Source: Mesorhizobium sp. B2-1-1 (GTDB taxonomy: Bacteria; Pseudomonadota; Alphaproteobacteria; Rhizobiales; Rhizobiaceae). Taken from it: a stretch of 64,000 nt of DNA. The position numbers were made by a program, and so were the translations under genes. Shown piece after piece: positions 1 through 64,000 of the stretch. The stretch covers positions 62,001 to 126,000 of the forward strand of contig NZ_CP083954.1 of the NCBI RefSeq assembly GCF_006442975.2, given 5' to 3'. Numbering within the stretch: the stretch's first letter is position 1; each line of letters starts with the position of its first letter. The notes beneath the pieces were generated by a model. It was not told where the DNA came from. It made no database searches and saw only the letters and a list, made by a program, of their open reading frames with translations.

Positions 1-91
1 CGGCTTCGACCGTGGCGATCTCGTCCTGCATAGCCTGGAACTTGGCTTGCATTTCCTTCGCCTTGCCCATGAGGCCGAGAAGATCTTTCAT
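1..91 (-). CDS. ebfC: YbaB/EbfC nucleoid-associated protein (N-terminal part)
   Basis: The minus strand encodes about 30 residues beginning [18 protein letters not shown], the typical start of the YbaB/EbfC family, small dimeric DNA-binding proteins that coat the nucleoid. The gene runs off the left edge, so only the first helix is visible. It follows dnaX on the same strand by about 30 bases. dnaX-ybaB-recR is a standard bacterial order, so recR probably lies just outside the window. Confidence 0.85.
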
Positions 92-121
92 GGTCCGATC
101 CTTTGCAAAGTCGTGGTTTCG

Positions 122-1954
122 TCAGAGTTCGTCGTCGTCCGCCGGCGGCTCGACCGGCACTTCGGCTTCGACCGCGTCGGCTTCCGGCGCGTCGGGAATG
201 CGCACGTCGATGATCCTGGCACCGGGAAACCGCGCCAGGATGGCGGCGACCGTCGGATCGCTCTTGGCATCGAGCAAAGCGTTCTCGCGCCTGGTCGATT
301 CCATTTCGGCCAGCGTCTGGCCGCCCTCTTCCTTCGACAGCGACACCAGCCAGTTGCGACCGGTCCAGGCGCGCAGCTTGGTCGTCAAATCGTTGAGCAG
401 CATTTTGGGCGCATCGTCGGTCAGGCTGACGTCGATGCGGCCGGGCTCGATGCGCACGAGGCGGATGCAGCGCTTGACCAGCACCTTGAAGGCGATGTCG
501 CGCTGCGCGTCGGCAAGGGCGACAATATCGGCCAGCGATTTCAGCGATATTGGCTGCGCCTCCGGCGCCGGCTGCACAGGCGCAATGAAGGCGGCCGGAG
601 CGGGCGCGGCTTCGACCAGCCGCATGGTCTGCGCGCCGCCCGACCCGCCGGGCATGCGCGCCTGCGCCACTGCGCTGGCGCCGTTGCCACCAGGAGCGCC
701 GCCATTACCGGGGCTCGCCGGCGCGCCGTTCGAACGCGGCGCGGCGCCCGGCGCCGGCAGGCCGTTCTCCAGCGACCTCAATGCCTCGTCCAGCGTAGGC
801 AGGTCGGCCGCGTGTGCCAGCCGGATCAGCACCATCTCGGCTGCACTTACCGGCCGGTTGGAGAACTGCACCTCCGGGATGCCCTTGAGCAGCATCTGCC
901 ACGTCCGCGACAGCACCTTGATCGAGAGCGTCCGCGCGAAATCTGCGCCGCGCTCGCGCTCGTCCTGCGACAGCGCCGCGTCGTCGGCGGCGGCCGGCAC
1001 GAAACGCAGCCGGGTGACGAGATGGTTGAATTCGGCAAGGTCGGTCAGCACGGCGGCCGGATCGGCGCCGGTGTCGTATTGCGCGCGCAATTCCGCCAGT
1101 GCCGCGGCAACGTCACCCTTCATGACATGTTCGAACAAATCGACGACGCGGGCGCGATCGGCGAGACCCAGCATCGCGCGCACGGCTTCGGCGCTGACCG
1201 CACCACCGCCATGCGCGATGGCCTGGTCGAAAATCGATTGAGCATCGCGCATCGACCCCTCGGCCGCGCGCGCGATCATCGCCAGCGCGTCGTCTTCCGC
1301 CTCGATGCCTTCCAGGCCCGCTATCCGGGCGAGATCAGCCTTCACCACAGCCGCATCGATGCGCCTCAGGTCAAAGCGCTGGCAGCGCGACAGCACGGTG
1401 ATCGGCACCTTGCGGATTTCGGTGGTGGCGAAGATGAACTTGACGTGCGGCGGCGGCTCTTCCAGCGTCTTCAACAGGCCGTTGAAGGCCTGCGTCGACA
1501 GCATGTGCACTTCGTCGATGATGTAGACCTTGTAGCGGGCCGAGACCGGCGCGTAGCGCACCCGTTCGATGATGTCCCTGATATCATCGATGCCGGTGTG
1601 CGAGGCGGCATCCATCTCGATGACGTCGACATGGCGGCCTTCCATGATCGCCTGGCAGTGCTCGCCGAGCACGGCAAGGTCGACGGAAGGCTGGTCGATT
1701 GTTGCCGTTTTATAATTCAGGGCCCGCGCGAGAATGCGCGCCGTCGTGGTCTTGCCGACGCCGCGCACGCCGGTCAACATCCAGGCCTGGGCGATGCGGC
1801 CGGTGGCGAAAGCGTTGGTGAGCGTGCGCACCATCGGCTCCTGGCCGACCAGTTCGGAGAAATTCGCCGGACGGTACTTGCGCGCCAGCACGCGATAGGC
1901 GCCAGCCTTGCCTATCTCCAGGCTTTTTGGTCCCGAATTTCCGGCTTCGCTCAT
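122..1954 (-). CDS. dnaX: DNA polymerase III subunit gamma/tau
   Basis: This is the clamp-loader ATPase of the replicative polymerase. With the chosen ATG (protein begins MSEAGNSGPK) it has 610 residues. The longer open frame upstream runs through the SRP RNA and has no family similarity. The AAA+ domain follows the RKYRP motif (about residue 26), with Walker A GVRGVGKTTT near 62-71, the DEVHML Walker B box and the LEEPPPHVKFIFATTE sensor region. The zinc module of E. coli DnaX is degenerate: only one Cys of the usual four remains (EHCQAIMEGR), as in other alphaproteobacteria. A Gly/Ala/Pro-rich linker near residues 390-430 leads to the tau C-terminal region. No slippery A-run frameshift signal was noticed. 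Confidence 0.95.
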   Translation of the reverse strand: MSEAGNSGPKSLEIGKAGAYRVLARKYRPANFSELVGQEPMVRTLTNAFATGRIAQAWMLTGVRGVGKTTTARILARALNYKTATIDQPSVDLAVLGEHCQAIMEGRHVDVIEMDAASHTGIDDIRDIIERVRYAPVSARYKVYIIDEVHMLSTQAFNGLLKTLEEPPPHVKFIFATTEIRKVPITVLSRCQRFDLRRIDAAVVKADLARIAGLEGIEAEDDALAMIARAAEGSMRDAQSIFDQAIAHGGGAVSAEAVRAMLGLADRARVVDLFEHVMKGDVAAALAELRAQYDTGADPAAVLTDLAEFNHLVTRLRFVPAAADDAALSQDERERGADFARTLSIKVLSRTWQMLLKGIPEVQFSNRPVSAAEMVLIRLAHAADLPTLDEALRSLENGLPAPGAAPRSNGAPASPGNGGAPGGNGASAVAQARMPGGSGGAQTMRLVEAAPAPAAFIAPVQPAPEAQPISLKSLADIVALADAQRDIAFKVLVKRCIRLVRIEPGRIDVSLTDDAPKMLLNDLTTKLRAWTGRNWLVSLSKEEGGQTLAEMESTRRENALLDAKSDPTVAAILARFPGARIIDVRIPDAPEADAVEAEVPVEPPADDDEL

Positions 1955-2060
1955 TCGCCCGCAAAACTCCAAATGGCCGCGCCAAAGGGCGGCCGATTCC
2001 TGCGCATAGTTTCGCCCGCGCTGCAATGCGTCGTCAACGTCGCGAGAAGGGCCGATGAGG

Positions 2061-2160
2061 TGGGAGGCTGGAACAATGACCCGTTCCGGGCTCGTTAGGG
2101 CTGCTTCCTTCCGGACCTGACCCGGTTGGCGAGTGGATCGTCCACCACCAACCTCCCGCC
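2061..2160 (-). ncRNA. ffs: Signal recognition particle (4.5S) RNA
   Basis: Read on the minus strand, this stretch contains CAGGTCCGGAAGGAAGCAGC, the near-invariant core of bacterial SRP RNA (domain IV tetraloop and asymmetric loop that bind Ffh). The outer ends pair: GGCGGGAGGTTGG at the 5' side with CCAGCCTCCCA at the 3' side, giving the expected roughly 100-nt hairpin. It lies just upstream of dnaX on the same strand, a frequent arrangement in alphaproteobacteria. Exact ends are estimated from the pairing. Confidence 0.93.
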
Positions 2161-2301
2161 GTCCATATCGGCAATTCGGCGACGAAATGCAAGGGCGCAG
2201 GCAAATCAGCTGCACCAGCCACGAGATTCGCTTGCAGCCTCGATGCAGCCGCTCTAGCGTTCATGACTCTGAGGAAAACACCAAAAGCAAGGGAAACGCC
2301 G

Positions 2302-2721
2302 ATGCTGCCGGGCCTGAAGGCCGGATTCACGCTGGATGCCCGGCTGGAGGCGGACAGCGAGCAGTTGATGTGGCTTGGGCTGTGTGAACTGCGCGTGATG
2401 AACGACCGCCGCTGGCCATGGCTGCTTCTGGTGCCGCAGCGGCCGGGCGTGGAGGAAATCCACGACATGACGCCGCTCGACCAGACAATGCTGACCTTCG
2501 AGACCAATATGGTGGCGCAGGCGCTGAAGAAGGTGACCGGCTGCACCAAGATCAACACCGGCGCGCTCGGCAACATGGTGCGCCAGCTGCACATCCACGT
2601 CATCGCCCGTTCGGAAGGCGATCCCGGCTGGCCCGGCCCGGTGTGGGGACACGGCCTGCGCGAGCCCTATCAGCGCTCCGAGCTGCGCCGGTTTGCCGAA
2701 ACGATAAGGGCGGCGCTATAA
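2302..2721 (+). CDS. HIT family nucleotide hydrolase/transferase
   Basis: A 139-residue protein of the histidine-triad family, which cleaves nucleoside phosphoramidates or dinucleoside polyphosphates. The signature is present as QLHIHVIAR near residue 97. The first His of the triad is Gln, while the central nucleophilic His and the following His are kept. An in-frame start 39 bases upstream exists, but MLPGLKAGFTL matches the usual beginning. It precedes nudC by about 50 bases on the same strand, so both may act in nucleotide housekeeping. The natural substrate is not predictable. Confidence 0.85.
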   Translation: MLPGLKAGFTLDARLEADSEQLMWLGLCELRVMNDRRWPWLLLVPQRPGVEEIHDMTPLDQTMLTFETNMVAQALKKVTGCTKINTGALGNMVRQLHIHVIARSEGDPGWPGPVWGHGLREPYQRSELRRFAETIRAAL

Positions 2722-2772
2722 GCCTTCCCGTGTCCATCCCGAACATGTCCATCCCGAACGCCCAGAGTCCGC

Positions 2773-3714
2773 ATGAGCTTTAGCCTGTTTGACGCGCCCT
2801 TGCGCGAGCCGAGCCAATTCGTCGGCTTCGCCGGCAACAGTATCGACCGACAATCCGAGAACCGCGCCGACGATTCGGTCGACAAAGCGCTCGCCGATCC
2901 CGGAACCAGGCTGCTTTTGATGCAGGGCGGCCGGCTCTACCTGAAGGTTCGTGACGGCAGCTTCGATCCCTGGTTCGGCGTCGCCGAAAGCCTGCCCTTC
3001 CAGACCTTGCCCGGCAGCGGTGTGCTGCTTGGATTCTCCGACCAGGGCCCGGTGCTGGCGGTGACCGCCGGTCTCGAGCCGGAACAGCTTCCCGAAACAG
3101 TCAAGGCCATCGACTACCGCTCGGTCTACATGCAAGGCCTGATCGACGAAGCGGCCGCCGGAGCGATGGCGCAGGGCGCCGCACTGCTCGCCTGGCACGC
3201 CAGCCATCGTTTCTGCAGCAAATGCGGGACCGAGTCACAAATGCGGGCCGGCGGCTACAAGCGCCATTGCCCGAATTGCGGCACCGAGCATTTTCCGCGC
3301 ACGGATCCGGTGGCGATCATGCTGACGGCGACGCGCGAGAAATGCCTGCTCGGGCGCGGCCGGCATTTCGCGCCGGGCATGTACTCCGCCCTTGCCGGCT
3401 TCATCGAGCCGGGCGAGACGATCGAGGCGGCGGTGCGCCGCGAGACGCTGGAGGAGGCCGGCATCCGGCTCGGCCGCGTCGTCTACCACGCCAGCCAGCC
3501 CTGGCCATTCCCCTATTCGCTGATGATCGGCTGCTTCGGCGAGCCGCTCAATGAAGACATCCAGGCCGACCTCAACGAGCTGGAAGACTGCCGCTGGTTC
3601 TTGCGCGACGAGGTGCGCCTGATGCTGGCCAGGGAGCATCCGGGCAATCTGATCACGCCGCCGAAGGGAGCCATCGCGCATCACCTGATCCGCGCCTGGG
3701 TCGACAGCGAATAA
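2773..3714 (+). CDS. nudC: NAD(+)/NADH pyrophosphatase, RNA decapping Nudix enzyme
   Basis: This 313-residue protein has the full NudC architecture. An N-terminal domain is followed by a zinc ribbon (FCSKCG and HCPNCG, about residues 148-171), then the Nudix box (GFIEPGETIEAA followed by RETLEEAG, about 213-235), then the NudC-specific SQPWPFPYS motif about 20 residues later. The family hydrolyses NAD(H) to NMN(H) and AMP and removes NAD caps from RNA. Length is normal. It ends 20 bases before the next gene and may be co-transcribed with it. Confidence 0.95.
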   Translation: MSFSLFDAPLREPSQFVGFAGNSIDRQSENRADDSVDKALADPGTRLLLMQGGRLYLKVRDGSFDPWFGVAESLPFQTLPGSGVLLGFSDQGPVLAVTAGLEPEQLPETVKAIDYRSVYMQGLIDEAAAGAMAQGAALLAWHASHRFCSKCGTESQMRAGGYKRHCPNCGTEHFPRTDPVAIMLTATREKCLLGRGRHFAPGMYSALAGFIEPGETIEAAVRRETLEEAGIRLGRVVYHASQPWPFPYSLMIGCFGEPLNEDIQADLNELEDCRWFLRDEVRLMLAREHPGNLITPPKGAIAHHLIRAWVDSE

Positions 3715-3733
3715 TGGAAATCAGGAGAGGGAA

Positions 3734-4033
3734 ATGATCCGCCATACCGTCGTGTTCACGCTGAAGCATCCGCCGCACTCGCTGGAGGAAAAAAGGTTCC
3801 TGGTCGACGCCAAAAAATTCCTCTCGGCGATCAGGGGCGTCACCCATTTCGAACAATTGCGCCAGGTCAGCCCCAAGAACGACTACCAGTTCGGCTTCTC
3901 CATGGAATTCGCCGACCAGGCCGCCTATACCAGGTACAACGACCATCCCGACCACGTCGCCTTTGTGCGCGACCGCTGGATTCCTGAAGTCGAGACCTTC
4001 ATGGAGATCGACTATGTGCCCCTTGGCTGGTAG
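3734..4033 (+). CDS. Dabb family (stress-responsive A/B barrel) protein
   Basis: A 99-residue protein starting MIRHTVVFTLK and ending in MEIDYVPLGW, matching the dimeric alpha/beta barrel Dabb fold (internal HPDHVAFVRDRW segment). The family has varied or unknown functions, so no reaction is assigned. A good ribosome binding site (AGGAGAGGGA) precedes the ATG. It follows nudC closely and converges with pheA, leaving one base between the two stop codons. Confidence 0.75.
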   Translation: MIRHTVVFTLKHPPHSLEEKRFLVDAKKFLSAIRGVTHFEQLRQVSPKNDYQFGFSMEFADQAAYTRYNDHPDHVAFVRDRWIPEVETFMEIDYVPLGW

Positions 4034-4034
4034 C

Positions 4035-4898
4035 TCAATCCGCTACCTTCCACTGCTCGCGTGACTCACTTGCCGGATAGACGCCGAGGATCCGCACTTC
4101 GCGCGAGAAGAAGCGAAGCTCGTCCAGCGCCAGCTTGACCAGCGGATCGTCGGGGTGGCCCTCGATGTCGGCGTAGAACAGTGTCGCCGTGAAGGCGCCG
4201 AGCTGGTAGCTCTCGAGCTTGGTCATGTTGATGCCGTTGGTGGCGAAACCGCCCATCGCCTTGTAGAGGGCGGCCGGCACGTTGCGGACGCGGAAGATGA
4301 ACGTCGTCATCATCTTGGCGTCAGGCGACGGGCGTTCGGCCCACTGCTTGTTCTTGGTCAGGACGACGAAGCGCGTGACGTTGGAATCGGTGTCCTCGAC
4401 ATTCTCCTCGATGATGTCTAGGCCGTAGAGCGTTGCGGCCAATGCCGGGGACAGGGCGGCCATGGTGCGGTCCTTGACCTCGGAGACCATCTTGGCCGCG
4501 CCCGCCGTGTCGCCGGCGACAACCGCCTTCCAGCCATTTTTGCGGACGTATTTGCGGCACTGGCCGAGCGCATGGATGTGGCTGTGCACGGTTTTGATCT
4601 CGTCACGCCTCACACCTGGCAGCACCATCAGCTGGAAATGGATGGGCAGGAAATATTCGCCGACGATGTGCAGCCTCGATTCCGGCAGCAGATGGTGAAT
4701 GTCGGCGACGCGCCCGGCGATGGTGTTCTCGATCGGGATCATGGCGAGATCGGCCTTGCCGGTCTCGACCGCATTGAACGCGTCCTCGAAGGTCGGGCAC
4801 GGCAGCGGCTGCATCGAGGGATAGACGTTACGGCAGGCGGTGTCGGAATTGGCGCCGGGCTCGCCCTGGAAGGATATTCTGTTGGTCTTTTCAGGCAT
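4035..4898 (-). CDS. pheA: Prephenate dehydratase
   Basis: A 287-residue monofunctional enzyme that makes phenylpyruvate from prephenate in phenylalanine synthesis. The catalytic PDT domain shows ISFQGEPGANSD at the start, the ENTIAGRV motif and the conserved TRFVVL segment. A C-terminal ACT domain (about residues 195-275, with KLESYQLG, the ESRP-equivalent region) should bind phenylalanine for feedback control. I chose the ATG of MPEKTNRISF. A TTG two codons upstream is the alternative. kdsB lies 35 bases upstream on the same strand, an order common in rhizobia. Confidence 0.94.
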   Translation of the reverse strand: MPEKTNRISFQGEPGANSDTACRNVYPSMQPLPCPTFEDAFNAVETGKADLAMIPIENTIAGRVADIHHLLPESRLHIVGEYFLPIHFQLMVLPGVRRDEIKTVHSHIHALGQCRKYVRKNGWKAVVAGDTAGAAKMVSEVKDRTMAALSPALAATLYGLDIIEENVEDTDSNVTRFVVLTKNKQWAERPSPDAKMMTTFIFRVRNVPAALYKAMGGFATNGINMTKLESYQLGAFTATLFYADIEGHPDDPLVKLALDELRFFSREVRILGVYPASESREQWKVAD

Positions 4899-4933
4899 GG
4901 CCAATTCTCGTTGAAGGGGTGTCGGTTCGGCGC

Positions 4934-5662
4934 TCAGTTTGAAAGGATCGTTCTGGCCCGTTCCAGGTCTTGCGGCGTGTCGACGCCGAGCGGCAGCGAC
5001 CGCACGATCTCGGCGTCGATGCGCATGCCGGCTTCCAGCGCCCGCAACTGCTCCAGCCGCTCGCGGCGTTCAAGCGGCGACGGCTTGAGCGCCACGAAGC
5101 GCTCGAGCGCCGAGCGGCGATAGGCATAGAGGCCGATGTGATGATAGAGAGCGCCCTCGCCCCAGGGCGCGGTGGCGCGGGTGAAATAAAGCGCCCTCAG
5201 CCTGGTGGCCGACAATGGCGAGCCAACGATCTTGACCACGTTGGGATTGGTCTTTTCCTCGTCGCGCTCGATCTCGACGCCGAGCGTGGCGATGTCCACC
5301 GCCCTGTCCTCGAACGGCCTGAGCGAGGCCACGATGATCGCGGGATCGATGGTCGGCAGGTCACCCTGCACATTGACGATGGTTTCGACCTTGTTTGCCG
5401 GATCCAGCACCGTCAGGGCCTCGAATATCCGGTCCGAACCCGATTCGTGGTCCGAGCGCGTCATCACCGCCTCGAAACCATGCGCGCGCACCGCTTCGGC
5501 CACGCCTTGCGTGTCGGTCGCCACCACCACACGGCCAAGCCCGGCCTCGGCGGCGCGGCGCGCGACATGGACGATCATCGGGGCGCCGGCAATGTCGGCC
5601 AGCGGCTTGCCCGGGAGCCGGGTCGAGGCCATGCGGGCGGGGATCAGGATCAAGGTGGACAT
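4934..5662 (-). CDS. kdsB: 3-deoxy-manno-octulosonate cytidylyltransferase
   Basis: CMP-Kdo synthetase, 242 residues, which activates Kdo for lipopolysaccharide core synthesis in the cytoplasm. The start [20 protein letters not shown] contains the nucleotide-binding signature. Further marks are the [11 protein letters not shown] motif near residue 98 and the HIGLYAYRR segment near residue 183. The open frame extends 17 codons upstream, but the family begins at this Met. It is the first gene of a probable kdsB-pheA transcript. Confidence 0.95.
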
Positions 5663-5854
5663 CGGTTTGGCGGGCGTTCGAAACGAGGAGGGGAAAGTGG
5701 CAAAAGGTCTCACTGGAAGCGCCCTTATAGGTGTTGCAACGCCGGAGCAAAAGACCTAGTTTCCGCGCGATTTGACCGGCTCTGGAGGGCAGGTCTCGAT
5801 ACCGACGGACGGAGTGGACGGATCGGTCCGCCGGATAAAGGGAGCAAGGGGCGT

Positions 5855-6556
5855 ATGGATTCCAACGAAGTCAACAAGCTGCTCGCCGGATTGCTCGGAA
5901 CCGTTTTCGTGGTGTTCTCGGTCGGCATCGTGTCGGACGCGCTGTTTGCCTCGCCCGCTCCGGAAAAGCCCGGCTTCGCCATCGAGGCCGCCGAGCCCGC
6001 CGAGGGCGGCCCCGCCGCTCCGGCAGCCGCCGAAAAGCCGATCGCGGATCTTCTGGCCAACGCAAGTGCCGAACAGGGCGCTGCCATCTTCAAGAAATGC
6101 CAGGCCTGCCACTCCGGCGAGAAGGGCGGCCCCAACAAGGTCGGCCCGGATTTGTGGGATCTCATCGACCGCCCGGTCGCCGAGCATGAGGGCTTCGCCT
6201 ATTCGGCCGGCATGAAGGAGTTTTCCAAGGGCGGCACAGAGAAGTGGACCTACGACAACATCAACCACTTCATCACCTCGCCGAAAAAATTCGTGAAAGG
6301 CACGGCGATGGGCTTTGCCGGCCTGCCGAAGGAAGAAGACCGCGCCAACGTCATCGCCTATCTGCGCACGCTGTCGGACAATCCCAAGCCGCTGCCCGCC
6401 CCGGGCGCTGCCGCCGATGCATCCGCCCCCGCCAAGCCCGCCGAAGGGGCCGCACCGGCCAAGCCGGCCGAAGGCGCAGCTCCTGCCAAGCCAGCGGCGC
6501 CTGCGGCTCCCGCCGCACCAGCTCCGGCCGCCCCGGCACCGGCGCCTGCTCAATAA
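5855..6556 (+). CDS. cycM: Membrane-anchored cytochrome c (CycM-like)
   Basis: A 233-residue protein that begins [16 protein letters not shown], like Bradyrhizobium CycM, with an uncleaved N-terminal anchor at about residues 8-30. The haem site CQACH is at residues 82-86 and the axial Met lies in TAMGFAGLP near residue 152. CycM carries electrons from the bc1 complex to cytochrome aa3 oxidase in the periplasm. The C-terminal 45-50 residues are a low-complexity tail made of AKPAEGAAP repeats and Pro/Ala runs, longer than the typical CycM end. The frame is open far upstream, but nothing before this ATG resembles the family. Confidence 0.9.
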
Positions 6557-6581
6557 ACCGGATCTCGTCTTGACGACCTTG

Positions 6582-6608
6582 AAAAAGCCGGGTTCAGCCC
6601 GGCTTTTT
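6582..6608 (+). terminator. Rho-independent terminator after cycM
   Basis: An 11-bp perfect stem, AAAAAGCCGGG pairing with CCCGGCTTTTT around a 5-nt loop, lies 25 bases after the cycM stop and ends in a T run. It separates cycM from the transporter operon downstream. Confidence 0.9.
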
Positions 6609-6721
6609 CGTTAGGAAAACCGCATATGCGGCGACAAAGCCGCGCATGGCGGTTTTCACGCGCGGCAAATCATCTAGATTGCCTTTCTGGATGATGGCAC
6701 GCATCGCGAAGAGGACAGTGG

Positions 6722-8599
6722 ATGACGCTTGGCCGAGTGCTTCTCAAATCGTTGCTGGCGGCGGCCCTGCTGGCCGCGGGGTTGCAGGCGGCCCTGGCCG
6801 ATGAATGGCGCACCACCTCATCGCTGATCGGCGAATCCAAATATGGCGACAATTTCCAGCACTATGACTACGTCAATCCCAACGCGCCCAAAGGCGGCAC
6901 GCTGAATTCGGTGGTACTGGGCACGTTCGACAGCTTCAATCCCTATATCGTGCAGGGTTCACCGGCCGCCGGCCTGGTCGGGTTCGGCGGCGGCCTGCTC
7001 TACGACACGCTGATGGAGCAGGCGACCGACGAAGGCAGTGTCAGTCATCCGCTGATCGCCGACGCCTACAAATACCCGGCCGACTTTTCCTCGGCGACTT
7101 ACCGGCTCGACCCCCGCGCGAAGTGGCATGACGGCCAGCCTATCACCGTCGACGACGTGATCTGGTCATTCCAGGTGCTGAAGGCCAACAGCCCGATGTA
7201 CAGCCGCTATTTCGAGAACGTCACGGATGCCGTGGCCGTCTCGGATCGCGAAGTCGAGTTTCATTTCAGCCAGAAGGGCAACCGCGAGCTGCCTAAAATC
7301 CTGGGTGACCTCGCCGTGCTGCCGAAACACTGGTGGGAAGGCACGGATGCCAACGGCAAGAAGCGCAACGTCACCAGGCCGACGCTGGAGCCGCCGCTCG
7401 GCTCCGCCGCCTACAAGATCGCAAGCTTCAAGCCTGGCTCGGAAATCGTCTGGCAGCGCGTGCCGGACTATTGGGGTGCCAAGCTGCCGGTGAAGGTCGG
7501 CCGCGAGAATTTCGACAGGCAGCGTTTCACCTACATCCTTGATGACAATGCCGCCTGGCAGGCCTTCACCAAGGGCGGACTTGACGACATCAAACCGGAA
7601 AACAGTTCGAAGCGCTGGAAGACATTCTATGATTTCCCGGCGGTCAAGGCCGGCGATGTCATCAAGCAGGAATTCAAGACCACCTCGCCAGAGCCGATGC
7701 AGGCTTTTATGCTCAACCAGAGGCGCCCGCTGTTCCAGGACCGCCTGGTGCGGGCCGCGCTGACCTATCCTTTCGACTTCGAGACGATGAACCGTACGCT
7801 GTTCTACGGGTTCAACACCCGCACCAGCAGCTATTTCCAGGGAACTGAACTGGCCTCCAGCGGCTTGCCGCAAGGCAAGGAGCTGGAAATTCTGGAACAG
7901 TATCGCGACAAGCTGCCGCCCGAGCTGTTCACCCAGGAATTCAAGCTGCCGGTCTACGATTCGCCGCAGGCCGAGCGGAAATACCTGAAGCAGGCAGTCG
8001 ACCTCTTCGCCAAGGCTGGATGGGTGATCAAGGGCGGCAAGATGGTCAATGCCAAGACCGGCGAGCCGTTCAAGTTCGAGATACTCGGCTGGAACGACAC
8101 CGACCAGGTCATCTCCAGCCCCTATATCGCCAATCTGCGCAAGATCGGCGTCGACGCCACGTTGCGCATCATCGACCAGACCCAGTACGTCAACCGCGTC
8201 AACAATTTCGACTACGATGTCATTATCGGGCAACTCGGCCAGTCGGAATCGCCTGGCAATGAGCAGCGCGACTTCTGGAGTTCCAGGGCAGCCGACCGAC
8301 CGGGGTCGCGCAACTACGCCGGCATCAAGAACCCGGTCGTCGATGCCCTGGTCGACCGCATCATCTTCGCCACCGACCGCGACGATCTGGTTGCCGCCAC
8401 CCATGCGCTCGACCGCGTGCTGCTGTGGAACTACTACGTCGTGCCGCAGTACTATCGAGCCGTGGTCTGGCTGGCTTACTGGAACAAATTCGGCATTCCC
8501 GCCAAACAGCCGAGCTATATCGGCGCCGACCAGAATTCCTGGTGGATCGATCCGGAGAAGGAAAAGGCGCTGGCGGCCAAATACAAGGGCAACAATTGA
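6722..8599 (+). CDS. yejA: YejA-like extracellular solute-binding protein (first copy)
   Basis: A 625-residue family-5 substrate-binding protein, the periplasmic receptor of a peptide or oligopeptide ABC importer. It has a Sec-type signal peptide (hydrophobic [15 protein letters not shown], likely cut after ALA near residue 26). YejA-type motifs follow: HYDYVNPNAPKGGTLN, DARAKWHDG-like text in the form LDPRAKWHDGQPIT, and PDYWGAKLPV. The stop overlaps the next start by one base (TGATG). Known YejABEF systems import peptides and microcin C, and in Sinorhizobium they affect the response to host antimicrobial peptides. The actual substrate here is unknown. Confidence 0.9.
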   Translation: MTLGRVLLKSLLAAALLAAGLQAALADEWRTTSSLIGESKYGDNFQHYDYVNPNAPKGGTLNSVVLGTFDSFNPYIVQGSPAAGLVGFGGGLLYDTLMEQATDEGSVSHPLIADAYKYPADFSSATYRLDPRAKWHDGQPITVDDVIWSFQVLKANSPMYSRYFENVTDAVAVSDREVEFHFSQKGNRELPKILGDLAVLPKHWWEGTDANGKKRNVTRPTLEPPLGSAAYKIASFKPGSEIVWQRVPDYWGAKLPVKVGRENFDRQRFTYILDDNAAWQAFTKGGLDDIKPENSSKRWKTFYDFPAVKAGDVIKQEFKTTSPEPMQAFMLNQRRPLFQDRLVRAALTYPFDFETMNRTLFYGFNTRTSSYFQGTELASSGLPQGKELEILEQYRDKLPPELFTQEFKLPVYDSPQAERKYLKQAVDLFAKAGWVIKGGKMVNAKTGEPFKFEILGWNDTDQVISSPYIANLRKIGVDATLRIIDQTQYVNRVNNFDYDVIIGQLGQSESPGNEQRDFWSSRAADRPGSRNYAGIKNPVVDALVDRIIFATDRDDLVAATHALDRVLLWNYYVVPQYYRAVVWLAYWNKFGIPAKQPSYIGADQNSWWIDPEKEKALAAKYKGNN

Positions 8600-10467
8600 T
8601 GGCGGTGCTGCCCCGTCGCGATTTCCTGGGCCTGGGCAGTGCCGCCGCTGTCGCCGCCCTGTTGCCCGGAAAAGCCTTTGCCAATATTGCGACCGGCACC
8701 AAACTGCACGGCCTGTCCGCCTACGGCGACCTCAAATACAAACCGGATTTCACGCATTTCGACTACGTCAATCCGGATGCACCCAAGGGCGGCCAGATGA
8801 ATTTCGCGCCGCCGAACGCCACGCTCAACCAAAGCTTCCTGACCTTCAACACGTTGAATTCCCTGGTATTGAAAGGAGATGCGCCGCCGCGCACCGAACT
8901 CTGTTTCGATTCCTTGATGGCAAGCGCGCTCGACGAGCCGGATGCGGTCTACGGCCTGCTTGCCGAGTCCGTCACCTTGTCGCAAGACCGCAACGGCTTC
9001 CGCTTCGCGCTGCGACCGCAAGCGCGTTTCCACGACGGCTCGCCGCTAACCGCCGAAGACGTCGTCTTCGCGTTGAAGCTTTACAAAGAGCAAGGGCATC
9101 CGAACCTTTCCCAGGCGTTGCGGTATATGACCGACGCGGTCGCCGAGGATCCACTCACCCTCAACCTTACCTTCAACGGCGAACAGTCCGCGCAAAACAT
9201 CCTCAGGATCGTGGCGATGCCGATCGTGTCCAAGGCCTTTTATGCGGTCAATGATTTCAATGCCTCGACGATGACGCCGCCGCTCGGCTCGGGACCATAC
9301 AAAATGGGGCGAGTGGCCGCGGGACAGACAGTCGAATATGAGCGCGTGCCCGACTATTGGGGCCGCGACCTCCCGGTGAATCGCGGCCAGTATAATTTCG
9401 ACCGTATCCGCATCGACTTCTATCTCGACCGGCAGGCGGCGTTCGAAGCCTTCAAGAAGGGTGACACGCATTTTCGCGAGGAGTTTACCGCGCGGGTCTG
9501 GGCGACCGGCTACGATTTTCCGGCGCTCAAGGACGGCAAGGTCGTCAAACGGGAATTTCCCGGCGAGAAGACGCCAGACATGCAGGGCGTCGCACTGAAC
9601 CAGCGTCGTGCGCAATTCCGCGATGAGCGGGTGCGACGGGCGATCGCCCGGTGTTTCGATTTCGAATGGATGAAGCGGGCGTTGTTTTATGGCTCTTACG
9701 AGCGCTCTCAATCGAACTTCGAACGGTCGGATTACAAGGCCGAAGGCTTGCCCTCGCCTGAGGAACTGGTCCTGCTGGAGCCATTCCGGGCCGAGTTGCC
9801 ACCGGAGGTTTTTGGCGAAGCCGTGACGCAGCCTCTGTCCGACGGGTCAGGCCATGATCGCAAGCTGCTGGGCGAGGCTTCGAGATTGCTCGCGCAAGCC
9901 GGCTGGAAGCGGGCGGGCAATTTCGTCGTCAACGACAAGGGCGAGCGGCTGCGGGTGGAAATGCTGACGGAGGATGACGGCATCGTTCGCATCTACACCC
10001 CATGGTCCGAGAATATGAAGGCGATCGGGATCGACGCTTCGATCCGGCAGGTCGATTCGGCGCAATATGAACAGCGGCAGAGCGATTTCGACTTCGATCT
10101 TACCGTGCTGCATTGGTCGATCGGGGCGACGCCGACTGATGACAGCCTGGAGATGCTCTATGATTCTCGAATGGCGAAAATCCCGGGGCAGCGCAACTAC
10201 CCCGGAACAGAAAGCAAGGCCATCGACGCGTTGATCGTGGCAGCCGGCAAGGCGCGAAGCCGGTCCGAACTCGTCACCGCGCTCAGAGCGCTCGATCGGG
10301 TCTTGCGCGCGCGGCTGGACTGGATTCCAACATACTATCTGGCGAATCACCGCGTCGCCTATTGGGACATGTTCGGCTTCGTCGAGCAAAAGCCTGATTT
10401 CGGCTTTCCGGTCGAGACGCTGTGGTGGTTCGACAAGGGCAAGGCGGCAAAAATTGGCAAAGGCTGA
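8599..10467 (+). CDS. yejA: YejA-like extracellular solute-binding protein (second copy, Tat-type signal)
   Basis: A 622-residue paralogue of the preceding gene, sharing FDYVNPDAPKGGQMNF, FHDGSPLTAEDV and PDYWGRDLPVN. Its N-terminus MAVLPRRDFLGLGSAAAVAA is a twin-arginine signal, so it is probably exported folded, unlike its neighbour. The start is fixed by the one-base overlap with the upstream stop and by the signal peptide. A longer open frame upstream is not coding. Two receptors feeding one permease would broaden the range of peptides imported. Confidence 0.9.
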   Translation: MAVLPRRDFLGLGSAAAVAALLPGKAFANIATGTKLHGLSAYGDLKYKPDFTHFDYVNPDAPKGGQMNFAPPNATLNQSFLTFNTLNSLVLKGDAPPRTELCFDSLMASALDEPDAVYGLLAESVTLSQDRNGFRFALRPQARFHDGSPLTAEDVVFALKLYKEQGHPNLSQALRYMTDAVAEDPLTLNLTFNGEQSAQNILRIVAMPIVSKAFYAVNDFNASTMTPPLGSGPYKMGRVAAGQTVEYERVPDYWGRDLPVNRGQYNFDRIRIDFYLDRQAAFEAFKKGDTHFREEFTARVWATGYDFPALKDGKVVKREFPGEKTPDMQGVALNQRRAQFRDERVRRAIARCFDFEWMKRALFYGSYERSQSNFERSDYKAEGLPSPEELVLLEPFRAELPPEVFGEAVTQPLSDGSGHDRKLLGEASRLLAQAGWKRAGNFVVNDKGERLRVEMLTEDDGIVRIYTPWSENMKAIGIDASIRQVDSAQYEQRQSDFDFDLTVLHWSIGATPTDDSLEMLYDSRMAKIPGQRNYPGTESKAIDALIVAAGKARSRSELVTALRALDRVLRARLDWIPTYYLANHRVAYWDMFGFVEQKPDFGFPVETLWWFDKGKAAKIGKG

Positions 10468-10510
10468 ATTTCTTGCGGGCGTAAGCACCGCCCCTCACCT
10501 GCCTGCCCGT

Positions 10511-10542
10511 CCTCCGCAGCAGCTGCGCCGCAGCTGCGGAGG
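10511..10542 (+). other. Hairpin between binding protein and permease genes
   Basis: CCTCCGCAGC and GCTGCGGAGG form a strong stem between the second binding protein and the permease gene. There is no T tract, so it looks like an mRNA stabilising or partial-termination hairpin that would keep binding-protein transcript above permease transcript. The whole gap is 168 bases. Confidence 0.6.
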
Positions 10543-10635
10543 GTGGACCGGCATCCTCTGCCCGTATAGTGACGGGGAAAGAGGCGCGTTCATCGACGGT
10601 TTCGCCAATCACATGCGTCGGGAGGGCACCATCTG

Positions 10636-11730
10636 ATGGGCGCCTATATCCTGCGCCGCATCCTTTTGATGATTCCGACCCTGTTCGGCATCATGGCGAT
10701 CTCGTTCGCCGTCATTCAGTTTGCCCCCGGCGGCCCGGTCGAGCAGGTCATCGCCAAGCTGACGAACCAGGGCGGCAGCGATCGTCTGGGCGGTGGCGGC
10801 GGCGATGCGGGCGGTGGTAATTTCGATGCCGCCGGCGACGTCGGTTCAAAATATCGCGGCGCGCAGGGGCTCGATCCGGAATTCATCAAGAAGCTGGAGA
10901 AGCAGTTCGGCTTCGACAAGCCGCCGCTCGAGCGCTTCGGCCTGATGCTGTGGAATTATATCCGGTTCGATTTCGGCGACAGTTATTTCCGCGACATTTC
11001 GGTGCTCAACCTGATCCTGGAAAAAATGCCGGTGTCGATCTCGATCGGGCTGTGGATCACGCTCCTGTCCTACCTGATCTCGATCCCGCTCGGCATCCGC
11101 AAGGCGGTGAAGGACGGCAGCCCCTTCGACATCTGGACCAGCGGCGTCGTCATCGTCGGCTATGCCATTCCGGGTTTCCTGTTCGGCATCATGCTGATGG
11201 TGCTGTTTGCCGGTGGTTCGTTCTGGGACTGGTTCCCGCTGCGCGGCATCGTCTCGGACAATTGGGACCAGTTGTCATGGCCGGCCAAGATCGGGGACTA
11301 TCTCTGGCACATGACCTTGCCGCTGACGGCGCTGGTGCTGTCGGCCTTCGCCACGACGACGCTGCTGACCAAGAATTCCTTCCTGGAGGAAATCCGCAAG
11401 CAGTATGTGGTGACCGCCCGCGCCAAGGGCCTCTCGGAACGGCAGGTGCTCTATGGCCATGTCTTCCGCAACGCCATGCTGATCGTCATCGCCGGTTTTC
11501 CCGGCGCCTTCATCTCGGCCTTCTTCACCGGTTCGCTGCTGATCGAAAACATCTTCTCGCTCGATGGGCTCGGCCTGCTCGGCTTCCGGTCGGTGGTCGA
11601 ACGCGACTATCCCGTGGTGTTCGCCAACCTCTACATCTTCTCGCTTCTCGGCCTGTTCGTCGGATTGCTGTCCGACCTCATCTACACCTGGGTCGATCCG
11701 CGCATCGATTTCGAGCGGAGAGACGTTTGA
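10636..11730 (+). CDS. yejB: Microcin C/peptide ABC transporter permease YejB
   Basis: A 364-residue inner-membrane permease of the DppB/OppB type. The N-terminus [19 protein letters not shown] is the first membrane segment, and the EAA-type loop is seen in [25 protein letters not shown] text near residues 257-275. The YejB-type insertion after the first segment is very Gly-rich here (about residues 48-68). A clear GGGAGG site lies upstream of the ATG. The stop overlaps the yejE start by one base. Confidence 0.92.
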
Positions 11731-12875
11731 TGTCGGAGGCAAGTGTTACCGCCGGGGTCGTGCCGGAGCGGATGCCGCGGCCGTTTCTGTCGCCGCTCAA
11801 CAAGCGCCGCCTGCAGAACTTCAAGGCCAACCGGCGCGGCTACTGGTCGCTGTGGATCTTCCTTGTCCTGTTCGTGCTGTCGCTGTTCGCCGAATTCATC
11901 GCCAACGACAAGCCGATCATCGCCTCCTACAAGGGCGAGATCCTGTTTCCGGTGCTGGTCGCCTATCCCGAAGAGAAGTTCGGCGGCTTCTATGCCGTCA
12001 CCGACTATCGCGACCCGGTGATCCAGGACGAGATCAACGCCAATGGCTGGATGATCTGGCCGCCGATCCGCTATTCATACCAGACCGTCAACAACGCCAT
12101 TCCCGAAGCAGCCCCGGCCAAGCCGTCCTGGCAGTATGACGCCAAGACGCGCTGCAACCAGTACCCGCAAGGGCCTGCTGATCCGGCCTGCAGCGTCGGT
12201 AACTGGAACTGGCTGGGCACCGACGACCAGGCGCGCGACGTGCTGGCGCGGGTCATCTACGGTTTCCGTATCTCGGTGCTGTTCGGACTGATCCTGACCG
12301 CCGGCTCGGCTCTGATCGGCGTCGCGGCCGGCGCCCTACAGGGCTATTTCGGCGGCTGGACGGACCTGCTGTTCCAGCGCTTCATCGAGATATGGTCGGC
12401 TATCCCCGTGCTCTATCTCCTGCTTATCGTCGCCGCCATACTGCCGCCGGGCTTCTTCATCCTGCTCGGGCTGATGCTGCTGTTTTCCTGGGTGGCGTTG
12501 GTCGGCGTGGTGCGGGCCGAATTCCTGCGCGCGCGCAATTTCGAGTACGTCAACGCGGCGCGCGCGCTCGGCGTGCGCAACCGCACCATCATGTTCCGGC
12601 ACCTGTTGCCCAACGCCATGGTGGCGACACTGACCTTCCTGCCGTTCCTGCTCTCAGGCTCGATCTCGACGCTGACCTCGCTAGACTATCTCGGTTTCGG
12701 CCTGCCGCCGGGCTCGGCCTCGCTTGGGGAATTGCTCAAGCAGGCGCAGCGCAATCTCAACGCGCCGTGGCTCGGCATTTCCGGCTTCGTCGTCATCTCG
12801 CTGATGCTGTCGCTGCTGGTCTTCGTCGGCGAAGCGACACGCGACGCCTTCGATCCGCGCAAGACGTTCCGATGA
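11730..12875 (+). CDS. yejE: Microcin C/peptide ABC transporter permease YejE
   Basis: A 381-residue DppC-type permease. The PLNKRRLQNFKANRRGYWS segment before the first membrane helix and the long periplasmic insert (residues about 60-160) are typical of YejE. The EAA loop appears as YVNAARALGVRNRTIMFRH. The start is set by the TGATG overlap with yejB, and the stop overlaps yejF by four bases (ATGA), which indicates translational coupling. Confidence 0.92.
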   Translation: MSEASVTAGVVPERMPRPFLSPLNKRRLQNFKANRRGYWSLWIFLVLFVLSLFAEFIANDKPIIASYKGEILFPVLVAYPEEKFGGFYAVTDYRDPVIQDEINANGWMIWPPIRYSYQTVNNAIPEAAPAKPSWQYDAKTRCNQYPQGPADPACSVGNWNWLGTDDQARDVLARVIYGFRISVLFGLILTAGSALIGVAAGALQGYFGGWTDLLFQRFIEIWSAIPVLYLLLIVAAILPPGFFILLGLMLLFSWVALVGVVRAEFLRARNFEYVNAARALGVRNRTIMFRHLLPNAMVATLTFLPFLLSGSISTLTSLDYLGFGLPPGSASLGELLKQAQRNLNAPWLGISGFVVISLMLSLLVFVGEATRDAFDPRKTFR

Positions 12876-14503
12876 GCGAGCCCCCCCTGCTCTCGGTCCG
12901 GGACCTCAGCGTCGCCTTTGCGCAAGGCGGACAGCAGTCGCTGGCCGTCGATCACATCTCCTTCGACATCGCCAAGGGCGAGACGGTGGCGCTGGTCGGC
13001 GAATCCGGCTCCGGCAAATCGGTCTCGGCGCTGTCGGTGCTGAAGCTCTTGCCCTATCCCAGCGCCAGCCACCCCTCGGGCAGGATCCTGTTCCAGGGCG
13101 CCGACCTGCTCGCCATGAACGAGAAGCAGCTGCGGCAGGTGCGCGGCAATAAGATCACCATGATCTTCCAGGAGCCGATGACCTCGCTCAATCCGCTGCA
13201 CACGATCGAGCAGCAGATCGTCGAGATCCTGAAGCTGCACCAGGGCATGGCGGACCGCGCGGCCAAGGCGCGCACGCTGGCCCTGCTCAACGAGGTCGGC
13301 ATCCGCGAGCCGCAGAAGCGCCTCGACGCCTATCCGCACCAGCTGTCCGGCGGTCAGCGCCAGCGCGTCATGATCGCCATGGCGCTGGCCAACGAGCCGG
13401 AACTCCTGATCGCCGACGAGCCGACGACGGCGCTCGACGTCACCGTGCAGGCGCAGATCCTCGAGCTGCTGGCCGGCTTGAAAAGCCGCAAGGGCATGTC
13501 GATGCTGTTCATCACCCATGATCTCGGCATCGTGCGCAAGATCGCCGACCGGGTGTGCGTGATGACCAAGGGCAAGATCGTCGAGATGGGGCCTACCAAG
13601 GACATCTTCGCCAATCCGCAGCACGCCTATACGCGCCATCTTCTGGCGGCCGAGCCCAAGGGCAAGCCACCCGCGGCCAACAGCGCCGCGGCACCCGTGA
13701 TGACCGGCAAGGACATCAAAGTCTGGTTTCCGGTCAAGCAGGGCTTCTTCCGGCGCACCGTCGACCATGTGAAGGCGGTCGACGGCATCGACGTCACCGT
13801 GCGGGCCGGCCAGACGCTGGGCGTGGTCGGAGAGTCCGGGTCGGGCAAGACCACGCTCGGCCTGGCGCTGGCGCGGATGATCTCGTCAAGCGGAACCATC
13901 CAGTTCAACGGGCGCGACATCAACCAGCTCTCGTTCAACGCCATGCGCCCGCTCAGGCGCGAATTGCAGATCGTCTTCCAGGATCCTTTCGGCTCGCTGA
14001 GCCCCCGCATGTCCATCGCCGAGATCATCGAAGAAGGCTTGAAGATCCACGAGCCGAAGCTGTCGCTCGACGAGCGCGACGACAAGGTGGTCGACGTGCT
14101 GAAGGAAGTCGGGCTCGACCCGGCGACGCGCAACCGCTATCCGCACGAATTCTCCGGCGGCCAGCGCCAGCGCGTCGCCATTGCTCGCGCCATGGTGCTC
14201 AACCCGCGTTTCGTCATGCTGGACGAGCCGACCTCGGCGCTCGACATGAGCGTGCAGGCGCAGGTCGTCGACCTCCTGCGCAGCCTGCAGGCCAAGCATG
14301 ACCTCGCCTATCTCTTCATCAGCCACGACCTCAAGGTCATCCGGGCCCTGGCCAACGATGTCATCGTCATGCGCAATGGCCAGATCGTCGAAGCCGGTCC
14401 TTCCGAACAGATTTTTGAAAAGCCGCAAACCGACTATACTCGGGCGCTGATCTCGGCCGCCTTCAAGATAGAAACCGCCCCGACGGGGGTCGTCAGCGAG
14501 TGA
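12872..14503 (+). CDS. yejF: Peptide ABC transporter ATPase YejF (fused double ATPase)
   Basis: A 543-residue protein with two ATP-binding cassettes in tandem. Cassette one has Walker A GESGSGKS near residue 45 and signature LSGGQRQRV. Cassette two has Walker A GESGSGKT near residue 320 and signature FSGGQRQRV. Both have Walker B aspartates followed by EPTTALD or EPTSALD. This is the energy unit for YejBE. It ends the yej operon, and an 86-base gap precedes the next gene on the same strand. Confidence 0.94.
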
Positions 14504-14589
14504 CTCCTTCCTTCGCAATTCCGGACGGAAAGCCGCCTTGCGCCTTTCCCGCAATTGCTCCAAACCGAACAACAGGACAAAATCCATAA

Positions 14590-15531
14590 ATGGAAAAAGG
14601 CAAAATCCTGCTTGCCGTCACCGGCTTTCACCCGCAGCGCTGGCGCGAACTGCTGTCCGCAGAGCGCGAGGTGGTGCTCGAGCCGGACGGCGCCAGCGAT
14701 CCTTCGATCACCTATGCGGTGGTGTGGAAACAGCGGCCGAACCTGTTGGGGTCGCTGCCCAATCTGCGCGCCATCTTCTCGATCGGCGCCGGTGTCGACC
14801 ACATCTTCTCCGATCCCAGCCTGCCGGACGTGCCGATCGTCAAGGTCGTCGCCGGCAACCTGGCCCAGCACATGACCGAATATGTCGTCTGGCGGGTGCT
14901 CGATCATCACCGCCAGGGCCTGCTGTACCGGTCGCAGCAGCCGAAGAAGATATGGCGCGAGCCGGCGCAGCGCACCGCTGAAGATATCTCTGTCGGCATC
15001 ATGGGGCTCGGCAGTCTCGGCCGCGCGGCGGCGTCGGCGCTGCTGTCGCTCGGCTTCGCGGTCAATGGCTGGTCGCGCACGGACCGGCCGATGGAAGGTG
15101 TCGCGACCTATTGCGGCGAGGCCGGGCTTATCCCGTTCCTCAATGCCACAGACATACTGGTCGTGCTGCTGCCGCTGACGCCGGATACCAAGGGTATCAT
15201 CAATTACGGCGTGCTGAAGGAATTGCGCAAGCGCAACGGTCTTGGCGGCTCGGTGCTGATCAATGCCGGTCGCGGCCGCCTGCAGAAGGATGCCGACATC
15301 GTGCGCGCGCTGGACGACGGCACGCTGAAGGAAGCGAGCCTCGACGTGTTCGAGGTCGAACCGCTGCCGAAGACCAGCCCGCTATGGGCCCATCCGAAAG
15401 TGTTCGTGACGCCGCATGCCGCGGCCACGTCCGATCCCGTCCACCTGGCGCCGATCATGCTGCGCCAGATGGACGCCTTCGAGCGGGGCGAAAAGCTGGA
15501 GAACCTGGTGGACCGCAAAGCGGGATATTAG
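14590..15531 (+). CDS. D-2-hydroxyacid dehydrogenase, glyoxylate/hydroxypyruvate reductase A type
   Basis: A 313-residue NAD(P)-dependent dehydrogenase that should reduce glyoxylate or hydroxypyruvate. The Rossmann motif is GIMGLGSLGRAAAS (about residues 137-150). The NAGRGRLQ segment, DVFEVEPLP and the catalytic His in TPHAAATS (near 275) are the family's catalytic region. The length fits GhrA. It lies 86 bases after the yej operon with no terminator seen, so weak read-through is possible. The precise substrate is inferred from family only. Confidence 0.88.
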   Translation: MEKGKILLAVTGFHPQRWRELLSAEREVVLEPDGASDPSITYAVVWKQRPNLLGSLPNLRAIFSIGAGVDHIFSDPSLPDVPIVKVVAGNLAQHMTEYVVWRVLDHHRQGLLYRSQQPKKIWREPAQRTAEDISVGIMGLGSLGRAAASALLSLGFAVNGWSRTDRPMEGVATYCGEAGLIPFLNATDILVVLLPLTPDTKGIINYGVLKELRKRNGLGGSVLINAGRGRLQKDADIVRALDDGTLKEASLDVFEVEPLPKTSPLWAHPKVFVTPHAAATSDPVHLAPIMLRQMDAFERGEKLENLVDRKAGY

Positions 15532-15574
15532 GCCGCTGGCATGTGGTCATCGGGATCGCCTTAGGCGACCTGCG

Positions 15575-15934
15575 TCAGCCGGGCAGAGCGAACTTCTTCT
15601 GCTTGTCCGGCTTGCCGCAATCGCGGCGCTCGATAGACCGGTTCATGGCGTCGATCTCGCCGCTTGCCTTGTCGGCATCGCGCTTGGTCTTGGAGCGGAT
15701 ATCCGGAATGAACGGGCCGAAGCCCATCGCGGGGTTGGAGAATGTCGGCTTGGCCTGCTGGGACAGATTGTATTGCCGAGCCAGGGCGTTGCGTTGCGCC
15801 AGCAACTGGCCGCAAGGCACGCTGTCATATTGCAGTGAAGACTGGACGTTTTCGTCCTGGCGCTCGGACATGGAGTTGCCGACACAGCCCGCCATAACGA
15901 GGCAAGAGGCCAAGGCCATCATGTTCCAGCGCAT
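15575..15934 (-). CDS. Small predicted lipoprotein, function unknown
   Basis: A 119-residue protein with a lipoprotein signal: MRWNMMALASCLVMAGC, with the lipobox VMAGC placing the lipidated Cys at residue 17. The mature part is hydrophilic, with the central segment VPCGQLLAQRNALARQYN and a KRDADKASGEIDAMNRS helix near the end. I do not recognise the family. The longer minus-strand frame that runs antisense through the exonuclease gene is not coding. The gene is convergent with the dehydrogenase. Confidence 0.7.
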   Translation of the reverse strand: MRWNMMALASCLVMAGCVGNSMSERQDENVQSSLQYDSVPCGQLLAQRNALARQYNLSQQAKPTFSNPAMGFGPFIPDIRSKTKRDADKASGEIDAMNRSIERRDCGKPDKQKKFALPG

Positions 15935-16120
15935 GGAAAATCCCTCCGTACGACACTGCCCCGACATAATCCGGCATGCGATTGGGGCTTTTTCGCAGCA
16001 GAGGCACCCACAGGCCTCAGACCGCGTCGCCTGACTGCTGCCCGGCGCTTGGCTGTAGGCCGAGTCAGCAGTCTCTTGCAACAGGCTTCCCGCGCCCGAA
16101 TTAGCCACTATCTTGGAACA

Positions 16121-17131
16121 ATGCGCGCCAGCGACCTGCTCCATCCCCGGCCCGAGGGCCTTTACTGCCCGCCGGGCGACTTCTTCATCGACCCGGTGCG
16201 GCCGGTCAACCGGGCGCTGATCACGCACGGCCATTCCGACCACGCACGCTCCGGCCACGGGTCGGTGCTGGCGACGCAGCAGACGCTGGACATCATGGAG
16301 CTTCGCTATGGCGAGGGTTTTGCAGGCACGACACAGACGGCAGGACTGGGCGAGCGAATTGCCCTCAACGGCGTCGACATCAGCTTTCATCCGGCCGGCC
16401 ATGTGCTGGGCTCGGCGCAGATCGCGGTCGTGCATCAGGGCATGCGCATCGTCGCCTCCGGCGACTACAAGCGGCAGCAGGACGCGACATGCCTGCCGTT
16501 CGAGCCAATCGCGTGCGATGTGTTCATCACCGAGGCAACCTTCGGCCTGCCGGTGTTTCGCCACCCGCCGGACGAGGAGGAGATCGCGCGGCTCCTGAAA
16601 TCGGCGGCGCAGTTCCCCGAACGCTCGCATCTCATCGGAGCCTACGCGCTGGGCAAGGCGCAACGGGTGATGCGTCTGTTGCGCGACGCCGGCTACGACA
16701 GGCCGATCTATATCCACGGCGCGCTGGCCAAGCTCAGCGACTATTACCAGAGCCAGGGCATCGATCTCGGCACGCTGGAGCCGGCGACAGTGGAGAGCGC
16801 CAGCAAGGATGATTTCACCGGCGCCATCGTCGTCGGTCCGCCGGCCGCCTTCGCCGATCGCTGGGCGAGGCGCTTTCCCGATCCGATCTCCTGCTTCGCC
16901 TCGGGCTGGATGCGCATCCGCCAGCGCGCCAAGCAGGGCGGCGTCGAGCTGCCGCTGATCATTTCGGATCATGCCGACTGGGACGAACTGACCGCCACGA
17001 TCAAGGAGACCGGCGCAGAGGAAATCTGGGTGACACACGGCCGCGAGGAGGCGCTGGTGCGCTGGTGCGAACTCGAAGGCATCGCGGCGCGGCCACTGCA
17101 TCTGGTGGGGTATGAGGACGAGGGCGATTGA
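16121..17131 (+). CDS. Ligase-associated DNA damage response exonuclease
   Basis: A 336-residue metallo-beta-lactamase/beta-CASP-fold nuclease of the SNM1-like family that accompanies bacterial ATP-dependent DNA ligases. The metal site HGHSDHAR starts at residue 36, with further fold marks FHPAGHVLGSAQ, GDYKR and ISDHADWDEL. I start at MRASDLLHPRPEGLYC. An in-frame start 24 codons upstream adds no recognisable sequence. The stop lies 5 bases before the ligase start, so the two are co-translated. The role in crosslink or strand-break repair is known from the family. Confidence 0.9.
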   Translation: MRASDLLHPRPEGLYCPPGDFFIDPVRPVNRALITHGHSDHARSGHGSVLATQQTLDIMELRYGEGFAGTTQTAGLGERIALNGVDISFHPAGHVLGSAQIAVVHQGMRIVASGDYKRQQDATCLPFEPIACDVFITEATFGLPVFRHPPDEEEIARLLKSAAQFPERSHLIGAYALGKAQRVMRLLRDAGYDRPIYIHGALAKLSDYYQSQGIDLGTLEPATVESASKDDFTGAIVVGPPAAFADRWARRFPDPISCFASGWMRIRQRAKQGGVELPLIISDHADWDELTATIKETGAEEIWVTHGREEALVRWCELEGIAARPLHLVGYEDEGD

Positions 17132-17135
17132 TGGC

Positions 17136-18737
17136 ATGAATCGCTTCGCCGAACTGCTCGACCGCCTTGTGCTGACGCCGTCGCGCAACGGCAAGCTGAC
17201 GCTGCTGACCGATTATTTCCGCAGCGTCGAGGATCCCGATCGCGGGCTGGCGCTGGCTGCCATCACCGGCGACCTCAACATCGCCGCGATCAAGCCGGCG
17301 ATGCTGCGCACCCTGGTGACCGAACGCATGGATCCGGTGCTGTTCGGCTATTCCTACGACTATGTCGGCGATCTCGCCGAGACCGTGTCGCTGGTCTGGC
17401 CGCAGACGCCCGGAACCATACCGAACCGTGAGCCGACGCTCGGTGAGGTGGTCGCGAAGCTGCAGGCGGCGAGCCGCTCCGACGGCCCGAAAGTGCTGTC
17501 AAACCTGCTCGACAGTGCCGGCATCTCGGCCCGCTTCGCCATCATCAAGCTGGTCACCGGCGGGTTGCGCATCGGGGTGTCGGCGCGGCTGGCCAAGCAG
17601 GCACTGGCGGATTTCGGCAAGGTCGACGTCGCCGAGATCGAGGAACTCTGGCACGGGCTGTCGCCGCCGTACACAGCCTTGTTCGCATGGCTGGAAGGCA
17701 AGGCCGCAAAGCCCGAGAGGGCCGCGCGGGCACTGTTCCGGCCGGTGATGCTGTCCAACCCGGTCGGCGACGGCGATCTCGACAGGCTCGACCCCGCCGA
17801 TTACGTGGCCGAGTGGAAATGGGACGGCATCCGCGTCCAGGCGGTGTCGGAAGGCGGCATCCGCCGGCTCTATTCGCGCACCGGCGACGATGTCTCCGGC
17901 GCCTTTCCCGACCTCGCCGAGGCGATGGTTTTCTCGGCCACGCTCGACGGGGAATTGCTGGTCGGCGATCCCCGGGAAGCGACAGGGACATTCTCGGATC
18001 TCCAGCAGCGGTTGAACCGCAAGACGGTGTCACTGAAGATGCAGCAGCAATATCCGGCTTTCATGCGTTGCTACGACCTTTTGCAGGTCGGCGCGGAGGA
18101 TTTGCGGGGATTGCCCTTCCGGGAGCGGCGCGTCCGCCTCGAAAACTTCGTGAAAACGCTCGACCCGAGCCGCTTCGATCTTTCGCCATTCGTCGCGTTC
18201 TCGGACTGGCAGGCGCTGGAGGAACTGCGCCGGGCGCCGCCGCACCCGATCATCGAAGGCGTGATGCTGAAGCGCTGGGATTCGCCCTATGTCGCCGGCC
18301 GGCCGAAGGGGCCCTGGTTCAAATGGAAACGTGACCCGCACACGGTGGACGCCGTGCTCATGTACGCCCAGCGCGGCCACGGCAAGCGCTCGAGCTTCTA
18401 CTCCGATTACACGTTCGGCGTCTGGTCCGGAGCGGAAGGCGAGGAGGAACTGGTGCCGGTCGGCAAGGCCTATTTCGGCTTCACCGACGAGGAATTGAGG
18501 CAGATCGACAAATATGTCCGCGACAACACGATCGAGCGTTTCGGGCCTGTGCGCTCGGTGCGCGCCGACCGTGACAACGGGCTGGTGCTGGAAGTCGCCT
18601 TCGAAGGGCTCAACCGTTCGACGCGTCACAAATCCGGCGTTGCCATGCGCTTTCCCCGCATCTCGCGGCTGCGCTGGGACAAGCCCGCCAACGAGGCCGA
18701 CCACATCGAGACGCTGCAGGCGCTGCTCGATCGTTGA
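17136..18737 (+). CDS. Cisplatin-damage-response ATP-dependent DNA ligase
   Basis: A 533-residue ATP-dependent ligase. The adenylated Lys is K228 in EWKWDGIRVQ (the KxDG motif), and the later nucleotidyltransferase motifs DGELLVG, EGVMLKR and PWFKWKR are present, followed by an OB-fold. The N-terminal roughly 200 residues form the DNA-binding domain. This type is distinct from replicative NAD-dependent LigA and works with the exonuclease just upstream. In many relatives a DEXH helicase and the PdeM endonuclease follow, but here the next gene is on the opposite strand and unrelated. Confidence 0.93.
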   Translation: MNRFAELLDRLVLTPSRNGKLTLLTDYFRSVEDPDRGLALAAITGDLNIAAIKPAMLRTLVTERMDPVLFGYSYDYVGDLAETVSLVWPQTPGTIPNREPTLGEVVAKLQAASRSDGPKVLSNLLDSAGISARFAIIKLVTGGLRIGVSARLAKQALADFGKVDVAEIEELWHGLSPPYTALFAWLEGKAAKPERAARALFRPVMLSNPVGDGDLDRLDPADYVAEWKWDGIRVQAVSEGGIRRLYSRTGDDVSGAFPDLAEAMVFSATLDGELLVGDPREATGTFSDLQQRLNRKTVSLKMQQQYPAFMRCYDLLQVGAEDLRGLPFRERRVRLENFVKTLDPSRFDLSPFVAFSDWQALEELRRAPPHPIIEGVMLKRWDSPYVAGRPKGPWFKWKRDPHTVDAVLMYAQRGHGKRSSFYSDYTFGVWSGAEGEEELVPVGKAYFGFTDEELRQIDKYVRDNTIERFGPVRSVRADRDNGLVLEVAFEGLNRSTRHKSGVAMRFPRISRLRWDKPANEADHIETLQALLDR

Positions 18738-18761
18738 TCGCACCCTCTCCGGTGCCGGCGC

Positions 18762-19949
18762 TCAAGGCTCGACGGAGACGCGGATCTCGTAAATGTTGAC
18801 CGCCTTGCCCTGCTTGTCGAAATCGGAGTTGATGGCGATCGTTCCGGCCGAGCCGGGCCGCTTGTCGGGGAATTTCACGTCGAAGAGATATTCGTTGCGC
18901 TGCTGGCCGACCGCATAGCGTTTGCGGCCGCAATCACCAAGCTCGCCGAAATTGCAGTCGACCGAGATCTGCGTGTCCTTGCCGTCCTCGGCGCGGGCGA
19001 CGATATCGAACACGGCGTGCTTGCCGGCGAGCTTCTCCAGCACGCCTTGCCCGACATCGAAGCTGATCGCCGAACCGGAAGCGCCGGACTGGATGCGCAG
19101 GAATGGCCCGGAATCGTCCTTCATCGTTTCCGCCTTGGCGTCCGACGGAGCGCTGACATGCGCCGGGTCGGTGGGCGAAAACACGTTGATCCAGTTGCGC
19201 GCCTGATCGGCAGCGCCGGGCTTTTCCGGCCCGGTCTCGCCATCCGCCGGCGTGAAATCGTCGTCCTCGACGGTCGGCGGCGCTTCGGGCGGCGCGGTGT
19301 CGAGCTGAGCCTGGGTCTTGAAGACGCCGGTCTGCATGGCGAAAAACAGGCCGATGCCGACCGCGGCGAGCAGCGTCACGGTGAGGAAGATGGCGGTCAG
19401 CGGCAGGCGCCGGCCCCTGATGCGCCTCTCGTCGCGATCGGGCGCCACTTCAGCCGTGGCTTCGGACGAAGCGGGAGCCGACATGTCGATGGACGGCACG
19501 CCGGAAAGGGTCGCGTCGGGCATGATGTCTGGAACGACCGGCAAGACGCGCGAGCGCGGGGCATCGGCAGCCGGCTGTGCAGGCTCGTCGACGGAAACTG
19601 CGGGCGGCGCCGCGCTCTCGCCGGTTGCGGCGGGTGCAGCCGGGCTCGCCGGAAGCTCGACCGCCGGTGCATCGGACTCAGCCTGGGGAGCGACATCCGG
19701 CACCGCCGGCAGGAATTCGGATTCGATTTCGGTGATCTTGGCCTGTATCGCCTTGCGGCGCTTGATGGCGACTTCCACCGTCACGCCGGGATTGGCCTGG
19801 AGCGCGCGGTCGAGCGCGGCGAAAGCCGAGCGATAGACCTTTTCGCGGTATGCGCGGTCCTCGGCATTGCCTCTTTCGAGGGCGTTCCGGATCGCTTTTT
19901 CGATTGCGTCCAAGCGAGATCCCTCTGTGCGTTGCCCAAACCTCGCCAT
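18762..19949 (-). CDS. Single-pass membrane protein of unknown function
   Basis: A 395-residue protein starting MARFGQRTEGSRLDAIEKAI. The first 75 residues look helical (AIRNALERGNAEDRAYREK). Residues about 80-175 are Ala/Pro/Glu/Ser-rich and probably disordered. A single membrane helix (TAIFLTVTLLAAVGIGLFF) lies near 185-205, and about 190 residues follow, presumably periplasmic, with motifs such as SAISFDVGQGVLEKLAGKHA and GELGDCGRKRY. This layout (cytoplasmic helical end, disordered linker, one helix, external beta-rich domain) is typical of rhizobial cell-envelope proteins, but I do not recognise the family. It converges with the ligase gene. Confidence 0.75.
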   Translation of the reverse strand: MARFGQRTEGSRLDAIEKAIRNALERGNAEDRAYREKVYRSAFAALDRALQANPGVTVEVAIKRRKAIQAKITEIESEFLPAVPDVAPQAESDAPAVELPASPAAPAATGESAAPPAVSVDEPAQPAADAPRSRVLPVVPDIMPDATLSGVPSIDMSAPASSEATAEVAPDRDERRIRGRRLPLTAIFLTVTLLAAVGIGLFFAMQTGVFKTQAQLDTAPPEAPPTVEDDDFTPADGETGPEKPGAADQARNWINVFSPTDPAHVSAPSDAKAETMKDDSGPFLRIQSGASGSAISFDVGQGVLEKLAGKHAVFDIVARAEDGKDTQISVDCNFGELGDCGRKRYAVGQQRNEYLFDVKFPDKRPGSAGTIAINSDFDKQGKAVNIYEIRVSVEP

Positions 19950-20276
19950 GATCGTTAGCCGCAGCCGACCAATCAATCAACGGGCGAGCGTCCGCATTCT
20001 GCCTCGTTGGAGTGTCCAAAGTCCATCTTGGCGGTATTCCGGCAACGAAATCAACATGCTTCATTGATCTTTGCCGGCAGGGAGGCACGGGGCCAGGCGC
20101 AATGTCCCGGCCGATCGGTAAGGGCGTGGCAGCCGGCTTTGTCGGCGATGCGTCGGGGCGGAACGACGCGCAACACGAATTGCCGGGCCGCATCCTGAAT
20201 TCGCGATCGCCCATCTTGAATTCGCCGTCGGTTGAGTCTATCACCCAGCCCATCTTGGAGGCCTAACGCTTCCCGG
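19950..20276. other. Intergenic stretch before tRNA-Thr
   Basis: About 330 bases between the divergent membrane-protein gene and tRNA-Thr. Open frames here are short and lack family similarity or good start signals. It should hold the promoters of both neighbours. I could not single out a convincing -35/-10 pair. Confidence 0.5.
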
Positions 20277-20352
20277 GCCGCTTTAGCTCAGTTGGTAGAG
20301 CACATCATTCGTAATGATGGGGTCGCGTGTTCGAGTCACGCAAGCGGCACCA
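20277..20352 (+). tRNA. tRNA-Thr (CGT)
   Basis: A complete cloverleaf: acceptor GCCGCTT pairs with AAGCGGC, the D arm is GCTCAGTTGGTAGAGC, the anticodon stem CATCA/TGATG presents loop TTCGTAA with anticodon CGT at 20310-20312, and the T arm contains GTTCGAGTC. The discriminator is A and the CCA end is encoded. The CGT anticodon reads ACG (Thr). Confidence 0.97.
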
Positions 20353-20379
20353 CTTCCCCAGCCACTGCTGCCGTTGCCA

Positions 20380-21078
20380 TCATGGCATCTGCCCCTGCCA
20401 CAAGGGTAATCCACTTTCGGCAGCGAAGTCTTTGTCCTCCGCGTAGATCGGTTCGCCTCTTCTCACCACCCGCCGAAGCAGGGCCGCATCTTCGTTGGCG
20501 TGATATCGAAAGGCGTTTCGGGTGTCGTATCCGTGCCCGGCCTGGGACAGGGAAAACCCGCTGACGACGACAGGGGCAAAGCCGGCGAAACGCGCCAGTA
20601 TGATCGCGAAGGCTCCAGTGGAGATCTTCCGGTGCCAGCCGCGGAACATATGATATTTGCCGCTAAGCTGCCAGACGACGTTGGCAAGCTGCCATTTGGT
20701 AAGCGCCTGCAAGGTCTCATAATGATAGTCGAAGGTGCGACAACCGGCTTTCAGCTTGTCCTCGACATCAGGCCAAACCGGGATGATCAGGTGCTTTGCC
20801 TGCCGTCCTCTCAACAAATCACGCTTGTAGAAATCCTGTTCGCTGGCGTCGACAAAAATGCCGCGGCGGATCACGGCAATATCGGGAACGGGGAGGCCGA
20901 CGGTTTCCGCCAAAAGCTGGGAAGCATTGACGGTCACAAGTGCCCAATCGGCATCATGTCCCTGCGGGAGGCGAAAATTCGGCGCCGAGCCCATCACCAA
21001 GGCGGGACCCGTGGCCCTGGGCAGGCGAAGAATTGGCTTTGAGAAGGCTGGCAAGAGATCCGAAAGCGGAGTTTTCAT
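20380..21078 (-). CDS. Protein of unknown function in a sugar-transferase-type cluster (copy A)
   Basis: A 232-residue protein with a Rossmann-like beginning ALVMGSAPNF followed by WALVTVNASQ, and the ending SGLPLWQGQ. The same pattern (LVVGSAP, FTVNGSQ, LGLPLWTGQ) occurs in the protein at 22073-22894, so the two are paralogues. The opening resembles sialyltransferase-like/DUF115-type folds, which is only a structural hint. No signal peptide or membrane segment is seen. Its start overlaps the stop of the GT8-like gene by four bases (ATGA), so they form an operon, probably for decorating a surface polysaccharide. Confidence 0.65.
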   Translation of the reverse strand: MKTPLSDLLPAFSKPILRLPRATGPALVMGSAPNFRLPQGHDADWALVTVNASQLLAETVGLPVPDIAVIRRGIFVDASEQDFYKRDLLRGRQAKHLIIPVWPDVEDKLKAGCRTFDYHYETLQALTKWQLANVVWQLSGKYHMFRGWHRKISTGAFAIILARFAGFAPVVVSGFSLSQAGHGYDTRNAFRYHANEDAALLRRVVRRGEPIYAEDKDFAAESGLPLWQGQMP

Positions 21079-21821
21079 CCGGGAATCTGAACCGCCTGTT
21101 CCTCAAACGCGCGCAGGATGCTCTCTTCCCGGCTCCACAATTCGTCCCATTGCGTGGTGCCGGACCAACCCGCAAACCAAGGGCCGCCGAGCGTATAATG
21201 CGCCAGCGAGACATCGGCGGGATCGAGTTCGGAAGCCGAAGCCCCGACGAGGTAGTTCCACGCCAGGGGCAATTCGCCGATCTCATGGTCCTCAAGCCAT
21301 TTGAAGGCGTGGAGGTCACGTCCGGGCCACGTATTGAGCATCTCCTTGGTCAGCCGCTTGTTGGCGGGATGATCCAGATTCCATAAAACGACCGACGACC
21401 AGTTCTTGCGGCGATAGAACGTCTGCGTTTGTCCGTCCATCTTGACCGCTTCGGATTCGCGTTGCTGGTGCTTGACCGCCATGATCGCGTAGGAAGGATC
21501 GAGCAGATCGAGCAGTTTGACCGGATCCTTCAGAAACAGGACGTCGCAATCGCAGAACATGGCCCAGCCGCTTTGCCCCATGAACGGAACGGCAAAGCGC
21601 GATATGGCAAACTCGGTCGCCATCGGCGCCTCGGAAATCGGGCACCAGAGCTTACCGTCACGTACTTCCATCGGTCGCGTCATGATTCCTTGGGCTACAA
21701 GGTCCTTGAGCACGAGCGGCTGTATCTGCAACGGGGTGCTTGTCCGCCGATAGGCGCTCCATCGCGCCACGTCTAGAACTCGGGATTCGCGCGGATCATA
21801 GCCAATGTAGATTGGTATCAT
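21075..21821 (-). CDS. GT8-like glycosyltransferase
   Basis: A 248-residue protein beginning MIPIYIGYDPRES, a common start of GT-A-fold transferases that use nucleotide sugars. The metal-binding DxD motif is present as CDCDVLFLKD near residue 88. Further marks are the VLWNLDHPANKRLT region and WNYLVG near residue 190. It should transfer a sugar to a surface or secreted acceptor, but donor and acceptor cannot be read from the sequence. It is translationally coupled to the downstream gene of unknown function. Confidence 0.75.
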   Translation of the reverse strand: MIPIYIGYDPRESRVLDVARWSAYRRTSTPLQIQPLVLKDLVAQGIMTRPMEVRDGKLWCPISEAPMATEFAISRFAVPFMGQSGWAMFCDCDVLFLKDPVKLLDLLDPSYAIMAVKHQQRESEAVKMDGQTQTFYRRKNWSSVVLWNLDHPANKRLTKEMLNTWPGRDLHAFKWLEDHEIGELPLAWNYLVGASASELDPADVSLAHYTLGGPWFAGWSGTTQWDELWSREESILRAFEEQAVQIPG

Positions 21822-22072
21822 GTGGCAGTTCTGTAATCTGATGTGAATTTAGACGAATCTAGCATGGCAGCACTGCACGCGGAAGACCAGAAGCACATTC
21901 GCAATGCCGTGTGTCCGGGTTGCCACGAGCGTTTCATCTCTGAAGGTGTCGATGGTGTTTTTGCGCGACAAGAGCCAAGCAACCGGCATCGCGCCTCTTG
22001 ACGACGGACCTGTCGAGCGGGTCGTCGCACTCACATTTGAGACAGCTCACCAGCAAGCCACATCGACCGTTG

Positions 22073-22894
22073 TTATTGGACCTCACATCTCCTGGCCTGG
22101 CCCGTCCAGAGTGGCAGACCGAGCGAGTCCGCCACGTGCGGATCGCTCGTATAAAGGGGGAAACCGAGCGCCAACAGCGCCAGCAGGGTGGCACGGTCGG
22201 AACCGACGTGCATCCGGTCGATGTTCAGTTTGTTGTACACATGGCCGTGCGAACCTGGGTCAATACCCGTGATGATCACGGCCGGCGCGCCGTTATGCAA
22301 GGCGTAAAGGACCGCCGTGATCCCGGTCGAGAACTTCTCCTCCAGATGCATCTCGAAATTGGGCACACCCATCACTGCTTCGTAGAGCGCCATGCGCTGG
22401 TGACGGGTCATCGTGCGCAGGTCGCGACAGCGGTAGTTGAAGGCCGCGATGTTGCAGCGCAATTCCTCCATCGTGCGGTGTGCACGCACAATCCAGAGCA
22501 GATCGGTCTCCTGGCCGGTCAAGACGGCGCGCACGGCCACAGCGTTGGGCTTGGTCGCGTCAAGTTGGTTGACGTAAAGAAATGTCGCGTCAGGAGTACC
22601 CATCCCCCAGCGGGCAGTCACGGTCTGCGAGCCATTCACGGTAAAGAGTGTGAAAGCATCGCGCTGAAAACCCACCGGCGGGTTCGAGACCGGCGCGGAG
22701 CCCACGACGAGGACCGGCTTTGTAAGCGGCACAGGGTGCCGTGGCGCCTGGGGGTGCAGCAGGCGATATAACAGTTTCCGCTTAACCACGAGAAGCGGGT
22801 GATCGAACAAGCGCTTGCGCAGCGGCTTCTGTGCATCGGGATTCGCTGCGCTATGCTCTGCAATCTCCAGAGCGATCCCCTTGGCCTTCGCCAA
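22073..22894 (-). CDS. Protein of unknown function in a sugar-transferase-type cluster (copy B)
   Basis: A 273-residue paralogue of the protein at 20380-21078, with about 45 additional N-terminal residues (KPLRKRLFDHPLLVVKRKLL). It shares LVVGSAP, FTVNGSQT, TGITAVLYALHNGAPAVIITG and the final LGLPLWTGQ block. The start is TTG with a strong AGGAGG six bases upstream. A 250-base gap separates it from the GT8-like gene. A sugar-transfer role is inferred only from the neighbourhood and the nucleotide-sugar-like fold. The protein could equally be a non-catalytic relative. Confidence 0.65.
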   Translation of the reverse strand: MAKAKGIALEIAEHSAANPDAQKPLRKRLFDHPLLVVKRKLLYRLLHPQAPRHPVPLTKPVLVVGSAPVSNPPVGFQRDAFTLFTVNGSQTVTARWGMGTPDATFLYVNQLDATKPNAVAVRAVLTGQETDLLWIVRAHRTMEELRCNIAAFNYRCRDLRTMTRHQRMALYEAVMGVPNFEMHLEEKFSTGITAVLYALHNGAPAVIITGIDPGSHGHVYNKLNIDRMHVGSDRATLLALLALGFPLYTSDPHVADSLGLPLWTGQARRCEVQ

Positions 22895-23437
22895 ACCGGC
22901 CTCCTCTCAATGCTTTCCCGGGCATGTACTCCCCCCTGCCAGCCGGCGTTGATCAGCGGCTTGATCGTTGGGGCAGGCAGCAACCATAACGTGACGAATC
23001 ATTTCCTCTGGCGCTCTGATGGGAACCCTTCGCTTTTCCCCAAGCGCTTCAAGCCTCTCTCACTCAATGTCGCAACTCTACTGTATTCGGCACGAGACTG
23101 CATGCGGGTTGCTGTTGTTTGTTGCTTCTGATCACGGTTCGATAGAACTCCGTCCGAAACTCATGGTGCCAGATCGGCAGCATCGCCGAAGCGATAGCCG
23201 CGCTCAATACTCAGCAGAGGATCAATCTCCACCAGCCGAACAGGAATTTCAACATCCAATTTCGACAACAAACGGCAAGACACATTGCTGCAACTGCGAC
23301 CGAATCTGCAACTGCGACCGAGACCCGACCTCAAAACGCCGCCTGGCACTGTGGATCGCGATGCTGGCCGAATGCATCCGCCATTGTCGAGACCGAGGTT
23401 TGATGTGAAACTCCCGGCGTCAGCATGGGAGGTCAAA
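22895..23437. other. Gene-poor stretch with a possible degraded coding remnant
   Basis: No intact gene is seen in these 540 bases. On the minus strand, 23161-23290 encodes coding-like text (KLDVEIPVRLVEIDPLL, then YRFGDAADLAP) that ends at a stop. Shifting frame by one base lets it continue as HEFRTEFYRTVIRSNKQQQ down to about 23105. This looks like the frameshifted end of a lost gene, but I cannot name the family. Confidence 0.35.
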
Positions 23438-23626
23438 ATGCCCAACAGTTTCAAGACCGGAGACGTCGTCAAGCTGAAGTCCGGAGGCCCGAAGATGACG
23501 ATAAGCGACGGTGCCGCCTCCGGCACATATATGTGCCATTGGTTCAACCGCGAGGGCGATGTATGGACCCCGCAGCATGCCGGCTTCAAGCCGGACCAGC
23601 TGGTGGTGGCGGACCAATCGACATAG
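23438..23626 (+). CDS. YodC-like DUF2158 small protein
   Basis: A 62-residue protein starting MPNSFKTGDVVKLKSGGPKM, the beginning of the YodC/DUF2158 family, with the typical CHWFNREGDVW core and a PDQLV ending. A GGGAGG ribosome site lies 6 bases before the ATG. The open frame upstream is not family-like. The function of the family is unknown; the fold is a small beta barrel. The final stop lies inside the start of the palindromic repeat that follows. Confidence 0.8.
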   Translation: MPNSFKTGDVVKLKSGGPKMTISDGAASGTYMCHWFNREGDVWTPQHAGFKPDQLVVADQST

Positions 23627-23750
23627 AGCGGTTCACCGCTTCGCGGAAGCGGCGAAACGCTCTATCTCTTTGTTTTTACGCAATTCCATAGGGAAGCGCT
23701 ACGCGCTTTTCCAGGGGAAACCGTACACACTTTTCTTGGAATTGCTCTAG
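23624..23750. repeat. Palindromic intergenic repeat element
   Basis: The element is bounded by TAGAGC and GCTCTA and has internal inverted parts: AGAGCG with CGCTCT in the left half, and CAATTCC with GGAATTG in the right half. A T-rich spacer (CTTTGTTTTTACG) sits between. I recall similar text as frequently repeated between genes in Mesorhizobium genomes. Only one copy is in this window, so repetition cannot be shown here. Confidence 0.5.
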
Positions 23751-23930
23751 TTCCTGCCCTTCGGCTGAAGGGTTCGAACATGGCGCAAGCAGCGCCCGAT
23801 CGGGCGCGTTGTTGCGGCATGCGCCTGCCGGCACAAAAGTCACCGACGGATTTCTACCGCCGCTGCGTTTAACGGGAGAAGCGTCGCCACGGCACAATGC
23901 CATGGCAGCGCGCTAACCGGAGACGCCAGC

Positions 23931-24374
23931 ATGATACGCCGTTCGATCCTTGCCGCTGCCTTGAGCCTGCTGACCGCCACGGCGTTCGCCCAGACGGCGA
24001 CACAGCCTCCGGCCGCGACGTCCCCTTCTGCACCGCCTCCCGCTGCCGCGCCAGCCGCGTCAAAGACCAGGCCCGACATCACGCTGGCCAAATTCCAGAA
24101 GCGGCGTGAGAAGGCGATCATGGCCGCCGACACGGATGGCGACGGCAAGATCAGCCTGCGGGAATGGGAGGCCCTCCAGGCAAAGCGCGGCACCAAGGGC
24201 GACCCGACACAGTCCTTCGCGCGCGCCGACTCGAACCATGACGGCTTCATCGACCGCGCCGAACTCGATGCCTTCTTCGCCGAGCGCTTCGCCAGGTTGG
24301 ACAAGAATGGCGACGGCGTTCTGAGCGTCGACGAAATGCCGGGCCACAAAACCGCTCCCAAGACGGAGCAATGA
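23931..24374 (+). CDS. Exported EF-hand calcium-binding protein
   Basis: A 147-residue protein with a Sec signal peptide (MIRRSILAAALSLLTATAFA), a Pro/Ala/Ser-rich linker to about residue 45 and three EF-hand loops: DTDGDGKISLREWE, DSNHDGFIDRAELD and DKNGDGVLSVDEM. It should bind calcium or a similar cation in the periplasm. It lies 45 bases upstream of the ECF sigma gene on the same strand, which suggests that it belongs to an envelope ion-sensing module. Confidence 0.85.
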   Translation: MIRRSILAAALSLLTATAFAQTATQPPAATSPSAPPPAAAPAASKTRPDITLAKFQKRREKAIMAADTDGDGKISLREWEALQAKRGTKGDPTQSFARADSNHDGFIDRAELDAFFAERFARLDKNGDGVLSVDEMPGHKTAPKTEQ

Positions 24375-24418
24375 ACGGGGGTAATGGCACGCGATGAGCA
24401 TCAGGGGTGCGCCAGCCG

Positions 24419-24961
24419 ATGAGCGCGGATCCGGACGAGGAGCTGGTTCGCCGTATCGGCGCCGGCGATCCGGCGGCCGTGCAAACGCTCGTCGCGCGCA
24501 AACTGCCGCGTATCCTGGCGCTTGCCGTGCGCATGCTGGGCGACGCGGCGGAAGCCGAGGATGTCGCGCAGGAGACCTTCGTCCGAATCTGGCGGCATGC
24601 CTCGGGCTGGCGGCGCGGCAATGCCCGCTTCGACACCTGGATCCACCGGGTGACGCTGAACCTTTGCTACGACCGGCTGCGCCGCCGCCGCGAATGGGTG
24701 ACAGACGATCTGCCGGAGGTGGTAGACCCGGCGCCGCTTCCGGATACCCAGCCGCGGGAAGACACGTGGCGCGTCGAACAGGCCTTGCGAGCCATCGCGC
24801 CGCGGCAGCGCGAAGCCATCATCCTGGTCTACTATCAGGACATGTCGAACATCGAGGCGGCCACGACCCTGGAGATCAGCGTCGATGCCCTGGAGAGCCT
24901 ACTTTCGCGCGGGCGCAGGGCGCTGCAGGCGATCCTGGCCAGGGACGGTGTCCATGAATGA
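24419..24961 (+). CDS. ECF-type RNA polymerase sigma factor
   Basis: A 180-residue sigma-70 family protein. Region 2 shows DAAEAEDVAQETFVRIWR (about residues 43-60), and region 4 shows LPRQREAIILVYYQDMSN-like text as APRQREAIILVYYQDMSNIE and ALESLLSRGRRAL. I chose ATG MSADPDEEL. A GTG four codons upstream is possible. It stands at the head of three short genes that look like its membrane control system, so it probably responds to a periplasmic metal or envelope signal. Promoter targets are not evident. Confidence 0.9.
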   Translation: MSADPDEELVRRIGAGDPAAVQTLVARKLPRILALAVRMLGDAAEAEDVAQETFVRIWRHASGWRRGNARFDTWIHRVTLNLCYDRLRRRREWVTDDLPEVVDPAPLPDTQPREDTWRVEQALRAIAPRQREAIILVYYQDMSNIEAATTLEISVDALESLLSRGRRALQAILARDGVHE

Positions 24962-25100
24962 GAACCGCGCCGCCATGAAAGCGCAGCGTTCGCGCCTTGC
25001 CGACACCGCCTGGCAGCCGGCTCCGATGATCGCAGCGCCGTGCGGGCACGCGATGCCAGCGGGCAAGGGGCCAACAGGCAAGGGAAAGACCGATGTCTGA
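24954..25100 (+). CDS. Possible small ORF coupled to the sigma gene
   Basis: A 48-codon frame (MNENRAAMKAQRSRL) begins 8 bases inside the end of the sigma gene, which suggests translational coupling, and ends shortly after the next start. Its composition (Ala, Pro, Lys, one Cys) gives no family. It may be real or merely an open spacer between the sigma gene and the next gene. Confidence 0.3.
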   Translation: MNENRAAMKAQRSRLADTAWQPAPMIAAPCGHAMPAGKGPTGKGKTDV

Positions 25101-25542
25101 CCGATCCAGGGACGCACCGACGATGGATGCCGAACGCTTTGCCGCGCTGGCGTCAGCCTATGGCGGCGACTTGCGGCGATGGCCACAGGCCGAACGCGCG
25201 GCGGGCAGCATCCTTGCCGCAAGCGACGCGGGCGCGGCCATTCTGAGGGATGCCGGCAAGCTCGACGCCCTGCTCGACAGCTATCGCGTCGAAGCGCCCG
25301 GCAAAGCGCTGCACGGCGGCATAGTGAGGGCTGCCGACGGTCATCTTGCCCAACGCTGGCGCCAGCGCTTGTGGTGGCTGGGGCTCGGACTTGCCGGCAT
25401 CGGCCTGGCCGGCGCGGTTGCCGGATCGGCTTTGGTGATCGTCGCCACGCCTGAGGTTCAGCCCGATCAGTATGTGCTGGACGCCAATACGACGGCGTTC
25501 GGCGATGCCGGTCCCGACGACACGATCGAGGAAAACCTATGA
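25093..25542 (+). CDS. Single-pass membrane protein, putative anti-sigma partner
   Basis: A 149-residue protein. The first 95 residues are cytoplasmic, with the motif AYGGDLRRWPQAER (about residues 22-35). A strong membrane helix WLGLGLAGIGLAGAVAGSALVIV follows at about 95-118, and then a short acidic tail. The position directly after an ECF sigma gene and the layout suggest an anti-sigma factor, but no zinc-binding HxxxCxxC motif is present. Its stop overlaps the next start (ATGA). Confidence 0.6.
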   Translation: MSDRSRDAPTMDAERFAALASAYGGDLRRWPQAERAAGSILAASDAGAAILRDAGKLDALLDSYRVEAPGKALHGGIVRAADGHLAQRWRQRLWWLGLGLAGIGLAGAVAGSALVIVATPEVQPDQYVLDANTTAFGDAGPDDTIEENL

Positions 25543-25988
25543 ACACGGGCCGCAAGCTCCTCATCGCGTCCGTGGCGCTGAACGTCTTCCTGGCCGGCGC
25601 CCTTGCCGGCGGCGCAGTCTGGCTGAGAAGTGGCAAGGCGGGCCAGGGCTATTCGCTGGAAGCGGTCGGAGGCCGGCTTCCGGACCAGGAACGCAGGATA
25701 TTCCGCAAGGCGTTGCGTGAGGTCCGGCGCGAATCCCGCCAAGTCATCCTCGACGGCCAGCAGGCCAGGCGCGAGGCCGCCGACCTGCTGCGGCAGCCCA
25801 CCCTCGACACGGCAGCCCTGACAGCCGCGCTCGAGCGGGCCCGCAACGCCGACGTCACCATGCGCATGCGGCTGGAGCAGCGCATCGTCGAGTTCGCCGC
25901 GGCAAGTTCGGCAGAGGATCGCGGCGTTCTGGCTGAGGGGCTGACAAGACGCGCCGGGTTGCCGCCGGCGCCAAAAAAATCGCCATAA
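25539..25988 (+). CDS. Periplasmic heavy-metal-sensor/resistance-like protein (CpxP/CnrX fold)
   Basis: A 149-residue protein with an N-terminal membrane anchor (LLIASVALNVFLAGALAGGAVW) and a long helical domain rich in Arg/Ala/Glu: RKALREVRRESRQVILDGQQ and ERARNADVTMRMRLEQ. The pattern fits the Metal_resist/CpxP-like family, whose members sense metals or misfolded protein in the periplasm. It is the last gene of the sigma cluster and is translationally coupled to the putative anti-sigma gene. Confidence 0.75.
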   Translation: MNTGRKLLIASVALNVFLAGALAGGAVWLRSGKAGQGYSLEAVGGRLPDQERRIFRKALREVRRESRQVILDGQQARREAADLLRQPTLDTAALTAALERARNADVTMRMRLEQRIVEFAAASSAEDRGVLAEGLTRRAGLPPAPKKSP

Positions 25989-26095
25989 GCACCGACGGAA
26001 TGCGCCGAAGCCGCCGTTTAAGGCAAGAAGGGCACACCTGCCGGACAGCTTGGTGCGAACAGGTTTTCAACTTCGAGACCATTTGGAGTATCGTC

Positions 26096-26392
26096 ATGAA
26101 CCGTCTGACACAATACGCGGCCGCCGCCGCGCTTGCCTTGACCGGAACGGCCGCGACCGTTGCGGCGGCATCCGCCACGCCGATGCTGGCCCAGCCAAGC
26201 GCCCCGGCGCTGATCGAGCATGTGGCATGGGGTTGCGGCCCCGGCTGGCATCCCAACCACTGGGGGCGCTGCGTGCCCAATCGGGGGGTTGTGTATCCGC
26301 GTTATTACCGGCCCGGCCCGGTCTTCCACGTCTGGCACCCCCATCCTGTCTGGCACCCACATCGGGTCTGGCACCGCTGGCGTCACTGGTAA
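26096..26392 (+). CDS. Small secreted GCG/CRPN-type His/Trp/Pro-rich protein
   Basis: A 98-residue protein with a signal peptide (AAAAALALTGTAATVAAASA) and the motif WGCGPGWHPNHWGRCVPN found in a family of small exported rhizobial proteins. The last 30 residues are made of WHPH-like repeats and end HRWRHW. The two Cys could form a disulphide and the His cluster could bind metal. Function is unknown. Placement after the metal-sensor-like gene fits a metal-related role, which is inference. Confidence 0.75.
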   Translation: MNRLTQYAAAAALALTGTAATVAAASATPMLAQPSAPALIEHVAWGCGPGWHPNHWGRCVPNRGVVYPRYYRPGPVFHVWHPHPVWHPHRVWHRWRHW

Positions 26393-26400
26393 GGGTGCGC

Positions 26401-26431
26401 GGGGGCCAGCCGCTTCACCGGCCTGGCCCCC
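26401..26431 (+). terminator. Hairpin, probable transcription end
   Basis: GGGGGCCAG pairs with CTGGCCCCC around a 13-base loop, 8 bases after the stop of the small secreted protein gene. No T run follows, so termination is likely but unproven. Confidence 0.45.
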
Positions 26432-26564
26432 TCGACCGCAGCAACCGATCCGACCTGAGCGCATCGCGCCGAAAACGGGTTCATGCGCCGCGCTGGGCCT
26501 GAACAAGGAGCTGACGTGGCTATCCCGGCCAAAGGCTCCATGCCGCCGGACGCCGCCCTGGTCG

Positions 26565-26795
26565 GTGGTGCTGCTCGCCGGCGGCGCGATCAAGGGCGGC
26601 CGCGTCATAGCCGACTGGCCGGGCCTGAAGCCGGCCCAGCTCTACGAGCAGCGCGACCTGGCGCCGACCAGCGATGTCAGGGCGGTGCTGAAAGGCCTGC
26701 TCGCCGACCAGTTCGGGCTTTCGGCGGCGGTGCTCGGCGACAAGGTGTTCCCGGAGTCCGCGGCGATGAAGCCGATGCGCGATCTGGTCGTCTGA
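26565..26795 (+). pseudogene. C-terminal remnant of a DUF1501 protein
   Basis: The plus strand encodes about 76 residues running from LLAGGAIKGGRVIADWPGL through AQLYEQRDLAPTSDVRAVL to LGDKVFPESAAMKPM, which is the tail of DUF1501 (secreted, sulfatase-fold-like) proteins of about 400 residues. Upstream sequence in this frame does not resemble the rest of the family and there is no start signal. The N-terminal 80 percent of the gene has been lost. The partner DUF1800 gene usually found with it is also absent. Confidence 0.65.
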
Positions 26796-26890
26796 ATTGC
26801 CGTTGCACACGGCGATTAAGGTTAAATTTACTATGGAATTGTTCGAAAGCTGCAAATGACACAAAGCTCCCCCCAAAGGAACGCACAGAC

Positions 26891-28630
26891 ATGTTCGTGG
26901 GGAAAGCCATATCTCGACTTCAAGGGTCTTTGCGGGCCTTCTGCCATCCGCTGGCGCTGGTGCTGATCAGTCTTGCGGGCGTTTTTGGCGCCGGCCGGGC
27001 CGAGCATGAATGGCTGTCGGTGCCGTTCTCGCTGACATTGGTGGCGGCGCTCGCGGGAGCGGTGTTCCTGACATCGGGGCGCCTTGCCTTTTCCGTCTAT
27101 CTCGCCTGGATGGCCGTTGCCCTGGTGACGCTGATCTCGGCGGTCAAATTCCGGATGAAGGGGTTCTCGCTGCACTTCTACGACACGATCTTCGTGTCCA
27201 CGGATCCGGGAGTGTATCGCTTCCTGCTCGGCTCCTATCTCCACCTCATCCTGCCTGTCGCCGCGGTGTTGGTGCTTGGCATCGCCGCAGCGATCTTGAT
27301 CTTTCGCGCCGACCGGAAGCTTGGCTGGCCCGCATCGGCGCGCGCCCTGCTTCTGGCCGTCCTCGTCACGCTGGTGCCGCTGACCTTTCCCGCCGAGGCT
27401 TCGAAGGACCGGTACTTCTACTATATGCAGGGCCGGCACATGTCGGCCTTCTTCATCTCACTGGTGGATCTGCGCAACCTGGTCGTCGAGCCGGCGTTCG
27501 AGCAGCGGCTGCAGGCCGTCGCGCCACAGCCACCCTTCGCCGACACGGTCGACTGCGGCGACCGGGCAGCGCTTCCCGATATTTTCTTCGTGTTGAGCGA
27601 AAGCCAGTCCGATCCAAGCTATTTTCCGCAGATCGCCAGTGGCCCGGGATTCCTGCAGCGATTTGCACCTGCCGCCGGCGAGCCCCGCCCGATGCAGGTC
27701 GAGACGTTCGGCGGCGGCACCTGGATCAGCAATTTGTCCTTGATGACCGGGGTTTCGGCCACCGATTTCGGCTGGCGAAGTCCCTATCTGACGATCACGC
27801 TACAGGATAAGGTCGCCGGCGCGTTGCCGGAGTTGCTGGCGCGCTGCGGCTATCGAACGGCCGCCATGACGCCGATGGACTTTACCTTCGTCAACGAGGG
27901 GCCTTTCTTGAAGTCGATCGGGTTCGAGAACGTCCTCGACATCAAGGATATCGCCGCGCCCTTCTACCATCTGCGCGACAGTTTCTATTACCACGCGGCG
28001 GAGGCATTCATCGCCAGGCACCGCCGGGAAGACGGCCGGCCACTGTTCCTCGAAATCCAGACCATGTTTCCGCACTCGCCCTATGAGGGGCGGATGGAGC
28101 CGGGATTGAAGATGGAAGGCGAGCCTTTCGCGGACGATTTCCAGGTCGGCGAATATCTGCGCCGCATGGCGATCGCGCGCGGCGACCTTCAGGATTTTCT
28201 CAAGCAACGGGAAGCGGAGGCCGGCACGCGCGGCGCCGTGGTGCTCGAATTCGGCGACCACCAGTCCTCGGCGACCAAACCGTTTGTCGATGCGACCGCA
28301 GGCAGTGACGCGCTGGCCAAGCTTGACTCGCTCGCCTATCGCACCTTCTACACCCTCACGACGTTCCATCATCCACTGCGTCACCCGATGCCCGATATGA
28401 CGTCGCTCGATATTGCCTTTCTCAGCGCAAGCCTGCTCGATGCCGCCGGCCTGCCGATGTCACCCGTCATGTCCGATCTGGTGCGGTTGCGTGACCATTG
28501 CGGCGGCAGGTTCCATGGCTGTGCTGACCGGGCCGAGGTGGATGCACATCTGCGCCGCCGCGCCGATTCAGGACTGCTGCATCTTTTCCCGCAAGCTGCG
28601 CCGCTTCATTCACAAGTCGAAACACGGTGA
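26891..28630 (+). CDS. LtaS/OpgB-like membrane sulfatase-fold phosphoglycerol or phosphoethanolamine transferase
   Basis: A 579-residue protein with an N-terminal membrane domain of about five helices (residues 15-170) and a large alkaline-phosphatase-superfamily domain. Active-site marks are DIFFVLSESQSDPSY near 230 (metal-binding Glu), the presumed nucleophile Thr in GGGTWISNLS near 274, and the metal-binding FGDHQSS near 454. Such enzymes move phosphoglycerol or phosphoethanolamine from lipids to periplasmic glucans or lipids. Rhizobia use one to decorate cyclic glucans. The start ATG follows AAAGGA. An AT-rich promoter-like stretch lies at 26815-26860. Confidence 0.8.
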   Translation: MFVGKAISRLQGSLRAFCHPLALVLISLAGVFGAGRAEHEWLSVPFSLTLVAALAGAVFLTSGRLAFSVYLAWMAVALVTLISAVKFRMKGFSLHFYDTIFVSTDPGVYRFLLGSYLHLILPVAAVLVLGIAAAILIFRADRKLGWPASARALLLAVLVTLVPLTFPAEASKDRYFYYMQGRHMSAFFISLVDLRNLVVEPAFEQRLQAVAPQPPFADTVDCGDRAALPDIFFVLSESQSDPSYFPQIASGPGFLQRFAPAAGEPRPMQVETFGGGTWISNLSLMTGVSATDFGWRSPYLTITLQDKVAGALPELLARCGYRTAAMTPMDFTFVNEGPFLKSIGFENVLDIKDIAAPFYHLRDSFYYHAAEAFIARHRREDGRPLFLEIQTMFPHSPYEGRMEPGLKMEGEPFADDFQVGEYLRRMAIARGDLQDFLKQREAEAGTRGAVVLEFGDHQSSATKPFVDATAGSDALAKLDSLAYRTFYTLTTFHHPLRHPMPDMTSLDIAFLSASLLDAAGLPMSPVMSDLVRLRDHCGGRFHGCADRAEVDAHLRRRADSGLLHLFPQAAPLHSQVETR

Positions 28631-28645
28631 CGGCGCGACGCGGCC

Positions 28646-30229
28646 TCAGTGTGTCGGCCCGGCCCCCAGCGTCGCCACCGTCTTGAGGGCGCCGTCGAGC
28701 ATGTCGCCCTTCTCGTCCTTCAGCGCCGCCTCGCGCAGCCGCCTGATCCAGTCAGCGGCGTCGGCGCGCCCCTTGAGCAGGTCGAGCGCCGACAGCACGC
28801 GGTCGAACTTCGACTGGGCACGGACATGGGTGTCGCTGTAGCCCTTGATCAGCCGGCGGCAGTTCAGTATCTCGACGGCCAATGCATAGTCCTCACGCGC
28901 ATGGCCCAGCGCCAGCGCGTACCAGCTCTCCAGATGTGCGGCTTCCACCTTGTGGCGCAGCAGGCGGCGGCGCCAGCGGCGCAGGCCGCCGATGAACCAC
29001 AGAGCGGTGAAGCCGGCAAAACTATCGGTACGGATGCGTCGGCCGCGATTGATGCGACGGTCAAGGAAGGCGGCGAGCTTCGGCCGGTTCTCGATGTAGC
29101 TGCCCAGCCCCGCCGGCAGCGTGCCGCAGAACTCCTCGATGCGCGGATGGAAATACTCGGTCACCTGCAGGACCGAGCCATCCCTGACGCCGACCTCCTT
29201 GCGCACGCGCCTGTCGCGGGTCGAGCGCGTCTTCAGGTCGGCGACGCGGATCATGTCATCGTAGCATAGGGCGTTCGCCAGATGCTTGGCCGCGGCGATC
29301 GAGAGGGCATAGGCTCGATCAGGCCCGTCCAGCACGACGGCTTTGTCCAGGCGGTCGAGATATTCGCGTCCATAGGCAATGTCCTGATAGTCCACGACCT
29401 TTCGCAGACCGCGCAGCGCCATGTCGCGCACCGACACGGGCATTACGTCGACGCGGGCGGCCAGGGCCTGCCAGCCTCGCAGGAGGTCTTGCGGGCCACT
29501 CACCTGTCCAGCAGCCAGGGCGGAGCCGACGACAGCAGCTTCCGCCGGTTTTGGCGCAGCCGATGATGCCGTGCCGCGCGCGCGATCATAGGCGGCGCCG
29601 AAGGCAGCGAGGCTGGCCTTGACGCCGCGGCCACCGGCGCCGATCGCCTCCTGGTAGCTTTCGCGCGTGAACGGCAGGGCGCCGGAGCCCGCCAGCGCGC
29701 CAAGCAGACTGGCCGAGATCATCGAGCCGCTGTCGGCGGCGATCTTTTCCATGTCGAAAGCGATGAAGCGCTTCGATGCGGCTTCAGCCGTCGCGTGCAC
29801 CTTCGACGACGACGCCCTGCCGTCGCCGGGCTCGATCTTTTCCGACACGGCAGCGATGCGGTGCGACGAGGTGATCAACGTCGTGCGGTCGGGAGTGACA
29901 AAGCCGCGGATGATGGCGCGGCCGGCTTCCATCAGTTCGGCAGCGATCAAAATGTCGACGTCGCCTTGCGAGGGCGACAGCGCGAAGACCGGCAGGCGGC
30001 CGGTGTCACGGGCCATCTCGACATAGTAGATGGTGGCGCCGGTGCGCTGGGCGACGCCGGCCACCGAGGTCGATTGCGCGACGTAACCGTTGCGCTCCGC
30101 GACGTCGGTGATCCAGTCGGCAAGCACGCCGCCGCCCTGGCCGCCGACGGCGAGCACCGCAAGCTTGATAACGCGTTCGTCGTCGGCGGCGCCTGCCTTC
30201 GGGCGCAGTGAGGCGTTGTGATCAAGCAT
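28646..30229 (-). CDS. Indolepyruvate ferredoxin oxidoreductase beta-family subunit, extended
   Basis: A 527-residue protein. Residues about 20-210 form the pyruvate:ferredoxin oxidoreductase gamma-type domain (LAVLAVGGQGGGVLADWI, VAGVAQRTGATIYYVEMA). About 300 residues follow that classical IorB (about 200 residues) lacks, including RGLRKVVDYQDIAYGREYL and HLESWYALALGHAREDYALAV. The start overlaps the alpha-subunit stop by eight bases. With the alpha subunit it would oxidise aryl-2-oxoacids to arylacyl-CoA with reduction of ferredoxin. It is the last gene of the minus-strand aromatic operon. Confidence 0.82.
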   Translation of the reverse strand: MLDHNASLRPKAGAADDERVIKLAVLAVGGQGGGVLADWITDVAERNGYVAQSTSVAGVAQRTGATIYYVEMARDTGRLPVFALSPSQGDVDILIAAELMEAGRAIIRGFVTPDRTTLITSSHRIAAVSEKIEPGDGRASSSKVHATAEAASKRFIAFDMEKIAADSGSMISASLLGALAGSGALPFTRESYQEAIGAGGRGVKASLAAFGAAYDRARGTASSAAPKPAEAAVVGSALAAGQVSGPQDLLRGWQALAARVDVMPVSVRDMALRGLRKVVDYQDIAYGREYLDRLDKAVVLDGPDRAYALSIAAAKHLANALCYDDMIRVADLKTRSTRDRRVRKEVGVRDGSVLQVTEYFHPRIEEFCGTLPAGLGSYIENRPKLAAFLDRRINRGRRIRTDSFAGFTALWFIGGLRRWRRRLLRHKVEAAHLESWYALALGHAREDYALAVEILNCRRLIKGYSDTHVRAQSKFDRVLSALDLLKGRADAADWIRRLREAALKDEKGDMLDGALKTVATLGAGPTH

Positions 30230-32375
30230 CGGCGAACACCAGACGGCGGCCTTCGCGGCGACGCTGCAAAAGCCCGATGACCGCGCGCCGGGCGCTCTCG
30301 AGGAAGCGGTCCCAGCGGCTCGGATTGTGCACGACATCGGCGCGATAGAAGGACGGGCACAGCACCGCCGCATCGGCGACTTCGCCGCAATTGCCGCAGC
30401 CGACGCAGTTCTGATCGATGCTCGCGACAGGATCGTCGCGCAGCGGATCGTCGAGCGACTTCACCGACAGCGACGGGCAGCCGGACAGCCGCATGCAGGC
30501 GTGGTCGCCGGTGCAGATATCCTCGTCGACACCGAACTTCGGCTTGACGACGCGCGTCCCACCCTTGATCGCCTTGTCGACCAGGGGCTTTTCGCGGCGC
30601 TGGCGGTTGAGCATGCATTCCGACGAGGCGACGATGACTTTCGGGCCTTTCTCGTCCGTGGTCAGCGCCTCGCGCAGCGTGTCCTGCATCTTGCCGACGT
30701 CATAGGTGCGGTCGACATGGCGCAGCCACTTGACGCCCATGCCTTTCACGGCCTCGGTGATGGGATGCTTGGTCGACTTGGTCTTGTTGCCGGCGCGTGA
30801 CGACAGAATGTCCTGCCCTCCCGTCGCGGCCGAGTAGAAATTGTCGACAATGACGATGACGCCGTCGTTCTTGTTGAACACCGCATTGCCGATCGAGGAG
30901 GTCAGGCCATTGTGCCAGAAGCCGCCATCGCCGACGAAGGAGATCGAGCGGCGCTTGGCGTCGGGCGAATTGAAGGCCGAGGCCGAGGCCGGGCCGAGCC
31001 CGTAGCCCATTGTGGTGGCGCCGAGTTCGAAGGGCGGCATGATCGAGAACAGGTGGCAGCCGATGTCGGACGCGATGTGGTGCTTGCCGAGTTCCTGTTC
31101 GACCAGTTTTGTCGCGGCAAAGATCGGCCGCTCCGGGCAGCCGATGCAGAAACCGGGCGGTCGACCTGGAACGACATTGATCAGGTCCGCCGTGTCGACG
31201 CCGTCGCCGACCTTGTTGGGAGCCCGCACTTCGCCGGGCAGAAGATGCGGCGCCTCGGTGCGCAGGAAGGCGCCGATGCCGTCGAGCATGACCTGGCCGG
31301 TATATTCGCCGGCCATCGGCAGGTGCTCCTTGCCGACCAGGCGGGTGCCACGCCCGGCCTTGTGCAGCATGGCGGCAAAGGCCTGTTCGATGTAGTTGGG
31401 CTGGCCTTCCTCGACGACCAGCACCGCCTGCTTGCCTTCGCAGAAGGACAGAAACTCGTCGTCGATCAACGGATACACGGCATTGAGCACGTAGAGCGGC
31501 ACGTCGGTCTCGCCATAGGTGTCGGCAAGGCCGAGCCGCTGCAAAGCGCGGATGACGGAATTGTACATGCCGCCCTGCATGACGATGCCGACGGAGCCGT
31601 GATCGGAACCGAAGATCTCGTTGATCTTGCGGCTCTTGATGAAATCCACCGCCGCCGGCCAGCGCTTCGCGACCTTCTCCTTCTCGTGCAGGAAGGAAGC
31701 GGGCGGCAGCACGATGCGGCCGGTGTCGCGGCGGGGCGCCTCCAGCGCATCGGCCACCGTCATCGGCGGCCGCTTGTTGTCTTTGGCGGTGAAATGACCG
31801 TGGACATGGCAGCAGCGGATGCGCACCTGCAGCATGACAGGCGTGTTGGAGGCCTCGGACAACTCGAAGCCGTCTTCCACGGCCTTGACGATCGAGGGCA
31901 GGTTCGGGCGCGGGTCGAGCAGCCAGACCTGGCTCTTCATGGCGAAGGCATGGCTGCGCTCCTGCATGATCGAGGAGCCCTCGCCATAGTCCTCGCCGAC
32001 GATGATCAACGCACCGCCGGTGACGCCGCCGGAGGCGAGGTTGGCGAGCGCGTCGGAGGCGACGTTGGTGCCGACCGTCGACTTGAAGGTCGCCGCGCCG
32101 CGGATCGGATAATGCACCGAGGCCGCCAGCATGGCGGTGGCGGTGGCTTCCGAGGCGCTCGCCTCGAAATGCACGCCGAGTTCGCCCAGAATGTCCTGTG
32201 CGTCGGCCAGCACGTCCATGAGATGGCTGATCGGCGCACCCTGGTAGCCGCCGACATAGCCGACGCCGCATTGCAGCAGCGCCTTGGTGATGGCGAGGAT
32301 GCCTTCGCCGGCAAATTCCTCGCCCGCGCCGAGCCTCAGCTTTTCGACTTCCTTGGCAAAAGACCGTTCGGCCAT
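30222..32375 (-). CDS. Indolepyruvate ferredoxin oxidoreductase alpha-family subunit
   Basis: A 717-residue thiamine-diphosphate enzyme subunit. The N-terminal pyrimidine-binding domain (AITKALLQCGVGYVGGYQG), CIGCPERPIF and the TPP motif GDGGFWHNG with NAVFNKND near residues 480-505 are typical of IorA. The C-terminal ferredoxin-like part is unusual. One site is a regular CVGCGNC motif with a distal Cys near 670. The other is spread as CTGDHAC and a third Cys, so the first cluster may be altered. An AAGGAGG site precedes the ATG. Substrates could be indolepyruvate or related aryl oxoacids. Confidence 0.85.
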   Translation of the reverse strand: MAERSFAKEVEKLRLGAGEEFAGEGILAITKALLQCGVGYVGGYQGAPISHLMDVLADAQDILGELGVHFEASASEATATAMLAASVHYPIRGAATFKSTVGTNVASDALANLASGGVTGGALIIVGEDYGEGSSIMQERSHAFAMKSQVWLLDPRPNLPSIVKAVEDGFELSEASNTPVMLQVRIRCCHVHGHFTAKDNKRPPMTVADALEAPRRDTGRIVLPPASFLHEKEKVAKRWPAAVDFIKSRKINEIFGSDHGSVGIVMQGGMYNSVIRALQRLGLADTYGETDVPLYVLNAVYPLIDDEFLSFCEGKQAVLVVEEGQPNYIEQAFAAMLHKAGRGTRLVGKEHLPMAGEYTGQVMLDGIGAFLRTEAPHLLPGEVRAPNKVGDGVDTADLINVVPGRPPGFCIGCPERPIFAATKLVEQELGKHHIASDIGCHLFSIMPPFELGATTMGYGLGPASASAFNSPDAKRRSISFVGDGGFWHNGLTSSIGNAVFNKNDGVIVIVDNFYSAATGGQDILSSRAGNKTKSTKHPITEAVKGMGVKWLRHVDRTYDVGKMQDTLREALTTDEKGPKVIVASSECMLNRQRREKPLVDKAIKGGTRVVKPKFGVDEDICTGDHACMRLSGCPSLSVKSLDDPLRDDPVASIDQNCVGCGNCGEVADAAVLCPSFYRADVVHNPSRWDRFLESARRAVIGLLQRRREGRRLVFADA

Positions 32376-32420
32376 TTTTGGCCTCCTTCCGTTGCCGCCC
32401 GGCAGCGGCGGCGCGTACGT

Positions 32421-32902
32421 CTAGATGTCGTGCTTGCGAATGTTCTTCAGCATCTTTTGCAGCGTGGCGATCAGCGCTGCGTATTCGGCGTCGTCGACAT
32501 CGTCGAACATGGCCTCGAAAGCGTCATGCATGGCCGGCCAGGCGCGGGTGAACTCGGTGCGGCCTTCGTCGGTCAGGAACACATGGCGGATGCGACTGTC
32601 GCTAACCCCCTGCTCGCGCCGCACAAGCCCCTGCCCCTCAAGCGTGTCGAGCGTGCGGCTCAAGGTGGACTGCTCGATCACCGTGTAGACCGAGAGGTCG
32701 TTGACGGTGACGCCGTCGGTGACCGACAGCACCGCGAGCGCCCGCACCTGCGAAATGGTCAGGCCCTGCTTGCGGAAATCGTCGCGCAAGGTGGCGTTGT
32801 AGCGGCCCATGATGCGGTTCATCAGATAGGGCGCGAATTGCTGCAGGCCGATCTGACCCAAGGTCGATATGCGCTGGCGCTTTTCCGCGATTTTCTGCTC
32901 CA

Positions 32903-32906
<4 letters not shown>
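32421..32906 (-). CDS. MarR family transcriptional regulator (first copy)
   Basis: A 161-residue winged-helix regulator. The DNA-binding region reads LTISQVRALAVLSVTDG, then VYTVIEQSTLSRTLDTLEGQG (recognition helix near residues 70-90) and the wing DSRIRHVFLTDEG. Its start overlaps the stop of the upstream FAD-protein gene (ATGA). MarR proteins of aromatic clusters usually repress until an aromatic acid binds. This one is a candidate for the palindromes at 35645, 43285, 50760 and 51649. Confidence 0.9.
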
Positions 32907-34474
<1,568 letters not shown>

Positions 34475-34520
34475 TGGCGGTTCCCCGTGGGCAGCGGATA
34501 GGCTTGGGAGGTCAGTCCTC

Positions 34521-34688
34521 TACGGCGCTCCCCTCTGTCCTGCCGGACATCTCCCCCTTTTGGGGGGAGATTGGCTGTCATCACCGCTTTCGCCAATCTC
34601 CCACGTTGCAGGAATGAGAGGGGCGCCGAAGCTGCCAATCTCCCCCCTTGAGGGGGAGATGTCCGGCAGGACAGAGGGGGGCGCCGTA
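34521..34688. repeat. Palindromic intergenic repeat, copy 1
   Basis: The element has long inverted ends: TACGGCGC and CCTCTGTCCTGCCGGACATC at the left match the right-hand GATGTCCGGCAGGACAGAGG and GCGCCGTA. Internal CTCCCCC/GGGGGAG blocks form smaller hairpins. The right half is almost identical to the element at 47725-47889. It lies between the cyclase and FAD-protein genes of one operon. It resembles the RIME-type mosaic repeats of rhizobia and has no coding capacity. Confidence 0.8.
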
Positions 34689-34764
34689 GGGCGCGAGTGC
34701 CGCCAACCTGCCTCCCTATCGCATCGCCCGCGCGCATGATCTTCTCCCGAAGATCCACTTCGCC

Positions 34765-35556
34765 CTATTTGCCCGGCACCAGCGCCAGGGCGCGGATCGG
34801 GCTGCCGGTGCCGTGCTCGATCTTGAGCGGCGCGGCGATCAGGATGGCGCCCTTCGGCGGCAACTGGTCGAGGTTGCACAGGCTGGCCAGACCATAGCGG
34901 TTGGCCTTGTGCATCAGCGTGTGGGCCGGGAATGGCGGCTCCATGCCGCCGGCCTTGCCGGCATCGGTGCCGATCGTCTCCGAGCCCCAGCCCTTGATGT
35001 CCTTGCTGATCAGGAACTGGATTGCTTCCGCCGTCGGGCCGGGCGTGTGTGGGCCGGTCTCGTTGGCGTTGAGGAATTCGGCTTCCGAGCCGTTGCGCTT
35101 GTACCAGTCGGTGCGCATCACCACCCATTCGCCGGCGTTGATGGCGCCATGCTTGGCTTCCCACGCCTTGATGTGATCGACGGTGAGCAGGAAATCATGG
35201 TCTGCGGCGGCTTCCTTGGAGCAGTCGATGACATTGACCGGACCAATAAAGTTCTGCGCCGGAATGGTGTCGGTGGCGCCATCCGGATAATCCTTGCCGC
35301 TGATCCAGTGCTGCGGCGCGTCGAAATGCGTGCCCGAGTGTTCGCCGAGCTTCAGCCAGTTCCAGGCCCACCAGGGACCATTCTTGTCGTAACGGGAGAT
35401 GTTATGGATCTCGACCTTCGGCGTGTCGACGGCAAGTTCCGGCGGCAGCTTGATCAGCGGCGTGTCAGGACCGAGCGGCGCCGACAGGTCGACCACCTTG
35501 ATGGCGCCTGAAAGAAGCTGGCCGGCGACTTCGCCGAGGAGTTGTTGCGTATCCAT
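34765..35556 (-). CDS. Cyclase-family metal hydrolase, isatin hydrolase/kynurenine formamidase-like
   Basis: A 263-residue protein with the cyclase-family metal signature HSGTHFDAPQHW (about residues 71-82), a second region GPHTPGPTAEA and the ending NLDQLPPKGAIL. Family members hydrolyse the lactam of isatin or N-formylkynurenine, or act on other cyclic amides. Text such as GKDYPDGATDTIP and SETIGTDAGKAGG brings it nearest, from memory, to isatin hydrolases, which open isatin to isatinate on the way to anthranilate. This is inference. The start is the ATG of MDTQQLLGEV, which follows an AGAGGGAACAGAG stretch on this strand. Confidence 0.8.
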   Translation of the reverse strand: MDTQQLLGEVAGQLLSGAIKVVDLSAPLGPDTPLIKLPPELAVDTPKVEIHNISRYDKNGPWWAWNWLKLGEHSGTHFDAPQHWISGKDYPDGATDTIPAQNFIGPVNVIDCSKEAAADHDFLLTVDHIKAWEAKHGAINAGEWVVMRTDWYKRNGSEAEFLNANETGPHTPGPTAEAIQFLISKDIKGWGSETIGTDAGKAGGMEPPFPAHTLMHKANRYGLASLCNLDQLPPKGAILIAAPLKIEHGTGSPIRALALVPGK

Positions 35557-35644
35557 GGTCTCTGTTCCCTCTTGTCTGATGTGCTGAAGGCTCGTCTCGG
35601 CCCTTAATATCCTACTAGACGAAAACATATGCATCTGCAATTAT

Positions 35645-35658
35645 CTTTAAGCATAAAG
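35645..35658. promoter_or_regulatory. Putative MarR-type operator, site a
   Basis: CTTTAAGCATAAAG is a dyad with arms CTTTA and TAAAG around AGCA. It lies in the divergent gap between the cyclase gene and the second FAD-protein gene, 8 bases before the GTG start of the latter. The same layout recurs at 43285, 50760 and 51649. Confidence 0.55.
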
Positions 35659-35665
35659 GAAATGG

Positions 35666-37249
35666 GTGCGGGGCGTGAGCGAGTTCGACGCCATCTTTGT
35701 CGGGGCGGGCCACAACAGTCTGGCTTGCGCCGCGCATCTGGCGCTCAAAGGCTGGAAAACCGGGGTTTTTGAGCGCAGTGCAAATATCGGCGGCGCCGTC
35801 CAGACCCGCGAATTCACGCTGCCGGGTTTCCGACACGATTTCGGCGCGATGAATCTGAGCCTGTTCGCCGGCTCGGCCTTCCACCAGAAATATGCAAATG
35901 AATTGAAAGCCCACGGGCTGGAATTCGCGCCGGTTTCCGACTGTTTCGCCAGCGCCTTCCCGGACGGACGCTGGTTCGGCGTCAGCAACGATCTGGAAAA
36001 GACGGCCGCGCGCATGGCTGCCTTCTCCGCCGCCGATGCCGCCACGTGGCGCAAGCTGGTCGCCGCCTTCCCGGCGGAAGCAGAGCATCTGTTTCGCCTC
36101 TTGGGATCACCGATGAGCGCCCGCGCCCTTGCCGGCACGGCGTGGAACCTTTGGCGCAAGAAGGGCCTCGCCGGCGCGCTCGACACCGGGCGCCTGCTGC
36201 TTTCCTCGCCCCGCGCGTGGCTGGAGGAGACTTTCGAGTCGCCCCATGTGCGGGCGACGCTCGCCACCTGGGGCATGCATCTCGACTTTGCGCCCGACAT
36301 CGCAGGCGGTGCCGTGTTCCCTTATCTGGAATCCATGGCCAACCAGAGTTTCGGCATGGTGCTGGGCAAGGGCGGCGCCCACACCATCATTCGTGCCTTA
36401 TCGGGGATGGTCACGGGCGCCGGCGGCAAGATCTTCACCAACGCCGAGGTGGCCGAAATCACGGTTTCGGCCGGCAAGGCGACGGGTGTGCGGCTCAAGT
36501 CCGGTGAGACGCACACGGCCACCAGGGCGGTCATTGCCGGCGTTGCACCCAAGGCGTTGGCCGGCACGCTTTTGCCCAACGGTTCCGGCGACGCCGGCTT
36601 CGACACGGCGATGCAAAAATTCCGGCACGCGCCGGGCACCATGATGATCCATCTGGCGCTAGACGATCTGCCGGACTGGCGCGCCGGCGCCGAGTTGCGG
36701 CAGTTCGCCTATGTGCATCTGTCACCGTCGCTCGACGCCATGTCGCGCACCTATCAGCAGGCGATGGCGGGCGTGCTGCCGGACGAGCCGGTGCTGGTCC
36801 TCGGCCAACCAACCGCGGTCGATCCGTCGCGCGCGCCTCAAGGCAAGCATGTGCTGTGGGTGCAGGTGCGCATGCTGCCGGCAGAAATCCTTGGCGACGC
36901 CGCCGGCAAGATCACGCCCGCGCATTGGGATCAGGTCAAGGATCGCTATGCCGAGCGCGTGCTCGACATCGTCGAAACCTACGCGCCCGGCCTGCGAGCC
37001 AAGATCCTTGGCCAGGCCGTGTTCTCGCCCATCGACCTCGAGCGCGAGAACCCGAACCTCGTCGGCGGCGACCAGGTTTGTGGTAGCCACCACCTGGCAC
37101 AGAATTTCCTGTTTCGCCCGGCACGCGGCTACGCCGGTTGGAACACGCCTGTGGCCAATCTGCATCTCACCGGTGCCGCCACATGGCCGGGCGCCGGCAC
37201 GGGTGCCGCCTCGGGCTTCATGCTGGCGCAACAGCTTGGCGGGAGGTAG
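35666..37249 (+). CDS. CrtI/PYROXD2-like FAD-dependent oxidoreductase (second copy)
   Basis: A 527-residue homologue of the protein at 32903-34474, with FDAIFVGAGHNSLACAAHL, FERSANIGGAVQTRE and C-terminal GAATWPGAGTGAASGF. Both share NLVGGD near the C-terminus. The start is GTG with AAGGA about six bases upstream; a GTG three codons later is the alternative. It is divergent from the cyclase gene across a probable shared operator. Two related desaturase-like proteins could act as partners or in successive steps. The substrate is unknown. Confidence 0.85.
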   Translation: MRGVSEFDAIFVGAGHNSLACAAHLALKGWKTGVFERSANIGGAVQTREFTLPGFRHDFGAMNLSLFAGSAFHQKYANELKAHGLEFAPVSDCFASAFPDGRWFGVSNDLEKTAARMAAFSAADAATWRKLVAAFPAEAEHLFRLLGSPMSARALAGTAWNLWRKKGLAGALDTGRLLLSSPRAWLEETFESPHVRATLATWGMHLDFAPDIAGGAVFPYLESMANQSFGMVLGKGGAHTIIRALSGMVTGAGGKIFTNAEVAEITVSAGKATGVRLKSGETHTATRAVIAGVAPKALAGTLLPNGSGDAGFDTAMQKFRHAPGTMMIHLALDDLPDWRAGAELRQFAYVHLSPSLDAMSRTYQQAMAGVLPDEPVLVLGQPTAVDPSRAPQGKHVLWVQVRMLPAEILGDAAGKITPAHWDQVKDRYAERVLDIVETYAPGLRAKILGQAVFSPIDLERENPNLVGGDQVCGSHHLAQNFLFRPARGYAGWNTPVANLHLTGAATWPGAGTGAASGFMLAQQLGGR

Positions 37250-37361
37250 CAGCCGAAACGCATTGGGGTGGAGCAAGGCAAGGTACGGTTGCCCAGGGAA
37301 CCCACTGATCAAACAACGAAGCCGTGCACGGAAAACAGAAAAACCAACAAGGGGAACGACC

Positions 37362-38891
37362 ATGACAATCAACAGACGCGAATTGCTCGGATACGGTGCC
37401 GCCGCACTCGGGGCGACGGCCATCGGCCTGCCGAGGATCGCCGGGGCGGCGGCCGGCGAACTGACCATCGCCTACAATGTCAACCTGCCGTCCTGGGATC
37501 CGACCACCGGACCTTCGGCGGTCAACCCGACCATCCAGGGCCTCTACCAGTCGGTGTTCGATCAGTTCATCCCGCAGAAGCCGGACCTGTCCTTCGCGCC
37601 GGGGCTGCTCACCGAGTGGGGCTGGAATGACGACCGCACCAAGATCATGATGACGGTGCGCGAGGGCGTAACCTGGCATGACGGCTCGCCGTTCACGCCC
37701 GAGGACGTGGTCTGGTCGTTGCAGCGGGCCGGCGATGAAAAGACCGGCAACCCGATCCAGTTCGTGTGGAAGAACGTCAACAACTTCAAGATCGAGGGCA
37801 ACAAGATCACGGGCGATGTCGTGCAGTTCGACCCGGTCTACTTCAAGTGGATGTCGTTCCTCACGGGCTACATCATGCCGAAGGCCTATTACGAGAAGGT
37901 GGGCGCCGAAGGTTTCGAAAAGGCTCCGATCGGCACCGGCCCGTACATGGTCGAGAAGTTCGAACGCAACGCCTTCCTGCGGCTGAAGGCCAATCCGAAG
38001 TACTGGGGCGGCAAGCCGGCATTCGAGAACGTGACGATCAAATTCGTCACAGACGCGGCGAGCCGTGTCGCCGAAATCGAGTCCGGCTCCTCGCAGGTGA
38101 CGCTCGAGATTCCCTATGAGGAGTATGACCGCCTGATCGCCAAGGACGGCCTTGCCGGCTCGATCAAGAATGTTTCCGACATTGGCATGATCTTCTTCAA
38201 CGACGTCGAGGCGATGCTGGACAAGAACGTGCGCCAGGCAGCCGTCATGGCGGTCGACAAGGAGCTTCTGGTCAAGCGGCTGCTGCGCGGCTACGGCCAG
38301 CCGCTCGCCACGCTGGAAACGCCGGAATACGCGGCCTACGACGCGTCGATCAAGGTCGAGCACAATCCGGAAAAGGCCAAGCAATTGCTGGCCGCTTCCG
38401 GCTATTCGCCGGAGAAGCCGGTCAAGTTCACCATCCAGACGACCAAGGGCTTCAAGCCCAAGGACTACGAGATGATCCAGGCGATCGTCGGCATGTGGCG
38501 CAAGGTCGGCATCGAGGCCACCATTGAAGTCTACGAGATCGCCAAGCATTACGAATTGCGCGCCGCCGACAAGCTGGCGCCGGCGGCCTTCTACAACTGG
38601 GGCAACGCCATCGGCGACCCGACCACCTCGACCGGCTTTGCCATGTATGGACCGAGCCCGCACTCGGTGTGGGACAGCCAGGATCTGATCGACATGATCA
38701 ACCCGCTGTGGGGTGAGAAGGACGAGGCCAAGCGCATCGCCGGCTGGAAGGCGGTGGACAAATACATCGCCGAGCAAGCCTATGTGCTGCCGCTGATGCA
38801 GTATGCGCAGCCGATCGTGCATGCCAAGGGCGTCAACGTCGTGCAGCATGTGTCCGGCGCGCTGTTGCCGGCCCTGATGACCCCGGCCTGA
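37362..38891 (+). CDS. Family-5 ABC transporter substrate-binding protein (Tat-type signal)
   Basis: A 509-residue periplasmic receptor of the peptide/opine/nickel family. The N-terminus MTINRRELLGYGAAALGATA carries a twin-arginine-like signal. Typical family text follows: REGVTWHDGSPFTPEDVVWS (about residues 99-118), GTGPYMVEKFERN and ANPKYWGG. It is the first gene of a five-gene importer (to 42532) embedded in the aromatic cluster, so the ligand may be an aromatic amide, a conjugate or a peptide rather than a plain dipeptide. The ligand is inference. Confidence 0.9.
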   Translation: MTINRRELLGYGAAALGATAIGLPRIAGAAAGELTIAYNVNLPSWDPTTGPSAVNPTIQGLYQSVFDQFIPQKPDLSFAPGLLTEWGWNDDRTKIMMTVREGVTWHDGSPFTPEDVVWSLQRAGDEKTGNPIQFVWKNVNNFKIEGNKITGDVVQFDPVYFKWMSFLTGYIMPKAYYEKVGAEGFEKAPIGTGPYMVEKFERNAFLRLKANPKYWGGKPAFENVTIKFVTDAASRVAEIESGSSQVTLEIPYEEYDRLIAKDGLAGSIKNVSDIGMIFFNDVEAMLDKNVRQAAVMAVDKELLVKRLLRGYGQPLATLETPEYAAYDASIKVEHNPEKAKQLLAASGYSPEKPVKFTIQTTKGFKPKDYEMIQAIVGMWRKVGIEATIEVYEIAKHYELRAADKLAPAAFYNWGNAIGDPTTSTGFAMYGPSPHSVWDSQDLIDMINPLWGEKDEAKRIAGWKAVDKYIAEQAYVLPLMQYAQPIVHAKGVNVVQHVSGALLPALMTPA

Positions 38892-38934
38892 TATCGGCCG
38901 GGCTTGCCGCGCGCCGTCCATAGCGTCGGCGCGC
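38882..38934 (+). other. Double hairpin between binding protein and permease genes
   Basis: Two stems lie back to back: CCCGGCC with GGCCGGG (overlapping the stop codon) and GCGCGCCG with CGGCGCGC. There is no T tract. They probably stabilise the binding-protein mRNA or attenuate the permease part. Confidence 0.55.
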
Positions 38935-38979
38935 ATCTTCTTTCGGCATACGAGCCTCCGGGCTCCAGCAAAGATTTAC

Positions 38980-39987
38980 ATGCTCCTGCAACGGTTCCTG
39001 ATCCGTCTTTTGACGATGCTGATCACGCTGTTCGGCGTGGCCGTCGTCGTCTTTGTCGTGATCCGCATCGCTCCCGGCGATCCGATAGCCATGATGCTGC
39101 CGCCCGGCGCATCCGATGCCGATATCGCCCGGCTGCGGGCGCTCTACGGCCTCGACAAGACGATCATCGAGCAGTTCTTCATCTGGCTGTCCGGCGTCGT
39201 CAAAGGCGATTTCGGCACCTCGATCTCGCTTCGGCAAGACGTGCTCGGGCTTGTCTTCAACCGGCTGCCGGCAACGCTGGAGCTTGCCATCGTCGCGCTT
39301 GTCATGGCGGTGGCGATCGGGGGGACGACGGCCATCCTCGGCGCCCGCGAACGAGGCACGGCGGTGGAAGCCGGCATCGACATCGCCAGCGGGGCAGCAC
39401 TTTCCATTCCCGATTTCCTCTGGGGCCTGGTGCTGATCCTGCTGTTCGGCGTGCTGGTGCCGATCTTCGACATTTCCGGGCGGGTCTCGCCGCAGCTAGA
39501 CCTGCCCTTCGTCAGCCAGTTCTATCTGTTCGAAAGCTTGCTTCGGCTGCGCCTCGATCTCACATGGGATCTCCTGAAGCACATGCTGATGCCGGCGGTG
39601 GCATTGGCATTGCCGCTGGGGGCGATCATCTCGCAGCTGTTGAAACAGTCGCTGAAGGAAGTGCTCGACCTCGACTATGTCGTGCTGGCGCGGGTGAAGG
39701 GTTTTTCGGAAACGCAGGTCATCCTACGCGAGGCGCTGAAGAATGCCGCCCTGCCCACGCTGACGCTGGTCGGCGTGCAGTTCACCTTCCTGATCGGCGG
39801 CACGGTCATCGTCGAGCGGCTGTTTTCCTATGAGGGCCTCGGCAACATGGCGATCGACGCCGTCATCAACCGCGACCTGCCGCTGATCCAGGGCATCGTG
39901 CTGGTCTTCGCGCTGTTGTTCGTGCTGATCAATCTCGCCGTGGACATGATGTATGCGCTGCTCAATCCGAGGCTGCGCCATGGATGA
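38980..39987 (+). CDS. ABC transporter permease, DppB type
   Basis: A 335-residue inner-membrane protein starting MLLQRFLIRLLTMLITLFGV, with about six membrane helices and the EAA loop DYVVLARVKGFSETQV near residues 226-243. It forms the channel with the following permease. It overlaps the next gene by eight bases. Confidence 0.9.
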   Translation: MLLQRFLIRLLTMLITLFGVAVVVFVVIRIAPGDPIAMMLPPGASDADIARLRALYGLDKTIIEQFFIWLSGVVKGDFGTSISLRQDVLGLVFNRLPATLELAIVALVMAVAIGGTTAILGARERGTAVEAGIDIASGAALSIPDFLWGLVLILLFGVLVPIFDISGRVSPQLDLPFVSQFYLFESLLRLRLDLTWDLLKHMLMPAVALALPLGAIISQLLKQSLKEVLDLDYVVLARVKGFSETQVILREALKNAALPTLTLVGVQFTFLIGGTVIVERLFSYEGLGNMAIDAVINRDLPLIQGIVLVFALLFVLINLAVDMMYALLNPRLRHG

Positions 39988-40828
39988 GAGGCGCATCTCG
40001 AGACACGGCTCAAGCGCCAGGCTTTGGCTGGCCGGCGGCTGGCTGCTGCTGGTGCTGCTGGCGGCGATCCTGGCGCCGCTGGTCGCGCCGCGGGACCCGC
40101 TCGCGCAGGATCTTATGCTCGAACGTTTGCCGCCGTTCTGGCTCGATGGCGCGGAGCCCGGCTATTGGCTGGGCACCGACAGCCTCGGCCGGGATCTCTT
40201 GTCACGCCTGATCTTCGGCGGGCGCATCGCCTTCATCGTTGCGTTCGCCGCCGCCAGCGCCGCCTGCCTTGTCGGCTCGACCCTGGGCTTGATCGCTGGC
40301 TATTTCGGCGGCTGGGCCGACCGCATCATCTCGCGCATCGTCGATGTCTGGATGGCATTCCCGCCGGTGCTGTTCGCCATCCTTTTGGTTGCCGTGCTCG
40401 GCACGGGTTTGAGCTCTGTCATCCTGGCGATCGCGATCATCGACTGGACGCGTTTCTGCCGGGTCATCCGCGCCGAGGCGATGGGCCAGTCGCGCATGGA
40501 CTATGTCGAGAACGCCCGCATCGCCGGCTATGGCCGCATCGGCATCATGCTGCGCGAAGTGCTGCCCAATGTGGTGCCATCGATCGTGGCGCTGCTGTCG
40601 CTGGAAATGGGCATCGCCGTCATCGTCGAGGCGATCCTGTCCTTCGTCAACCTGTCGATCTCGACCGACGACCCGACCTGGGGCGGCATCATCGCCGAGG
40701 GCCGGCTGTCGATCCACCAGGCCTGGTGGGTGCTGGTATTCCCGCTGATCACGCTGATCCTGACCGTGCTGTCGTTCAGCCAGTTCGGCGAGGCGCTGAA
40801 GACACGTTTCGATCCGGTGCTGCGATGA
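39980..40828 (+). CDS. ABC transporter permease, DppC type
   Basis: A 282-residue permease (MDERRISRHGSSARLWLAGG) with the PGYWLGTDSLGRDLLSRLI motif that marks the DppC group and the EAA loop DYVENARIAGYGRIG. The start lies inside the end of the preceding gene and the stop overlaps the next start (ATGA), so the operon is tightly coupled. Confidence 0.9.
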   Translation: MDERRISRHGSSARLWLAGGWLLLVLLAAILAPLVAPRDPLAQDLMLERLPPFWLDGAEPGYWLGTDSLGRDLLSRLIFGGRIAFIVAFAAASAACLVGSTLGLIAGYFGGWADRIISRIVDVWMAFPPVLFAILLVAVLGTGLSSVILAIAIIDWTRFCRVIRAEAMGQSRMDYVENARIAGYGRIGIMLREVLPNVVPSIVALLSLEMGIAVIVEAILSFVNLSISTDDPTWGGIIAEGRLSIHQAWWVLVFPLITLILTVLSFSQFGEALKTRFDPVLR

Positions 40829-41703
40829 GCGCCTGTCTTGATATCAAGGAGTTGAGCGCCGTGCTGCCGAACGGCCAGCGCGTGCTGCGCTCGGTGTCGC
40901 TTGCCGTGCAGCCCGGCGAAGTGCGAGCACTGGTCGGTGAAAGCGGCGCCGGCAAGACGATGATCGGCAAGGCGGTACTTGGCGTCTTGCCGTCGAGCGT
41001 GCGCATCGTCGAGGGCGATATGCGGCTCGAGGGCGAAGACCTCGGCAAGCTCAACCCGAAGGCACGGCGCACGCTGATCGGCGCGCGCACCGCACTGATC
41101 CCGCAGGATCCGCTGACCGCGCTCAACCCGTCGCGCCGCATCGGCCCGCAAACGACCGACCGGCTGGTGCGCATCCTCGGCTGGAGCGGCGAGAGGGCCG
41201 AAACCCGCATCCGGCAATTGCTGGACGAGGTGCAGATCCGTGACCCCGACCGGGTACTGAAAAGCTACCCGCACGAGCTTTCCGGCGGCATGCGCCAGCG
41301 CGTGCTGATCGCCGCAGCCTTCGCCGCCGAGCCCCGGCTGATCGTCGCCGACGAGCCGACCACGGCGCTCGACGTCACCGTGCAGAAGCAGATCCTGCGG
41401 CTCATCGCTGCGTTGCAGCGCGAGCACGGCACGGCGATCCTGTTCGTCACCCACGACCTCGGCGTCGTCGCCAAGATCAGCCAGAAGGTCTCGGTGCTCT
41501 ATGCCGGCAAGGTCGTGGAAGAGGCCGAAACAGCTGCCCTCTTCGCGGCACCGCAGCACCCCTACACACGGGCACTGATGGCGGCAACGCCGCGCTACAC
41601 CGATCCCCTCGCCTCGCTAAAGCCGGTCGACGAGGCAGTGCTGGCCGGGCTTGCCACGGAGATTGCGGCCGCGGACCAGGCGTGGAGGCGACCGCATGGC
41701 TGA
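40825..41703 (+). CDS. ABC transporter ATP-binding protein, DppD type
   Basis: A 292-residue ATPase with Walker A GESGAGKT near residue 37, the Q-loop DPLTALNP, the signature LSGGMRQRV and Walker [12 protein letters not shown]. The C-terminal PYTRALMAATPR region is the oligopeptide-type extension. It overlaps the next ATPase gene by eight bases. Confidence 0.92.
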   Translation: MSACLDIKELSAVLPNGQRVLRSVSLAVQPGEVRALVGESGAGKTMIGKAVLGVLPSSVRIVEGDMRLEGEDLGKLNPKARRTLIGARTALIPQDPLTALNPSRRIGPQTTDRLVRILGWSGERAETRIRQLLDEVQIRDPDRVLKSYPHELSGGMRQRVLIAAAFAAEPRLIVADEPTTALDVTVQKQILRLIAALQREHGTAILFVTHDLGVVAKISQKVSVLYAGKVVEEAETAALFAAPQHPYTRALMAATPRYTDPLASLKPVDEAVLAGLATEIAAADQAWRRPHG

Positions 41704-42532
41704 GCCGCTGTTTTCCGTGCGCGGTCTGAAAGTCGCGCTGCCCGACATGACCCGCAAGCCGCTGATCGGCCGCGCGCCGCTGGCGGAAATCCTAAAAGGC
41801 CTGGACTTCGACCTGCCCAAGGGATCGGTGACCGGCATCGTCGGCGAGTCCGGATCCGGCAAGTCGACGCTCGGCCGTGCCCTGGTACGACTGCTGGAGC
41901 CCAGCGCCGGCAGCATCAGCTTCGACGGCATAGACATCACACATCTGCCAGAGGCGGAGTTGCGGCCGCTGCGCCGCGATCTGCAGATGATCTTCCAGGA
42001 TCCTATGTCGTCGCTCAACCCGCGCCGCACCATTGCCAGCATCATTGCCGCGCCGCTGAAGCAGAACGGGCTTGGCGACAATCTCAGGGACCGCGTGGCC
42101 GAGGCCTTGCAGCGCGTCGGCCTGCCGCAGAGCTTCGCCGGCCGCTACCGCCACGAACTGTCGGGCGGCCAGCGCCAGCGCGTCGGCATAGCGCGCGCGC
42201 TGGCGCTGGCGCCGAAATTCGTGCTGGCCGACGAGATCGTCTCCGGCCTCGACGTCTCGACGCAGGCGCAGATCCTCACCCTTCTGGAGAAACTGGCGGA
42301 GGAGATGGGGCTGACGGTCGCCTTGATCAGCCACGATCTGTCGGTCATCCGGCGGCTGTGCCGGCAGGTCATCGTCATGCGCGAAGGCAGGATCGTCGAA
42401 GCGAGCGCGACGGACGCTCTCTTCGAAAATCCCCGACAGACCTACACGCGCGACCTGATCGCGGCCATCCCACTGCCCGAAATCGACGACGGCTGGCTGG
42501 ATATTCCTTCCGCTGCCAAGGCTCCGACATGA
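41696..42532 (+). CDS. ABC transporter ATP-binding protein, DppF type
   Basis: A 278-residue ATPase with Walker A GESGSGKS near residue 46, the Q-loop DPMSSLNPRRT, the signature LSGGQRQRV and Walker B LADEIVSGLDVS. EIVS replaces the more usual EPTS, keeping the catalytic Glu. It ends the importer operon. Its stop overlaps an ATG (42529) of a frame that continues into the VOC gene, so translation may be linked. Confidence 0.92.
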   Translation: MAEPLFSVRGLKVALPDMTRKPLIGRAPLAEILKGLDFDLPKGSVTGIVGESGSGKSTLGRALVRLLEPSAGSISFDGIDITHLPEAELRPLRRDLQMIFQDPMSSLNPRRTIASIIAAPLKQNGLGDNLRDRVAEALQRVGLPQSFAGRYRHELSGGQRQRVGIARALALAPKFVLADEIVSGLDVSTQAQILTLLEKLAEEMGLTVALISHDLSVIRRLCRQVIVMREGRIVEASATDALFENPRQTYTRDLIAAIPLPEIDDGWLDIPSAAKAPT

Positions 42533-42612
42533 ATGCATACGCACGCCGAAAAGCGGGCTCGGATGTGCGACCGGCCAATGACAAAGCCCCGCCAAATGGA
42601 GGAGAAACTGAC

Positions 42613-43212
42613 ATGAAGACAACAATTCGAAATGCAGCACTCGCTGCCGCCATCCTCGGCAGCACCGGTGTGGCGGCAGCAAGCTCGATCCCCGGCATGC
42701 GCGGGCACGACCACACCGGCATCACGGTTCCCGACATGAAGCAGGCGGTCGATTTCTTCACCGACGTGGTCGGCTGCAAGAAGGCAATGTCGTTCGGCCC
42801 GTTCGCCGACGACAAGGGCACCTTCATGCAGGATCTTCTCGGCGTCGATCCGAAGGCTGTCATCGAGCAGGTCACCATGGTTCGCTGCGGCACGGGGTCG
42901 AACATAGAGCTGTTCAAATACACCGCGCCGGACCAGAAGGACCTGACACCGAAGAACAGCGACATTGGCGGTTTTCACATCGCCTTCTATGTCGACGACG
43001 TCGCGGCGGCGAAAGCCTATCTCGAGGCCAAGGGCGTAAAGACCAGGTTGGGGCCGCTGCCGGTCAAGGAAGGACCCGCCGCCGGCCAGACCATCCTTTA
43101 CTTCCAGGCGCCTTGGGGCTTGCAGCTGGAAGCGATCAGCTATCCCGACGGCATGGCTTACGAGAAGGGTGCCGAGACGGTGCTGTGGAGCCCGAAGAAC
43201 CCGGAAAAGTGA
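42613..43212 (+). CDS. VOC (glyoxalase/dioxygenase fold) protein with predicted signal peptide
   Basis: A 199-residue protein. The start ATG has AGGAGA seven bases upstream and opens a Sec signal peptide, AALAAAILGSTGVAAASS. The rest is a VOC domain pair: HDHTGITVPDMKQAVDFFTD (about residues 31-50) and FHIAFYVDDVAAAKAYLEAKG (about 119-139), with His at both metal positions and Glu in LQLEAI. VOC enzymes are metal-dependent isomerases, lyases or dioxygenases, normally cytoplasmic, so export is unusual. An in-frame ATG 28 codons upstream overlaps the previous stop and would hide the signal. The substrate is unknown. Confidence 0.8.
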   Translation: MKTTIRNAALAAAILGSTGVAAASSIPGMRGHDHTGITVPDMKQAVDFFTDVVGCKKAMSFGPFADDKGTFMQDLLGVDPKAVIEQVTMVRCGTGSNIELFKYTAPDQKDLTPKNSDIGGFHIAFYVDDVAAAKAYLEAKGVKTRLGPLPVKEGPAAGQTILYFQAPWGLQLEAISYPDGMAYEKGAETVLWSPKNPEK

Positions 43213-43284
43213 CCCCACGGGCCGCGCGTGCGGCGATGCGCGAGCGCGCGGTCCGCTATTTCGCATAATCGTTTCGGCATAAAA

Positions 43285-43298
43285 CTTTAAGCTTGAAA
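43285..43298. promoter_or_regulatory. Putative MarR-type operator, site b
   Basis: CTTTAAGCTTGAAA is a near-perfect dyad centred on AAGCTT, about 55 bases upstream of the monooxygenase/reductase start. It matches sites a, c and d. Confidence 0.6.
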
Positions 43299-43353
43299 TA
43301 CCTTGGCCCCGGCGCGATACTGAAATCAAGCAAGCGAAGAGGAGATCGCACAG

Positions 43354-45648
43354 ATGAAGGTTGCGGTTCTCGGCGGCGGACCAGCCGGCCTTTACTTCGC
43401 CATTTCGATGAAGCTGAGGGACGCCGCGCACGATGTGACGGTTTTCGAGCGTAATCGCGCCGACGACACGTTCGGCTGGGGCGTCGTTCTGTCAGCCGAA
43501 ACGCTTGAGAATCTGGCCAGGAACGATCCGGTCAGCGCCGTCTGGATCAAGAAGCATTTTGCGTATTGGGACGACATCGCCGTGGTCCATGACGGCGTGC
43601 GCACTGTATCCTCAGGCCACGGCTTCTGCGGCATCGGCCGCAAGCGGCTCTTGATCCTGTTACAACGGCGCGCACGCGAGCTCGGCGTCAAGCTGATGTT
43701 CGAGACCGACATCGCCGATCCCAAGCCCTATATGGAGACGCATGACCTGGTCGTCGCCGCAGACGGACTGAACTCCAGGGCGCGCAACAGCTTCGTCGAC
43801 ATCTTCAAGCCCGACATCGACACGCGCAAATGCAAGTTCGTGTGGCTCGGCACCCATCAGAAATTCGACGACGCTTTCACCTTCATCTTCGAAAAGACCG
43901 AGCATGGCTGGGTGTGGGCGCACGCCTACCAGTTCGACAGCGACACCGCGACCTTCATCGTCGAGTGCAGCGAACAGACCTGGGCCGCCTTCGGCTTCGG
44001 CGCCATGACGCAGCAGGAATCCATCGCCGTCTGCGAGCGCATCTTCGAAAAGCATCTTGGCGGCCACAAGCTGATGACCAATGCCAACCACATCAGGGGT
44101 TCGGCCTGGATCAATTTCCCGCGCGTGCTGTGCGAGCGCTGGTCGTTCGAGAACCTGGCGCTGATGGGCGACGCGGCGGCATCGGCGCATTTCTCGATCG
44201 GCTCCGGCACCAAGCTGGCGCTGGAAAGCGCTGTCGCGCTGGCCGAGTATGTCGAAACCGAACCGGACCTAAAGGCCGCATTCCGTAAATATGAGGATGC
44301 GCGCCGCACCGAGGTGCTGAAGCTGCAGTCGGCGGCGCGCAATTCGCTCGAATGGTTCGAGGAGGTCGAGCGCTATCTTGGCCTCGATCCGGTGCAGTTC
44401 AACTATTCGCTGCTGACCCGCTCGCAGCGCATCAGCCACGAAAACCTGCGGCTGCGCGACGCGGAGTGGCTTGAAAGCGCGGAGGAATGGTTCCAGCGCC
44501 AGGCGGGCGCCGGCGCCAACAGGCTGCGCCGCGCGCCGATGTTCGCGCCCTTCAAGCTGCGCGACATGCGGCTCAGCAACCGCGTGGTCGTCTCGCCGAT
44601 GGCGCAGTACAAGGCCGTCGACGGCTGCCCGACGGACTGGCATTTCACGCACTATGCCGAGCGTGCCAAGGGCGGCGCCGGGCTCATCTATATCGAGATG
44701 ACCTGCGTCAGCCCCGAAGGGCGGATCACGCCCGGCTGCCCGGGCTTCTATGCGCCCGAACATGAGGCGGCGTGGAAACGGCTGGTCGATTTCGTCCATA
44801 CCGAGACCGAGGCGAAGATCTGCGCACAGATCGGCCATTCCGGCGCCAAGGGTTCGACCCAGGTTGGGTGGGAAGGCACGGACGTGCCGCTCGCCTCGGG
44901 TAACTGGCCAGTCATGGCGGCATCGGCGGTCGCTTGGTCGCCGCAGAATCAGGTGCCGAAGACCATGGATCGCGCCGACATGGACAGAGTGCGCGACGAG
45001 TTCGTGGCTTCGGCTGAGATGGCCGACCGCTGCGGCTTCGACATGCTCGAGATCCACGCCGCGCACGGCTATCTCCTGTCGTCCTTCATCACGCCGGTCA
45101 CCAACCGGCGCACGGATGCGTATGGCGGTTCGCTGGAAAACCGCATGCGATATCCCCTTGAAATCTTTCGCGCCGTACGCGCCGCCTGGCCGGCGCAGAA
45201 GCCGATCTCAATGCGCATTTCGGCCAATGACTGGGTCGGCATCGAAGGCGTAACACCCGCCGACGCCGTCGAGATCGCGCGGCTGTTGCATGAGGCCGGC
45301 GTCGACATTTGCGACGTCTCGGCAGGACAAACTTCGGTGCTGGCAAAGCCGGTCTATGGCCGCATGTTCCAGACGCCGTTTTCCGACCGCATCCGCAACG
45401 AGGTCGGCATGGCGACGATGGCGGTCGGCAACATCTATGAGCCGGACCATGTCAATTCGATCCTGATGGCCGGCCGCGCCGACCTGGTGGCGCTGGCACG
45501 GCCGCATCTTGCCGATCCCTACTGGACGCTGCATGCGGCGGTGGCGCTCGGCGACCGTGGCGTGAAATGGCCGGATCCTTATCTGCCGGGGCGCGACCAG
45601 ATCTACCGACTGGCCGAACGCGACGCCGCAGCGGGGCTGAAAGTATGA
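43354..45648 (+). CDS. Anthraniloyl-CoA (or salicylyl-CoA) monooxygenase fused to old-yellow-enzyme reductase
   Basis: A 764-residue fusion. Residues 1 to about 385 form a flavin monooxygenase of the aromatic hydroxylase class: [12 protein letters not shown] at the N-terminus, and [18 protein letters not shown], the second FAD motif, near 270-287. Residues from about 396 form an old-yellow-enzyme domain: [19 protein letters not shown], the HAAH pair near 567-570 and [13 protein letters not shown]. This is the architecture of 2-aminobenzoyl-CoA monooxygenase/reductase of Azoarcus, which hydroxylates and then dearomatises anthraniloyl-CoA. Annotated relatives are also called salicylyl-CoA 5-hydroxylase. 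It heads an operon of beta-oxidation-type genes. Confidence 0.88.
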
Positions 45649-46418
45649 CGGCCGCCGCGATGATCGCCGGCAGCCATGCCCTTGTCACCGGCGGCGGGTC
45701 TGGTGTCGGCCGAGCGATCGCTCTGGCGCTGGCTGGTGCCGGCATCGACGTCACCATATGCGGCCGCCGCGAGGCGGAGCTGGCCAAGGTGGCTGGCGAA
45801 AGCAAAGGCGTTTTCGCCATCACTGCCGATGTCACCAATGAGGCGGCGATGGCATCGCTTTACGAGACGGCGGAGGCCGCGCGCGGGCCGTTCGACATCG
45901 TCGTCGCCAATGCCGGCATGGCGGGCAGCACGCCGGCGCACAAGACCACGCTGGCCGACTGGCAGCGGACGCTGGACGTCAACCTGACCGGCGCTTTCCT
46001 GACGGTGAAGCCGGCGCTCGCCGGCATGGCCGCGCGCAAGGCGGGCCGCATCGTCTTCATCGCGTCTACCGCCGGACTGAAAGGCTACGCCTATGTCGCG
46101 CCTTACGTGGCGGCCAAGCATGGCGTCGTCGGCCTGATGCGGGCGCTGGCTGCCGAGACGGCGAAATCCGGCGTGACCGTCAATGCGGTGTGCCCGGGGT
46201 TTGTCGAGACGGACATGTTGGACGAGTCCATCGAGCGGATCGTTGAAAAAACCGGCCGTTCGACTGAACAGGCGCGGGCGAGCCTTGCCGCGACCAATCC
46301 ACAAGGCCGCTTCATCCAGCCGCAGGAAATTGCCGCCGCCGTGCTGTGGCTGTGCGGCGATGCGGCGGCGTCGATCACCGGACAGGCAATTTCGATCTCA
46401 GGAGGCGAAACATGGTAG
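45645..46418 (+). CDS. Short-chain dehydrogenase/reductase
   Basis: A 257-residue classical SDR: cofactor motif [12 protein letters not shown] near residues 15-26, NAGMAG near 90, catalytic Ser in FIASTAGL, and Tyr-x3-Lys in PYVAAKHG. The start overlaps the preceding stop (ATGA). In this operon it is the likely 3-hydroxyacyl-CoA dehydrogenase of the lower pathway, a role inferred from context. Confidence 0.9.
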
Positions 46419-46882
46419 CCGGCCCCCTGCCCGCGCCGTCGGGACCCGGCAAGGACCGCTTGCGGCTGTGGATCAGGCTGCTGCGCGCCTCGCGCACGAT
46501 CGAGGCCGAACTGCGCGAGCGGCTGAAGAAGGAATTCAACACGACGTTGCCGCGCTTCGACGTGATGGCCGCGCTCTACCGAGCGCCCGAAGGCATGCTG
46601 ATGAGCGATCTGTCGCGCTTCCTGCTGGTATCCAACGGCAATGTCACGGGCATCGTAGATCGGCTCGTATCCGAGGGGTTGGTCGCGCGCGCCCGCCGCA
46701 ATGGCGACCGCCGCACCTCGATGGTGCGGCTGACGGATGAGGGCTCGAAGTCCTTCGCAGTCATCGCTGCCGCTCACGAGGGCTGGGTCGGCGAATTGCT
46801 GGGCAAGGTGAGCGAGGACGACGCGCGCCGGCTGACCGGCATGCTGACCTCGTTCCGCAGCAACTGGGAGGGACGCGAATGA
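46412..46882 (+). CDS. MarR family transcriptional regulator (second copy)
   Basis: A 156-residue winged-helix regulator with [19 protein letters not shown], the recognition region [18 protein letters not shown] and the wing [16 protein letters not shown]. It starts inside the end of the SDR gene, after a clear AGGAGG, and its stop overlaps the enoyl-CoA hydratase start. Sitting inside the operon suggests autoregulation. It is the second candidate for the shared palindromic operator, and its ligand may be an aryl-CoA. Confidence 0.9.
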
Positions 46883-47691
46883 GCAAGATGGCCGGCTTCA
46901 AGCCGAAGCATTTCCTCTGGCAGGTCGAAGGCCGGATCGCCAAGGTCCGGCTCGACCGGCCGAAGCGCAAGAACCCGCTGACCTTCGACAGCTATGCGGA
47001 ACTGCGCGATACATTCCGCGACCTCGTCTATGCCGACGATGTCGATGCCGTGGTGTTCCTGTCCAATGGCGGGAATTTCTGCTCCGGCGGCGATGTCCAC
47101 GATATTATCGGCCCGCTGGTCAAGATGGACATGAAGCAGCTCCTGGCCTTCACCCGCATGACCGGCGACTTCGTCAAGGCGATGCTGAACTGCGGCAAGC
47201 CGATCATCGCGGCGGTCGACGGTGTGGCGGTCGGCGCCGGCGCCATCATCGCCATGAGCTCCGACATCCGCATCGCCACGCCGGACGCCAAGACGGCATT
47301 CCTGTTCACCCGCGTCGGTCTTGCCGGCTGCGACATGGGAGCCTGCGCGATCCTGCCGCGCATCATCGGCCACGGCCGCGCCGCCGAACTGCTCTACACC
47401 GGCCGCAACATGACGGCTGCCGAAGGCGAGCGCTGGGGGTTCTACAACAGGTTGGTCGATGCCGCATCGCTCGAGGCCGACGCGCTCGACATGGCGGCGA
47501 GCATCGTCTCCGGCCCGACCTTCGCCCACGGCATTACCAAGACGCAGTTGAACCAGGAATGGTCGATGGGCCTTGACCAGGCGATCGAGGCGGAAGCTCA
47601 GGCGCAAGCGATCTGCATGCAGACGCGCGATTTCGAGCGGGCGTACAAGGCGTTCGTTGCCAAGGAAAAGCCGGTGTTCGAGGGGAATTGA
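46879..47691 (+). CDS. Enoyl-CoA hydratase/isomerase family protein
   Basis: A 270-residue crotonase-fold protein. The first oxyanion-hole segment is [14 protein letters not shown] (about residues 57-70), and the second lies in [16 protein letters not shown] near 149-164. The two Glu residues used by hydratases are not both evident (CDMG occupies this region), so it may act on an unusual CoA ester, for example in ring cleavage. It is coupled to the MarR gene by ATGA and precedes a palindromic repeat. Confidence 0.88.
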
Positions 47692-47724
47692 GGATGAGCG
47701 GGTTGATGGAGACGTTGGCGGGAC

Positions 47725-47889
47725 AGCGCCCCCCTCTGGCCTGCCGGCCATCTCCCCCTCTAGGGGGGAGATTGGCAGCTTCGGCGGCGGCAGCCATCCT
47801 GCGGCGCAGGCGATTCGCGAAAGCCGAGATGAGGATCGATCTCCCCCTTAGAGGGGGAGATGTCCGGCAGGACAGAGGGGGGCGCCGTA
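47725..47889. repeat. Palindromic intergenic repeat, copy 2
   Basis: This is the second copy of the element at 34521-34688. The right arm, from GGGGGAGATGTCCGGCAGGA to GGCGCCGTA, is nearly identical. The left arm, CCCCTCTGGCCTGCCGGCCA and following CTCCCCC, has diverged. Internal inverted CTCCCCC/GGGGGAG blocks are kept. It sits between the enoyl-CoA hydratase and acyl-CoA dehydrogenase genes. Hairpins could reduce read-through inside the operon. Confidence 0.8.
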
Positions 47890-47922
47890 GAGCACGGACT
47901 CTGGAGAATAGCGGAGGCAGAA

Positions 47923-49071
47923 ATGCCTGACCGCTCCTTCCTCGACTGGCCCTTCTTCGAAGACCGTCATCGCGAACTGGCCGGGCACCTCGAGGCATGG
48001 TGCGCGAAGAACCTGCCCGTCGATCACCATGACGTCGACACTGCCTGCCGCGAGCTGGTGCAAAAACTCGGCCGGGACGGCTGGCTCAAGCCGACGGCGC
48101 TCGACACCGACAATCCGGGACCGCTCGACGTGCGCACCTTGTGCATCACGCGTGAGACGCTGGCGCGGCATGACGGGCTCGCCGATTTCGCCTTCGCCAT
48201 GCAAGGGCTCGGCACCGGAGCGCTCAGCCTGTTCGGCACGCCGGAACAACAGCAATGGCTTTCGAAGACGCGCGCCGGCAAGGTCATTTCCGCCTTTGCG
48301 CTGTCGGAACCGCGCTCGGGATCGGATGTCGCCAATATGGAGATGACAGCGACCCGCGATGGTGACGGCTATGTCCTGTCGGGCGAAAAGACCTGGATCT
48401 CCAATGGCGGCATCGCCGATCTCTATGTCGTCTTTGCCCGCACAGGCGAGGCACCCGCCGCCAAGGGGCTATCAGCCTTCATCGTGCCCGGGGACAGCAA
48501 GGGCCTCGGCATCGCGGAGCGCCTGGAAGTCATAGCGCCGCATCCGCTGGCACGACTGTCTTTCGATCAGGTCCGCCTGCCCGCCTCGGCGCTGATCGGC
48601 AAACCGGGCGACGGCTTTCGCATCGCCATGTCGGTGCTCGACGTGTTCCGCTCGACCGTCGGCGCGGCGGCACTCGGCTTTGCTCGCCGCGCACTCGATG
48701 AAAGCATCAAGCGGGTGGCCGAACGCAAGCTGTTCGGCGCGCCGATGGCCGAGCTGCAGATGGTGCAGGGCCATATCGCCGACATGGCGCTCGACGTCGA
48801 TGCCGCGGCGCTTTTGGTCTACCGCGCCGCCTGGACCAAGGACATGGGCGCGGCGCGGGTAACGCGCGAGGCGGCGATGGCCAAACTGTTCGCCACCGAC
48901 AAGGCGCAGGAGGTGATCGACAAAGCGGTGCAACTGCATGGCGGCGACGGCGTCCGCAAGGGTCACATCGTCGAAAGCCTGTATCGCGAGATCCGCGCGC
49001 TGCGCATCTATGAGGGTGCTTCCGACGTGCAGAAGGTGGTGATCGCGCGACAGGTGATGGGGGCGGCCTGA
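47923..49071 (+). CDS. Acyl-CoA dehydrogenase family protein
   Basis: A 382-residue flavoprotein: [18 protein letters not shown] and [13 protein letters not shown] are the two FAD/substrate signatures (about residues 122-170), and the C-terminal YEGASDVQK (near 365) supplies the catalytic Glu. It would oxidise an acyl-CoA intermediate of the ring-derived chain or act as a cyclohexanoyl-type dehydrogenase. GCGGAGG lies 6 bases before the ATG. Confidence 0.9.
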
Positions 49072-49128
49072 ACAGGGCGCGTCGTCGGACTGGACTGTTT
49101 TCGAACGCGGATATTGCGGAGAGTTGAA

Positions 49129-49524
49129 ATGCACGAGATCCTACAGCCGGATGGCTGGGCCAAGCCAGTCGGTTACGCCAATGGCGTAGCGGCTCGCGGG
49201 CGGCTTGTCTTCGTCGGCGGACAGGTCGGCTGGAATGGGCAGTGCCAGTTCGAGACCGACGATTTCGTCGGACAGGTGCGGCAGACGCTTCAAAATATCG
49301 TCGCGGTGCTGGCGGAGGCCGGAGCTGAGCCGCGGCACATCACGTCGATGACGTGGTATTTCACCGATAAGAGCGAATATCTGGCCAATCTCAGGGGTAT
49401 AGGCGAGGCCTATCGCAAGGTGATCGGCCGGCATTTCCCGGCGATGGCCGCGATGCAGGTGATGGCACTGGTCGAGGACCGAGCCAAGGTGGAGATCCAG
49501 GCCACCGCGGTTATTCCGGAATAA
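49129..49524 (+). CDS. RidA family enamine/imine deaminase
   Basis: A 131-residue YjgF/YER057c/UK114 protein (VFVGGQVGWNGQ, EAGAEPRHITSMTWYFTD). RidA proteins hydrolyse reactive enamines and imines, releasing ammonia. The usual Arg of the active site is not plain in the last segment (VEDRAKVEIQATAVIPE). It follows the acyl-CoA dehydrogenase by 57 bases. Since anthraniloyl-CoA reduction would leave an amino-ene, a deaminating role here is attractive but inferred. Confidence 0.87.
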   Translation: MHEILQPDGWAKPVGYANGVAARGRLVFVGGQVGWNGQCQFETDDFVGQVRQTLQNIVAVLAEAGAEPRHITSMTWYFTDKSEYLANLRGIGEAYRKVIGRHFPAMAAMQVMALVEDRAKVEIQATAVIPE

Positions 49525-49540
49525 TCGGCCGTCGCTTCGT

Positions 49541-49590
49541 CATCCTGGGTGCAGCAAGGAGCGTAGCGATACGGCGCAGACCCCAGGATG
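49541..49590. repeat. Short inverted-repeat element
   Basis: CATCCTGGG and CCCAGGATG bound about 32 bases containing GCAAGGAGCGTAGCGATACG. The same core (GCAAGGAGCGGAGCGACGCG followed by GCGCAGACCC) occurs in the larger element at 55057-55234. It lies between convergent genes and may end transcription from both sides. Confidence 0.7.
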
Positions 49591-49615
49591 AGAAATCAGG
49601 AAGGCATGGGCCAGA

Positions 49616-50710
49616 CTATTCTCCGCGAAGGCCGGCCTGCTCCAGCAGCGGCAGCACGTGATCGCAGAAATAGGGGAGTTCCTGCGTGTAGTTGACGAAG
49701 GACAGCGCAATGCCCTGGTAGCCATGCCCGGCAATGGCGGCCATAGCGGCGGCGATCGTTTCGGGCGTTCCGACCAAGGGATAGGTGCCGGCGCCGCCGG
49801 CGAAACGCTGGCGATAGCGGTCATAGGCATACGGGTCGTGCGACCGCGAGAATTCCTTTTTGCCGGCCATATGGGCATCGACCGCCTCACGGTCGGCCAG
49901 ATCGACGGCATAGCGTGTGTAATAGGCCTGCGCCTCCTCCATCGTCGGCCGGCAGACGACATGCGCCACGGTGTAGACGCCGACCTCGCGGCCAGCCTTG
50001 CCGGCCCGCTCACTGATATCGGCGACATGTTTGCCGGCATCGGCCATCTCGGAAAAGGTCGTGAACAGATAGTCACATCTGGCGGCAGCGAAATCGCGGC
50101 CCGGACCGCCGAAAGCCGCGTTCATCGTCACCGGTCGCGGAACTTGCAGGCTGGCCGGCCGGCTCACGGCTTCCTTGAGACGATAATAAGTGCCCTCATA
50201 GTCGAGAGGTTCAGCCGACGCATAAAGCCTTTCCAAAATTTCGATCCATTCGGCGGCCTGATCATACCCCTTCTCGACCAGCGGCGTGCCGAACATGCCG
50301 AATTCCTTCGGGTTCCAGCCGCAGACGATGTTGAGGCCGGCACGGCCCTGGCTGATATGATCGACCGTCGCCAGCGCCTTGGCGGCGTAGAGCGGATGCA
50401 CGAGCGGCACATGCACGGTCATGAACAGCCCGATCTGCTCGGTGGCCACACTGAGCGCCGCCGCCCAGGTGAAGGTCTCGAACGACCATTCGCGCACCCT
50501 GTTGCGGCCGCCAAAGCCGCGCCAGCGCGCGATCGGCAGCAGGAATTCCAGCCCCGCCCGGTCGGCGATCTGCGCCGCCGTCAGATTATCCTGCCAGCTT
50601 GCCGTCCAGCGTTCAGGCACATCCGATATGGCAAGGCCGCCATCGGCATTGGTCGAGAAGACGCCGAGCTTCAGTCTGTTTGGGCCGTGCAGGGGATGCG
50701 CTTTGATCAT
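49616..50710 (-). CDS. LLM-class flavin-dependent monooxygenase
   Basis: A 364-residue luciferase-like enzyme of the RutA/SsuD/DmoA group, using reduced flavin and oxygen. Family features are LLPIARWRGFGGRNRVREWS, LATVDHISQGRAGLNIVCGW and NAAFGGPGRDFAA. Members open rings or remove sulfonates and amines. The closest resemblance I can judge is RutA, which opens uracil. It is divergent from the aldolase gene across operator site c, so it probably belongs to the same regulon. A separate flavin reductase was not seen. Confidence 0.85.
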   Translation of the reverse strand: MIKAHPLHGPNRLKLGVFSTNADGGLAISDVPERWTASWQDNLTAAQIADRAGLEFLLPIARWRGFGGRNRVREWSFETFTWAAALSVATEQIGLFMTVHVPLVHPLYAAKALATVDHISQGRAGLNIVCGWNPKEFGMFGTPLVEKGYDQAAEWIEILERLYASAEPLDYEGTYYRLKEAVSRPASLQVPRPVTMNAAFGGPGRDFAAARCDYLFTTFSEMADAGKHVADISERAGKAGREVGVYTVAHVVCRPTMEEAQAYYTRYAVDLADREAVDAHMAGKKEFSRSHDPYAYDRYRQRFAGGAGTYPLVGTPETIAAAMAAIAGHGYQGIALSFVNYTQELPYFCDHVLPLLEQAGLRGE

Positions 50711-50759
50711 GTCCGGAACTCGCGGCGGGAGATCGACACGCTAGGCTCGCGCGAAAATA

Positions 50760-50773
50760 TTTCAAGCCTGAAA
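50760..50773. promoter_or_regulatory. Putative MarR-type operator, site c
   Basis: TTTCAAGCCTGAAA has perfect arms TTTCA and TGAAA around AGCC. It lies 50 bases upstream of the flavin monooxygenase start and 63 bases upstream of the aldolase start, so it can serve both divergent genes. Confidence 0.6.
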
Positions 50774-50835
50774 TAGCTTCGCCTCGCCGCTGTTTGCGGA
50801 TATGAATTCCGGCACGACAACAAGGGGATGGAACG

Positions 50836-51609
50836 ATGAGCGGGTTTCGCCACAAATGCATCGGCAGGGAAAGCCTCGTCGGTTCCTTTGCCGCCATTCC
50901 GCATCCCGTTGCGGTTGAGGTGATGGCGCAGTCCGGTCTCGATTTTCTCTGCATCGATTGGGAACATGCCCAGATTTCGCGCGACATGATCGAGGCGATG
51001 GTGCGCGCGGCCGACATCCATCGCGTGCCGGCCATGGTGCGCGTGCCCGGCCATGCACCGGAAGCGATCGCCGCGGCATTGGACAGCGGCGCGCAAGGCG
51101 TGCTCGTCCCGCGCGTCTCGACCGCCGCCCAGGCGCAGGCGGCGGTGAAGGCCTCGCGTTATCCGCCGACCGGCGAGCGCGGCGTCGGGCCCGGACGGGC
51201 CGCCGGCTATGGCTACCGCATCTCCGAATATCTCGCTCAGGCCAATGACAGCATCGTCGTGGCGGTTCAGGTCGAGACATCGGAAGGGCCGGCCAATATC
51301 GAGGCAATCGCCGCCGTCGAGGGCGTCGACGTGATTTTCGTCGGGCCCGGCGATCTCTCCGTATCGATCGATGCGATCGGCCTCAAAGGCGCCGACAAGC
51401 TCGCGCAAGCGATCCGCAGGATCATCGATGCGACAATCGCGCATGGCAGGACATCCGGGATCTTCTGCGCGAAGCCGCAAGATGTCGCCCGATGGGCAGC
51501 ACTCGGCGCCAGTTTCTTCATCCTGGCCAGCGACACGATGCTTCTGGGGGCTGGCGCTGCTGCCGGCAAAGCCCGCGCGGATGCCGAACTGGGCAGGAGC
51601 GGCCGCTAG
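50836..51609 (+). CDS. HpcH/HpaI family aldolase
   Basis: A 257-residue class-II pyruvate aldolase fold: DFLCIDWEHAQ (about residues 36-46), the catalytic Arg region in VRVPG, and the metal-binding Glu/Asp in VQVETSEG and GPGDLS. Such enzymes split 2-oxo-hydroxy acids to pyruvate and an aldehyde or succinate semialdehyde at the end of aromatic pathways. The first catalytic region and GSFAAIP at the start match. It is divergent from the flavin monooxygenase. Confidence 0.9.
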   Translation: MSGFRHKCIGRESLVGSFAAIPHPVAVEVMAQSGLDFLCIDWEHAQISRDMIEAMVRAADIHRVPAMVRVPGHAPEAIAAALDSGAQGVLVPRVSTAAQAQAAVKASRYPPTGERGVGPGRAAGYGYRISEYLAQANDSIVVAVQVETSEGPANIEAIAAVEGVDVIFVGPGDLSVSIDAIGLKGADKLAQAIRRIIDATIAHGRTSGIFCAKPQDVARWAALGASFFILASDTMLLGAGAAAGKARADAELGRSGR

Positions 51610-51648
51610 CGCTATCGAAAGGTATGCCAGGCGCCGCCGCTGCCAACT

Positions 51649-51662
51649 TTTTAAGCTTAAAA
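51649..51662. promoter_or_regulatory. Putative MarR-type operator, site d
   Basis: TTTTAAGCTTAAAA is a perfect 14-base palindrome, 40 bases after the aldolase gene and about 390 bases before the amino acid binding protein gene. It is the most symmetrical of the four sites. Confidence 0.5.
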
Positions 51663-52048
51663 CTTTTGCCTTGAAAACTGCCGCGGTTTGGATAAGCATT
51701 CCTCGATCGATGGCGACTGCCGTTCCGGACGGGCTTGCCGGACATCCATCGTGGTGCATCGGGTGGGATCAAAGGGTTTCAGTCCTTGTCGTTCATGCTG
51801 CCCCCAGTCATCCTCCAGCACGCGCCATGCGTGCGATGGCGTGCGCGCGCCAGATCCGCGATCCGCATACCGAGAGCATCGCCAACCTTGCCTTCCCGCC
51901 GATGTGCGTCTGCCGCGACCGGACAGCGCCCGACCGTATGGCAGCGAGCATGAATTGACGCCCCGCTGGGAGGTGGGGCGGCAAGAAACCGTGCGGGCAT
52001 CAGCCCGCCCGATCAACAACCAGAGGGAACACCCCAGAGGGACCAACA
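51663..52048. other. Long leader region before the binding protein gene
   Basis: About 390 bases without a recognisable gene. Short open frames on both strands lack similarity and good start sites. The last 90 bases contain GCCCCGCTGGGAGGTGGGGC and GCGGGCATCAGCCCGC hairpins just before AGAGGGA and the ATG, so a structured leader is possible. I recognise no riboswitch class. Confidence 0.4.
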
Positions 52049-52846
52049 ATGAGCCTGACCCGTCGCAATCTCATCCTTCTCGCGGCCGCCATCGGCATCG
52101 CCGCCGGACCGGCAACCGCCTATGCCGCCGATGTGCTCAATGTCGGCGCCTACCCGACCAACCCGCCCTTCGAGTACAAGAACGAGAGCGGCACTTTCGA
52201 GGGCTTTGAAGTCGACATCGTCAACGAAGCGGCAAAGCGCGTCGGCATGACCACCGACATCGCCGATCTCGGCTTCCAGGCGCTGTTCGCCGCCACCACC
52301 TCGAAGCGCATCGATGTCGCCATCTCGTCGATCACCATCACGCCGGAGCGGCTGAAGTCGCAGTCGTTCACGCAGCCTTACTATGATTCCGACATGGGCA
52401 TCGCCACCAAGACCGACAGCCCGATCAAGGCCGAGGCCGACCTCAAGGGCAAGATCGTCGGCGTGCTGTCCGGCTCGACCGGCGAGACCTGGGTCAAGGC
52501 GCATCAGGAGGCCGATGGCCTCAGCGACGTAAAGGGCTATGACACACAGCAGAACCTTTTGCTCGACCTCAGCGCCGGGCGCATCGACGCGGCTGTCAGC
52601 GACATTCCGGGCATGCAGTACTCCTTCACCAAGATGAAGGATCTCACCGTCAAGGAACGCATCAAGACCGGCGAACAGTACGGGCTGATGATGACCAAGG
52701 ACCACCCGCTGCTCGGCAAGCTCAACGACGCGCTGACGGCAATGAAGAAGGACGGCACGCTGGCCGCGATCCACAAGAAGTGGTTCGGCAGCGACGCGCC
52801 CGCCGATTCCTCGACCGCCAAGGAAATGCCGGTGCCGAAGGCCTGA
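52049..52846 (+). CDS. Polar amino acid-type ABC transporter substrate-binding protein
   Basis: A 265-residue periplasmic protein with a signal peptide (MSLTRRNLILLAAAIGIAAG, cut after AYA near residue 28) and SBP family-3 text: NPPFEYKNESGTFEGFEVDI and VAISSITITPERLKSQSF. An Arg-Arg pair suggests possible Tat export, but the hydrophobic core fits Sec too. The ligand should be an amino acid or a related small acid. The permease gene follows after 158 bases that contain a strong hairpin. Confidence 0.9.
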   Translation: MSLTRRNLILLAAAIGIAAGPATAYAADVLNVGAYPTNPPFEYKNESGTFEGFEVDIVNEAAKRVGMTTDIADLGFQALFAATTSKRIDVAISSITITPERLKSQSFTQPYYDSDMGIATKTDSPIKAEADLKGKIVGVLSGSTGETWVKAHQEADGLSDVKGYDTQQNLLLDLSAGRIDAAVSDIPGMQYSFTKMKDLTVKERIKTGEQYGLMMTKDHPLLGKLNDALTAMKKDGTLAAIHKKWFGSDAPADSSTAKEMPVPKA

Positions 52847-52864
52847 GCGGCGGCCGCCAAGGAG

Positions 52865-52893
52865 AACGTGCCGGCTCGAAAGGCCGGCACGTT
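52865..52893 (+). other. Hairpin between binding protein and permease genes
   Basis: AACGTGCCGGC pairs perfectly with GCCGGCACGTT around a 7-base loop, followed by CCGTTTG. It can act as a weak terminator or mRNA stabiliser, limiting permease expression. Confidence 0.65.
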
Positions 52894-53004
52894 CCGTTTG
52901 ATACATAGTCTCCCGGAACCAGCGCGGCGCGGCAAAACCGCTTTCGCTGTTCCGGACCTCTGCTCCGGCGTCAAGGGACGCCAAACGGTTCGGGAAAGCC
53001 TCCC

Positions 53005-53679
53005 ATGTCGCTGCTCGATACCTTCTTCAACGCCGACGTCATCGCGTCCAGTCTGCCGGCGCTGCTGCGCGGCTTTCTCAACACGCTGCTGCTCGGCCTG
53101 CTCAGCATCGGCATCGGCATCCCCATCGGCCTGGTGATCAGCCTGTTGCGGCTTTATGCGCCGAAGCCGCTCCGGTGGCTGGCGGTCGGCTACACCGATA
53201 TCTTCCGCGCGCTGCCGGTGCTGGTCGTGCTGATCCTGATCTATTATGCGCTGCCCTTCCTCGGCATCCGCCTGTCGTCCTGGGCTTCCGCCGTAACGGC
53301 CTTCGCCATCATCATGTCGGCCTATTCGGCGGAAGTGTTCCGCTCCGGCATCGAAAGCATTCCGCGCGGCCAGTTCGAGGCGTCGCAGGCGCTCGGCCTG
53401 CCGTTCCTTTTGACCTTGCGCAAGGTGGTGCTGCCGCAGGCGGTGCGCGTCGTCATCCCGCCGATGACCAGCAACTGCGTCTCGATGTTCAAGGACACCT
53501 CGCTCGCCTCCACCGTGGCGCTGCCGGAACTCCTGAAGGAAGCGACCAATGCGCAGTCGCTCTACGCCAACCCCTCGCCGCTGATCGGCGCAGCCCTGGT
53601 CTATCTCATCTTCCTGTGGCCGATGGTTCGCCTCGTCAGCCTGCTTGAAGACCGTTTCAAGGCCGAGAAGACGCGCTGA
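53005..53679 (+). CDS. Polar amino acid ABC transporter permease
   Basis: A 224-residue HisM/GlnP-type permease: [20 protein letters not shown] at the N-terminus, [20 protein letters not shown], and the EAA loop [20 protein letters not shown] near residues 126-145. A single permease can work as a homodimer. No ATP-binding gene of this class follows: the next gene is an aminotransferase. The ATPase must come from elsewhere. Confidence 0.9.
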
Positions 53680-53726
53680 CCGCGCCTACAATTTCCCCTC
53701 TACCGAGCACTTCGCAGGAGACGACC

Positions 53727-55007
53727 ATGAACAAGCATCAAGCCGCCAATGCGACCGGCACTTCCGGCGCGTTCCCTGTTGAAAGAATCCGGGCGATGTT
53801 TCCGGCCTTGCAGCGGGCAGGCGACTTCATCTTCCTGGACAACGCCGCCGGCGCGCAGATTCCGCAGAGCGTGCTCGATGCGGTGACCAACCATCTGGTT
53901 TCGCACAATGTGCAGCGCGGCGGCCGTTATGGGCGCAGCGTCACCGTTGACCAATCGGTCGCCGATGCGCGGACAAGCGTGGCACTGCTGATCAATGCCT
54001 ACAGCCCATCCGAGATCTGCTTCGGCATGAACGCCACCTCTTTCATCCGCCTGGTCAGCCTCGGCATCGGCCAGATGCTTGGAGAGCGCGACGAGATCGT
54101 CGTCACCGACATGGACCACGACGCCAACATCGCGACATGGCTGGCACTCGAATCCGCCGGCGCCAAGTTCAAGTGGTGGCGCATGCGCGAGGACGGCAAC
54201 CTGCATATCGACGATCTGCGCCCGCTTGTTTCCGATCGTACCCGGCTTGTCGCCTGCACGGTGACGGCGCATTCCATCGGCTCGATCGTCGACGTCGCTT
54301 CGGTGGCAGGGATCGCGCACGCCGCCGGCGCCGAAGTGTTCCTCGACTGCGTGCATTACGGGCCGCATGGGCTGATCGACGTCCAGGCATGGGATTGCGA
54401 CTATCTCGTCTGTTCCGGCTACAAGAATTTCTCGCCGCATATGGGTTTCCTGTGGGGCCGCTTCGAAACGCTGAAGCGACTGCCGACCTTCCGCGAGGAC
54501 TTCATCCCCGACGAGCCGCCCTACAAGGTCGAGGCCGGCACCTTCATTTACGAGAACGTGTCGGGCATGGATGCGGCCGTGCAGTATCTCGAGCTCATCG
54601 GCCGCAATCTTGCTCCGTCCAACAACCGCTCGCGGCGCGAAAACATCGTCGCCGGCATGGGCGCCATCCGCGACTACGAGCTGGTGCTGGCGCGCGAGAT
54701 GCTGGCTGTGCTGAAGAGCTGCGGGGCAACAATCTACGGCGTTTCCGAGGAGGCCCGGATCAACGAACGCGTGCCGACCTTCTGTTTCAACATCGGCAAA
54801 TTGTCGCCGCAGCGGATCGTCGAGGAAATGGCCGAGATGCAGATCGGCATTCGCGACGGCCACATGTACGCCCCGCGCCTGATGAAGCGCCTCAACCTGT
54901 CGATGGACAGCGGCGCCATCCGCGCCTCGCTGGTGCACTACAATACGGTCGAGGAAGTCAGGCGTTTCGGTGAAGCGCTGCGGGCTGTCATCGCGAAGCT
55001 GTCGTAG
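53727..55007 (+). CDS. Class-V aminotransferase/cysteine desulfurase-like PLP enzyme
   Basis: A 426-residue PLP enzyme of the SufS-like branch: [13 protein letters not shown] near the N-terminus, the cofactor region [14 protein letters not shown], Asp in [13 protein letters not shown] and the PLP Lys in [10 protein letters not shown] near residue 234. The Cys loop of true desulfurases is not evident, so it may act on another amino acid substrate. It starts 48 bases after the permease (GGAGACG site) and probably processes what the transporter brings in. Confidence 0.82.
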
Positions 55008-55033
55008 CGCTCGACCCTTTTCGCGAGAGAAAC

Positions 55034-55056
55034 CGGAGGCGTGACTGCCTCCGTTT
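55034..55056 (+). terminator. Rho-independent terminator after the aminotransferase gene
   Basis: CGGAGGC pairs with GCCTCCG around GTGACT and is followed by TTT, 27 bases after the stop codon. Confidence 0.75.
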
Positions 55057-55234
55057 CGTCATCCACGGGCGGAGCAAGGAGCGGAGCGACGCGGCGCAGA
55101 CCCGAGGATTCATGCCGTGATATGCGAGCGTTACCACGGTGCACAACCTGCTCCGCAGCGCTTTTCGGCTGAGATAACGGCATGGATCCTAGGATCTCCG
55201 CACCGCGTTGCGGCGCTCCGCCCTAGGATGACGA
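55057..55234. repeat. Large inverted-repeat intergenic element
   Basis: The outer arms TCGTCATCC and GGATGACGA are perfect. The inner arms GGGCGGAGC and GCTCCGCCC, then ATGCCGT and ACGGCAT, are also inverted. The core GCAAGGAGCGGAGCGACGCG is shared with the shorter element at 49541-49590. It lies between convergent genes and has no coding capacity. Confidence 0.75.
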
Positions 55235-55241
55235 ATTGGAG

Positions 55242-56068
<827 letters not shown>

Positions 56069-56072
<4 letters not shown>

Positions 56073-56926
56073 GCGGAGGCTCCCGCGGCCGAGGGCGCCG
56101 GCTCGAACAGCATGTCGGAAACGGTCGGCAGCCGGTCGCCGACCGCGTTCTCCGGCAGCGCCGACAGCAGCGCGCGCGTGTAGTTGCTTTTCGGGCTCTC
56201 GAACAGCGACAGCACGTCGGCCTCTTCCATCTTGCGGCCCTTGTACTGAACGATGACGCGGTCGGCTGTCTCGGCCACCACGCCCATATTGTGGGTGATC
56301 ATGATCAGGCCCATGCCGTATTTGGCCTGCAGCGAAACCAGGAGATCAAGGATCTGCTTCTGGATGGTGACATCGAGCGCGGTGGTCGGCTCGTCCGCGA
56401 TCAAGAGCTTCGGATTGCAGGCGATGGCGATGGCGATCATGACGCGCTGGCACTGGCCGCCCGACATCTGGTGCGGAAACGAGCTCAGCCGTTCTTCCGG
56501 ATCGGCAATGCCGACGAGCTTCATCAATTCGATGGCGCGCGCGCGGCGCTGGGCGCGGTCCATGCCCATATGGAAGCGCAGCACCTCCTCGATCTGGAAG
56601 CCGACGGTGAAGCACGGGTTGAGGCTGGCGATCGGCTCCTGGAAGATCATGGAGATATCCTTGCCGACGATCTTGCGCCGCTCGGACGGGCTGAGCTTCA
56701 GCAGATCGACGCCGTCGAAGGCCATGCGGTCGGCCTTGACGGTCGCGGTGTTGGGCAGCAGCCCCATCACCGCCAGCATCGCCACCGATTTGCCGGAACC
56801 GGATTCGCCGACGATCGCCAGCACTTCGCGCGGCTCGATCGACAGGTCGATGCCCTGCACGGCCATGAACGGACCGGCGGCGGTGTCGAAGGAAACGGTG
56901 AGATTCTTGATCTCGAGCAGGGACAT
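56069..56926 (-). CDS. dppD: Dipeptide-type ABC transporter ATP-binding protein
   Basis: A 285-residue ATPase: Walker A GESGSGKS near residue 40, Q-loop EPIASLNPCF, signature MSGGQCQRV (Cys instead of Arg at one position) and Walker [13 protein letters not shown]. The start ATG (MSLLEIKNLTV) is 2 bases after dppC. The longer frame upstream is antisense noise through dppC. Confidence 0.9.
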
Positions 56927-56928
56927 GC

Positions 56929-57852
56929 TTACGACCTCTTCAGCTTGGGGTCGAGCGCGTCGCGCAGGCCGTCGCCGATCAGGTTGATGGCAAAGACGGT
57001 GATCAGGATGGCAAGGCCCGGGAAGGTCACCACCCACCAGGCGCGCAGGATGAACTCGCGTGCTTCGGCCAGCATCGTGCCCCATTCCGGGGTCGGCGGC
57101 TGCGCGCCCATGCCGAGGAAGCCCAGCGCCGCGGCCTCGAGGATGGCGTTGGAGAAGGACAGCGTCGCCTGCACGATCAGCGGCGCGATGCAGTTGGGCA
57201 GGATGGTGACCAGCATCAGCCTGAAATGGCTGGCGCCCGCGACCTTGGCCGAGATGACATATTCGCGGTTCTTCTCCGCCATCACGGCGGCGCGGGTGAG
57301 CCGGGCGAAGTGCGGCTGCAGCACGAAGGCAATGGCGATCATGGCGTTGACCAGCCCAGGTCCGAGAACGGCGACCAGCACCAGCGCCAGCAGCAGCGAC
57401 GGGAAGGCCAGGATGATGTCCATGATGCGCATGATGAGCGTATCCACCCAGCCGCGGCAGTAGCCGGCGAGCAGGCCGAGGATGACGCCGGAGATCAGCG
57501 CCGTGGTGACGACGACGAAGCCGATGGCGAGCGAGAAGCGCGAGCCGTAGATCAGGCGCGAGAGAATGTCGCGGCCGACGGCGTCGGTACCGAGCAGGAA
57601 CTGGGCGCTGCCGCCCGCCTGCCAGGCCGGCGGCGTCAGGAAGAAGTCGCGGAACTGGTCGTCCGGCGAATGCGGGGCGAGCAGCGGCGCGAAGACCGCG
57701 ATCAGGATCAGCAGCGCGAAGACGAAGAGGCCGATCACCGCGCCCTTGTTGATCGAGAAATAGTGCCAGAACTCGGCGAACATCTGCAGCCGGCCGTCCT
57801 GCGGCCTGACGACGGTCGCGGCTTCGATTGTGGCAGGGCCTTCGTTGGTCAT
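56929..57852 (-). CDS. dppC: Dipeptide-type ABC transporter permease
   Basis: A 307-residue permease. The N-terminus MTNEGPATIEAA is cytoplasmic and the first helix is AVIGLFVFALLILIAVFAPL. The LLGTDAVGRDILSRLIYGSR motif and the EAA loop EYVISAKVAGASHFR mark the DppC group. An ATG 12 codons upstream exists, but this start lies one base after dppB. Confidence 0.9.
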   Translation of the reverse strand: MTNEGPATIEAATVVRPQDGRLQMFAEFWHYFSINKGAVIGLFVFALLILIAVFAPLLAPHSPDDQFRDFFLTPPAWQAGGSAQFLLGTDAVGRDILSRLIYGSRFSLAIGFVVVTTALISGVILGLLAGYCRGWVDTLIMRIMDIILAFPSLLLALVLVAVLGPGLVNAMIAIAFVLQPHFARLTRAAVMAEKNREYVISAKVAGASHFRLMLVTILPNCIAPLIVQATLSFSNAILEAAALGFLGMGAQPPTPEWGTMLAEAREFILRAWWVVTFPGLAILITVFAINLIGDGLRDALDPKLKRS

Positions 57853-57853
57853 G

Positions 57854-58861
57854 TCAATTCGCCCGGATACGCGGGTTGATGACGGCATAGAGCACGTCGA
57901 CGATGAGGTTCACCGACATGACGATGAGCGCGATCAAAAGCAACCCGCCTTGCACGGTGAAATAGTCGCGCTTGGAAATAGCGTCGATCATCCATTTGCC
58001 GATGCCTGGCCACGAAAAAATGCTCTCGGTCAGGATGGCGCCGGTCAGGAGCGTGCCGACCTGCAGGCCAATGGTGGTGACGACCGGGATCAGCGCATTG
58101 CGGAAAGCGTGCAGCCCGATGACGCGGCGAGGCGCCAGGCCCTTGGCGCGCGCGGTGCGCACATAGTCCTCGCCGAGGACCTCGAGCATGGCCGACCGCG
58201 TCTGCCTGGCGATGACGGCAAGCGGAATGGTGCCGAGCACGATGGTGGGCAGGACGAGGTGCGACAGGGCCGAGCGGAATGCACCCTTCTGTCCGGAGAT
58301 CAGGGAATCGATGGTCATGAAGCCGGTTACCGGCTTGAAGAAATAGAGAAGGTCGATGCGGCCGGAAACCGGCGTCCAGTGCAGCATGCCGGAGAACACG
58401 ATGATCAGCAGCAGCCCCCACCAGAAGATCGGCATGGAATAGCCTGCCAGCGCCGTTCCCATGGTCAGTTGGTCGAACCAGGAGCCGCGGCGGATCGCGG
58501 CGAAGATGCCGAAGGCGACGCCGATGACGATGGCGAAGATCATGGCGAAGATGGCAAGTTCGACCGTCGCCGGGAACCGCACCAGGAAATCCTTGAGCAC
58601 CGGCGTCTTGGTGGAAAACGAGGTGCCGAAATCACCGCAGAGGATATTGGCCAGATAGGTCAGGTACTGTCGCCAGATCGGCAGGTCGAAGCCGAACTGG
58701 TGCATCAGCGCAGCGTGACGTTCGGGCGACAGGCCGCGTTCGCCCGCGAGCACCAGCACCGGATCACCGGGCAGGATGCGCACGAAGCCGAAGGCGAGGA
58801 TGGTTATCCCGATGAAGGTCGGGACGATGAGGGCGAGCTTGCCGAGGATATAACGCAGCAT
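57854..58861 (-). CDS. dppB: Dipeptide-type ABC transporter permease
   Basis: A 335-residue permease with MLRYILGKLALIVPTFIGIT as the first membrane helix and the EAA loop DYVRTARAKGLAPRRVIG near residues 225-242. About six helices are evident. The binding protein gene lies 48 bases upstream, with a hairpin between. Confidence 0.9.
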   Translation of the reverse strand: MLRYILGKLALIVPTFIGITILAFGFVRILPGDPVLVLAGERGLSPERHAALMHQFGFDLPIWRQYLTYLANILCGDFGTSFSTKTPVLKDFLVRFPATVELAIFAMIFAIVIGVAFGIFAAIRRGSWFDQLTMGTALAGYSMPIFWWGLLLIIVFSGMLHWTPVSGRIDLLYFFKPVTGFMTIDSLISGQKGAFRSALSHLVLPTIVLGTIPLAVIARQTRSAMLEVLGEDYVRTARAKGLAPRRVIGLHAFRNALIPVVTTIGLQVGTLLTGAILTESIFSWPGIGKWMIDAISKRDYFTVQGGLLLIALIVMSVNLIVDVLYAVINPRIRAN

Positions 58862-58873
58862 GGCGGGCGAGGT

Positions 58874-58897
58874 GGGACGGCGCTGTGGCGCCGCCCC
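58874..58897 (-). other. Hairpin between dppA and dppB
   Basis: GGGACGGCGC and GCGCCGCCCC form a 10-bp stem with one mismatch around TGTG, in the 48-base gap between binding protein and permease genes. It resembles the hairpins at the same position in the three other importers of this window. Confidence 0.55.
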
Positions 58898-58909
58898 GTT
58901 TCGCGAACC

Positions 58910-60502
58910 TTATTCGGCGATATCGACGCCGTCGAAGCGATGGATGCCGAGCGGATCCATCGCAAAGCCGGAGACGGTCTTCTGCATCGGCATGAACACC
59001 TTGGAGTGTGCGAGCGTCGCCCACGGTGCCTGTTCCTTGAAGATGACCTGCGCCTGTTCATAGAGCTTGGTGCGCTCGGCCTGGTCGGAAACCGTCTTGG
59101 CCTTGTTGATGAGCGCATCGAAGTCCTTGTTGCACCATTCCGCGCGGTTGTTCGAACCGACGGAAGCGCAGCTCAGGAGCACACCGAGGAAGTTGTCCGG
59201 ATCGCCATTGTCACCGGTCCAGCCGACGATGACGGCGCCGTCGTGATCGACCGCCGAAGCGCGCTTGAGGTATTCACCCCAATCGTAGCTGACGATGTTG
59301 ACTGTGACGCCGACCTTGGCGAAGTCGGCCTGGATCAGCTCGGCGGTGCGGCGCGCGTTCGGCATGTAGGGGCGCGACACAGGCATGGCCCAGACATTCA
59401 TCTTGAGGTCCTTGACGCCGGCCTCTTCGAGCATCTTCTTGGCCGCATCCGGATCGTACGGATCGTCCTTCACGTCCTTGTTGTAGGACCACATGGTCGG
59501 CGGGATCGGGTTGACGGCCACCTGGCCGGCGCCCTGGAAGACCGCGTCGATAATGGCCTTCTTGTTGATGGCCATGTTGAGCGCCTTGCGCACGCGCACG
59601 TCGTCGAACGGCTTCTGCTGGGTGTTGTACATCAGCGCACCGACATTGAGGCCTTCCTGCTCGTCGACCTTCAGGTTCGGATCGGCCTGCAGGCCGGCGA
59701 TGTCGGCCGGCGCCGGGTAGGACATGATGTTGCACTCGCCGGCCTTCAGCTTCTGCGCACGGACCGCCGGATCGGTGGTGATGGCGAAGACAAGGTCGTC
59801 GATCTTCTGCTTGCCGCCCCAATAGTCGGGGTTGGCCTTGTAGCGGATGGCAGCGTCGGTCTGGTAATCGACGAAGATGAACGGGCCGGTGCCAATCGGC
59901 TTCTGGTTGAACAGTTCAGGCGTCTTGTCCGCCTGCAGCTTGTCGGCATATTCCTTGGAAACGATTGAGGCGAAGTCCATGCCCAGCGTCGGGATCAAAG
60001 TGATCGCCGGCTCCTTGAGGGTGAACTTCACCGTCAGGTCGTCGACCTTCTCGACCTTGGTGATGTTGTCGCCGAACTGGTCATTGTAATACTGGTAGGC
60101 AATGCCCGGTATGTACTGGAACCAGGGGCCGTTCTTGTCGACCTGACGCTGGAACGAGAACACCACGTCGTCGGCGTTGAAGTCGCGCGTCGGGGTGAAA
60201 TAGTCGGTAGCGGCGAACTTCACGCCCTTGCGAAGCTTGAACGTGTATTCCTTGCCATCGTCGGAAATGGACCAGCTTTCGGCCAGGCCCGGCGAGACCG
60301 TTGTCTTGCCATGATCGAATTCGACGAGGCGGTTGAAGACCGTACGCGAAGACGCATCGAACGTCTGTCCCGCGGTGTAGGGCGCCGGGTCAAAGCCTTC
60401 CGGCGAAGCTTCGGCGCAGTAGACCAAGGTTTTTGCGTTGGCCACGCCGCCCAGGACGCTTGCAGCCAGCAACGCGGCTGCAAAAGTCAGTTTCTTCCTC
60501 AT
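58910..60502 (-). CDS. dppA: Dipeptide-type ABC transporter substrate-binding protein
   Basis: A 530-residue periplasmic protein with a Sec signal (MRKKLTFAAALLAASVLGGV, cut after ANA near residue 23). DppA-type text follows: LVYCAEASPEGFDPAPYTAG, ADDVVFSFQRQ and a C-terminal VSGFAMDPLGIHRFDGV. The Cys in YCAEASPEGF is typical of DppA. It heads the complete dppABCDF operon, which should import dipeptides and possibly haem or aminolevulinate. Confidence 0.93.
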   Translation of the reverse strand: MRKKLTFAAALLAASVLGGVANAKTLVYCAEASPEGFDPAPYTAGQTFDASSRTVFNRLVEFDHGKTTVSPGLAESWSISDDGKEYTFKLRKGVKFAATDYFTPTRDFNADDVVFSFQRQVDKNGPWFQYIPGIAYQYYNDQFGDNITKVEKVDDLTVKFTLKEPAITLIPTLGMDFASIVSKEYADKLQADKTPELFNQKPIGTGPFIFVDYQTDAAIRYKANPDYWGGKQKIDDLVFAITTDPAVRAQKLKAGECNIMSYPAPADIAGLQADPNLKVDEQEGLNVGALMYNTQQKPFDDVRVRKALNMAINKKAIIDAVFQGAGQVAVNPIPPTMWSYNKDVKDDPYDPDAAKKMLEEAGVKDLKMNVWAMPVSRPYMPNARRTAELIQADFAKVGVTVNIVSYDWGEYLKRASAVDHDGAVIVGWTGDNGDPDNFLGVLLSCASVGSNNRAEWCNKDFDALINKAKTVSDQAERTKLYEQAQVIFKEQAPWATLAHSKVFMPMQKTVSGFAMDPLGIHRFDGVDIAE

Positions 60503-60950
60503 TGAGCACTCCCTGATGTTTTTCCAAGCCCCTCTATCAGGCTCGCGAAGCGCGCATATAAGCACCGTTTCTCCGGCTTTGGAACACCCAGTTTGCCTAC
60601 CCCATGGTAAGCGGGAAAAAAATCCTCCTCTCCGCAAAAAAATGGAAAAATTCAGTATTTTTTTCTATTCACAACATTATTAACGACCGCATTTTTTTAT
60701 TGATCACCAATCTTACGAGATCAACGTCGCGCCCGCTTTCATATGACCGGGGATGCCGGACGATGCAGGGCCGCTGCGCCCGTGGCGGGAAAGATTTTCG
60801 GCGGCAAATCTTTCGACGGCTTGCCGCTGGGGCAAGGCTTGCACGCCCGCCGATAGAGGCCATACATAGACAAGGCACCGTCGGCAGCGGGGGACGCCTC
60901 TCTTAGCAGGAGGCGAGCGCGGCAGGGGCGAACAAAACAGGGAGGGACGG
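60503..60950. other. Divergent promoter region of dppA and fadD
   Basis: About 450 bases without a gene. 60605-60720 is strongly AT-rich compared with the rest of the window (runs of A and T, GTATTTTTTTCTATTC), a likely promoter or protein-binding region. No definite -35/-10 pair or riboswitch is recognised. Small open frames here have no similarity. Confidence 0.45.
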
Positions 60951-63053
60951 TTGGCAAAAGCATCGAACAGGACGGCTCCGCCGAAGACGGCCAAGGCGAC
61001 CCTGAAGCCGGCCGCGGGCGCCGACAAGCAGCCAACGCCCTCCGCCAAGAACGCAAAGGGCGCAAAGAGCACAAAGGCAAAGGTCGCAGGGAAACCTTCC
61101 GCCGGCAAGGCGGACGCTGTTGTCAAACCGGCCGCGAAGCCGGCGGCCAAAGCCGTCCCCGCAAAGACGTCGGCGAAGGCCGGAACTGCTAAAACCGGGA
61201 CGACAAAGACCAGTTCGACCAAGGCCGGGACGACGAAGACTGGCGCGAGCAAGACCGGGGCGACCCGGACTAGCAAGACTGGGGCCGCACAAGCCGCATC
61301 CGTGGCCAAGCCGGCACCGGCGGCCTCGAGACCGGCGGCCGCCAAGCGATTGCCGAAAGCGCTCACCGCCCTTGCCGCAGGCTTGCCGGAAAAGCCCTGG
61401 CTGGAAAGCTACCCGAAGAACATGCCGGCCGAGATCGGCGCCCTGCCCTACAGCTCCATCGGCGATTTCCTCGTTGCCGCCTGCAAGCAATTTGCCGGCC
61501 AGCCGGCCTTCACCTGCATGGGCAAGTCGATCACCTATGCGGAACTCGAACGGCTTTCGGCGGCGTTCGGCGCCTACCTGCAATCGACCGGGTTGCCCAA
61601 AGGCGCACGCGTCGCCCTGATGATGCCGAACGTGCTGCAATATCCGGTGGCGATGATGGCGGTGGCGCGCGCCGGCTACACGGTGGTCAACGTCAACCCT
61701 CTCTACACGCCGCGCGAGCTGGAACACCAGCTCAAGGATTCCGGGGCACAAGCGATCATCATCCTGGAGAACTTCGCCAGCACCTTGCAAGCGGTGATCG
61801 CCAGGACGTCGGTCAAGCACGTCGTCGTCGCGGCCATGGGCGACATGCTCGGCGGGCTCAAGGGAAGCATCGTCAATCTGGTGGTGCGCCGCGTCAAGAA
61901 GATGGTGCCGGCCTGGTCATTGCCCGGCCATGTCAAGTTCAACGCGGCGCTGAAGGTGGGCAGCGGCATGGGTTTCAAGCCGGCCAAGGTGGCGGCCGAC
62001 GATATCGCGTTCCTGCAATATACCGGCGGCACCACGGGAATCTCGAAGGGTGCTATCCTGCTGCACAGCAACGTGCTGGCCAATGTCGCGCAGAATTCGC
62101 TGTGGCTGCAGGACGCTTACACGGTCAAGCCAAAACCCGCCCATCTCAACCTCATCTGCGCACTGCCGCTCTATCATATCTTCGCGCTGACCGTGAATGC
62201 GCTGATGGGCATGCAAATGGGTGGACAGAACATACTGATCCCCAACCCGCGCGACATCCCCGGCTTCGTCAAGGAAATGGGCAAGTATCCGATCCATATC
62301 TTTCCAGGCCTCAACACGCTGTTCAACGCGCTGCTCAACAATGAGGATTTCCGCAAGCTCGACTTCAAGCCGCTGCTCCTGACGCTGGGCGGCGGCATGG
62401 CGGTGCAGAAGGGCGTCGCCGAGCGCTGGAAGGCGCTGACGGGCTGCCCGGTCAGTGAAGGCTACGGCCTGTCGGAGACGTCGCCCGTGGCAACGGCCAA
62501 CAAGTTCAGCTCCGGCGAATTCACCGGCACGATCGGCCTGCCGCTGCCGTCTACCGAGATCGCCATCCGCGACGAGGAGGACAACAATTTGCCGCTCGGC
62601 GAGGTCGGCGAAATCTGCATCAAGGGGCCGCAGGTGATGGCGGGCTACTGGAACCGGCCTGACGAGACCGCCAAGGTGATGACCAAGGACGGCTTCTTCA
62701 AGTCGGGCGACATGGGCTTCATGGACGAGCGCGGCTACACCAAGATCGTCGACCGCAAGAAGGACATGATCCTCGTTTCCGGCTTCAACGTCTATCCGAC
62801 CGAGCTCGAGGAAGTCGTGGCGCTGCATCCCGGCGTGCTCGAAGTGGCGGCAATCGGCGTGCCGGACGAGCATTCGGGCGAAGTGCCGAAACTGTTCATC
62901 GTCAAGAAAGACCAGGCGCTGACCGCCGAGGCCATCACCGCCTATTGCCGTGAGAACCTGACCGGCTACAAGCGGCCCAGATACATCGAATTCAGGACAG
63001 AACTGCCGAAGACGCCGGTCGGAAAGATCCTGCGGCGCGCATTGCGCGAATAG
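60951..63053 (+). CDS. fadD: Long-chain fatty acid-CoA ligase with basic N-terminal extension
   Basis: A 700-residue AMP-forming ligase. The catalytic core begins near residue 144 (LPEKPWLESYPKNMP), with the P-loop YTGGTTGISKGAI near 355, GYGLSETSP, the GDMGFMDERGY hinge region and the catalytic Lys in PVGKILRR near the C-terminus. The first 143 residues are a Lys/Ala/Thr/Pro-rich extension with AKTG, TKTG and SKTG repeats, like histone H1 tails, which is absent from usual FadD (about 560 residues). The start is TTG with GGAGGG just upstream, and the frame is continuous into the core. Confidence 0.9.
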   Translation: MAKASNRTAPPKTAKATLKPAAGADKQPTPSAKNAKGAKSTKAKVAGKPSAGKADAVVKPAAKPAAKAVPAKTSAKAGTAKTGTTKTSSTKAGTTKTGASKTGATRTSKTGAAQAASVAKPAPAASRPAAAKRLPKALTALAAGLPEKPWLESYPKNMPAEIGALPYSSIGDFLVAACKQFAGQPAFTCMGKSITYAELERLSAAFGAYLQSTGLPKGARVALMMPNVLQYPVAMMAVARAGYTVVNVNPLYTPRELEHQLKDSGAQAIIILENFASTLQAVIARTSVKHVVVAAMGDMLGGLKGSIVNLVVRRVKKMVPAWSLPGHVKFNAALKVGSGMGFKPAKVAADDIAFLQYTGGTTGISKGAILLHSNVLANVAQNSLWLQDAYTVKPKPAHLNLICALPLYHIFALTVNALMGMQMGGQNILIPNPRDIPGFVKEMGKYPIHIFPGLNTLFNALLNNEDFRKLDFKPLLLTLGGGMAVQKGVAERWKALTGCPVSEGYGLSETSPVATANKFSSGEFTGTIGLPLPSTEIAIRDEEDNNLPLGEVGEICIKGPQVMAGYWNRPDETAKVMTKDGFFKSGDMGFMDERGYTKIVDRKKDMILVSGFNVYPTELEEVVALHPGVLEVAAIGVPDEHSGEVPKLFIVKKDQALTAEAITAYCRENLTGYKRPRYIEFRTELPKTPVGKILRRALRE

Positions 63054-63061
63054 GAGCCGGC

Positions 63062-63808
63062 TTGGACCACGATCTTGCCGGCGACGATGCGCCGGACCGG
63101 CGCCAGCGCCTCGACCCGGCCGAGTTCATCAAGGCCAACATGCGCCTTGTCCCTGCGCCTGCGCTTCCAGAAATCCGGTTTTACACGGCGCACCCCAGCA
63201 GCGGATTGAGACGGCTCGTCGAGCCCGAAGGCGATGCGGAAGATGCACCGGAGCCACAACCGCCCTACTGGGCCTACGCATGGGCCGGCGGCACCGTGCT
63301 CGCGCGCTATGTCCTCGACCATCCGATGACCGTGGGGGGACGCCGCGTGCTCGACCTTGGTGCCGGTTCCGGCATTGTCGGCATCGCTGCCGCGAAGGCC
63401 GGGGCCCGCGAAGTGATCGCCGCCGAGATCGACCGAAACGGCGTCGCCGCGCTCGGTCTCAATGCAAAAGACAACGGCGTCACGATCTCGGTGATCTGCA
63501 AAGACATTACCAACGGTCCGCCACCGGCGGTCGACCTTGTGCTGGCCGGCGACGTGTTCTACGGACCCGATGTCGCCGAACGCATGATCCCCTTCCTCGA
63601 CCGCTGCCTTGCCGATGGCGTCGAGGTCCTGATCGGCGACCCGCGCCGCGCCGATCTACCATTGTCGCGGCTCAGGCTGCTCGCCGAATATCAGGTGCCG
63701 GATTTCGGCGACGCGAAGGGCGCCGCAAGCAGGCCGAGCGGCGTCTTTTCCTTCGAAGCCGAGACGCCGCTAGCGACGAGATCAGATCGTCTCCTTGACC
63801 CGCGCTGA
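63062..63808 (+). CDS. Class I SAM-dependent methyltransferase, ETFB/L11-lysine methyltransferase-like
   Basis: A 248-residue protein. The SAM-binding motif VLDLGAGSGIVGIAAAKAGA is near residues 96-115, with EID ending the second strand and DLVLAGDVFY near 158-167 in place of the NPP motif. The domain before it (PPYWAYAWAGG) is typical of the small lysine methyltransferases of the ETFBKMT group. The start is TTG with TAGGAG upstream, 8 bases after fadD; an ATG at 63140 would shorten the protein. Its 3' end overlaps the convergent HAD gene by 27 bases. The substrate is unknown. Confidence 0.8.
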   Translation: MDHDLAGDDAPDRRQRLDPAEFIKANMRLVPAPALPEIRFYTAHPSSGLRRLVEPEGDAEDAPEPQPPYWAYAWAGGTVLARYVLDHPMTVGGRRVLDLGAGSGIVGIAAAKAGAREVIAAEIDRNGVAALGLNAKDNGVTISVICKDITNGPPPAVDLVLAGDVFYGPDVAERMIPFLDRCLADGVEVLIGDPRRADLPLSRLRLLAEYQVPDFGDAKGAASRPSGVFSFEAETPLATRSDRLLDPR

Positions 63809-64000
63809 AAGGAAATCCGGCAGGTCGACAACCGAATCCAGGATCACGTCGGCAATTCCGGCCAGAGATTCACGCGTGCCGGTGCCCGAGAGCACGCCGA
63901 CCGCCAGGCCGCAGCCGCCGGCACGCGCCATTTCGAGATCGTGGCGGTTATCGCCGATCATGGCGACCTGCGTCGGCTTCAGGCCGGTGAGATCGCAGAA
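63782..64000 (-). CDS. HAD-superfamily phosphatase (C-terminal part)
   Basis: The minus strand encodes the last 72 residues of a HAD hydrolase: the motif IV segment VAMIGDNRHDLEMARAGG with its metal-binding aspartates, then GVLSGTGTRESL and IADVILDSVVDLP at the end. This fits phosphoglycolate-phosphatase-like HAD enzymes. The rest lies beyond the right edge. Its stop is inside the end of the convergent methyltransferase gene. Confidence 0.85.
   Translation of the reverse strand, partial: FCDLTGLKPTQVAMIGDNRHDLEMARAGGCGLAVGVLSGTGTRESLAGIADVILDSVVDLPDFLSARVKETI

Follow-up and report, generated by a model that had tools for sequence, protein, structure and literature searches.

The window, i.e. 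the whole 64,000-nucleotide stretch of Mesorhizobium sp. B2-1-1 analysed here, carries at 28646-51609 thirteen enzyme genes (IorB, IorA, CrtI1, isatin hydrolase, CrtI2, VOC, monooxygenase/reductase, SDR, enoyl-CoA hydratase, acyl-CoA dehydrogenase, RidA, luciferase-like monooxygenase and HpcH aldolase), two MarR genes and a five-gene Opp-type importer (SBP5-OppBCDF). An earlier note had described these genes as packed together; the genes and their order stand, and its count of fourteen enzymes is corrected to thirteen. The features are as follows (sites without strand).

28646..30229, minus: IorB, 2-oxoacid oxidoreductase subunit with DUF6537, 527 aa; putative isatinate oxidoreductase subunit (PF01558 and PF20169; NF006179 709 bits, cut-off 348)
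30222..32375, minus: IorA, TPP subunit with Cys-rich ferredoxin-like C-terminal part, 717 aa (PF02775; Fer4_10 below cut-off; TIGR03336 275 bits, cut-off 651; model pLDDT 66)
32421..32906, minus: MarR1 (PF12802; PDB 3cjn E 2e-43, 7kym 2e-21)
32903..34474, minus: CrtI1, FAD amine-oxidase/phytoene-desaturase-like; candidate isatin-forming dehydrogenase (PF01593; crtI_fam below cut-off; with indole monooxygenase and IsaH in locus L101)
34765..35556, minus: IsaH, isatin hydrolase (PDB 4j0n, isatin hydrolase B, E 1.3e-128, residues 2-261; PF04199)
35645..35658: operator-like site CTTTAAGCATAAAG, IsaH/CrtI2 divergent promoter (looser form before 20/20 IsaH genes of at least 85% identity)
35666..37249, plus: CrtI2, second CrtI-like flavoprotein (crtI_fam 147 bits, below cut-off)
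37362..38891, plus: SBP5, Opp/Dpp-type solute-binding protein (PDB relatives: dipeptide-binding, agrocinopine AccA)
38980..39987, plus: OppB permease (PF00528, PF19300)
39980..40828, plus: OppC permease (PF00528)
40825..41703, plus: OppD ATPase (PF00005, PF08352)
41696..42532, plus: OppF ATPase (PF00005)
42613..43212, plus: VOC-family protein, predicted exported (PF00903/PF13669; signal-like N-terminus)
43285..43298: operator-like site CTTTAAGCTTGAAA, upstream of ACMR (motif search)
43354..45648, plus: ACMR, 2-aminobenzoyl-CoA monooxygenase/reductase type; NCBI name salicylyl-CoA 5-hydroxylase/oxidoreductase (NF006101 1266 bits, cut-off 1078; PF01494 and PF00724)
45645..46418, plus: SDR dehydrogenase (PF00106)
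46412..46882, plus: MarR2, putative regulator of the operator-like sites (PF12802; gene shared with ligase-type ACMR operons that also carry the site)
46879..47691, plus: enoyl-CoA hydratase (NF006107 477 bits, cut-off 330)
47923..49071, plus: acyl-CoA dehydrogenase (PF00441)
49129..49524, plus: RidA, putative enamine deaminase (PF01042)
49616..50710, minus: luciferase-like FMN monooxygenase (LLM; SfnG/RutA-like), possible accessory member (PF00296)
50760..50773: operator-like site TTTCAAGCCTGAAA, LLM/HpcH divergent promoter (motif search)
50836..51609, plus: HpcH/HpaI-type aldolase, membership uncertain (PF03328)
51649..51662: operator-like site TTTTAAGCTTAAAA, downstream of HpcH; the next plus-strand gene follows after 387 bp (motif search)

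The gene first read as an isatin-hydrolase-like cyclase has a strong family assignment from its sequence, i.e. isatin hydrolase. It matches 4j0n at E 1e-128 as against E 4e-7 or weaker for kynurenine formamidases, and scores 36 bits with the arylformamidase model TIGR03035 (cut-off 223). In other words, IsaH is closer to the characterised isatin hydrolases than to kynurenine formamidase. The 2-aminobenzoyl-CoA type proposed for ACMR is likewise borne out by NF006101, and the protein has the fused monooxygenase/OYE form that the abm pathway expects. The VOC protein, called exported in the earlier note, has a signal-peptide-like N-terminus as judged by eye, and a similar one is found in 20 of the 21 relatives with a readable N-terminus (the exception is L211; seven of the 28 rows, cut or blank there, were left out), which is consistent with export. 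CrtI1 and CrtI2 do not reach the score of the curated CrtI phytoene desaturase (crtI_fam 109 and 147 bits, cut-off 238).

The loci around named IsaH genes were compared in the best 80 of those listed, 62 of them with full flanks. The distance from IsaH to IorA is at most 10 kb in 71/80 (57/62 with full flanks); for ACMR this holds in only 25/80. Twelve of the 62 have the core with IorA but lack CrtI, and CrtI2 is present in all 44 loci of the 62 that bear SBP5. A luciferase-like gene (at least 38% identity) is near IsaH in 10 of the 80 and an HpcH gene in three. Small IsaH-MarR-IorA-IorB operons also exist, e.g. L093, where IorAB, not a ligase, shares an operon with IsaH. IsaH, IorAB and ACMR share one locus in Caballeronia and also in Tsukamurella, an actinobacterium.

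According to the earlier note, its reading would be refuted if the left and right halves did not co-occur in other genomes. Among 37 same-genus genomes (our own and 36 others; matches at E <= 1e-250) IorA and ACMR are both present in 30, ACMR alone in two (G006, G013), IorA alone in none, and neither in five. Of these 30, 28 carry the two genes on a single contig at a distance of 6.5-11.2 kb; the other two, G007 (about 630 contigs) and G014 (about 940), have them on separate contigs. In an evenly drawn sample of 289 genomes of the class, all nine genomes with IsaH have IorA, as against 42/289 overall (hypergeometric 1e-8, with genomes taken as unrelated), and eight of the nine have ACMR. Only four of these nine (G000, G061, G214 and G262) carry IsaH and IorA on the same contig; the two genes adjoin the ACMR operon, together with IorB, in G262, and ACMR is away from IsaH in G061 and G214. 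In the remaining five (G125, G245, G247, G339, G341) IsaH and IorA are on different contigs; three of these are in the IorA tree, on the other side from the window. The gene set recurs reordered, without LLM and HpcH, in G005 and G046. With the isatin hydrolase, ACMR and the co-kept halves, the reading of the locus as a catabolic cluster for aromatics of the indole/isatin type that has an importer and regulators of its own is supported, and among the matches listed in our literature searches the full set corresponds to no described pathway.

The name 'indolepyruvate' of the Ior pair is not supported, as IorA is far under the cut-off of the curated IOR alpha model TIGR03336. Features of the 2-oxoacid:ferredoxin oxidoreductase superfamily are present (TPP domain PF02775, POR domain PF01558). 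In a Foldseek search with the low-confidence IorA model (pLDDT 66), the TM scores per target were 0.64 for OorA and 0.62 for PFOR; by E-value acetolactate synthases rank first, with a TM of about 0.2. A branch with an SH-aLRT of 100 divides the IorA tree into sides of 83 and 25 rows: the 73 rows whose locus includes IsaH are all among the 83, and no row among the 25 has IsaH in its stretch. IorA of the iad-type loci L067, L095, L098 and L102 is on the side of the window. IorAB of the isatin-linked clade is also seen in stretches that lack IsaH, next to TRAP transporters or hydantoinase-like genes, and IorAB is found with tryptophan dioxygenase (TDO) and kynureninase in two loci. A 58% relative of IorA lies beside genes for a mandelate racemase (E 7e-138) and for a hydroxyacid oxidase; the latter is closely related to (S)-mandelate dehydrogenase and would yield benzoylformate. 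We infer that IorAB acts on aryl-glyoxylates, as an oxidoreductase, rather than on indolepyruvate. Because IorAB adjoins the isatin hydrolase, the gene arrangement suggests, as our main claim, that it converts isatinate directly to 2-aminobenzoyl-CoA without free anthranilate.

An operator-like motif was defined from four sites of the window and searched in the 6.2 Mb genome; it occurs four times in the window from which it was derived and never in 100 shuffles. Genome-wide there are seven sites, three of them beyond the window, one being 70 bp before an anthranilate-CoA-ligase-like gene. A looser motif precedes IsaH in 20/20 close relatives (at least 85% identity) but in 3/80 others, so the idea that the sites are ancient in the left half was rejected. 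In L103 and L105 the site precedes ACMR and the only annotated MarR gene is inside the ACMR operon, which makes MarR1 less likely than a MarR2-type protein as reader of the site; MarR2 is the presumed regulator.

As a whole, the locus is best explained as an isatin-centred catabolic island, a reading that we consider somewhat probable. The Opp-type system would import an indolic compound, which the flavoproteins CrtI2 and then CrtI1 would convert to isatin. The two CrtI-like proteins are probably the isatin-forming enzymes; in Azospirillum thermophilum, SDR, indole monooxygenase, flavin reductase, transporter, CrtI1 and IsaH are co-directional with short gaps. Indole itself is unsupported as the imported substrate here, since the own genome has no indole monooxygenase match at E 1e-40 (present in 2 of 61 genomes searched, G005 and G046). 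IsaH would open isatin to isatinate (2-aminobenzoylformate), and IorAB would decarboxylate this oxidatively with CoA to 2-aminobenzoyl-CoA. The later steps are modelled on the Azoarcus evansii pathway (reviewed in PMC4539516): ACMR would hydroxylate and reduce the ring, RidA would take the amino group off the resulting enamine, and SDR, enoyl-CoA hydratase and acyl-CoA dehydrogenase would carry out the final beta-oxidation-like steps. MarR2, probably sensing a pathway intermediate, would bind CTTTAAGC-type sites, which may unite the two halves and the distant ligase-TDO operon, which would serve anthranilate from kynurenine, in a single regulon.

The most serious alternative, which we find unlikely, is that isatinate gives free anthranilate by an unassigned step, that the distant ligase makes 2-aminobenzoyl-CoA for ACMR and that IorAB handles another aryl 2-oxoacid. 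A 2-aminobenzoate-CoA ligase is absent from the cluster; the own genome carries a ligase-like gene elsewhere (81% to the Phyllobacterium ligase, with the operator-like site upstream), therefore anthranilate could be activated without IorAB. Ligase and IorAB are also combined in four loci (G005, L261, Alloyangia L099 and Tsukamurella L097), iad bacteria are reported to produce anthranilate, and, in the accessible text of PMC12633357, the Variovorax iadC-K2 segment still yields anthranilate without iadAB. However, the ligase is in an apparent operon with TDO, beside kynureninase, and can therefore be accounted for without isatin; moreover, in small loci such as L093 the operon partner of IsaH is IorAB, not a ligase. 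The entry point of anthranilate appears to be the separate ligase-TDO locus, and the route 'through anthranilate' of the earlier note, set against the IorAB-IsaH adjacency, is probably not the main one. Of 30 beta-oxidation-type ACMR operons with neither IorA nor IsaH in their stretch, 26 contain the ligase, as against 2 of 7 IorAB-linked lineages; this is a trend only, as lineages were assigned by hand, the beta-oxidation type leaves out L097 and L099, and IorAB was counted only within the stretch (IorA occurs elsewhere in some of these 30 genomes). The idea that the ligase was lost because IorAB replaced it is weakened by the own-genome ortholog and by the four combined loci.

That the left half is an indolepyruvate/arylpyruvate oxidoreductase locus merely adjoining an anthranilate operon is quite improbable. 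Database names and the IorAB loci without IsaH speak for it; the missed IOR alpha cut-off, a separate 1187-aa IOR-like open frame elsewhere in the genome, the IorA-IsaH linkage across loci, the operator-like sites in both halves and the joint retention in 30/37 genomes speak against it. Least probable, with a very small chance, is an iad-type locus for the breakdown of auxin (indole-3-acetate). Loci of that type do include homologues of IorAB and IsaH, and MarR1 resembles 7kym, a B. japonicum MarR studied with them. Yet the importer is of a different family, the cluster lacks ligase and thiolase, and an IadD-like protein occurs in only one of the best 80 IsaH loci listed. For this genome the reading was rejected because a PF00866 search, covering the Rieske (IadE-type) beta subunit, gave no match.

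The IorAB step seems to be an enzyme function not previously assigned. We give a nearly even chance to the fuller proposal that IorAB is an undescribed isatinate (2-aminobenzoylformate):ferredoxin oxidoreductase (CoA-acylating) and the missing iadA/iadB function, that this enzyme enables the breakdown of indolic compounds to 2-aminobenzoyl-CoA, with no free anthranilate, in rhizobia, roseobacters, Burkholderia-group bacteria and some actinobacteria, and that CrtI1 represents a novel type of 3-hydroxyindolin-2-one dehydrogenase, one that forms isatin. In its accessible part, a 2018 review treats it as an open question whether isatin is a true intermediate of indole degradation, and remarks that iif has no gene for making or using isatin (PMC6221969). 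The locus family offers concrete candidates, i.e. CrtI1 for making isatin and IsaH with IorAB for consuming it. If true, iadA/iadB would gain a role, the ATP of the ligase step would be saved, and indole-type breakdown in plant-associated bacteria would be tied to one regulon.

The locus is a variation on known pathways, the nearest being iad, 2-aminobenzoyl-CoA and indole clusters. Phenylglyoxylate oxidoreductases carry out the chemistry proposed for IorAB (arylglyoxylate and CoA to aroyl-CoA) and probably differ from it in subunit make-up. The likeness to the iif/ind indole cluster, i.e. indole monooxygenase, flavin reductase and SDR near CrtI1 and IsaH, is seen in some relatives but not in the window genome; the accessible text of PMC6221969 has iif convert 3-hydroxyindolin-2-one to anthranilate by a cofactor-independent oxygenase. 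The iad locus of Variovorax, Achromobacter and Bradyrhizobium shares the IorA/IorB homologues iadA/iadB (assigned no role in the accessible iad literature), an isatin-hydrolase/kynurenine-formamidase-like protein, a MarR repressor and the intermediates isatin and isatinate, whereas the Mesorhizobium cluster lacks its ligase and thiolase and has two CrtI-like flavoproteins, an Opp importer and an attached ACMR operon. With the aerobic 2-aminobenzoyl-CoA pathway of Azoarcus evansii it has ACMR and the beta-oxidation enzymes in common; there a CoA ligase activates anthranilate, whereas in the ligase-free Mesorhizobium cluster IorAB would deliver the thioester.

The cluster at 28646-51609 (window C1:62001-126000, genome size 6.18 Mb) holds 13 enzyme genes, not 14 as the earlier note had counted; the two MarR genes and the five-gene Opp-type importer described there are both present. 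The genes are arranged as follows:

5' part of the cluster, minus strand: IorB, IorA, MarR1, CrtI1 (CrtI-like flavoprotein), IsaH (the cyclase)
Divergent from the IsaH side: CrtI2, SBP5-OppBCDF importer, exported VOC protein
After the VOC gene: ACMR (monooxygenase/reductase), SDR, MarR2, ECH (enoyl-CoA hydratase), ACAD (acyl-CoA dehydrogenase), RidA
After RidA, minus strand: luciferase-like monooxygenase
Last gene of the cluster: HpcH-type aldolase

Palindromic intergenic elements rich in CTCCCCC/GGGGGAG were seen by eye at ~34540-34760, between CrtI1 and IsaH, and again at ~47840-47870, ahead of the acyl-CoA dehydrogenase gene. A second dipeptide-type ABC transporter set (DppF-, DppD- and DppC-like) lies at 55242-57888 on the minus strand.

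Judged by sequence similarity the cyclase is an isatin hydrolase, as had been suggested: it matches isatin hydrolase B (PDB 4j0n) with E 1.3e-128 and isatin hydrolase A with 1e-93, as against 4e-7 or weaker for kynurenine formamidases. ACMR scores above the NF006101 cut-off, in agreement with its earlier assignment to the 2-aminobenzoyl-CoA type. The description of the Ior pair as indolepyruvate-oxidoreductase-like stands only in part, i.e. both carry 2-oxoacid oxidoreductase domains but IorA falls far below the indolepyruvate cut-off; a distinct 1187-aa IOR-like open frame is found elsewhere in the genome. IorA was modelled with AlphaFold (43 sequences, pLDDT 66). In a Foldseek search with this model, the order by E-value starts with acetolactate synthases (TM about 0.2), and the highest per-target TM-scores among the best 50 of 1138 rows belong to 2-oxoacid:ferredoxin oxidoreductases (OorA 0.64, a PFOR 0.62). 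The model agrees with the 2-oxoacid oxidoreductase family, and bears on the family only, not on the substrate. MarR1 is most similar to 3cjn, followed by 7kym, a B. japonicum MarR, while SBP5 resembles dipeptide- and agrocinopine-binding proteins.

The two halves of the cluster form one unit. Their co-occurrence had been set beforehand as a test, and among 37 same-genus genomes (E ≤ 1e-250) IorA and ACMR are both present in 30, ACMR alone in 2 and neither in 5; in 28 of the 30 they lie on one contig, 6.5-11.2 kb apart. Of 289 genomes sampled evenly across the class (thresholds: IorA E ≤ 1e-100, ACMR E ≤ 1e-180, IsaH E ≤ 1e-60), 42 contain IorA, 52 contain ACMR and 31 contain both (Fisher P 7e-19, ignoring kinship). 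The set also occurs in rearranged order, without the luciferase-like monooxygenase and HpcH, in two comparison genomes, G005, which is of the same genus (ACMR 52%), and G046, which is from another family.

IsaH is present in nine genomes of the class sample, all of which have IorA, on the same contig in four (including the window's genome) and on different contigs in five. Neighbourhoods were counted in 80 named IsaH loci, the best 80 of at least 592, which are not a random sample because they were ordered by likeness to an Alloyangia sequence. Within 10 kb of IsaH, these 80 contain MarR1 in 77, IorA (at ≥60%) in 71, CrtI1 in 63, CrtI2 in 61, SBP5 in 54, ACMR in 25, VOC in 20, an indole monooxygenase in 6 and a Rieske IadD-like protein in 1; ten of the 80 also have a luciferase-like monooxygenase close to IsaH. 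When only the 62 of these loci of at least 20 kb are considered, IorA is found in 57, in 12 cases without any CrtI gene, and CrtI2 accompanies SBP5 in 44 of 44. The core of Sulfitobacter indolifex consists of IsaH, MarR, IorA and IorB, separated by 51, 9 and 2 bp.

A tree of IorA was built by a quick method from 120 matches, i.e. 107 rows plus the window after identical rows and Mesorhizobium near-copies (>93%) were dropped; the closest named sequence comes from M. loti DSM 2626 (97%). The 73 rows whose locus contains IsaH all fall on one side of a branch (SH-aLRT 100), an outcome favoured by the fact that many of them were fetched for their IsaH. This side holds 10 more rows without IsaH in the stretch, one of which (L056) has it on the adjoining stretch L055. 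None of the 25 rows on the other side has IsaH in the stretch, and all three split-contig genomes whose IorA is in the tree fall there. At three loci on the isatin-linked side (L052, L060, L063) IorAB adjoins TRAP transporters, without isatin hydrolase in the stretch, and likely acts on another 2-oxoacid.

The operator-like pattern YTTYAAGCNTRAAR fits four places in the window (35645, 43285, 50760, 51649) and none in 100 window shuffles, the consensus being derived from these same four sites. The rest of the genome, which provides the fairer test, has only three further places (reversed-pattern control: a single match in each direction). Of the three, one is 70 bp upstream of the start codon of an ortholog of the AMP-forming ligase discussed below and two are inside predicted coding frames. 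Across 4.09 Mb of fetched loci, picked around these genes and with overlaps kept, the pattern fits 99 places, 85 of them no more than 350 bp upstream of one of the genes tracked; it precedes 45/97 ACMR, 22/102 IsaH and 4/37 ligase genes. G046 has a site between SBP5 and IorA. In Phyllobacterium and Paracoccus, where the ACMR operon is of the ligase type, a site stands before ACMR; since the lone MarR gene annotated in those stretches lies within that operon, MarR2 is the likely reader. The island is probably co-regulated. The fourth site (51649-51662) is 387 bp ahead of an amino-acid-type ABC importer (SBP_bac_3 and permease, 52049-53679), and this importer may be part of the same regulon.

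Members of the IorAB superfamily convert a 2-oxoacid and CoA into an acyl-CoA and CO2. Isatinate is an aryl 2-oxoacid, and we therefore propose that IorAB converts it directly to 2-aminobenzoyl-CoA, by-passing free anthranilate. IsaH, IorAB and ACMR occur together in loci that differ in composition: they share one locus in Caballeronia sp. SBC1, Alloyangia and the actinobacterium Tsukamurella, and are found together in G262 alongside a Rieske oxygenase, ligase, thiolase and SDR; in Azospirillum thermophilum IorAB and ACMR share a locus, with IsaH ~16 kb away. Phyllobacterium and Paracoccus have an AMP-forming ligase within their ACMR operons, and this ligase is absent from the window's cluster. 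It is present in 26 of 30 beta-oxidation-type ACMR operons without IorA or IsaH in the stretch, two of the four exceptions being on short contigs. On a Variovorax boronicumulans plasmid (L109) an IorA relative (58%) stands beside a mandelate racemase (E 7e-138) and a hydroxyacid oxidase. The oxidase resembles (S)-mandelate dehydrogenase (6bfg, 5e-89), with a lactate oxidase entry scoring higher over several stretches. By these similarities the two enzymes would give benzoylformate, and a route from mandelate to benzoyl-CoA is possible; the locus additionally has a branched-chain-type importer.

Several results count against the proposal for IorAB. Not every IorAB on the isatin-linked side of the tree has IsaH in its stretch, and a ligase of this kind is combined with IorAB in G005, L261, Tsukamurella (L097) and Alloyangia (L099). 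Moreover, according to the accessible part of PMC12633357, Variovorax iadC-K2 lacking iadAB still forms anthranilate. The window's genome itself has an ortholog of the ligase (81%) 3.5 Mb along the contig. This gene appears to form an operon with tryptophan 2,3-dioxygenase and is next to kynureninase. We infer that the ligase serves a kynurenine branch and that the branches converge at 2-aminobenzoyl-CoA. Two loci (L071, L074) combine hydantoinase A/B, IorAB, tryptophan 2,3-dioxygenase, kynureninase and the ACMR operon, without ligase in the stretch; here the hydantoinase might substitute for isatin hydrolase by opening a lactam ring.

As to the source of isatin, A. thermophilum has SDR, indole monooxygenase, flavin reductase, transporter, CrtI1 (70%) and IsaH genes co-directional with short gaps. 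In the iif pathway, as described in the available part of PMC6221969, enzymes of the first three kinds lead to 3-hydroxyindolin-2-one, which makes CrtI1 a candidate for oxidising this compound to isatin. Among 61 genomes searched at E 1e-40 only G005 and G046 have an indole monooxygenase and the window's genome has none, so that the substrate here would be something else, imported by SBP5; indole-acyl amino acids are our guess. On plasmid pML2037 of Mesorhizobium loti NZP2037 (L100), CrtI2, Opp importer, VOC and CrtI1 are grouped, adjoining 2Fe-2S and FAD-binding proteins that resemble molybdenum hydroxylase subunits; at the thresholds applied, this plasmid is absent among the matches listed for IorA or IsaH.

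The isatin island is real and conserved. The literature was compared through the accessible parts of PMC9613470, PMC12633357, PMC11630574, PMC6117287, PMC12538310, PMC4539516 and PMC6221969. No proposal that IorAB converts isatinate to 2-aminobenzoyl-CoA appears among the listed titles and abstract starts of the open-access papers searched, subscription papers being mostly outside the search. The island is a new combination of known families, in which one enzyme step is probably undescribed so far.
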